Below, in pieces: positions 1 to 27,848 of a stretch of DNA of 27,848 nt (position 1 is its first letter; each line of letters starts with the position of its first letter). The stretch lies in the IMG/VR virus record IMGVR_UViG_3300009431_000110, positions 1 through 27,848 of that record, one strand, 5' to 3'. The translations under genes were made by a program, and so were the position numbers. Source of the stretch: a virus. The notes beneath the pieces are model-generated. The model did not search any database. It was not told the origin of the DNA and was given only the letters and a program-made list of their open reading frames with translations.

Positions 1-10
1 ATCGATTGCA
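1..10. promoter_or_regulatory. Dispersed palindrome, copy 1 (cut by window edge)
   Basis: The window opens with ATCGATTGCA, the right-hand ten bases of the TGCAATCGATTGCA form seen complete at 6445-6458. It lies 14 bases past the stop codon of the small basic gene that ends at 24. The left half is outside the window, so that it is a full copy is inference. Confidence 0.6.
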
Positions 11-23
11 GCCGCGACCGGAT

Positions 24-272
24 CTACTTCTCCTGCATCCGCTTGAACATCTCGCGCTGCGCAGCCTTGGCCTTCGCGCCCTTGCCCTTCATTGCAGCAC
101 GAGCTACGTATCTGTCGCTCTGGCCGCTCATGCCGCTTTTGAAACGCTCCGAACCGCGACGCAGCCGATTTCTCCGGACCCACTTGGGAGCTTCACGGCG
201 ACGACGACTCTGTCTCCGGGACTGGAAAAACCGCCCACCTTCGTCGATCAGGGCTTCGATCAGAGCCTTCAT
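24..272 (-). CDS. Small basic protein downstream of tail tube
   Basis: An 82-aa protein of unknown function. I chose the ATG at 272 because it follows the tube gene's TAG (283-281) with GGGA five bases upstream; a longer open frame to 551 is only a shadow of the tube gene. The sequence begins MKALIEALIDEGGRFFQ and then becomes very Arg/Lys-rich, with runs such as SRRRREAPKWVRRNRLRR and a Lys/Ala-rich end. No membrane segment, Cys motif or recognised domain is visible. In T4-like gene order the place after the tube can hold small chaperones or assembly factors, but nothing here shows such a role. Its charge would suit nucleic acid or acidic-scaffold binding; that is inference. Confidence 0.7.
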   Translation of the reverse strand: MKALIEALIDEGGRFFQSRRQSRRRREAPKWVRRNRLRRGSERFKSGMSGQSDRYVARAAMKGKGAKAKAAQREMFKRMQEK

Positions 273-280
273 GGTGATCC

Positions 281-781
281 CTAGCTTGCGTCCACGAGAT
301 CGAAACTCTCGATCGCGATGTCCATCTCTGCCAGGGACACCTCGGTCGTGCTCGCCTCCAGGTCGGCAGCCGGCTTCACGCGCATCGGGAGACACTCGTA
401 GCACTTGGCCTGGCGGGCCTTGCTCAGATCCCCGAACCCGTCTCTGTGCCACTGGAAGATGGTGAGATCCTGGCGGACGGCTCCACCATTGATCCCCAGC
501 ATCATCCAGTCGAAGAACGTCGTGTCCTTCTTGGCGACTCCACGCATGCACGTGATGTCCGTGACTGTCGGGATACCGAAGAACTTGCGCGTGTAGGTAT
601 GCAAGCCCTCGCGGTACTCGGAAGGTTCCTGCGACAGCTCCGGCATGGTGATCGACTGGAAGCCGGCCTCACCCGGAAGCGCAGACTCACCCTCGACGTC
701 GGTAAACCGAAGGTAGTCATCCTCCGTCCTGAGATGGAACTGGAACCCGTGTAGGGGGTCCGATGCTTCTGTCCTGGACAT
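281..781 (-). CDS. Tail tube protein, T4 gp19-like
   Basis: A 166-aa protein that would polymerise into the inner tube of the contractile tail, the channel for DNA. Size matches T4 gp19 (163 aa). The pattern fits the gp19-type tube family: an N-terminal FQFHL strand, a central GFQSITMPEL stretch, then ITCMRGVAKKDTTFFDWM, equivalent to the family's 'RG ... D..F..W' block, and a C-terminal LPMRVKPAADLEA strand with an acidic end. The ATG at 781 has GGAG upstream. Two short virion-type genes separate it from the sheath, instead of the direct sheath-tube adjacency of T4. I am fairly sure of the family from motif and context; no alignment was run. Confidence 0.8.
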   Translation of the reverse strand: MSRTEASDPLHGFQFHLRTEDDYLRFTDVEGESALPGEAGFQSITMPELSQEPSEYREGLHTYTRKFFGIPTVTDITCMRGVAKKDTTFFDWMMLGINGGAVRQDLTIFQWHRDGFGDLSKARQAKCYECLPMRVKPAADLEASTTEVSLAEMDIAIESFDLVDAS

Positions 782-793
782 GTCCTGTTCTCC

Positions 794-1246
794 CTATCCG
801 AACTGCGCTGCGGTCGGCTGGAACCACAAAGCCACGGCAACCGTGACCTTTGCTCCATCGGCTCCGACTGCGTTGTCCACCACCACCTTCAACTGCCACT
901 CGGGCAGCAGAGGGTAGGTCTCCCTGGTTGTCAGCTTCAACACTTCTCCCGACGCGGAAGCCAGCTCGTACTCCATGTCATCGGGGTCCACCGCGATCAG
1001 CTGGATCGACGTCGCTCCATCACTGAAGATCAACGCTCCTTCGAGGGTCTTGTACGAGCTATCCCAGCCCTGCTCCCCGATAGGAAGAAGACCTCCGTCG
1101 ATGGGGTCTGTGTCTGCCGGTAGCTTGTACTGACGGTAACGGCCTCCGTCAGCTATCAGGCCGGCTCCACTCCCGGAATACGCCGCACCGGAGATCGAGT
1201 CTCCGTCTTCGAACTCCTGAGTGAAAACCACTGGAATCGCACCCAT
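794..1246 (-). CDS. Beta-rich virion-type protein between sheath and tube
   Basis: A 150-aa protein of unrecognised family. Translation starts at ATG 1246 behind a GGGAG site and stops 12 bases before the tube gene start. The composition is rich in Gly, Ser, Asp and alternating hydrophobics (for example SIQLIAVDPDDMEYELA and WQLKVVVDNAVGADGAKVTVAVALWF), which predicts a beta-sandwich or barrel. There is no signal peptide, membrane helix or catalytic motif. Location between sheath and tube suggests a structural or assembly role in the tail, such as a second tube-like or decoration protein; this is inference from context only. Confidence 0.75.
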   Translation of the reverse strand: MGAIPVVFTQEFEDGDSISGAAYSGSGAGLIADGGRYRQYKLPADTDPIDGGLLPIGEQGWDSSYKTLEGALIFSDGATSIQLIAVDPDDMEYELASASGEVLKLTTRETYPLLPEWQLKVVVDNAVGADGAKVTVAVALWFQPTAAQFG

Positions 1247-1269
1247 GACCTACTCCCTCCCGAGTCGAA

Positions 1270-1464
1270 TTACTTCTTCTCGGGCGGCTGACCCTTGTCG
1301 CTGGCGTGCGCCATGTCCGGATCGGGGATCTCGTAGGCATCCGTCACGGCCATGCCTGCCTCGACGCGGTCATACAGGAGACCTGTCTCCACATCGGCCA
1401 TCGTCTTGTTGTAGTCGGTCACGTACTGCTTGGCATCCACGCCCTCGGTCTGCTGCTTCGTCAT
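1270..1464 (-). CDS. Short acidic protein, unknown
   Basis: A 64-aa acidic, hydrophilic protein starting MTKQQTEGVDAKQY and ending PPEKK. The ATG at 1464 has an excellent GGAGGAAGAAAG upstream region, which is the main reason to accept so short an ORF. It lies between a hairpin-bearing gap after the sheath and the next virion-type gene, so it may be the first gene of a small unit running on to the tube. The many Asp, Tyr and Met residues and absence of hydrophobic runs suggest a soluble helical or disordered peptide. No family recognised. Confidence 0.65.
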   Translation of the reverse strand: MTKQQTEGVDAKQYVTDYNKTMADVETGLLYDRVEAGMAVTDAYEIPDPDMAHASDKGQPPEKK

Positions 1465-1503
1465 CTTTCTTCCTCCAGGTCCACTACAGGACCAGTCTCT
1501 CTA

Positions 1504-1509
1504 GTTTTA
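1504..1509 (-). promoter_or_regulatory. Weak -10-like element after the sheath hairpin
   Basis: On the minus strand GGTAAAAC follows the hairpin at 1525-1556 and precedes the 64-aa gene. It resembles the GGTATAGT blocks at 11041-11046 and 14399-14404, which also lie between a hairpin and a gene start. No convincing -35 is visible, so it is tentative. Confidence 0.25.
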
Positions 1510-1524
1510 CCATCTCTCGGCGTC

Positions 1525-1556
1525 GGCGGGTAGCGGATTTCTCACCACTACCCGCC
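1525..1556 (-). terminator. Hairpin after the sheath gene
   Basis: Just past the sheath stop codon, the arms GGCGGGTAGTGG and CCGCTACCCGCC form a 12-bp stem (one G-U pair) with an 8-base loop. No T-run follows, so this may be a weak terminator, an mRNA 3'-end stabiliser or a processing site rather than a classical intrinsic terminator. Confidence 0.5.
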
Positions 1557-1568
1557 GCGCAGAGTCAT

Positions 1569-3992
1569 CTACTGAGCAAGCATCTGCCGGAAGCGCAGCG
1601 GAAGGAACTCGGCCGGCTTGTTCGGCGCAGCGTAGATGTCCACTGCCAGGATGCCCAGCGCCACGTCCTCAGCCGGGTTGTTCGACTCGTCGCAGACGAC
1701 CTGAAACGCCTCCGTGGGCACCTTGCTCTCGAAATACCCGTTGTTGGTGAGCCGCAACATGAAGCTGTCCAGCTGCAGCTTGATACCCGTTCTCAGGTTC
1801 GCGTTGTTGTTCTCGAACACGTGAGTGTAAACGGCGTTGTAGATGCTCTTCTCCAAGAACATGAACAGGCGGCGTGCCTGGATGTTCCCGAACTCGCCAT
1901 TCACCTGGAGCGTCCTGGCTCCCCAGATCGCTCGGTTCCCCACTGCCGGCCAGTCTACCAGCGGGTTGACTCGGTTCTTGTACAGATGCCCAACCTGGGC
2001 CTTGGTCGGGCTCTTCTCCAGACCCGTGCACCACTTCAGCGCACCATCGTCGGGACCTGCCGGAGCCTTGCCCACGTTCTCGTTCTGGTCGGTGTACGCG
2101 TACCTTCCGGCCACGTGTCCCATGGGAGGAATGTAAGCTGGCCTGTTCGTCACTGGGTCAGTGACCTGGACCCACGGCCAGTAGATCGCACCGTAGCTGT
2201 TGTTGTTCTTGTTCAGAGTCCGCTTCTTGTAGTTCACAGCGCTGGTGTAGGTCGTGCCTACCGGGGTCGTCAGGATGGCGAACCTGTCCTTCTTCGCCTC
2301 ACAGAAGTCCAGCAGCGCACCATCCACGTCCTCGTCTCCGGCGAAGTCCGGGATGCTCACCAGCAAATCATCTTCCACGTTGTTGAGCGCGTAGATACCT
2401 TCGTCAGCGGCCTCCAGTGCTGCTGCCGTGATCTCCGAGCTGGTCACTGCGGAACCGTCCGCTCCGCCCGTCATGTCCTCGGTCAGCGGAGCATCTTCGT
2501 CGTAAGTCGCTCCGGTGTAGTAGGTCGCCAGGATGCTGTCCACTCCCGGAGCTGCGGTAAAGGTCGCCTCCACCTCTCCAGTGTCGTAGTCGATGGTGCC
2601 CGTCCCGTCTCCGGTCAGGTTCCCGTCTCCGTCGTCGGTGATCTCGTCACCATCGCAGGAGATCGTCAGTGTCGTAGGCCAGCAGCTCGCCTCCTCCAGA
2701 GTGAAGGTGAACTCGGTCGTGGTGCCATCCCCGTCCTCGCCCGTGTCCTCATCGGTCACAGCCGAGCCGTACAGACTCGAAGGCACTCCGGTGTTACCAA
2801 CGTCTGTCACGCTGATGTTCTTCGACCCGTTCACGGTGTCATTGACCACGGTCGGGAAGAACTGCGCTGACGTCGAGGTAGTGAAGTCCAACTCCGCATA
2901 CGTCTCGATGTTCGAGTAGTTGTCGTTTGCGTCGGCTTCCCAGAGTCTGACCGTCCAGCGATCGAACGTTCCTGTCGCGTCGTTCTCCCAGCCGGCGGCT
3001 CCCTCCACGGTGATCCGGTAGTCGTTGCCCTTGACGCCTTCCCATCGCATGTCGATCTGCCAGAGCACCTGCTCGTAGCTGTAGAGGAGGCTCTGCGCCA
3101 CAGACGCCGCTGCGGTCGGATACACTGCGGACGGAGCCACGGTGTAAGTGATCGAGATCTCTCCCGTCGTGGCGTCGATCGTTCCGCTCGCGATGTTCGT
3201 TCCGCTGATCACGCCCGCTGCACTCGCCACACCGTCCGTCTCCTGCTCCATCGGCGTGTAGTCGTTGGTAATCGTACTCACCAGCCCTGCATCCGGGATG
3301 TCTCCAGTCGCGTCGAAGACGATCGCTCCAGTGAGGTAGTTGATGGTACTGCCCGCTGCATTTCCGTCTCCGGTGAAACCGCCTTCGCCGTCATCGGTCA
3401 TGCTCTTTGCGACAGTGCCGCTCACCCAATCAATCGTCACCGATCCTGGCTCCAGGCCATCCGCCAGGGTCGGGGTCACGAAAGTCCCCTCACCCGCTCC
3501 GGCACCGGACGTCTTCCAGATGACGATCGCTCCGTCCGGCGCTGTGGACACCGCTGTAGCGCCCGCTACGGGCGTCCCTCGCCTCCAGTGGGAATGCGTC
3601 CATGAAGCTGGCTCGATCGGCGTCTCCGCTGCCTCCCAGCTGAACGTCAGCGTAGCGTTGTCCCCGTCGTCACCGCTGTCCTCGTTGGCCACCGGCTCCG
3701 TCAGGTACGCCACACCCGCCGTCGCTCCACTACCCACGACTCGGTTGATGTAAGCGTACATCCCTCCATTCTTGAAGAAGGCATGCGCGATGGTGGGAAT
3801 CAGACCTGCGCTGATGTAGTTGCCGAACAGTCGCAGAAACTCTGCCATGCCACTGATCAGCGTCGGCTCGTTGACAAGCCCCTTCTCGGTCCAGCCGACA
3901 AGGGCGAGAATCGAGGTCGCTACCCCCTGGATCGGCGCGGGGCCTCCAGCGAGTTCCTCGATATAGGGTCCGGGAGCGTTGTACTCGGGCAT
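1569..3992 (-). CDS. Contractile tail sheath protein with inserted beta modules
   Basis: An 807-aa protein; T4 gp18 is about 660 aa, so this is enlarged. The N-terminus (PGPYIEELAGGPAPIQGVATSILALVGWTEKG) is the classic sheath opening found in Mu, P2 and T4-type sheaths. The C-terminal part carries the conserved sheath fold: NNVEDDLLVSIPDF near 537-550, 'WPWVQVTDP ... YIPPMGHVAGRYA' near 605-632, NRAIWGARTL near 686-695 and 'RRLFMFLEKSI' near 707-717. Inserted around residues 165-290 and 413-492 are Gly/Asp-rich segments with the signature TDDG-G-LTGDG-GTIDY-TG also seen in the capsid and fibre proteins. The start ATG has AGGAG six bases upstream. Sheath subunits polymerise round the tube and contract at injection; the inserts probably decorate the outer surface. 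Confidence 0.93.
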   Translation of the reverse strand: MPEYNAPGPYIEELAGGPAPIQGVATSILALVGWTEKGLVNEPTLISGMAEFLRLFGNYISAGLIPTIAHAFFKNGGMYAYINRVVGSGATAGVAYLTEPVANEDSGDDGDNATLTFSWEAAETPIEPASWTHSHWRRGTPVAGATAVSTAPDGAIVIWKTSGAGAGEGTFVTPTLADGLEPGSVTIDWVSGTVAKSMTDDGEGGFTGDGNAAGSTINYLTGAIVFDATGDIPDAGLVSTITNDYTPMEQETDGVASAAGVISGTNIASGTIDATTGEISITYTVAPSAVYPTAAASVAQSLLYSYEQVLWQIDMRWEGVKGNDYRITVEGAAGWENDATGTFDRWTVRLWEADANDNYSNIETYAELDFTTSTSAQFFPTVVNDTVNGSKNISVTDVGNTGVPSSLYGSAVTDEDTGEDGDGTTTEFTFTLEEASCWPTTLTISCDGDEITDDGDGNLTGDGTGTIDYDTGEVEATFTAAPGVDSILATYYTGATYDEDAPLTEDMTGGADGSAVTSSEITAAALEAADEGIYALNNVEDDLLVSIPDFAGDEDVDGALLDFCEAKKDRFAILTTPVGTTYTSAVNYKKRTLNKNNNSYGAIYWPWVQVTDPVTNRPAYIPPMGHVAGRYAYTDQNENVGKAPAGPDDGALKWCTGLEKSPTKAQVGHLYKNRVNPLVDWPAVGNRAIWGARTLQVNGEFGNIQARRLFMFLEKSIYNAVYTHVFENNNANLRTGIKLQLDSFMLRLTNNGYFESKVPTEAFQVVCDESNNPAEDVALGILAVDIYAAPNKPAEFLPLRFRQMLAQ

Positions 3993-4057
3993 GGGAAACT
4001 CCTTGCGTTCTACGCGTTACTGTTCAGCTTCTACCAACCTCGGCGCTGTGTCGAACC

Positions 4058-4558
4058 CTACTCGCTCGACTTCTTCGGCGACTTCTTGCGGCGAATCCTC
4101 GGCTTTGTGGCAGTTTTGGACTTCTTCTCATCCTTGGACTTCTTCTCATCCTTGGATTTCTTGCCCCTGGACTTCTTGGGCTTCTCGTCCTCGACATCTG
4201 CCTCGGCCTCTTCTTCCGCAACCTCTCGCTTCGCGCCACGCTCCGGCTTTTCCCTGCGCTCTTCTGCGCTCTCTCGAATCAGCTCACTCTTGTCGTTCTT
4301 CACGCTGCCCTCGTACTCGATAGCCTTGGCCATCGGCGAGGGTTCGATCTCCTTGGGTGACTCCACCTCTTCCCGACTCTTGGGCTTGGGCGGCTCCGCG
4401 TACCCCTTGGGGGGAGCGCACCGGATGAAGCTCGACCCGTACTTCCGCACGTACTGCTGCTCGGTCCTCACATGCCCTCTGGGCCTCACCGACTCCACAA
4501 CACCATCGGGTCGCTTCACCGGGACAGTCACCTTGCCGTTGTAGAAGTACCAGGGCAT
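4058..4558 (-). CDS. Protein with small N-terminal domain and Lys-rich disordered tail
   Basis: A 166-aa protein. I chose ATG 4558 because GGAGG sits six bases upstream and the previous gene's TAG ends at 4560; ATG 4576 would extend six codons into that gene. Residues 1-55 look like a compact domain (MPWYFYNGKVTVPVKRPDGVV ... YVRKYGSSFIRC), while the rest is charged and disordered: first mixed Glu/Lys, then an almost pure Lys/Ser end (KKSKDEKKSKDEKKSK, RIRRKKSPKKSS). The tail contains an 18-bp tandem duplication. It sits directly upstream of the sheath gene and 3' of a probable tail-completion gene. The layout resembles the H1-like protein at 13655-14368. DNA binding or capsid-surface binding is possible but unproven. 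Confidence 0.75.
   Translation of the reverse strand: MPWYFYNGKVTVPVKRPDGVVESVRPRGHVRTEQQYVRKYGSSFIRCAPPKGYAEPPKPKSREEVESPKEIEPSPMAKAIEYEGSVKNDKSELIRESAEERREKPERGAKREVAEEEAEADVEDEKPKKSRGKKSKDEKKSKDEKKSKTATKPRIRRKKSPKKSSE
4116..4151. repeat. Two 18-bp tandem repeats in coding sequence
   Basis: TTGGACTTCTTCTCATCC occurs twice head to tail (4116-4133 and 4134-4151), followed by a degenerate third start. On the minus strand it encodes the repeated hexapeptide in KSKDEKKSKDEKK of the Lys-rich protein, so copy number could vary without a frameshift. Confidence 0.9.
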
Positions 4559-4559
4559 G

Positions 4560-5282
4560 CTATTCCTCCAACTCATCCATCTTGGCCGTGTCTACTGTCG
4601 GCAACTGGTATACAGAGACTTCTGAAGTCACGGCCCTCACGTCCAGCTCACCATGAATCAACAACGTAAGGGTCCACCCTACGTCGCGCGCTGTCAAGTC
4701 TAGCACTTCTGTCGTCTGATTCATACTCTCAATGAAGGCATCGTAACTTCTTTCGTCATCTATCGAGTCCGTCACGTAAATCAGCCCGCCTGGCGGCGTG
4801 AAAATCTCCATCATATGCTTCAGCATCAGATTCGAATCTTGCTGCGCTCTACCCCCCCGGGCATGCAAAATGATCTCGTATCTGAGGTTGTAAGGTGGGG
4901 CCGGCTGCTTCGAGTCGTAACTGTCGTACCCTGTCTCTTCGCTTCCGTCAGGAAACTCGATCGTGACCTCGCTTGCTCCATCTGACGGGATACGATCCTC
5001 CACTCCCCATGACTGCCCACCATTCTGCATCGCCAACTCGGGGTCCTGTCTTCGGATCACAACGCATGGAAAAATTCGCGGACTAAACGGCACTCTCCCT
5101 GCCACGAAGAAGATCGGAACATGCCCTCCATACTCCGAAGGCCCTGTCACTCCAGTCATGTTGATCGCGTATTCCTGCCTCGTCCCGCCATCAACCGTGT
5201 AGTCCACCAACTCCCCGCCGACTCTCAGGACGACTCCAAGATCGAAATCACCGATGAATACTGTCCCTACCGTCGCCGTCAT
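4560..5282 (-). CDS. Probable tail-completion or tail-terminator protein
   Basis: A 240-aa protein of unrecognised family, rich in beta strands (MTATVGTVFIGDFDLGVVLRVGGELVDYTVDGG) with a mid-region around residues 75-90 (PCVVIRRQDPELAMQNGGQ) and a C-terminal alpha/beta portion (LDLTARDVGWTLTLLIHGELDVRAV). No membrane segment or catalytic motif. Its ATG overlaps the stop of the preceding gene in an ATGA tetranucleotide, indicating translational coupling. Position between connector-type genes and the sheath is where contractile phages encode the protein that caps the tail or joins head and tail, but this assignment is contextual. Confidence 0.7.
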   Translation of the reverse strand: MTATVGTVFIGDFDLGVVLRVGGELVDYTVDGGTRQEYAINMTGVTGPSEYGGHVPIFFVAGRVPFSPRIFPCVVIRRQDPELAMQNGGQSWGVEDRIPSDGASEVTIEFPDGSEETGYDSYDSKQPAPPYNLRYEIILHARGGRAQQDSNLMLKHMMEIFTPPGGLIYVTDSIDDERSYDAFIESMNQTTEVLDLTARDVGWTLTLLIHGELDVRAVTSEVSVYQLPTVDTAKMDELEE

Positions 5283-6154
5283 CGCGGCACCTTACGCCTT
5301 CCGAGAATCAGCCCTTGGAACCACTCGATCTTCTCGAACATCTCCTGACCACCCGTTCCTACTACCAGATTCGGCAATGCCCGTCTGTCTCCAAGCAAGT
5401 ACCGGATGAACTTCTCCGCTAGATACCTGTCGCCCTTTGCCGTCGTGCGGACCATTTTCCGCCAGTGGGGCTGCGCCTGCTCACCCTTTAGGCCAAACTC
5501 GATGCGCGCCACGCGCCACGCCACATCTTCCTGGGCCTCGATCTTACCAGAGATCCTTCTCCCAAGAAGCTTCTTCTTTGCAGTCTTGACAGGAACCTGA
5601 TTCCCGATCACACCCCACTTCGCCATCCACGACCGCACCACTCCGTTCTTGAGCAGCTGGCTCATCCTCGCCAGGTACTCGTCCGTGCTCACCCTTCTCG
5701 TGATGATACGCGCGTCCTGCCGTCTCAAACTCATCAACTGGACCATACACGTCGGCCACGGTGAGAACTCCCGCAACACCGCCATCTTGTTCCGCAACGC
5801 TGGGTTGACGCCCCTTCCCTCGTCACTTCTCTGCGCCAGCTCGAAGTAAACTACCGTCTGCTTCATTTCAGCCGATGACAGGTTTCTGGTCATCCTCGGC
5901 AGAACCAACGCTACTGAGTCCATGCTTTCGACCTTGCGCGCAAGCGTCACGATCTCCAGCTCGCGATAGTCCACATACTCAATTCCAGCCCCCTCCTCGC
6001 GAACGATTTCCTCCGCCTGTACCGCTACCTGGCCGAGAAACCGGCGCACGGCCTGATCCCAACGTCTCTCTACCTGGTCTAGATTCTTGAGTAGTTTCCG
6101 CGTACCAGGGCTCAACTGGATGTCGAGCATGGTCTTTTTGGGGCGCTTCGGCAC
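5279..6154 (-). CDS. Unknown basic protein in neck/tail-completion cluster
   Basis: A 291-aa, Arg/Lys-rich, mostly helical protein. The frame opens with GTG at 6154, one base after the TGA of the zinc-ribbon gene; an in-frame ATG at 6130 is the alternative, and neither has a strong ribosome site. Early residues (SPGTRKLLKNLDQVERRWDQAVRRFLGQVAVQAEEIVRE) form an amphipathic helix typical of tail-assembly proteins of the HK97 gp10 type, but the rest (ITRRVSTDEYLARMSQLL, HWRKMVRTTAKGDRYLAEKFIRYLLG) is not one I recognise. It ends overlapping the next gene by four bases. A structural neck or minor tail role is inferred from context. Confidence 0.7.
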   Translation of the reverse strand: MPKRPKKTMLDIQLSPGTRKLLKNLDQVERRWDQAVRRFLGQVAVQAEEIVREEGAGIEYVDYRELEIVTLARKVESMDSVALVLPRMTRNLSSAEMKQTVVYFELAQRSDEGRGVNPALRNKMAVLREFSPWPTCMVQLMSLRRQDARIITRRVSTDEYLARMSQLLKNGVVRSWMAKWGVIGNQVPVKTAKKKLLGRRISGKIEAQEDVAWRVARIEFGLKGEQAQPHWRKMVRTTAKGDRYLAEKFIRYLLGDRRALPNLVVGTGGQEMFEKIEWFQGLILGRRKVPR

Positions 6155-6155
6155 G

Positions 6156-6515
6156 TCAGCCTACAAGCTGGACGGTCTCTTCTTTGACCATTCCGCCAGC
6201 AACCTTCTTCACATCCTTCTTGGCTCTCTCCATGTGCTTCTTGCACACGCCTACCCGGCTTTGGCCTATCCGGACGGCCCCGACGCTCGACTCGCCGCAA
6301 AAGTAGCAGAGGTTTACTAGCACCGCCCTCGTCAGTGGCCCTTTGTAATCAGGAAACGTCCTCCCCATACTGGGACCGCCGCAACCGCTCATCCCGCAAG
6401 AAACCGACACCTCTCTCTTGTGAAGGCGTCTTCCCCATACCTCTTGCAATCGATTGCAGCTTGCACAAACGAAGGTGAATCCGTTTCTTCGTAACTCCTC
6501 GTAGATCTTCTCCAT
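6156..6515 (-). CDS. Zinc-ribbon-like protein
   Basis: A 119-aa protein with two metal-binding patterns: C17-x2-C20 with C40-x4-C45, and C70-x2-C73 with C91-x2-H94. This looks like one or two treble-clef or zinc-ribbon units. The C-terminus is Lys-rich and amphipathic (KKHMERAKKDVKKVAGG). ATG 6515 has AAGGGA close upstream. Cys-rich proteins are unusual among structural genes, so it may be a regulator, a nucleic-acid-binding protein or a metal-stabilised minor virion protein. A full copy of the dispersed palindrome lies within codons 19-24 and encodes C-N-R-L-Q inside the first metal site region. Confidence 0.75.
   Translation of the reverse strand: MEKIYEELRRNGFTFVCASCNRLQEVWGRRLHKREVSVSCGMSGCGGPSMGRTFPDYKGPLTRAVLVNLCYFCGESSVGAVRIGQSRVGVCKKHMERAKKDVKKVAGGMVKEETVQLVG
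6445..6458. promoter_or_regulatory. Dispersed palindrome, copy 2
   Basis: TGCAATCGATTGCA, a perfect 14-bp palindrome, lies inside the zinc-ribbon gene about 60 bases after its start codon. It is read there as codons TGC AAT CGA TTG CAA. Confidence 0.85.
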
Positions 6516-6552
6516 GTCCCTTACCTGCTCCCTACTGGAGCTACTTTGATCC

Positions 6553-7287
6553 CTAGATCGCGCCAGCCAGCCTCAGCTGGCGCTGCACGTTCTTCTTCTT
6601 GTCCGCGGTCAAGCCGTGCTTCTTCGCGGCCCGGTCGATCCCGTGGGTCTTGATGTCCGTCCAGATCTGCTCGGACCACATCCGGTCGTTTTTGAACAGC
6701 TTCAGGAGCACTTTCACCCCGGCTCTCAGCTCCCTGCTTCCCGCCGTCACTGGAAGAGGGCCTGAATCGGCCTGACGCCCCGGATCGGGCACCTGGGTTG
6801 ATGCCTCGTCCAAATTCGGCTCGCCAGCTTCGTTCGCCTGCATCACCGCGAAGTCATACAGGGACGTCGCATACTCCCGAAGCTGATCCACGCCGTTGCT
6901 GCTTCGGATGGACACCATTTCGTCCGTCACGGTCTCGACCACTCCCGATCCGACCGTCCTGCCGATCTTGGAAAGCACGAGAACGTTCTGGCCCTTCTCC
7001 AGATCCTTCGCCTCGGTCTTCATGCCGAACATGTCCTCACCCAGCTCGGGCTTCACGAGGATCTCCGCAGCCTTCTTCCAGTCGATCTTCGACATCACCG
7101 TCTCCTCATTCTTCGGCTCGCACTCGTAGTCCGGGTTCGTGCACCGATTCTTGTAGAGCGTCGTCACGAGCTTGTAGAAGCGATCCGAGTCCTTTTCCGA
7201 GTCTATCTTCGGATACTGCTCGCGGACCTTCCCCTTGGCCCACTGCCATGCCTTCTCTGCGTCTTTTCCTTTGAGCCAGGCTGGCAT
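6553..7287 (-). CDS. Unknown connector-cluster protein with a possible internal start
   Basis: A 244-aa protein. I chose ATG 7287, which overlaps the upstream gene's TAA (TAATG) and has GGAG nine bases away; a longer frame to 7410 is a shadow. Residues 1-60 (MPAWLKGKDAEKAWQWAKGKVREQYP ... DRFYKLVTTLYKNR) match a small helical domain I know from phage virion proteins of the 'eKAWekAK ... VttLYk' type. A second start at 7095 (MSKIDWKKAAEIL) has a textbook AGGAG site. The middle (EKGQNVLVLSKIGRTVGSGVVETV) looks like a small beta barrel, and the C-terminal 60 residues are helical and basic. Function unknown; virion assembly is likely from context. Confidence 0.75.
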   Translation of the reverse strand: MPAWLKGKDAEKAWQWAKGKVREQYPKIDSEKDSDRFYKLVTTLYKNRCTNPDYECEPKNEETVMSKIDWKKAAEILVKPELGEDMFGMKTEAKDLEKGQNVLVLSKIGRTVGSGVVETVTDEMVSIRSSNGVDQLREYATSLYDFAVMQANEAGEPNLDEASTQVPDPGRQADSGPLPVTAGSRELRAGVKVLLKLFKNDRMWSEQIWTDIKTHGIDRAAKKHGLTADKKKNVQRQLRLAGAI

Positions 7288-7817
7288 TACGTCACTCTCC
7301 GCTCGGGATCGAACGACTTCCGCCGCTTCAGCGTCAACTTCCAGTCCGTGAACACGTTCGTGGGACCGTAGTTGCCGTTCTCCTCGACCTTCAGAACCTC
7401 GAACCACCACGGCTTCGAAGTAGTCGTATGGAATCCTACCACATCCCCCTCATGGGGCGCGGAGAATCCCTGCTCAGGATCTGCATCTGCCGCATTTACA
7501 TCCGTGTTCCACGTGAGCACGTCCACACTCATAATCCCATCGTACTCGCGCTCGATGATCCCGTCTTCGGTGTCTTGCTCGTACTGGCCGTTGGCTTCCT
7601 CGAACTCCACCGTGCAGATGAAGGCGTAGGGGCCTCGGTAGTCTCCCTGGTCAGATGTCTCGCGGTAGAGTGAGTTGTAGTTCTCGGCTCTATCCAGCGC
7701 GTAGTACGCTACAGCTCCGGTCGCACTGAGCATGTTCGCAGACCACTGTGCGTAGTCTTGCGCAATCGATTGCGCCCAATCTTGTTCGTCGGTGCAGAAT
7801 GGTGTTCCGGTTCCCAT
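7287..7817 (-). CDS. Probable head-tail connector / head-closure protein
   Basis: A 176-aa protein starting at ATG 7817 behind GGAGG. The C-terminal part (GDVVGFHTTTSKPWWFEVLKVEENGNYGPTNVFTDWKLTLKRRKSFDPERR) has the rhythm of contractile-phage head-completion proteins, in which a strand 'FEV.KV...G..G' is followed by 'W.L.L.RRS.F.P.RR'. The first 60 residues are helical. It is coupled to the next gene by a TAATG overlap. The dispersed palindrome sits 42-57 bases after the start codon, here in a different reading frame (A-Q-S-I-A). Assignment is by motif resemblance and position between capsid and sheath. Confidence 0.7.
   Translation of the reverse strand: MGTGTPFCTDEQDWAQSIAQDYAQWSANMLSATGAVAYYALDRAENYNSLYRETSDQGDYRGPYAFICTVEFEEANGQYEQDTEDGIIEREYDGIMSVDVLTWNTDVNAADADPEQGFSAPHEGDVVGFHTTTSKPWWFEVLKVEENGNYGPTNVFTDWKLTLKRRKSFDPERRVT
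7760..7775. promoter_or_regulatory. Dispersed palindrome, copy 3
   Basis: GCGCAATCGATTGCGC, a perfect 16-bp palindrome, lies inside the 5' end of the probable head-closure gene. It shares the 12-bp core with the other copies but is read in another codon phase. Confidence 0.85.
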
Positions 7818-7840
7818 GCCACCTCCAGGCTACGGGAACA

Positions 7841-8515
7841 CTACAGGAGAGAGCGAAGCTCCTCGGAAAGATCGCCCCGCTTCACGAACGTGCGCTCCTC
7901 GTTGATATCCTCGCGCACAGCCCGTCTCTTCAGGCGACGACCGCTCTTGACGAACGTGATGCCCGGCATCTTCTTGCGCAGCTGGGCCTTCGCCTTCGCG
8001 CTCTTGCCATGCGCCGGAGCAGTTCGCGCCGTGGGGTTCACTCCGTCATGACAGCGGATGTTCTTCCCCTTCTCGCGCGCCACACGACCACACGCCTTCT
8101 GGAAGGTGTTCCAGCCCTTGCGCTTCCATCGGGCCTTCGTGCTCGGCTTGTCCTTGCCCTTGCCGGTGCCCATGACCTTCCTGGACTTGGGGTTCCTGAG
8201 CTTGTGCCCGGACAGCTGGAAGGACATGGACCCCTCGCCCTTGCCCTTGATGGATCTCAGGTCCGTGAACTTGCCCGTATCCGAATCGTGAAAGGGGTTG
8301 GCTTCGCTCAGATCCGCCAGCTCGGCGTCGAGGATCTCCGCGGCCTCCTTCATGTCCGTCATCTTCTTCTCCTTTTCGGACTCCCCAGGCTGCCCACCGT
8401 CCGGTGTCGGGGGCTCCGCCTCGCGATGTTCCACGATCACATGCTCACTGAGCCCGAACTGCTTGATCTGCTCATCCGTTAGGGCATCTGCCAACATTGC
8501 CAGCATCTCGGACAT
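7841..8515 (-). CDS. Basic virion-type protein with NPFHD-TGKF motif
   Basis: A 224-aa protein. Residues 1-50 are acidic and helical (MSEMLAMLADALTDEQIKQFG). A short motif near residue 73, NPFHDSDTGKFTD, resembles the 'NP.HD..TGKF(T/S)' patch found in several phage head or tail-linked proteins. The remainder is highly basic (TKARWKRKGWNTFQKACGRVAREKGKNIRC, SAKAKAQLRKKMPG, SGRRLKRRAVRED). ATG 8515 has GAGG eight bases upstream. An in-frame ATG at 8362 has an equally good AAGGAG six bases away, so a shorter 173-aa form could be made. It is the first gene after the promoter candidate at 8547-8576. Function unknown. Confidence 0.75.
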   Translation of the reverse strand: MSEMLAMLADALTDEQIKQFGLSEHVIVEHREAEPPTPDGGQPGESEKEKKMTDMKEAAEILDAELADLSEANPFHDSDTGKFTDLRSIKGKGEGSMSFQLSGHKLRNPKSRKVMGTGKGKDKPSTKARWKRKGWNTFQKACGRVAREKGKNIRCHDGVNPTARTAPAHGKSAKAKAQLRKKMPGITFVKSGRRLKRRAVREDINEERTFVKRGDLSEELRSLL

Positions 8516-8530
8516 CTTTTGTACCTCACA

Positions 8531-8582
8531 CTGCAGTTGTACCCACGTTGTACCTCTCCAGAGGATAACAGGTCAACTGCAG
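8531..8582. repeat. 9-bp inverted repeat bracketing a promoter
   Basis: CTGCAGTTG at 8531-8539 and CAACTGCAG at 8574-8582 are perfect inverted copies separated by 34 bases. The right arm overlaps the -35 and the left arm lies just past the predicted start point of the promoter at 8547-8576. It could be a paired operator or a long-loop hairpin. Confidence 0.6.
8547..8576 (-). promoter_or_regulatory. Sigma70-type promoter for connector genes
   Basis: On the minus strand TTGACC (8576-8571) is followed after 18 bases by TACAAC (8552-8547). The start codon of the next gene is at 8515, giving a leader of about 25 bases. GGTACAA occurs three times between the -10 region and the start codon. This is the only gap (8516-8602) in an otherwise tight gene run, which supports a promoter. 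Confidence 0.5.
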
Positions 8583-8602
8583 ATTCTCCACTGAAACATG
8601 CC

Positions 8603-9622
8603 CTACCCAGTGATGAATGGCATAGGGGGCGTCAGGCCCTTCACCTTCTCATTCAGGTCTGCCATCTCCGTCTCGGCCTGGCCCGCCAACGTCTCGCCGT
8701 TCATCGAAACTTTGCCCCCCGCGACCGCCACCTCGGAGTACTTCGATCGCATATTTCCGAGCACCATCTTCGCCCACGCCAACGCCCATCTCCGCAGCAG
8801 CCAATACCGCTGCTTCGTGATCTTCGAGTAATCCACGAGATCCGACACGTAGTAGTACTTCGCCGTCCCGGTCAGCTCCAGGGGGCTCAGGTGCAACGTC
8901 TGCGCGTATTGATCGTAGTGCCAGCTTCTGTCGTTCGATAGAACACGACGTAGCTGCTCGTGGTACTGATACGTCTGGTAGACATCCGGGCCAAGCCTCA
9001 TGCCTCCCCCGCCTGACGTCGTCATGTAGCTATATGGGAGCCCGCTCAGGCCGAGAAACGACTCCGACCCTACCACGTCCATGATGGTGTCTACACCTGG
9101 GAACGCCACATCGTAAACAAGCGCACAGTCACTCTCGACGTCATACTCACCCTGACCTGACACCAGAGTCAAATCCGCCGACTTCGTCTGCGCGAAGTGC
9201 GCCATAAGCCACGTCTCGGCCTCTGTCACTGCATCGTCGAAGTGATCGTCTGTCAACTCCACGCACTGGGTCGGGTATCCCAACTGCCTTTGGACCCATT
9301 CCTTCACCGCCGTGCGCTGGGTCGTCGCTCCTACCGAAAACGCGTAATCGTCGTGGTCCTCGGTATACTCCGTCCCATCGACTTCGTAGGTCCAGCGAAT
9401 CGTGAATTCGCCCGCTTGCGTCGGTGCCCACGGAGCTATGTACGTCCCCACCTCCGGATTCGTGATGTCTCCAGAGTCGATCGTATCGATCTGCACCTCG
9501 TCCCCGTCCAGGACTACTACTGTCGGCGTATCGTCCGCGTCGATCGAGATCGACCCGTCCTCTGTCTCCAGCGTGATCTCCAAATCGAACTGACTGGTTT
9601 CGCCAACGATATTCAGCGACAT
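8603..9622 (-). CDS. Neck/connector structural protein with N-terminal Ig-like domain
   Basis: A 339-aa protein with two parts. Residues 1-100 (TSQFDLEITLETEDGSIS ... GTYIAPWAPTQAGEFTIRWTYEVDG) look like an Ig- or fibronectin-like beta sandwich. Residues 105-339 match a recurrent phage structural family as I know it: an early helix (DDAVTEAETWLMAHFAQ), 'GEYDVESDCALVYDVAFPG', an aromatic 'YQTYQYHEQLRRVL' region, 'LHLSPLELTGTAKYYYVSD', then 'RRWALAWAKMVLGNMRSKYSEVAVAGGKVSMNG' and a helical end finishing in PPMPF. This family is often annotated as neck or head-completion protein. ATG 9622 has AGGAG five bases upstream. The preceding gene also resembles the N-terminal domain. Confidence 0.7.
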   Translation of the reverse strand: MSLNIVGETSQFDLEITLETEDGSISIDADDTPTVVVLDGDEVQIDTIDSGDITNPEVGTYIAPWAPTQAGEFTIRWTYEVDGTEYTEDHDDYAFSVGATTQRTAVKEWVQRQLGYPTQCVELTDDHFDDAVTEAETWLMAHFAQTKSADLTLVSGQGEYDVESDCALVYDVAFPGVDTIMDVVGSESFLGLSGLPYSYMTTSGGGGMRLGPDVYQTYQYHEQLRRVLSNDRSWHYDQYAQTLHLSPLELTGTAKYYYVSDLVDYSKITKQRYWLLRRWALAWAKMVLGNMRSKYSEVAVAGGKVSMNGETLAGQAETEMADLNEKVKGLTPPMPFITG

Positions 9623-9630
9623 CTCGGCTC

Positions 9631-9954
9631 CTACCCCTCGTACTTCGAGGCCCGCCCCTGCACGATACCATCCACGTAGATCGCCTTGAAGTTCGTGAAC
9701 CCCTCGCTACCCTCGACGTCAACGATCTTCCACGAGGCTACGTGAGCCCCAGCTCTTACCGGCGTATACGACGCTCGAAACAATCGGCCGTGATCTGTCG
9801 GCGTCGTGACTTCCGAGGTGGTGACTGAAACCCATTCTGTCCCGCCAGCCGCCGTGGGCCTCTCTACCTCACACTCGACAGTAATTTCTGAGTCGTCGGG
9901 CAACTCCACCTGGTAGAGCAACGTATGGGCCTGACCTACGTAGACTTTGTCCAT
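9631..9954 (-). CDS. Single Ig-like beta domain protein
   Basis: A 107-aa protein that appears to be one beta-sandwich domain: alternating hydrophobic strands (HTLLYQVELPDDSEITVECEVERP, GRLFRASYTPVRAGAHVASWKIVDVEG). The pattern '(R)LFRASYTPVRAGAHVASWKI' parallels 'GTYIAPWAPTQAGEFTIRWTY' in the N-terminal domain of the next gene, suggesting duplication. Its ATG at 9954 follows the previous gene's TGA by only three bases, so translation is coupled. No signal peptide or catalytic site. Likely a small virion attachment or decoration protein; function not established. Confidence 0.7.
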   Translation of the reverse strand: MDKVYVGQAHTLLYQVELPDDSEITVECEVERPTAAGGTEWVSVTTSEVTTPTDHGRLFRASYTPVRAGAHVASWKIVDVEGSEGFTNFKAIYVDGIVQGRASKYEG

Positions 9955-9957
9955 CTC

Positions 9958-10512
9958 TCAATTCCACTGCCGAAGATTGCCCAACTCCACCAACGGACCA
10001 GCTACTGCTCCAGCGCCCTCGCGCATCTTCCCAATCGTATCATCTTCGTAGACATCTGCCACGAAACTCCTTGTGACCGTCTTCGAGGTGAACAGCCCCA
10101 AGATGAAGAACTTCCGCTTCCTGGGTTGTCTTGGCGCGCTCTCCACCACAGCAGAAGGAACGAACGCCATCTTCTCGGTCAGCTCTTTCTTCGGTAGTTC
10201 CGACCACTTCTTGACCATCTGCCCGAGCTGAATGACGCAAAAACCGACCACACCCTCCTCCTGCACAGCCTCTTCAGCAAGATCCAGATCGATTGGATGG
10301 CCAAGCGCTATGCCAGCTCCCGGCAAGGTGAGAATCGGCTTGTCTTCTTTGAGGATTTTTCTGAACACGTAGAGCATGGGAACTACGGGAAATCCATGAT
10401 CTCTCAGCTCTATCGTTCTTTGAACAAGGAAGCGACTCCATCCGAGCATCTTCTGCTCGTCCAGAACCCCGGAAAGATCAGCTTTGAGCTTCGACGGAGG
10501 CAGACTTTGCAT
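9958..10512 (-). CDS. Unknown protein of connector cluster
   Basis: A 184-aa protein if ATG 10512 is used, with AAGGA upstream; a GTG at 10545 in the same frame would add eleven basic residues. The start lies inside the end of the preceding gene (35-base overlap). Residues 20-75 are helical with a hydrophobic strand (HGFPVVPMLYVFRKILKEDKPILTLPGAGIALGHP); residues 85-110 include GVVGFCVIQLGQMVKKWSELP; a basic patch RQPRKRKFFILGLF follows at about 130. No family recognised. It is coupled at both ends to neighbours and probably belongs to the same structural unit. Confidence 0.7.
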   Translation of the reverse strand: MQSLPPSKLKADLSGVLDEQKMLGWSRFLVQRTIELRDHGFPVVPMLYVFRKILKEDKPILTLPGAGIALGHPIDLDLAEEAVQEEGVVGFCVIQLGQMVKKWSELPKKELTEKMAFVPSAVVESAPRQPRKRKFFILGLFTSKTVTRSFVADVYEDDTIGKMREGAGAVAGPLVELGNLRQWN

Positions 10513-11002
10513 CTTCTGAGTCTTCCTTTTTCTTCTCCGACTCACGGACCTTGTCCCGGATTGTCGTCATCGCCCCCTTCACACCCTCGACAAGCTCGGC
10601 CGTTCTCTTCTTGATGTCCTGGGCAAACGTTCCACCCAGCTTCGCGATCCTCTTGACAGCATCGACGGAATTCCACGGCAGCTTGACCGACTGTGCAGCC
10701 ACCATCGACGAAACGACATCGACTACCGTTTCATACTGGTTGTGCGTCAGGACATGCAATCGATTGCCAAGAATGTCATACCTCTCCCCGGTCTCCATAT
10801 TGACGATCATCCCCGCCTTACCGAATCTTGCCGGCTGAGCAAGAATCGCGGCTTTGGCATCTTCGAGCGTCTTCCATCCCATCGGATCGAACTCGATCCG
10901 GAACGGTCTCGCCATCTTCCCGGGAATCTTCCCTTTTGCCACCGACTGCGTCTTCTTCTGGTACGCCGTCTTGATCTTGGGCTTCTTGATCTTCTTCACC
11001 AT
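10478..11002 (-). CDS. Unknown basic/helical protein, first gene of its unit
   Basis: A 174-aa protein. ATG 11002 is preferred over the adjacent GTG at 11005 because GGAGG lies six bases upstream. The first 35 residues are very basic (MVKKIKKPKIKTAYQKKTQS); residues 35-85 look like a small alpha/beta domain (RPFRIEFDPMGWKTLEDAKAAILA ... AGMIVNMETGERYDILGNRLHVL); the rest is helical, with a coiled-coil-like charged end. It is the first gene after a hairpin terminator and a GGTATAGT promoter element, so it begins a transcription unit. It contains palindrome copy 4, read as G-N-R-L-H. Function unknown. Confidence 0.72.
   Translation of the reverse strand: MVKKIKKPKIKTAYQKKTQSVAKGKIPGKMARPFRIEFDPMGWKTLEDAKAAILAQPARFGKAGMIVNMETGERYDILGNRLHVLTHNQYETVVDVVSSMVAAQSVKLPWNSVDAVKRIAKLGGTFAQDIKKRTAELVEGVKGAMTTIRDKVRESEKKKEDSEDAKSASVEAQS
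10756..10767. promoter_or_regulatory. Dispersed palindrome, copy 4
   Basis: GCAATCGATTGC lies mid-gene in the 174-aa protein and is read as codons AAT CGA TTG within G-N-R-L-H. Flanking bases are not symmetric here, so the 12-bp core is the minimal unit. Confidence 0.8.
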
Positions 11003-11040
11003 CACGCACCTCCGCGCATACCTGTAGGGTTGATGGCCAA

Positions 11041-11046
11041 ACTATA
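11041..11046 (-). promoter_or_regulatory. -10 element (GGTATAGT block) before the 174-aa gene
   Basis: Minus strand GGTATAGTTTGG places a TATAGT -10 hexamer about 40 bases before the ATG at 11002, directly after a hairpin terminator. A poor -35 (TTCCTT, 17-base spacing) is present. The same block GGTATAGT-TGG occurs at 14399-14404 in the same context. Confidence 0.45.
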
Positions 11047-11069
11047 CCACGGAGAGGGAAGGGAAGGAA

Positions 11070-11096
11070 CTCCCGGGGAGCCTCGCCCCCCGGGAG
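11070..11096 (-). terminator. Terminator hairpin after the fibre/decoration gene
   Basis: On the minus strand CTCCCGGGG and CCCCGGGAG form a perfect 9-bp stem around a 9-base loop, 16 bases past the stop codon at 11113. A pyrimidine-rich tract (TTCCTTCCCTTCC) follows rather than a clean T-run, so termination may be partial. Confidence 0.6.
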
Positions 11097-11112
11097 CCAT
11101 TGTAAGGGCAGG

Positions 11113-13197
11113 CTAGAACGCGTGGCCCATGTTCACCCGATGGTACGCCTCGACCATCAGCTGCGCAGTCGCGACGATGATGCTCGGCGTCCCGTCGATG
11201 GTATCCTGGCCATAGAACTTGAAGATGTACATGCCGCTGTCTCCGGCCACCACCTTGAAGTACGCGTTGTAGTACCCTGTGATGCTCGCGTCGTCGTTCA
11301 TCACTCGGTAGGTCGTCGCCGGAGCGCTGTTCTCGTTGTCCGACGCACTCAGGTTAGTCTCCAGGTTGCTCGCGGTGTACAGCAGCGAACCCTTGTCGGT
11401 TCCTGCGCTGTCACGGCACTCCACGTACATCTCGCCCGTCGGGCTCGTACCGAGAGTATCCAGCGACTCCTGGACCCCGGTGGCGAGGTCGCGAGCCAGG
11501 GCGCTGAACTCGATAGCCAGATCACTCTGGCCGATCGCCGGGCTCATGAGCGTGGCCGGCACCATCGGAACGACAGCCGCACCTGCCATCTTGGCGTCGA
11601 GGGTATCCACGACGCTCTTGATCGCCGCCACGTCCGCGCTCATGCTGGCACCTGCCGGGGCACCCATCCGCGAGTACATGGCCTGCTGACCGGAACCTGC
11701 GTCGCTCTGGCTGTTGGCGAAGGTGGACCCCACCTTGCTCTGGAGATCCTGGGTGTCGGTCTCGATGGCATCCGCAGTGCTCTTCACCGCCGCGACATCC
11801 GCACTCACCGACGCGCCAGCCGGCGAGCCGATCTTGGACTGGATGTCCTGGGTGTCGGTCTCGATGTTCCCGAGGTCGGTGTCGAGAGCGCTCAGGCCGT
11901 AGGTGCCATGCTCCAGCATCGTCTCGATGTTCTGGAGGGTCTGGCCCGCGGTCCCTGCCGTGGTGTGACCGCTCAGGGCTTCGTCCCACACCTGGTCTGC
12001 GAGATCTCCACCGCCACCGATCACGCCGTAGATCAGCTCCAGGGCACCAGCCACGTCGGTCGCTCCGTCACCGCCCAGCTCGGTCTCCTCGGAGACATCG
12101 CCGATCTCGGTCTTGACCAGCTCGATGTCGGTCTGGTTGGCGTCCACCGCGGTCTTGATGGCCCCGAGGCCGTCCGTTCCGTTGCTCAGGTCGGTCTGGA
12201 TGCCATCCACCACGGTGTCTACCGTGTCGATCAGGCTCTTCAGGTTCGCGAGCCCGTTGGTGCCATCGTCCAGGATGTCTGCGTAGTTGGCAATTGCCAA
12301 CAGAGCCGTCGCCAGGTTGTCCGGCGAGCCATGAACACCTTCGAACTCGTCTTCGATGTTCCCTGCGAGCTGCTCGTCGATCGCGCTGTAGATGCGCCTC
12401 TGGCCTGTTCCCAGATCCTCCGATTCCAGATCACCGAGAACGTCCAGCTCGATGTAGTCCACGGTCAGGTCGCCCGCGACGGGAGCTGTCCCGAACGTGA
12501 CAGAAACGGCCCCGGTGCTGTAGTCGATGGTGCCGCTGTCCGGGGCCGAGAAGCCTCCAGAGCCGTTGTCGTACGCCTTGTCATCGGAGTCCCCACTGCT
12601 GTAGACCTCCACCGATCCGGGACGGATGGACTCCTCATCGACGGTGATGGTGAACGAGAACTCGGTCTCCACGCCATCGCAGTTCTCACCCGTATCCACT
12701 TCCTCGGACACGACACGACCCGGAGTACCGCGGTTGTCCGCTGCCACCATGAGGCCGTAATCGCTGTCGCTGACGATATCGAGAAGGATCGTCCCAACAC
12801 CCGATCCAGCGTCGTCGAGAGCGCTGGACCCCAACACCGCCAACAGGCTCTGTAGATTCGTCAGGTCGGAGAAGTCGCCGATCTCCGCCCCGAGGGTGTT
12901 GACATCCTCGGCCTGCATGGTCCACATGGGGATGGTGATCGTCTCGCTCGCGGACTTGCACACGGCGTAGTAGTTGTTGCCTGTCGCCATGTCCCCCGAA
13001 TCGACCTGGAGGGCGTAAACGCCGTTCTCCAGATCGATCACTCCCGAAGCTCCCGTGAGGGAGATCGTCGGATCGGGATCTGTCCCGTACTCCGCACGGT
13101 ACACCGTGGGGGTGAACGTCTGGCCCGCTCCCTCTGCGCTGATGAAGGGGAAGTAGGCGTTTCCCGTGACTACCTTGGTTTCTGCATACCGACTCAT
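11113..13197 (-). CDS. Repetitive fibre or decoration protein
   Basis: A 694-aa protein probably displayed on the virion. Residues 1-100 are beta-rich and resemble N-terminal domains that sense or attach (QTFTPTVYRAEYGTDPDPTISLTGASGVIDLENGVYALQV). Residues about 168-248 hold the module shared with sheath and capsid protein (GVETEFSFTI ... GTIDYSTGAVSVTFGTAP). Residues about 270-560 are coiled-coil-like, with short repeats including a 33-residue unit (IETDTQDIQSKIGSPAGASVSADVAAVK). The end (about 565-694) is again beta-rich. It has its own promoter candidate, a long leader and a terminator, consistent with high independent expression. Tail fibre, whisker or capsid decoration are all possible. 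Confidence 0.75.
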   Translation of the reverse strand: MSRYAETKVVTGNAYFPFISAEGAGQTFTPTVYRAEYGTDPDPTISLTGASGVIDLENGVYALQVDSGDMATGNNYYAVCKSASETITIPMWTMQAEDVNTLGAEIGDFSDLTNLQSLLAVLGSSALDDAGSGVGTILLDIVSDSDYGLMVAADNRGTPGRVVSEEVDTGENCDGVETEFSFTITVDEESIRPGSVEVYSSGDSDDKAYDNGSGGFSAPDSGTIDYSTGAVSVTFGTAPVAGDLTVDYIELDVLGDLESEDLGTGQRRIYSAIDEQLAGNIEDEFEGVHGSPDNLATALLAIANYADILDDGTNGLANLKSLIDTVDTVVDGIQTDLSNGTDGLGAIKTAVDANQTDIELVKTEIGDVSEETELGGDGATDVAGALELIYGVIGGGGDLADQVWDEALSGHTTAGTAGQTLQNIETMLEHGTYGLSALDTDLGNIETDTQDIQSKIGSPAGASVSADVAAVKSTADAIETDTQDLQSKVGSTFANSQSDAGSGQQAMYSRMGAPAGASMSADVAAIKSVVDTLDAKMAGAAVVPMVPATLMSPAIGQSDLAIEFSALARDLATGVQESLDTLGTSPTGEMYVECRDSAGTDKGSLLYTASNLETNLSASDNENSAPATTYRVMNDDASITGYYNAYFKVVAGDSGMYIFKFYGQDTIDGTPSIIVATAQLMVEAYHRVNMGHAF
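11747..11866. repeat. 99-bp-period coding repeat in the fibre gene
   Basis: A 21-base block beginning TCCTGGGTGTCGG is identical at 11747-11767 and 11846-11866. Its 99-base offset equals the 33-residue protein repeat around IETDTQD-QSK-GS. A third, diverged protein-level copy (SRMGAPAGASMSADVAA) lies about 60 residues further on. Confidence 0.8.
12286..12301. repeat. Perfect 16-bp palindrome, distinct from the main family
   Basis: GTTGGCAATTGCCAAC lies inside the fibre gene. It shares GCAA/TTGC half-sites with the dispersed palindrome but lacks the four central bases, so the half-site spacing differs. It may be chance. Confidence 0.4.
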
Positions 13198-13214
13198 TTG
13201 CGTAGTTCTCCAAC

Positions 13215-13257
13215 AAAACCGGGGTTTTCACGCTGCATTGGCGTGGTTGGGAACCAC
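13215..13257 (-). promoter_or_regulatory. Structured leader of the fibre gene
   Basis: Two short inverted repeats lie in the roughly 96-base leader: GTGGTT-CCC-AACCAC (13257-13243) and AAAACC-CC-GGTTTT (13228-13215, a loop of only two bases), the latter next to the GGAG ribosome site. They could form RNA hairpins that tune translation or mRNA stability; no known riboswitch pattern is recognised. Confidence 0.35.
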
Positions 13258-13299
13258 TGCTTCTGGCGGCATGTTTTTTATGGTGAGCCGAACACGGAT

Positions 13300-13329
13300 A
13301 TTGTAACTGGACTACAAAGGCAAAATCAA
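13300..13329 (-). promoter_or_regulatory. Sigma70-type promoter of the fibre gene
   Basis: Minus strand TTGATT (13329-13324), 18 bases, then TACAAT (13305-13300). It starts 15 bases after the stop of the DUF5659-like gene and would produce a leader of about 96 bases before ATG 13197. This is the best promoter match in the window. Confidence 0.6.
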
Positions 13330-13343
13330 CCGCTATCTCGCCA

Positions 13344-13622
13344 TCACTGCCGAATCATCTTCATCTGGGCCTTGCACTCCAGATACTCTCGAAAATACGA
13401 AACTTCGCTCGATTGCCCCCACTTGATGAAATACTCCCGGGCTTCCCCTTCAGTTAGCTCGAAAACCCAGAAAACACGCCGGCCCTTTCGGTTTTTATCT
13501 TCTCGTCGAAAAACCGTGATCTGCTTGACCTTCTTGTGCCGTAAATAGGCCGCAAACCCTATCTTATCCACTGGGAACAGGGGGCCTGTCTGTACACCTG
13601 TGTCCTGCTCCTTTACCAACAT
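13344..13622 (-). CDS. DUF5659-like small protein
   Basis: A 92-aa protein. Its body (FPVDKIGFAAYLRHKKVKQITVF ... RRVFWVFELTEGEAREYFIKWGQSSEVSYFREYLECKAQMKMI) follows the DUF5659 pattern as I recall it: an N-terminal 'D.. lAAYL..kG' helix, a strand pair ending in a 'F.F' motif, then a C-terminal helix pair with 'F...Y'. The family is common in phages and has no assigned function. ATG 13622 has GAGG five bases upstream. The dispersed palindrome fills the 16-29 bases before the start codon, next to the ribosome site, so it could affect expression of this gene. Confidence 0.7.
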   Translation of the reverse strand: MLVKEQDTGVQTGPLFPVDKIGFAAYLRHKKVKQITVFRREDKNRKGRRVFWVFELTEGEAREYFIKWGQSSEVSYFREYLECKAQMKMIRQ

Positions 13623-13637
13623 CCCTGCCTCTGTGGC

Positions 13638-13651
13638 CGCAATCGATTGCG
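13638..13651. promoter_or_regulatory. Dispersed palindrome, copy 5
   Basis: CGCAATCGATTGCG lies in the 32-base gap between the Lys-rich gene (stop at 13655) and the DUF5659-like gene (start at 13622), three bases past the TAG codon. Confidence 0.85.
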
Positions 13652-13654
13652 AAT

Positions 13655-14368
13655 CTACTTCGTGGCTGCCTTCTTACGCCGCACCCGCTTCGGCTTGGGC
13701 TTGTCCGTTTCCTTCTTCGCAGTCTTGTTGCCTGCGGTCTTCTTGGTCTTCGCCGTGGCCTTCTTGGGTGCCTTTTTGGTCGTCTTTTCCGCACTCTTCT
13801 TCGATGTCTTCTCCGGGGTCTTCTTCGGGGCCTTCTTTGCGAGCTTCGCCTTGGCCGCTGCCCCCGTCGTGCCCTTCGTCGTCTTCTTGATCGTAACCTT
13901 GTCGTCGTCCGTGCCAAGCACTCCGTCCTCGCCCGCATCACGGTGGACTGTCACAGCACCGACCGGAGTCTCGATCTTGGTGGGCGGCTCCACCTTCGTC
14001 TTCGAGATAGACTTCGGCTCGGCAGCAGGCTTCGATTCAGCCCGTTTCGGCTCCACAACAGGCTCAGGAGCGGCTTCAGGCTCATTGGGCATATCCAAGG
14101 CCGTCTCGGGCTCCGGCGGCTCAGGAGTGGACTGTGAGGCTGTCTCATCCACCAACTTCCGGGCAGTCCCGGCTTTCACGATGGGTCTACGGACTCGTCT
14201 CACCCTCTGCAAAAGCGACCCCTCCCACAACGCCCACCGCTCGCCGGCCACCTCGTCTTCCCGATCGAAGAAAGTATGGCCTTCGCCATCGACCGGATTG
14301 ACCGTCACTCCACCCTTGGGGATATTCACGTTCTTGTGCAGTTTGAATCTCGGTTCCTCTTTCACCAT
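13655..14368 (-). CDS. Protein with histone H1-like Lys/Ala-rich tail
   Basis: A 237-aa protein. ATG 14368 is chosen because it has AGGTGG eight bases upstream and follows the -10 at 14399-14404; ATG 14410 would lie upstream of that promoter. Residues 1-65 form a compact domain (MVKEEPRFKLHKNVNIPKGGVTVNPVDGEG ... WALWEGSLLQRVRRVRR). Residues 75-160 are Pro/Glu-rich and disordered. The last ~75 residues are Lys/Ala/Thr/Pro-rich (KKAPKKTPEKTSKKSAEKTTKK, ending RVRRKKAATK), like eukaryotic H1 tails and bacterial H1-like or AlgP-type proteins. It is the first gene after the capsid protein's terminator. DNA condensation or capsid association is plausible; neither is shown. Confidence 0.75.
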   Translation of the reverse strand: MVKEEPRFKLHKNVNIPKGGVTVNPVDGEGHTFFDREDEVAGERWALWEGSLLQRVRRVRRPIVKAGTARKLVDETASQSTPEPPEPETALDMPNEPEAAPEPVVEPKRAESKPAAEPKSISKTKVEPPTKIETPVGAVTVHRDAGEDGVLGTDDDKVTIKKTTKGTTGAAAKAKLAKKAPKKTPEKTSKKSAEKTTKKAPKKATAKTKKTAGNKTAKKETDKPKPKRVRRKKAATK

Positions 14369-14398
14369 CGGAAGTACCACCTTTCTTGAACAATCCAC

Positions 14399-14404
14399 AC
14401 TATA
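14399..14404 (-). promoter_or_regulatory. -10 element (GGTATAGT block) before the H1-like gene
   Basis: Minus strand GGTATAGTGTGG gives a TATAGT hexamer between the capsid protein's terminator and ATG 14368, with about 24 bases of leader. No good -35 is visible. The near-identical block at 11041-11046 suggests a shared phage promoter type. Confidence 0.45.
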
Positions 14405-14440
14405 CCGCATCTGTCCCGGAAACTCATACCTCCAAACGCC

Positions 14441-14470
14441 AAAAGGCGACTCCCCGTGAGGAGAGCCGCC
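14441..14470 (-). terminator. Rho-independent terminator after the capsid gene
   Basis: Minus strand arms GGCGGCTCTCC and GGGGAGTCGCC form an 11-bp stem (two G-U pairs) with loop TCAC, followed at once by TTTT. It lies 34 bases past the capsid gene stop and is the clearest terminator in the window. Confidence 0.8.
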
Positions 14471-14504
14471 CTTCGGTTCGGCTCAGCCTAACCGCTCAAT
14501 GCGA

Positions 14505-15989
14505 CTAGGTCGGCAGGCCGGTGATGGAGATGTCGCAGTAGTACTCGCTCCGGAGCACTCCGCTCGCGTACCGGGTCCGCATGCCCTTCTTGTAGTCCTG
14601 GCTGTCGGGGTCCAGGAACGTCGGGGTCATCTGCAGCGGGATGTAGGGAGCGTAGTACGCGCCTGCATCCATGAAGCTGCGTCCCTTCAGGCCCATGATG
14701 GCTGCCTTGGTCGCCGTCGCGGCGGTCAGGAACGGGTCCTGGTAGATCGCCCACTTGTTCATGAGCGTTCCGGCTCGCATCACTCCGAACTGGCTGGTCA
14801 GGGGACCGTAGCTTCCGGGGTTCTGCGGGTCCACGGGGCCGTAGGGGTCATCCGGGTTGCTGGTGAAGATCGGCCTGTAGTCGCCATGCGTGGTCAGCTG
14901 CTCCATCAGGCCCACGACCTCGGGGGTGCTCACGATGAAGTTCGCCGGGGCGCGCTTGGTGTCCACGTAGATCTTCGCACTGCGAGCACTCAGGATGGTC
15001 AGTAGATTCCTGATCGCGTCCAGCTCACCGACCGCGCCAGTCGGCTTCGCGTAGGCCCAGCTGGAGGTGCTTCCCGCGCCCGTCTTGATCATCTCGATCA
15101 TGGTGCGGTCGATCTCCAGCGCGACCTCATTCGCGATCCCTGCGACCAGCTCGGTCTCGGCCTCGATGCCATGGAACGCCTTCAGGTCGTCCGCGGCCTC
15201 GGCACTCCACACCGCCTTCAGCTTCCGGGTCTCCGCCCGGACCTCGGTCATGCTCAGGGCAATGTTCACCTCGGGAACGTCCGTGTTGCTCTCGGAGTTG
15301 TACCAGTAGGTGACCGTGATGTCCTGGTCTGCATCCGGCGCAGCGTCGAACGTCACCTCGATCGCTCCGGTGGTGTAATTGACGGTTCCACTTCCGCCTG
15401 CGTCGCCCGTGAGCGCTCCTGCACCATCGTCAGTGAAGGTCTCGGTGCCGTCCGTGACCGTCACGCTCCACCCGTTGTCCGCGTCTAGGCCACGAACCGG
15501 GGTCCACTCCAGCGTGCCGCTGAAGGTATCCTCGGAACCATCGCCAGTCCACCCGGTCGGCTGCTCCTCGGGCACCTTCTCCGAGCTGTACCAGTTGTCG
15601 AAGGTCTCGATCAGGTTGTCGTTCGCGCTCACCGATCCCTTGGCGTTGGCGTGCTGGTACTCGTAGGTGAAGACCGCGCCGACAGGGGCCGTCATCGGCT
15701 GCACCGTGAGGATCTCGTGTGCGATCAGGTTCGGGAATACCCGGCGCAGCACCGGGAAGACGTACTTGACGAACGACCCTGCGCCGCTCGCCTGCGTCTC
15801 CTCGGTCATGCCGTCGAGATACTCCAGCTCCGTCTCCAGGAGCAGGGCGGTTACGCCCGCCTTGTGGGGACCCTTGACCCCTTCCAGCAGACTGGCCCAC
15901 TTCCTCTTCAGCTGCCCCACGAATGAGGCGTCGTGAACGGATCGCTTTCCGTTCTCCTGCAGAAACCGCATTTCTCGTGCTTCGGTCAT
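14505..15989 (-). CDS. Major capsid protein, T4 gp23-like, with inserted beta module
   Basis: A 494-aa protein that would form the capsid lattice. Residues 74-110 (VKYVFPVLRRVFPNLIAHEILTVQPMTAPVGAVFTYEY) match the gp23 hallmark in which an 'RR.FPNL.A...VGVQPM..PTG' block opens the HK97 fold. Later 'VALEIDRTMIEMI' and 'ANFIVSTPEVVGLME' also fit. Residues 146-230 hold an inserted beta module (GWTGDGSEDTFSGTLEWTP ... GTVNYTTGAIEVTFDAAPDA) that occurs in the sheath and fibre proteins as well. Glu-rich stretches at 50-65 could be cleaved by the upstream protease, as in T4; that is inference. ATG 15989 has a strong AAAGGAG site, fitting high expression, and a terminator follows. Confidence 0.92.
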   Translation of the reverse strand: MTEAREMRFLQENGKRSVHDASFVGQLKRKWASLLEGVKGPHKAGVTALLLETELEYLDGMTEETQASGAGSFVKYVFPVLRRVFPNLIAHEILTVQPMTAPVGAVFTYEYQHANAKGSVSANDNLIETFDNWYSSEKVPEEQPTGWTGDGSEDTFSGTLEWTPVRGLDADNGWSVTVTDGTETFTDDGAGALTGDAGGSGTVNYTTGAIEVTFDAAPDADQDITVTYWYNSESNTDVPEVNIALSMTEVRAETRKLKAVWSAEAADDLKAFHGIEAETELVAGIANEVALEIDRTMIEMIKTGAGSTSSWAYAKPTGAVGELDAIRNLLTILSARSAKIYVDTKRAPANFIVSTPEVVGLMEQLTTHGDYRPIFTSNPDDPYGPVDPQNPGSYGPLTSQFGVMRAGTLMNKWAIYQDPFLTAATATKAAIMGLKGRSFMDAGAYYAPYIPLQMTPTFLDPDSQDYKKGMRTRYASGVLRSEYYCDISITGLPT

Positions 15990-16001
15990 CGTCCTGCTCC
16001 T

Positions 16002-18020
16002 TTAGATTCCGGCCAGCGTCCTCATGTGTGACATGCTCTGCCCAAGGACTGTACCACCCTCTCCGTTTTCGTGTCGAGACTCTTCCAGCTTTCTGTTTCT
16101 TTCGAACCCACGCTTTGTCCTGGATCGAATCCGTGCGGCTTCCTCATCTTCGTTGATGTTCCGCTCGTCTTCGACGTCCTCCAGGATGCGCGTGACAGCC
16201 TTCTCGTTGTCGGCCTCTTCGATCTTGTCCCACAACGAAACGGCGTCTCTCCGGCCGATGACCTGCCCGGCTGCCTTGTTCCGGGCGTCTAGCACCATCC
16301 CGATCTCCACAGCACGCGCCAGCTTGCCATGAAGCTCGTCGTGACTCTCCTTGAGCTTGCCCAGCTCGTCCTGAAGCTTCTCCTCTCGCTTCTCCGCGAG
16401 GGCCTTTTGTTTCTCGACCTCACCCTTGAACTTTTCGTTCTCGATGTCGGGCTTACCCAACTCCTCGAACATGACGCTCAGGCGGCCCTCCAGCTCGGTC
16501 TCGTCCTTGATCCGGTCGATGGGGCCGAGCATGGTGCGGATTCTCTCCGCCTTCGGGTGACCGGCAAGAGACTCGGTCAGCTTGGCCTCCAGCTTCACGC
16601 GTTCGGCCTTCTGCTTTTCTTCCTCGGTCTCCAGTCGTGCCGTCGCTGTCTCGAACTCGGCATTCCGTACTGCGTCGTCGTAGGCGTCGATCTGGTCCTG
16701 GAGAGTCTGCACCTTCTGGTCGTTGTCGTCAGTCAGGAATGGTCGAATCGCGCCCGCGATCTGCTCCATCACGCCGCGCAGGCGGGCAACGTCCGTATCC
16801 AGCTCCAGCTCTTCACGGATCTCTGCACGAATGGTGTCACGCAAGGACTCCAGCTGCAGCACCAGCTCAGCCGACAGTCGCTCCTTCTCCTCGGCGAGCT
16901 TGACCTGGTAGTCCTCTTCGCCCCCCGTGATCAGCGACGCAATATCCAGCTCGACATCGGGAATCTCATCCTCGACCATGCCAGCTGCCTTCAGCTTGGC
17001 CCGCGCCGGGTTGTACCAGAGCGCGTCGATGATCTGAACGTTCTTCTTGGGACGGTACTTCTCCGCCGCCTGGTCCGCCTTCTTCACGCCCTTGTAGGGA
17101 CCTTCCAGGAGCTTCCCGCCGGGGACGTCGATGTCCACGACTGCGAAGTACGTACCGGGCTTGACCGCCTCCGTGAGGTTCTCCGCTTCCGCCGCCTTCG
17201 TCTTGAGGGACTCGACGTAGGTATTGAGCAACGCTTCAGCGTCTTCGGGCGACAGATCCTCGACCGAGGTTCCCTCGTCCAGGGTCTCGATGACCTCACC
17301 CTCGCACAGCCCGACCACACGGCGAAACGCCTTGGCCTCGCCCTCGTCCAGCTCGGACTTCAGCTCTTCGAGCAGCTCCCCGCGCAGCTCTTCCCGCAGC
17401 TTGCACTGCTGACCCTCACGAAGCGCCTCGACGATCACGTCCGGGATGTCGTCCAGCACCACACCTTCGAAAGTGAGTGCCTGGACCACGTCCTCTTGGA
17501 TGGCTGCGATATCTTCCTGGATGGCCTCGGGGAATACACCCGCTGCTGGGTCTGCAACAAAGTCGTAGGTCTTGAGACGGAAGTTGTCCTGGACGTCCTC
17601 GACGCCGTCTTCTGCCACCTTCGTCGTGCCGACGCCGCGAGATGAAATCCCCACCTCGCACTCAGCCTCCACGATCTTCTTGAAGATGCGTCCGTTGGGC
17701 GTGTCCAGGATCTCGGCCTCGCCGTCCACCGTCCCATCCTCCGCGATCTCCAGCTTGGTGATCACGTGAGATACACGCTTCAGACTCGTTTTGCCCGTAG
17801 ATGGATGATCCAGCTCACCGAACACCCGACGCCGACCGATGCCTTCCTCCAGCCGCTGGAAGTTCGACTCCATGATCGCCTTGGAGTAGCGCCGGTTGTT
17901 CGCCGTCTTCTGCCCACAGTAACCGAAGGGGCCACGAGCGAACCACCTGCCTGTCTTCTTGTCTTCGGTCAGCGTCAGTTTTGCGCTGGTTTCCTCGAAA
18001 AGTGGCTTGACCTCGCTCAT
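16002..18020 (-). CDS. Prohead protease fused to a long scaffold-like domain
   Basis: A 672-aa protein. Residues 1-165 are a T4 gp21-type (MEROPS S77) prohead serine protease: RRVFGELDHP with candidate catalytic His72, and CEVGISSRGVG with Ser126/127, followed by YDFVADPAAGVFPEA. From about 175 the chain is acidic and largely helical to the end, with long coiled-coil stretches near 375-420 and 450-590, resembling the scaffold/core protein gp22. A short beta segment around 285-330 (GTYFAVVDIDVPGGKLLEGPYKGVKKADQAAEKY) separates them. T4 encodes the two functions separately. The enzyme would cleave scaffold and capsid protein in the prohead. ATG 18020 follows the small basic ORF with AGGAG close by, and the capsid gene is next. 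Confidence 0.88.
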   Translation of the reverse strand: MSEVKPLFEETSAKLTLTEDKKTGRWFARGPFGYCGQKTANNRRYSKAIMESNFQRLEEGIGRRRVFGELDHPSTGKTSLKRVSHVITKLEIAEDGTVDGEAEILDTPNGRIFKKIVEAECEVGISSRGVGTTKVAEDGVEDVQDNFRLKTYDFVADPAAGVFPEAIQEDIAAIQEDVVQALTFEGVVLDDIPDVIVEALREGQQCKLREELRGELLEELKSELDEGEAKAFRRVVGLCEGEVIETLDEGTSVEDLSPEDAEALLNTYVESLKTKAAEAENLTEAVKPGTYFAVVDIDVPGGKLLEGPYKGVKKADQAAEKYRPKKNVQIIDALWYNPARAKLKAAGMVEDEIPDVELDIASLITGGEEDYQVKLAEEKERLSAELVLQLESLRDTIRAEIREELELDTDVARLRGVMEQIAGAIRPFLTDDNDQKVQTLQDQIDAYDDAVRNAEFETATARLETEEEKQKAERVKLEAKLTESLAGHPKAERIRTMLGPIDRIKDETELEGRLSVMFEELGKPDIENEKFKGEVEKQKALAEKREEKLQDELGKLKESHDELHGKLARAVEIGMVLDARNKAAGQVIGRRDAVSLWDKIEEADNEKAVTRILEDVEDERNINEDEEAARIRSRTKRGFERNRKLEESRHENGEGGTVLGQSMSHMRTLAGI

Positions 18021-18027
18021 GGACTCC

Positions 18028-18171
18028 TCAGTACTTCCGCCAGCGGATCTTGCTTCTCAGCTCGGTGCGTGCAAGCACGCTCCGATTCTTCCGCCGACCT
18101 CGGACTGTCAACTTCCGCTTCGTCTTCCGGGGGTTGTCGGGATCGTTGGGACGCGCCAATTTGGGCAGCAC
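18028..18171 (-). CDS. Small Arg/Lys-rich ORF with non-ATG start
   Basis: A short frame fills much of the 234-base gap between the 299-aa gene and the protease gene. From GTG 18171 it encodes 47 residues, very basic (RPNDPDNPRKTKRKLTVRGRR ... RSKIRWRKY), stopping two codons before the protease ATG. TTG 18189 with GGGA upstream would give 53 residues; the open frame itself runs further upstream. There is no in-frame ATG nearby. T4 also has small core genes (67, 68) at this place between portal and protease, but no sequence likeness is claimed. Coding is supported by context and coupling only. Confidence 0.45.
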   Translation of the reverse strand: MLPKLARPNDPDNPRKTKRKLTVRGRRKNRSVLARTELRSKIRWRKY

Positions 18172-18254
18172 GTCCTCGATCCCGATCAACTCCCGACGTC
18201 CCGACCTGTACGCCGTCCTACGCTTGCGAAAGCCCTCGGACAGCGCGCCGTCCC

Positions 18255-19154
18255 CTAGTCGTCGGTAGGGTCCGTATCGGGGTCGTCCTCCTCGTCATCG
18301 TCCTCCACCACCATGTCGTACTTGTTGTACTCCTTGAGGGCGGAAGCCGTCATCTTGGAGAACTTCTTGAGGCGCTCGATGGCATCCGCGACGTCCACTT
18401 CACCCTCCAGGAGGGTCTTGTGGTAGCTGTCGATGGCCTCGATGCCCTCGTCCAGCACGCCAGCGATGTCCACATCCTCTTCGGTGCCGAACTCCTCGAA
18501 GAAGTCGGCCAGAAGACGGAACACGTTGTCCGTCCGCTCGGTCGCCTCGACGACCAGCATGGCCAGGTCGTCTCCACTCACCTTGGCCTTGGTGGACTCG
18601 GTGAGTAGATTCCTCAGCTCGCCCGCGACTGCGGACTCACCCATCTTCCGCTCGGCCTTGGCCCTGCGCTTGGCGTAGCGACGACCCTTCGCGGAACGCC
18701 GGTACTTGCGCGCGGTGATGCGACGGGTAGCCTTCTTGCGACGGGCCTTCATCCGAGCCTTGCGACGCTCGCCAACCGACCGCAGCTTCTGCACGGTTCT
18801 CTTCAGCCGGCCACCGACCAGCTTCATGATCATGCGCTGAGCCTCATCCAGCTCCGTGCCCTTGACCACCTCCTCCGAGAGGAGGTTGACGATTGACTGG
18901 AACAGATCCTCTTGGAACTCCTCCTCGTCGTAGTCAATGTACTCGGAGTAATCCTCCAGGATCTTGTTGTAGGTGGTCTCGGCGATGGTGTTGGCAGCCT
19001 CCCCGATGGCCTCCTTCTCGGCCTCGGATAGGTCATCCGGATCGGTGATCGTATCCGTGCTCTCACCCTCGTCGAGGGGCTTGATGCCCGCCATCCCCAG
19101 ATCGATCCCTTCCGTCAGGCCGATGCTCTTCAGCTGTTCCTGCAGGGTCCTCAT
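18255..19154 (-). CDS. Probable prohead core/internal protein with basic centre
   Basis: A 299-aa protein with three zones: an acidic helical N-terminus (residues 1-110), an extremely basic centre near 114-172 (RRKARMKARRKKATRRITARKYRRSAKGRRYAKRRAKAERK in broken runs), and an acidic C-terminus ending in a poly-Asp/Glu tail (EDDDEEDDPDTD). No membrane segment or enzyme motif. It overlaps the upstream gene by ATGA. The position between portal and protease matches where T4 keeps core genes 67 and 68, and the charge pattern suits an internal protein that binds DNA or scaffold. Function is inferred. Confidence 0.75.
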   Translation of the reverse strand: MRTLQEQLKSIGLTEGIDLGMAGIKPLDEGESTDTITDPDDLSEAEKEAIGEAANTIAETTYNKILEDYSEYIDYDEEEFQEDLFQSIVNLLSEEVVKGTELDEAQRMIMKLVGGRLKRTVQKLRSVGERRKARMKARRKKATRRITARKYRRSAKGRRYAKRRAKAERKMGESAVAGELRNLLTESTKAKVSGDDLAMLVVEATERTDNVFRLLADFFEEFGTEEDVDIAGVLDEGIEAIDSYHKTLLEGEVDVADAIERLKKFSKMTASALKEYNKYDMVVEDDDEEDDPDTDPTDD

Positions 19155-19834
19155 GTCCTCGATTCCTCCTTGGCCGCTTCTCGACCGATCTTCGTGATGA
19201 AGGCCGCTCCGATGGTGAAGTCTTCCAACCCATCTGCCAGCATGTCATGTAGACGCGCCAGCTTGTTCAACTCTCCGCGCCCACCTTCCAGTGCGAGGAT
19301 CTTGCGACCGTTGTCTGCGACAGTTGCCGCCCCTTCGGCCAGTGACCCCGCGAAGCCCTGCAAAACCTGTGCAGTGACTCCATCCGGAACGTTCACGTAT
19401 TGATTTGAACCGTCCTCGTGCGCGTTGTCAAGCGTCTTGACAGACTCTGCCACGCTTTCATAGCCGCTAAGAACTTCCTCGAACGACGAAATCACGTCAC
19501 GTCGGTATCGTTCGGGATTCTTGGGCGCATGTTTCGTTCCGAGCACTCGAAATCTTTTCGAAGGGATCGACTCTTGCAACTTTCCGATGCTTCCACGAAG
19601 GAACACTCGGATTTCACGCTCATGCCCCGCGTAGACATCCGACCATCCTGAAGATTTGGATAGCCCCTCAGCCATCTGCCGCGACAATCCCTCGACCGTC
19701 ATCGCGCCGCTCTTTGAGATCCCCTCCCACAACTCCCGCAATCGATTGCGGCTACCGTCCCCGCCCGCTATCGCCTCGACGACCGCCTCTGCCTTCTTCT
19801 TGATCTCCGCGCGTTCTTCTCGAATGTCCGTCAT
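19151..19834 (-). CDS. Unknown helical protein after portal
   Basis: A 227-aa, mainly helical soluble protein of unrecognised family. ATG 19834 with GGAG five bases upstream is preferred to the adjacent GTG at 19837. Charged helices at 1-50 (MTDIREERAEIKKKAEAVVEAIAGG) lead to a mixed centre (GWSDVYAGHEREIRVFLRGSIGKLQESI, RFRVLGTKHAPKNPERYRRDVISSFEEVL) and a helical end (GELNKLARLHDMLADGLEDFTIGAAFITKIG). It is 15 bases from the portal stop and overlaps the next gene by four bases, so it is co-expressed with head genes. Palindrome copy 6 is in the fifth part of the gene nearest the start, read as R-N-R-L-R. Confidence 0.75.
   Translation of the reverse strand: MTDIREERAEIKKKAEAVVEAIAGGDGSRNRLRELWEGISKSGAMTVEGLSRQMAEGLSKSSGWSDVYAGHEREIRVFLRGSIGKLQESIPSKRFRVLGTKHAPKNPERYRRDVISSFEEVLSGYESVAESVKTLDNAHEDGSNQYVNVPDGVTAQVLQGFAGSLAEGAATVADNGRKILALEGGRGELNKLARLHDMLADGLEDFTIGAAFITKIGREAAKEESRT
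19736..19751. promoter_or_regulatory. Dispersed palindrome, copy 6
   Basis: CCGCAATCGATTGCGG, a perfect 16-bp palindrome, lies about 85-100 bases inside the gene after the portal and is read as CGC AAT CGA TTG CGG. Confidence 0.85.
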
Positions 19835-19849
19835 CACAACTCCAGCGTT

Positions 19850-21655
19850 CTACCCTGCGACCTTCTTGAACGACACCTTCTTCGGAGTCGGGTTCCGCTC
19901 TTCCTCGGTCAACAGCTCGGGATTCGCCTCCAGCAAAGCATCGAGCATCCCGTACAGATCGTCTACCTGGGGCTTCGGCTCAAGGGACGAAAGCATGTCG
20001 TCGATCTCGCCTACGTCATTCGAAGGATATTTTGTCGATTCCTCGGGTGACGGCCTGGGCTCTGGCTCAGCCGGCGGCTCTCCTCCGCCCAGCTGTTGCT
20101 CCGGAGTAATCCCAAGGATCTCCGCCTGCTTCTTCTCCCGCTCGGCAAGCTTGACCGCTTCGGCGTCGTCCTCTTCATCCTTCTTACCCTGCATGTCGGC
20201 AATCTCATCCTCGGTAAACCCGAACACGGTCTTGAGGAGCCACTGCCTCGGCACGAAGGTGCTCATCTGCTCTGCCAGCTGGGTCTGCGCCGTTCGTGCC
20301 TCGATCTGCGCCAGCTCGAAGATGCTCGACGGCGACGCCATCTGCACATCCCACTCCACCGCGTGAGGATCAATTCCCAACGCGGCCAGGTGAACTCGGC
20401 AAACCTTCTTCAATCCGTTCCGAAACTCGCGCTGGAGACGAAGCACGGTCCTCGCAAACCGGACATCCTGATTCGCCAGGTTCGACCTTGTGTCCCCGCC
20501 CTCCTGAAGGCCGACGAAGGACGACGACATCTTGAGCGCTGTAAACAGCTTCGACCGGAAGTAGTTCACGTCGTCGAGAGCCTGCCAGTCCGCTCCGCTG
20601 AGTAGATCGATCCGCGTAGACTCCTTGCCGCCCTTCGACGGAAGCCAGAAATCCTCCTGCGCTCCGAGCGGGTTGACCTTGAAATCGATCTTCCCGTCGC
20701 TCGTGATGTATTTCTTCTTCTTGTAGTTGTTCTTGATCTCGTTGACGTAGGCCATCGCCTGCTGAGGCGAGAGATCTCCGCAGTCGATGTAGTACGCGTA
20801 CCTCGCGGGCGACCGCGTCAGCTTGTGCAGCAACACCGCATCTTCTAGCAGTGTCAGCCGCCGCCACACCCATCTCGCGGCTTCGAGGACGCTAAAGCCG
20901 TATATGCTTCGAAGATGCTTCCCACGAAGTCGCCAATGGACCACCTCCCAATCCTCGAAGGGGACCACCTTCGATACATCCGAACTGGCCATCGTTTCGG
21001 AACCTACGGCCCCGGCTCCAAACGGTTTCGACTCTGGCTTCGCCTCCACCGGCTTGGTGACAATCTGTCCTTTGTCGTTGAGTAGTGTCCTGAACTCGCG
21101 AAGCGTCAGCCCTCTACCTGCTGGGTCCTGCACGAACCCTAGCAACCCTCCGCTCTCATCCTCGATCCGCCTCATCGTCGGCGGCGGAAGGAAGTTGAGC
21201 CCGATCACACCTTCCTGGTTGACCAGAATTTCTCCGTAGAGGTTGCCGTACTTGACAAGGGTACGTGTAGCTCCCCACACATCCTCTTCGATCCGCAACT
21301 GCTTGTGCAGCAAGTCGTCCAAGATCTGGCGAACACGCTCGTTCTCGCTCACGACCCAAACCGTCTTCCTTCTCATCAGGTCGATCTGGGTCGAGTCATC
21401 CGCGTACACGTCCACAGCCGCGCTGATTTCTGGAAAATCGTCCATCTCCTCGTAGTCGATATACCTCCCCATCAAGTCGTGTTCGAGGTTGAGATGGCTT
21501 GACAGCTGCTCGTATCCGTAGGCTGAATCTGCGGTCCCCATGCCGATCCGGGCTCCCGCTGGAATACGGCCTCGCCCCGCGTCCAGGGCCTTCTTCTCCT
21601 TGTCTACCGTGAATCGTGCACGGATACGGTCTGCGATGTTGTCCGTCCAGCCCAT
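19850..21655 (-). CDS. Portal protein, T4 gp20-like
   Basis: A 601-aa protein expected to form the dodecameric portal through which DNA is packaged and ejected. Recognisable gp20-type features are the early 'FPEISAAVDVYADDSTQ' helix, the 'RTLVKYGNLYGEILVN' and 'GLNFLPPPTMRRIEDE' wing region, 'EVVHWRLRGKHLRSIYGFSVLEAARWVWRRLTLLEDAVLLHKLTRSPARYAYYID' and the 'ALDDVNYFRSKLFTALKMSSSFVGLQE' clip/crown portion, followed by 'VRFARTVLRLQREFRNGLKKV'. The C-terminal 130 residues are acidic and low in complexity. ATG 21655 has only a modest GGA site; the 25-base gap to the terminase stop holds palindrome copy 7. Length compares with 524 aa in T4. Confidence 0.93.
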   Translation of the reverse strand: MGWTDNIADRIRARFTVDKEKKALDAGRGRIPAGARIGMGTADSAYGYEQLSSHLNLEHDLMGRYIDYEEMDDFPEISAAVDVYADDSTQIDLMRRKTVWVVSENERVRQILDDLLHKQLRIEEDVWGATRTLVKYGNLYGEILVNQEGVIGLNFLPPPTMRRIEDESGGLLGFVQDPAGRGLTLREFRTLLNDKGQIVTKPVEAKPESKPFGAGAVGSETMASSDVSKVVPFEDWEVVHWRLRGKHLRSIYGFSVLEAARWVWRRLTLLEDAVLLHKLTRSPARYAYYIDCGDLSPQQAMAYVNEIKNNYKKKKYITSDGKIDFKVNPLGAQEDFWLPSKGGKESTRIDLLSGADWQALDDVNYFRSKLFTALKMSSSFVGLQEGGDTRSNLANQDVRFARTVLRLQREFRNGLKKVCRVHLAALGIDPHAVEWDVQMASPSSIFELAQIEARTAQTQLAEQMSTFVPRQWLLKTVFGFTEDEIADMQGKKDEEDDAEAVKLAEREKKQAEILGITPEQQLGGGEPPAEPEPRPSPEESTKYPSNDVGEIDDMLSSLEPKPQVDDLYGMLDALLEANPELLTEEERNPTPKKVSFKKVAG

Positions 21656-21669
21656 GAGCTAGTCCATCC

Positions 21670-21681
21670 GCAATCGATTGC
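21670..21681. promoter_or_regulatory. Dispersed palindrome, copy 7
   Basis: GCAATCGATTGC overlaps the last base of the large terminase stop codon and ends 14 bases before the portal ATG, occupying half of the 25-base intergenic gap. Confidence 0.85.
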
Positions 21682-23729
21682 TAGTCCTTCAGCACGGGTG
21701 GGAGCACCACGTTCGCCTTGCCCGCCACTCTACCACGTCTTGTCGTCGGCTTCACCGGAATCTTCTTGTCCCCCAGCACCCACTTGTGGTCGCCATCTTC
21801 ATCTCGATTCTCATCATCGTTCATCACCATCGGCATGGGTGCTCGCAGTGCAAACCTATGTAGACCCTCGACCACTCCGGCTACTGCATCTGCAACATCT
21901 TTCGAAAAAGCAAGTGGATGATCCACCTTTCCCTTTTCGTAGTCATACTCCAACGCGACAGCCTCGTCGATGAATGGCTGGTAAACATACATGATCAACC
22001 TGTCCTCATACATAGCCGACTTCAGCTTGTCATATGGGTCCGTCTTCGTATCGACTGAAATCAGCTCCGCGTGCACCCCGCGCGTCTTCACCTGCTGGAG
22101 CATCTCAGCCGACTGGTAGCTATCACAACTGAAGCTGTTGATCGGATACCCACGCTCCATAAGTTGATATACCAACCTTCTTACGTCCGGGAGGAAAATC
22201 TGTTCTCCCGGCGGCGGCAAAATCCTCAACATGAACTCGATCACGATCACCGGGGCCAGCTCAGCGTATTCCTTTCCGTCCGGACCCCTTCTCACCACGT
22301 CGATCCAGCGATCGATCCTCCCCATCGCGACCCCTGTGGCATCCCCTGATAGCGATGTATCGATATGGACATGCCGGTGTGCGCTCGGCTTCACCTTCGG
22401 CTTCCACGCCTGCTCGATATGTCCGCCCTTGAGCTTCCGCTTGAACGACTCCACCAACAAGTCCCAGCGGAAGTCTCCGTTCTGCCCATAGGTGTACTCC
22501 GTTACCGTGAAGGGATGCTCCATCCCCATCTTCTCGCCACGTTCCGCGGCCTCAAAAATCTTCTCATGCCGCGACAAAAACGCATTGATGGCATCTGTCG
22601 AGAGCCCTGCTACGTCACGAATAGCCTTGTTCAGATCCGACTCGAAATCGTTCCTATAGTCCTCCGGAACTTCGACAACTGTCGAATCCGTATCCTGGAG
22701 AAACTTTTCTGGAAGCTCTTCGTCCTTCTTCATGATTCGGGATCGAACTGTCACCCCTCCAACCAACACCCGGAACCACTTCTTGCTGAATCCACGCGCC
22801 GGCTTCACGTCCCACGTCGCATAGTCAAAACAGATCACTGTCGGGTCGAGCCTCGACGCCTTTACGCGCCGATCCGTGAAGCAATTCTTGGTCGTCCTTG
22901 ACGATAGCAACACGTTCATACCCGGCACCCTGCCCCCCCGAAGAAACCGGCTCTTAATGCGCATGTTAATTGATGTATACAACTTCTCTGCTGCGTCAAA
23001 ATGGTGTATATCCGCCCTCTCGCCCGCGCCACGTTTAATCACGGCGCTCTTCGCGGCTGAAAAGTTGGCTTCGTCTTGGAAGGCGCTGATCACGTTCAAG
23101 CCCAACACTCGCTCGGAATTGACTGATCCGATCTGCACCACGATCCCCTTTGGAAACTTAATCTCTTCCGACCCGGCTTTGTACGGGAACTCCTCTTGAA
23201 AGTAAGGGCTTACCTCTAACTTCTCCTTCACCGCCGACATCAGTACCCGGCGAGCTAAAATCAGGTTCTTCGAGAGCAACACCATGTGCAGCTCTGACCC
23301 CGGACTCAAGCCGTAGCTTCTCTGCGGCTCTCTTAAGCACGACAGCTCGTACAGTAGCCGTACAGCTATCATGCTGGCCATCATGGTCTTGCCCCACCCG
23401 ATCGCTCCACTGAGAATCGCCTCGCTGTACCCCCCATCCTCAAACAGCATGATCAGGTCTTCGCGAATCTTTGGATACAACGTCTCTGCCGAGATCCCCA
23501 TGTAATAGGGATCATCCAGGAACTGCTCCATCGACACCGGCTCACGTTCCCACTGGGCTTCGGCCATCAAATCTACAAGCTCTCCCTCCCCTTCCTCGGC
23601 TTGTTCGAGCATCACCTGGAGAGCCTCGCGTTCATCCGGGTCCAGGTCTTTCAGGAGACTAATCAGAGACTGCTTCGTCTCGTGAGACGTGCGAACTGTC
23701 TTCGCCCTGTTGCCGTCGAAGAAGATCAT
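21681..23729 (-). CDS. terL: Large terminase subunit (packaging ATPase-nuclease)
   Basis: A 682-aa motor protein that translocates DNA into the prohead and cuts it. The ATPase half shows a Walker A at 108-115 (GAIGWGKT) and a Walker B-like strand at 213-220 (VISAFQDE), with a likely coupling motif at 273-280 (VLLSSRTT). The RNase H-like nuclease half has HIDTSLSGDATG at about 455-466 (Asp457), SFSCDSYQS at 532-540 (Asp536) and KDVADAVAG at 610-618 (Asp611/Asp614). The start overlaps the stop of the preceding small gene by ATGA, as is typical for small/large terminase pairs. It is followed by the portal after 25 bases. Confidence 0.95.
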   Translation of the reverse strand: MIFFDGNRAKTVRTSHETKQSLISLLKDLDPDEREALQVMLEQAEEGEGELVDLMAEAQWEREPVSMEQFLDDPYYMGISAETLYPKIREDLIMLFEDGGYSEAILSGAIGWGKTMMASMIAVRLLYELSCLREPQRSYGLSPGSELHMVLLSKNLILARRVLMSAVKEKLEVSPYFQEEFPYKAGSEEIKFPKGIVVQIGSVNSERVLGLNVISAFQDEANFSAAKSAVIKRGAGERADIHHFDAAEKLYTSINMRIKSRFLRGGRVPGMNVLLSSRTTKNCFTDRRVKASRLDPTVICFDYATWDVKPARGFSKKWFRVLVGGVTVRSRIMKKDEELPEKFLQDTDSTVVEVPEDYRNDFESDLNKAIRDVAGLSTDAINAFLSRHEKIFEAAERGEKMGMEHPFTVTEYTYGQNGDFRWDLLVESFKRKLKGGHIEQAWKPKVKPSAHRHVHIDTSLSGDATGVAMGRIDRWIDVVRRGPDGKEYAELAPVIVIEFMLRILPPPGEQIFLPDVRRLVYQLMERGYPINSFSCDSYQSAEMLQQVKTRGVHAELISVDTKTDPYDKLKSAMYEDRLIMYVYQPFIDEAVALEYDYEKGKVDHPLAFSKDVADAVAGVVEGLHRFALRAPMPMVMNDDENRDEDGDHKWVLGDKKIPVKPTTRRGRVAGKANVVLPPVLKD

Positions 23730-24403
23730 GACGACTGTGCCACTACCGCCTTGGGGTCACCTTCGATCACGTCGTCTTCATCTTCGGGAAGAGCCTGCAC
23801 CGCCGTCATCAGCTTGCCGAAGAGGCCAAGCACTCGCTCTCTCTTCTGCGGATCTTGCATCACACCATCGACCTTCTCGCCGTATCTGCCTTTGACATCC
23901 TTCAAGGCATGGGGCTGAACGGTCAAGGTCCCCAGCTCTCTACCCCCTGTCAAATCCATCTTGATGTTGTGGCTTGCCCTCAAGATCTCCGTCGCCACCC
24001 TCATCTCGTTGGTGATTCGGGCGTTGAGCAGCCCACCTAACTCCTTCTCCATGTCCCGAGCACCTTGGATACGCTCTTTCTGCATCTGGAACATCTCGTC
24101 CAATTCCTTCAGCTCGTCCAGGCCGTCATGGATCTCCTTCTTTGCTTGCTCGAAAATTTCCGGCTGCCGAACCTCGATCAGCTCCATCGAGGCCAAGTTT
24201 CGTCTGTACCCCTGAACCTCCGCAGCCAGGTGGTACACATTCATGTCCGTATGGTGCCCCATCTCGTCTTGGAGCCACCTTGCGATCTCGGTCGCAGCGA
24301 CACCTGTCACCACCTTCGCGCGTAACTCGGGAAGGCATGGAAGCATGCGGATTCTCTTGAAGGCCCGACTCCCTACCGGCAACCTTTTCCGGTACTTACC
24401 CAT
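23726..24403 (-). CDS. Probable small terminase subunit
   Basis: A 225-aa protein starting at ATG 24403 with GAGGAG six bases upstream; the preceding GTG is less likely. Residues 20-55 (LPELRAKVVTGVAATEIARWLQDEMGHHTDMNVYHLAAEVQGYRRNL) look like a helix-turn-helix of the type small terminases use to bind the pac site. Residues 70-150 are coiled-coil-like (EQAKKEIHDGLDELKELDEMFQMQKERIQGARDMEKELGGLLNARI), fitting oligomerisation, and the C-terminus is acidic and disordered, where TerS usually contacts TerL. Four-base overlap with terL supports the role. Family homology is not certain, so no symbol is given. Confidence 0.75.
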   Translation of the reverse strand: MGKYRKRLPVGSRAFKRIRMLPCLPELRAKVVTGVAATEIARWLQDEMGHHTDMNVYHLAAEVQGYRRNLASMELIEVRQPEIFEQAKKEIHDGLDELKELDEMFQMQKERIQGARDMEKELGGLLNARITNEMRVATEILRASHNIKMDLTGGRELGTLTVQPHALKDVKGRYGEKVDGVMQDPQKRERVLGLFGKLMTAVQALPEDEDDVIEGDPKAVVAQSS

Positions 24404-24476
24404 CACCGTCTCCTCGGTTCTGACCGCCAGAACCTACCTGGTGACCCTACCTTAGCATATTTCTTCCCCTGGCTCC

Positions 24477-24490
24477 CGCAATCGGTTGCG
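24477..24490. promoter_or_regulatory. Dispersed palindrome, copy 8 (one mismatch)
   Basis: CGCAATCGGTTGCG differs from the other copies by one central base. It lies in the 155-base gap before the small terminase gene, about 75 bases upstream of its start. On the minus strand its right arm overlaps a weak promoter-like TTGCGG with TATGCT 16 bases further on. Confidence 0.65.
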
Positions 24491-24561
24491 TGGTAGATAT
24501 GGTTCTCCGCGCTTTCATGGAAAGATTTCAGCTATGCTGCTGGAGGTCCGATTCCCTGATA

Positions 24562-25269
24562 TCAGATCGAGGATGCCAGGGCTCCCATGAGCATGATGAA
24601 GGCCATCCCTGCTGCGGCCCAGCTGATGACTATCCAGAGAGGAGGCCGGTGATCTTGCCTATATCGTCGCCGAACAATAGCGCTGTTAAGACGACGAGTA
24701 TGGACAACATGGTCACCACTGCGAATGGCCAGGGCCTCTTTTCTGCGATCCTCGTCAGTTCGCGGAATGCCCATATCCACTTGGGCTGCTTCGGGGCGTA
24801 CTTGATGATCGTATCGATTCTCTGTAGGTAGTCGTTCTTTTCTTTCTCCCAGGCTTTCTCCCGTTCCTTCCATGCCTTGACCATCGCGTCGATTCTCGTC
24901 TGGCACAGATCTTTCGACTCCATGCAGCGCGCTGTTCTTTCGTCGCAGAGAACTCTTTGAGTCTCCTGAGCCGAAGCCAGCTTCTCGTCGCGACTGGATA
25001 GTCTTGTAAGGGCCTGAGCTGACTTCTCGAAGGCCCAAAGAAATCGCTCTTCCTGTGTCATCTCCACCGGGGCTTGAGTCTCCCCCTCTTCCCCGAACTT
25101 CTTGAGCCTCCAGCGGTGCGGGTCCATCGGACCTCGGTCGTCCCCCGCCATTCAGCGCCTCCAGCTTCTGCATCGACCGCGTTGTGGTCTCGTCGAAGTT
25201 CCTGCACTCGCGCTCGAATGTAAGTATGGCTTGATCTAGCTCAGGAGTCATTCGATCTTCCCTGGCCAT
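24562..25269 (-). CDS. Long overlapping frame with C-terminal membrane segment
   Basis: A 235-codon frame from ATG 25269, with GGAG five bases upstream. The first 43 residues look like real protein (MAREDRMTPELDQAILTFERECRNFDETTTRSMQKLEALN), but residues 44-205 overlap the 173-aa gene in another frame and read like shadow sequence (Arg/Gly/Ser-rich). The last 27 residues, after the other gene has ended, form a membrane segment (LWIVISWAAAGMAFIMLMGALASS). No conventional start codon precedes that segment within the non-overlapping tail. Possibilities: a true long overlapping gene, a short upstream gene that lost its stop, or a tail reached by -1 frameshifting from the 173-aa gene. Confidence 0.4.
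   Translation of the reverse strand: MAREDRMTPELDQAILTFERECRNFDETTTRSMQKLEALNGGGRPRSDGPAPLEAQEVRGRGGDSSPGGDDTGRAISLGLREVSSGPYKTIQSRREAGFGSGDSKSSLRRKNSALHGVERSVPDENRRDGQGMEGTGESLGERKERLPTENRYDHQVRPEAAQVDMGIPRTDEDRRKEALAIRSGDHVVHTRRLNSAIVRRRYRQDHRPPLWIVISWAAAGMAFIMLMGALASSI
24630..25151 (-). CDS. Tail-anchored membrane protein with coiled coil
   Basis: A 173-aa protein from ATG 25151, with GGAGG six bases upstream. Residues 30-120 are helical and charged, with coiled-coil character (QALTRLSSRDEKLASAQETQRVLCDERTARC, AWKEREKAWEKEKNDYLQRIDTIIKY) and three Cys at 69, 76 and 83. A single strong membrane helix spans about 142-160 (PFAVVTMLSILVVLTALLF), followed by only 13 residues, so the topology would be tail-anchored. 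This arrangement can occur among phage lysis or inner-membrane proteins, but no holin, spanin or lysin motif is certain. It lies immediately upstream of the terminase unit and overlaps the longer frame at 24562-25269. Confidence 0.65.
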   Translation of the reverse strand: MAGDDRGPMDPHRWRLKKFGEEGETQAPVEMTQEERFLWAFEKSAQALTRLSSRDEKLASAQETQRVLCDERTARCMESKDLCQTRIDAMVKAWKEREKAWEKEKNDYLQRIDTIIKYAPKQPKWIWAFRELTRIAEKRPWPFAVVTMLSILVVLTALLFGDDIGKITGLLSG

Positions 25270-25344
25270 CTCGTCTCCGGGGCCGGAAACCAGGACGGAG
25301 GGGCCTGGTCATTCATGTCCTCGGACTGACTGCTAGGATGTCAG

Positions 25345-25374
25345 AAAAAGGGTCTGCTGTCCAGGACGAACAGC
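25345..25374 (-). terminator. Candidate terminator after ParB-like gene
   Basis: Starting at the stop codon, minus strand arms GCTGTTC and GGACAGC form a 7-bp stem (one G-U) with loop GTCCT, followed after six bases by TTTTT. It would separate the glycosyltransferase-ParB unit from the membrane-protein genes. Confidence 0.45.
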
Positions 25375-26252
25375 TACTTGGACTGGAGCGTTGCGATCTT
25401 GGTGGCCCAGTCTGTGAGGAGAGCTTGGAACACCTTGTTCGCATCGATCTCCGCAGCTTGTGCGGCCTTCATCATCTTCTCGACCGTCTTGAAGGTCTTG
25501 TCGTTGCACTGGACGTGTAGATGCTTCTTGCCTCCCCAATCGAAGTAGACGAAGTGCAGGTTCACCGTCTTGCCGTACTTCTTGAAGATTTTGTGCAGGA
25601 TCTCCGACAGTTGCTCTACTGCCTGGACTTCGTCCCCGACCTTGTCCAGCTCCGCATCAAGATCCTTCGTGGCCTTGTTTGGAAGGCCCGCCTCCTTCAT
25701 CGACTTCTTCGTCTGCTCGACCAACTTCTTGAACCGATCCTGGTCCGTGAAGCCGAACTTCTCGGCCAGCTCACCCTTGGCGTGACGATCCGCCACGTCG
25801 TGGTAGAGCTTAATCATCTTCTCGCCGTCGATGTCGCCCTTGATGACGTTGAGCCGTAGCGTCACAAACTTCTGGGTGTCCTCATCCTGCCACTTCTCGT
25901 CGTCAAGGATGATGCTGGGGATATTCTGGTATCCGAGCAGCTTGCAGGCGTTGTACCTGTGTTCTCCTCCGAGAATCCGGAAGCGGATCTTCTCTGCCGT
26001 ATCGATCCGGGGCTCCTTCCCTGTCTCGAAGCTCTTCTTGACAGCTTTACTGAGCTGTGAAGTCAACTTCTTCCGGGCCGTCTTCGTCCCAATGGGAACG
26101 ATCTGGATCGGATCGATCATGCCCGATTCTTCGATCTCCTGGACAAGTCGATCAAACTCCTTGTCCGCCATGACGTTCGGATTCCAAGGGTTCGGGTCGA
26201 TCAGCTCGATCGCTGCAACTGCATAGGTTCCGCCGAGTGTTTTTTCGTCCAT
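25374..26252 (-). CDS. ParB/Srx-domain protein
   Basis: A 292-aa protein. ATG 26252 is chosen because AGGAG lies seven bases upstream and the previous gene ends at 26264; an ORF to 26321 is an overlap artefact. Residues 12-55 (VAAIELIDPNPWNPNVMADKEFDRLVQEIEESGMIDPIQIVPI) and 90-107 (RFRILGGEHRYNACKLLG) are the two ParB N-terminal domain boxes; the second corresponds to the CTP-binding GERR motif, with His replacing the first Arg. A possible degenerate helix-turn-helix follows (ELAEKFGFTDQDRFKKLVEQ, 161-180). The rest is helical, ending in a unique region (HFVYFDWGGKKHLHVQC). ParB-like proteins in phages can act in partition, regulation or as nucleases; which applies is unknown. Binding to the dispersed palindrome is a testable idea. 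Confidence 0.8.
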   Translation of the reverse strand: MDEKTLGGTYAVAAIELIDPNPWNPNVMADKEFDRLVQEIEESGMIDPIQIVPIGTKTARKKLTSQLSKAVKKSFETGKEPRIDTAEKIRFRILGGEHRYNACKLLGYQNIPSIILDDEKWQDEDTQKFVTLRLNVIKGDIDGEKMIKLYHDVADRHAKGELAEKFGFTDQDRFKKLVEQTKKSMKEAGLPNKATKDLDAELDKVGDEVQAVEQLSEILHKIFKKYGKTVNLHFVYFDWGGKKHLHVQCNDKTFKTVEKMMKAAQAAEIDANKVFQALLTDWATKIATLQSK

Positions 26253-26263
26253 CTTCCTTCTCC

Positions 26264-27700
26264 TTACAGCAGCCGGATCGGCTGTCCGTCGTCTTCGACA
26301 CCGCTCATGGTCTTCACCCACTCGCGATACTTCTCGTGGTCCATCACGTAGCGCGGCTCGTCACTATCGCAGGCATCCTCGATGGCTGGGTTACTAACCA
26401 TGAGATCATGGACCAGCTTTCTCGTGATCCATCTCCCGATCTGCTTGTCGCGGACGATTCCTCCCGACGCCTCCAGTCGCTCCAGGAGTTTCGTCAGGGT
26501 CGCATCTCCGCCGAGTGAGGCCAGCTGCGCGGCCAGACGCTTCGCTCTGTAGTTCCCGATGCCTCCAGCCGCCGACTTCTTGAACATGGGCACTTGAGCC
26601 CGGCAAAACTCGAAGATGGCTCGACTCGAATGAGTTTGATCTAGCGAGCCGGCCAGCTGCTCTGCCCAGCCGCTGGAGGCCATCCGCTTGTACTGGACAG
26701 GTAGATTGTCGAGTAGATGGATGATCCTCTTCACGGCCTCGTGTGGGCTCTCGTAGCCGTAGGGATACGGTGGGTCCATCGCGTCGATCTCGGGGAAGTC
26801 TGTATGGGGCTTCTCCGCCACGATGTACGTACCACCGCACACGTACTCCGGGACAAACACTGGACTCGCTGCCTCTCCCGTGATCAGGCCGATATGGCAC
26901 TTCATCAACAACTCGTGGAACTTCTCCTGCCCACAGGTGTAGTGAATCTCTCCTCCAAGCGTCTCGATCCTCTTCACGTACTCGTCGTCGATCCCCTGGT
27001 CCGGCGTTGTGATGTACAAGTCGAAATCTCGACCTGTCGCGTATACCTTCTCCAGGATGCTCAGGGCCTCATCTGGCTTGTGCCACGCGTTGAATCTGCA
27101 CCCGAACAGAATCGACGGTTTCTTGAACTTCTCCACCCCCTGGGCCTTCTTCACCATCCCTTCGAGATCCTTACCGCACAACGTCACTGACGTTGCGGTC
27201 TTCAGGATCTCCTGAGCCTTCGTCGGTCGATACCTCGACACCAGGAAATCTCGATAGGCGTTGTAGTCCCTCTCACTCCCGTAGATGCTCGGATAGAAAG
27301 TCGTCGCTGCGCGCCACTTCTCATCTTTCACCGCGTGAAACATGTGATGCCAGACTACGATCGGCATGTTGTGATACGTCTCGCTGAATCCTCGCTGGTT
27401 GACCTGGAGGTCAATCCCTAACGCCATCTCAGCTGTGAACGTAATCGCGCAGTCTACGGGGTACTGCCCGTCGTTCACGTTGGTGAAGCTCCCGATGTCT
27501 CGGTAGTAGAAGTACCCGCTGTCGGTGTTCGATCTCAGAATGGTGCAATTGGGCAACTCATCCTGGACGATCGACTCGTTTGGCACCACTGCGTAGAAGT
27601 ACCCGCTGTCGGCACACGTCTTGATCAGCAGCTTCACATACTCCCACTGAGCACAACGATACAGCCAAGGATGACCACTCAGAACTATCAGCGTTCTCAT
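26264..27700 (-). CDS. GT-B-type glycosyltransferase
   Basis: A 478-aa protein. The N-terminal half begins with a nucleotide-fold strand (MRTLIVLSGHPWLYRCAQWEYVKLLIKTC), while the second half has the donor-side Rossmann pattern of GT4-like enzymes: 'KPSILFGCRFNAWHKPDEALSILEKVYATGRDFDLYITTPDQ' near 197-238 and 'GLITGEAASPVFVPEYVCGGTYIVAEKPHTDFPEI' near 275-312, matching the 'E...CG.P.V..' nucleotide-sugar site. The C-terminal ~130 residues are a helical extension. The enzyme would transfer a sugar to DNA, virion or host surface; the sequence does not say which. Its ATG overlaps the upstream stop (ATGA), and the ParB-like gene follows 11 bases after its stop, so the three genes form an operon. 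Confidence 0.72.
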   Translation of the reverse strand: MRTLIVLSGHPWLYRCAQWEYVKLLIKTCADSGYFYAVVPNESIVQDELPNCTILRSNTDSGYFYYRDIGSFTNVNDGQYPVDCAITFTAEMALGIDLQVNQRGFSETYHNMPIVVWHHMFHAVKDEKWRAATTFYPSIYGSERDYNAYRDFLVSRYRPTKAQEILKTATSVTLCGKDLEGMVKKAQGVEKFKKPSILFGCRFNAWHKPDEALSILEKVYATGRDFDLYITTPDQGIDDEYVKRIETLGGEIHYTCGQEKFHELLMKCHIGLITGEAASPVFVPEYVCGGTYIVAEKPHTDFPEIDAMDPPYPYGYESPHEAVKRIIHLLDNLPVQYKRMASSGWAEQLAGSLDQTHSSRAIFEFCRAQVPMFKKSAAGGIGNYRAKRLAAQLASLGGDATLTKLLERLEASGGIVRDKQIGRWITRKLVHDLMVSNPAIEDACDSDEPRYVMDHEKYREWVKTMSGVEDDGQPIRLL

Positions 27701-27848
27701 CTCTCAAACCTCGATTGCCGGATGTCTGGGAACACCTCGGTTTCTCTCCACCCCTGGGCCTGCATCGCTACCTTGATTCCATTGAGCGTGCCCGCCTTCG
27801 TGATCCCCTTGACGCGATTCTCCAGAATCTTCAGCACTTCATAAAAAC
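27697..27848 (-). CDS. 3' end of an unidentified gene (cut by window edge)
   Basis: The last 49 codons of an open frame entering from the right edge, ending at TGA 27699-27697 overlapping the glycosyltransferase ATG. Visible residues (FYEVLKILENRVKGITKAG, then GIKVAMQAQGWRETEVFPD) look like the helical end of a soluble protein. No family can be named from this fragment. A degenerate half of the dispersed palindrome (TCGATTGC, 27711-27718) falls within its last codons. Confidence 0.7.
   Translation of the reverse strand, partial: FYEVLKILENRVKGITKAGTLNGIKVAMQAQGWRETEVFPDIRQSRFER

Follow-up and report, generated by a model that had tools for sequence, protein, structure and literature searches.

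The locus raises the question of whether the beta-rich segments found in the tail sheath, the major capsid protein (MCP) and a fibre-like protein of an uncultured T4-like phage are one domain and, if so, what this domain does at three different places of the virion. The window, that is, the whole stretch of DNA analysed, has 27,848 nucleotides.

Occurrence of the Module in the Window

Tail sheath, MCP and fibre-like protein contain homologous copies of a domain of ∼85 residues, with bounds set by the HMM envelopes: the MCP has one, the tail sheath two to three, and the fibre-like protein one (Table 1). Regarding the evidence for this, BLASTP with the modules as queries and the 25 translated ORFs of the window as targets, run with composition statistics on, linked sheath copy B to the fibre copy (4.6e-12) and to the MCP copy (3.6e-11), the MCP module to the sheath (6.0e-9) and to its diverged copy A (9.6e-6), and the fibre module to the MCP (3.2e-6). 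Then, an external profile was used, made of 83 module copies that are all from outside the window, with the caveat on its independence that they were collected by an iteration starting with the window sequences; it scored every copy well above the best of 1,500 shuffled and 25 reversed decoys (12.2 bits). No other window protein matched this profile: the next one, orf8603, had an E value of 0.16 and was rejected as a carrier of the module.

BLASTP and profile together confirm the beta-rich module that the original prediction had placed in sheath, capsid and fibre, with residue ranges correct to within a few residues, and the three sets of segments are, judged by their sequences, copies of one homologous domain. 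As for the number of copies, those first described (sheath B, diverged sheath A, capsid and fibre) stand, and a short third sheath copy had been overlooked; it is also found in the sheath of the nearest relative, L080, at residues 241-297.

Table 1. Proteins, module copies and shared 15-mer in the window (bits refer to the external profile)
Feature	Position	Strand	Evidence or remark
Tail sheath protein, 807 aa	1569..3992	-	PHROG 23 tail sheath, 4.3e-64; Pfam Phage_sheath_1C, 8.7e-06, just below cutoff
Sheath copy B, residues 413-495, insertion site 2	2508..2756	-	70.1 bits
Shared 15-mer, sheath copy, encodes GTIDY	2586..2600	+	Word search
Short third sheath copy, residues about 251-300	3093..3242	-	21.9 bits (decoy maximum 12.2); partial copy, profile match over residues ~237-300
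Sheath copy A (diverged), residues 161-250, insertion site 1	3243..3512	-	31.6 bits; site also filled in relatives
Fibre-like protein, 694 aa, coiled-coil-like repeats	11113..13197	-	Weak fibritin (neck whisker) PHROG match, E 0.0015
Fibre-like module copy, residues 168-250	12448..12696	-	59.3 bits
Shared 15-mer, fibre copy, encodes GTIDY	12520..12534	+	Word search
gp23-type MCP, 494 aa	14505..15989	-	Pfam Gp23, E 1.8e-62; PHROG 138 major head protein, 2.1e-60
Capsid module, residues 145-232, insertion (I) domain site	15294..15557	-	94.5 bits; pLDDT 90.7; best Foldseek match P1 gp23

The near-identical DNA noticed at the outset in the sheath and fibre copies is real, because the 15-mer GTAGTCGATGGTGCC occurs exactly twice, once in each of them, and 0.08 occurrences are expected at up to two mismatches. 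It bears no mark of recent exchange, since it encodes the conserved GTIDY peptide and the window copies are only ∼40-47% identical over the profile columns; its reading as a recombination trace was rejected. The window copies are no closer to one another than to copies from outside, and recent exchange among the phage's own copies was likewise rejected. An identity of 61% between the capsid copy and a non-capsid copy (L008) had suggested that the capsid copy was swapped in from a different protein; a single inherited clade of MCP copies was not rejected (AU p 0.51), so swapping is not claimed.

Fold and Position in the Three Proteins

In the MCP, the module follows the N-terminal part and precedes the conserved strand/helix region (VPEVNIAL...RKLKAVWS), at a site that is constant across 78 relatives. 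It is predicted to fold into an eight-strand beta domain (pLDDT 90.7, pTM 0.81), and among the Foldseek matches listed P1 gp23 was the sole PDB entry with a probability of 1.00 (TMq 0.60, at a modest E value of 0.037), all the others having a TMq of at most 0.47. P1 gp23 was recovered independently by a profile search of the PDB (8.7e-5, residues 208-299), and the profile matched one locus of the P1 genome (6.6e-8); among predicted viral structures, several MCPs and a tail sheath protein were matched with a TMq of 0.75. The model of the whole MCP, which is weak (pTM 0.58), had P1 and T4 gp23 as best matches. Because the only good solved match is P1 gp23 at its protruding I-domain, the capsid module is the I-domain of gp23-type MCPs, hence a known kind of part, and from this site it is expected to face outward.

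As for the sheath, only the N-terminal ∼110 and the C-terminal ∼275 positions of its profile could be aligned to solved sheaths, with the modules in between; this is the multi-domain (type 3) layout of an N- and C-terminal core with extra domains between. From this position and from the literature (PMC9230969), the sheath modules are also expected to face outward. Together with the site of the P1 I-domain (PMC12810830), this agrees with the first proposal of a module displayed on both capsid and tail.

The gene of the fibre-like protein is lineage-specific and lies between those of the MCP and the head-tail adaptor; its slot is missing in L080, and relatives have only the repeat part of the protein in common.

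Regarding its family, the module had been thought Ig-like, a label that did not survive: none of 36 copies matched the Ig, Big_2 or FN3 families, the best Ig-type PDB structures had a TMq of about 0.41-0.44 with E >2 in Foldseek, and a Big_8 match at sheath residues 263-285 was subthreshold (E 0.12). With neither a family nor a fold match, Ig-like membership was rejected. No carbohydrate-binding family matched the module, and no domain model of Pfam or NCBIfam covers it. DUF2460 (PF09343) matched 6 of the 36 copies weakly (best 2e-5); when whole proteins were scanned, about positions 88-174 of its profile were covered, a part of it only, and no match was above the Pfam cutoff, the best having 21.4 bits (cutoff 30.4). 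Among the PHROGs, both without a named function, 6128 matched all 36 sampled copies and 1014 eight of them; PHROG 6128-type proteins, of about 1,200 aa, have up to six module copies in tandem.

Distribution among Relatives and Other Phages

A single-sequence search of viral contigs found no close relatives of MCP and sheath. The module pattern search was built on the alignment of three copies, and the clade was surveyed with the part of the MCP outside the module as bait; L035, an ORF in which terminase and an MCP are joined at the module, is a likely assembly chimera and was not included in the MCP fold alignment. The module is present in 71 of the 78 relatives' MCPs with an intact site and in all 33 sheaths found, which marks it as constitutive in this uncultured clade and not as a recent insertion; the number of sheath copies and their flanks differ between relatives. 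Adaptors, baseplate wedges and other virion proteins have related copies too, and some copies belong to proteins of the tail fibre, central tail fibre J or depolymerase-like type (L023, L032).

The profile search for copies in other phages, which had been suggested with the original prediction, extended the module to nine cultured phages, P1 included, with hosts as diverse as Bacillus, Thermus and Escherichia; each has a single copy in its gp23-type capsid protein, two of these being so placed by gene size and location only. Besides P1, cultured carriers include Bacillus phage SP-15, Maribacter phage Colly_1 and Xanthomonas phage phiXF1. The concern raised at the beginning, that the segments might be part of the core folds in all homologues, applies to the capsid within the clade, where nearly all relatives have the module as a standing domain at a fixed MCP site; other gp23-type MCPs, such as that of Ettore, lack it.

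Across about 200 copies, the motif is ordered over 85 columns, with conservation concentrated in two tight turns and the core strands; the conserved profile positions D40, G42, G44, G54, Y58, T60 and G61 correspond to turns and core, and no conserved exposed aromatic patch is evident in the profile conservation.

Possible Role of the Module

The module is probably a structural plug-in, one promiscuous phage beta domain that would project outward and tie or space neighbouring subunits. In the capsid it is the I-domain of the gp23-type MCP; in the sheath it occupies two insertion sites within the stretch that separates the N-terminal from the C-terminal core part, and in this phage the fibre-like protein encoded beside the head genes has a further copy. 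Projection of the copies from the virion surface would follow by analogy with P1 and other sheaths, and their main job may be to bridge or space neighbouring subunits while the outer surface is free to vary; the model for such bridging is the P1 I-domain between capsomers, and extra domains have been proposed to act likewise in sheaths. Conservation in turns and core and the lack of an exposed aromatic patch are as expected of a scaffold; the conserved turns would also be compatible with a ligand site in the variable loops.

This last point touches an unlikely alternative, which was the view first proposed, namely that the copies on head, tail and fibre bind bacterial glycans, mucus or particles weakly and thereby raise encounter rates. 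It would suit the several copies in each virion, which are expected to point outward and are spread among head, neck, tail and baseplate proteins, as well as those in fibre and depolymerase-like proteins, and an aid to adhesion has been proposed for the extra beta-sandwich domains of sheaths (PMC9230969). However, no carbohydrate-binding family matches, the conserved residues are those of turns and core and not an exposed aromatic set, and nine cultured phages of diverse hosts keep one copy in the capsid, and in the solved example this copy serves assembly. It is quite unlikely that, in this uncultured clade, the capsid insertion domain was reused to give head and contractile tail the same outer covering, with selection for like-to-like contacts between modules or for one shared ligand; head, neck, sheath and fibre would then evolve a common surface chemistry.

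Very unlikely is a mobile or duplicable domain tolerated in any accepting loop without a common function, its recurrence reflecting shuffling and structural tolerance. The many unrelated proteins that carry it, the tandem arrays of PHROG 6128-type proteins, and the variable copy number and flanks in sheaths fit this idea, but across the clade one MCP site and at least one sheath site have kept the module almost without exception, which speaks for selection, and the MCP copies fit a single inherited clade. As for a convergent or low-complexity resemblance, it could appeal to the composition of the copies, rich in Gly, Thr and Asp and acidic, with a pI of about 4.05 in the window; yet their scores exceed by far those of shuffled decoys of like composition, and with an ordered motif and one confidently predicted fold this scarcely credible origin was regarded as refuted. 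If, according to the structural role favoured here, the sheath copies contact one another as the capsid copies do, a single plug-in domain would explain the stabilisation of two lattices; P1 and SP-15 are workable systems for probing this role.

Comparison with Known Systems

The closest known system is the I-domain of P1 gp23 (PDB 9UKM), which protrudes and touches the P-domain of the neighbouring capsomer (PMC12810830). It has in common with the module its place in a gp23-type MCP, a detectable sequence similarity, the best structural match, a beta-rich nature and an expected outward orientation; P1, however, has one copy, in the capsid only, whereas the phage of the window has the module also in sheath and fibre-like protein. 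The I-domain of T4 gp23/gp24, which stabilises capsomers (PMC3185693) and is called similar to that of P1 by the P1 authors (PMC12810830), occupies the same region of a homologous MCP, but it is described as chitin-binding-like; T4 gp23 gave no significant sequence alignment with the isolated module and was not among its 50 best Foldseek matches, and the two aligned only in the comparison of whole MCPs.

Ig-like domains (Big_2, I-set, FN3) are exchanged among phage structural proteins, according to Fraser et al. 2006 as cited in PMC10276861 and PMC9230969. Like them, the module is an accessory beta domain that recurs, across diverse phages, in proteins of head and tail; unlike them, it has no match to those families and no Ig fold match with TM >0.5. 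PHROG 6128 and PHROG 1014 are whole-protein families and not a named domain family. In many uncultured phages, a profile for the module would aid the annotation of proteins of head, neck, sheath and baseplate.

In multi-domain (type 3) sheaths, the extra domains lie between the N- and C-terminal core parts, away from the tube (Evseev et al. 2022, PMC9230969). The window sheath likewise has beta domains between its core parts; those of type 3 sheaths are called Ig-like, whereas here the domain is related in sequence to that of the phage's own capsid and is not recognisably Ig. In conclusion, capsid insertion domains and extra sheath domains, previously described separately, are here one family by sequence, within the same virion and in a large environmental clade.

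Gene Block and Shared Module

The structural genes of this 27.8 kb IMG/VR virus record form a T4-like block on the minus strand. The tail of the 251-aa protein is Lys/Ala/Pro/Thr-rich, histone-H1-like and repeated, and a ParB-like nuclease and a glycosyltransferase-like protein are encoded upstream of the packaging genes.

Structural gene block of the window and neighbouring features
Feature	Position	Strand	Remark
Tail sheath	1569-3992	-
Short third sheath copy of the module	3093-3242		after copy A
Head-tail adaptor	8603-9622	-
Fibre-like protein	11113-13197	-
Lysine-rich protein	13655-14410	-	251 aa
Repeats in the lysine-rich protein	13712-13861
Major capsid protein (MCP)	14505-15989	-	gp23-type
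Protease	16002-18020	-	long C-terminal part fused
Portal	19850-21655	-	T4-type
Terminase large subunit	21681-23729	-	weakly supported, PHROG E 2.9e-5
ParB-like nuclease	25374-26321
Glycosyltransferase-like protein	26264-27700

As predicted originally, sheath, capsid and fibre-like proteins have one module in common, and this shared domain is real and well supported. Pairwise comparisons, run with composition statistics, matched copy B of the sheath (residues 413-495) to the fibre-like protein (4.6e-12) and the MCP (3.6e-11), and the latter two to each other (3.2e-6). An external profile scored 94.5 bits for the MCP, 70.1 for sheath B, 59.3 for the fibre-like protein, 31.6 for the diverged sheath copy A (residues 161-250) and 21.9 for the short third sheath copy, with 12.2 bits for the best decoy (1,500 shuffles and 25 reversed proteins); its 83 non-window copies were gathered by iterating from those of the window, which leaves this test short of full independence, and the pairwise matches, obtained free of this profile, stand apart from its partial circularity. 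The 15-mer reported as shared by sheath and fibre DNA is present and encodes GTIDY. No module was detected in the window proteins beyond these three, all of which are strongly acidic (pI 4.05-4.6, few Lys/Arg), the modules themselves having a pI of about 4.05.

Predicted Fold

AlphaFold2, applied to 36 copies, confidently predicted an eight-strand all-beta fold (mean pLDDT 90.7, pTM 0.81), which would be common to the family. Its best solved match was P1 gp23 (9UKM; TMq 0.60, probability 1.00, Foldseek E 0.037), a chain also matched by the sequence profile (residues 208-299, 8.7e-5); the remaining listed matches had TMq ≤0.47. Among predicted viral proteins, an unnamed 197-aa protein ranked first (TMq 0.79) and MCPs came next (up to 0.71); the score of a tail sheath protein was 0.75. 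The full-length MCP model was weak (pTM 0.58), with P1 and T4 gp23 as best structural matches. No Pfam or NCBIfam family covered the module in the 36 copies scanned, DUF2460 being the nearest, with weak similarity in six.

Retention and Distribution

Relatives were collected with the MCP part downstream of the module as bait, to avoid bias. In the best 80 of 222 related contigs, the MCP site carried a significant module in 71 of 78 intact-site loci and all 30 recognised sheaths had at least one copy, several loci being near-duplicates, so that these counts are not of independent phages. The other seven MCPs have a longer insert at the module site; in those inspected, a T-x-G or x-T-G-like motif persists in part. 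At least one copy was also present in three truncated sheath-like ORFs (L081, L091 and L098, of which L081 was checked against the sheath). In the sheath there are two module sites, of which either or both may be filled; in a seven-sheath alignment, L018 and L025 lacked site 1, and no site-2 copy was seen in L065. Given this retention, and the module-less gp23-type MCP of Ettore, the module is constitutive in the clade of the window and dispensable across the wider gp23 family.

Of the two nearest relatives found, L080 (MCP C-terminal part 67% identical) resembles the window in having one MCP copy and three in its 819-aa sheath, including the short third (residues 241-297), but no fibre gene separates its MCP from the adaptor. 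A single 355-aa ORF occupies the region matching window 9631-14410, whose genes, the fibre-like one included, look lineage-specific.

Nine cultured phages (phiXF1, SP-15, Listeria LIS04, Maribacter Colly_1, E. coli IME392, QdP_Psa3, Thermus phiLo, Ab1-TPeters and P1) carry exactly one copy each, in a protein annotated as capsid protein in five; the copy lies in the MCP of phiXF1 by homology, in gp23 of P1, and, in phiLo and Ab1-TPeters, in an ORF that has no annotation but is as large as a capsid protein, directly following the head maturation protease in the latter. Two weak copies occur in the uncultured phage LR756511 (595 kb), one in its MCP and one in a 353-aa protein. Searches over the full length of 22 uncultured contigs, many of which are partial, gave two to eight matches in 18 and one in four, and a split copy can be counted twice. 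These counts suggest, though they do not prove, that the module is widespread in the capsid position and that its expansion in the sheath is particular to the clade of the window. A tree of 34 copies, little resolved on its 82-85 columns, did not reject a single clade for the capsid copies (AU p 0.51).

The profile count in other phages proposed originally gave 71 loci from a viral-contig scan with three module copies, then 92 ORFs with an iterated profile. Grouped by their module-free parts, the latter comprise MCPs (17); ~800-aa proteins (15; sampled member PHROG 3287, virion structural protein); proteins mostly of ~1,200 aa (12; as many as six copies in tandem; sampled member PHROG 6128); adaptor-like proteins (11; sampled member PHROG 10775, and SU10_adaptor just below cutoff); ~640-aa proteins (10); sheaths (7); baseplate wedge proteins (3); and singletons, one tail-fibre-J-like. 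Ten loci (L047, L048, L050, L054, L058-L061, L072, L078) encode proteins of ~1,050-1,260 aa with three to six tandem copies, the one sampled being PHROG 6128, of unknown function. One MCP-group member, L035 (1-1608), is a single open frame in which a terminase-like N-terminal part joins the MCP at the module start; it is probably an assembly chimera, though the joint coincides with the module boundary.

Possible Function

The copies are homologous, and in MCP and sheath they lie at fixed sites and are retained. As for their role, the Ig-like adhesin of the original prediction is not supported: Ig-type chains reached TMq of only about 0.41-0.44. The conserved positions are the DDGxG turn, the NYxTG turn and core strand residues, a pattern that favours a conserved scaffold over a conserved binding site; adhesion seems the less likely role. 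Judging from P1 and from other sheaths, whose additional domains lie away from the tube (PMC9230969), the copies would stand out from the virion surface. By analogy, the module may bridge or space neighbouring subunits. The I-domains (capsid insertion domains) of P1, T4 and phi29 bridge subunits (PMC12810830, PMC3185693), that of P1 being beta-rich, protruding from the capsid and touching the P-domain of the capsomer next to it (PMC12810830), and stabilisation of sheath discs has been proposed for extra sheath domains (PMC9230969). As capsid I-domain and as extra domain of the sheath, the module is a known kind of part; what is unusual is the combination.
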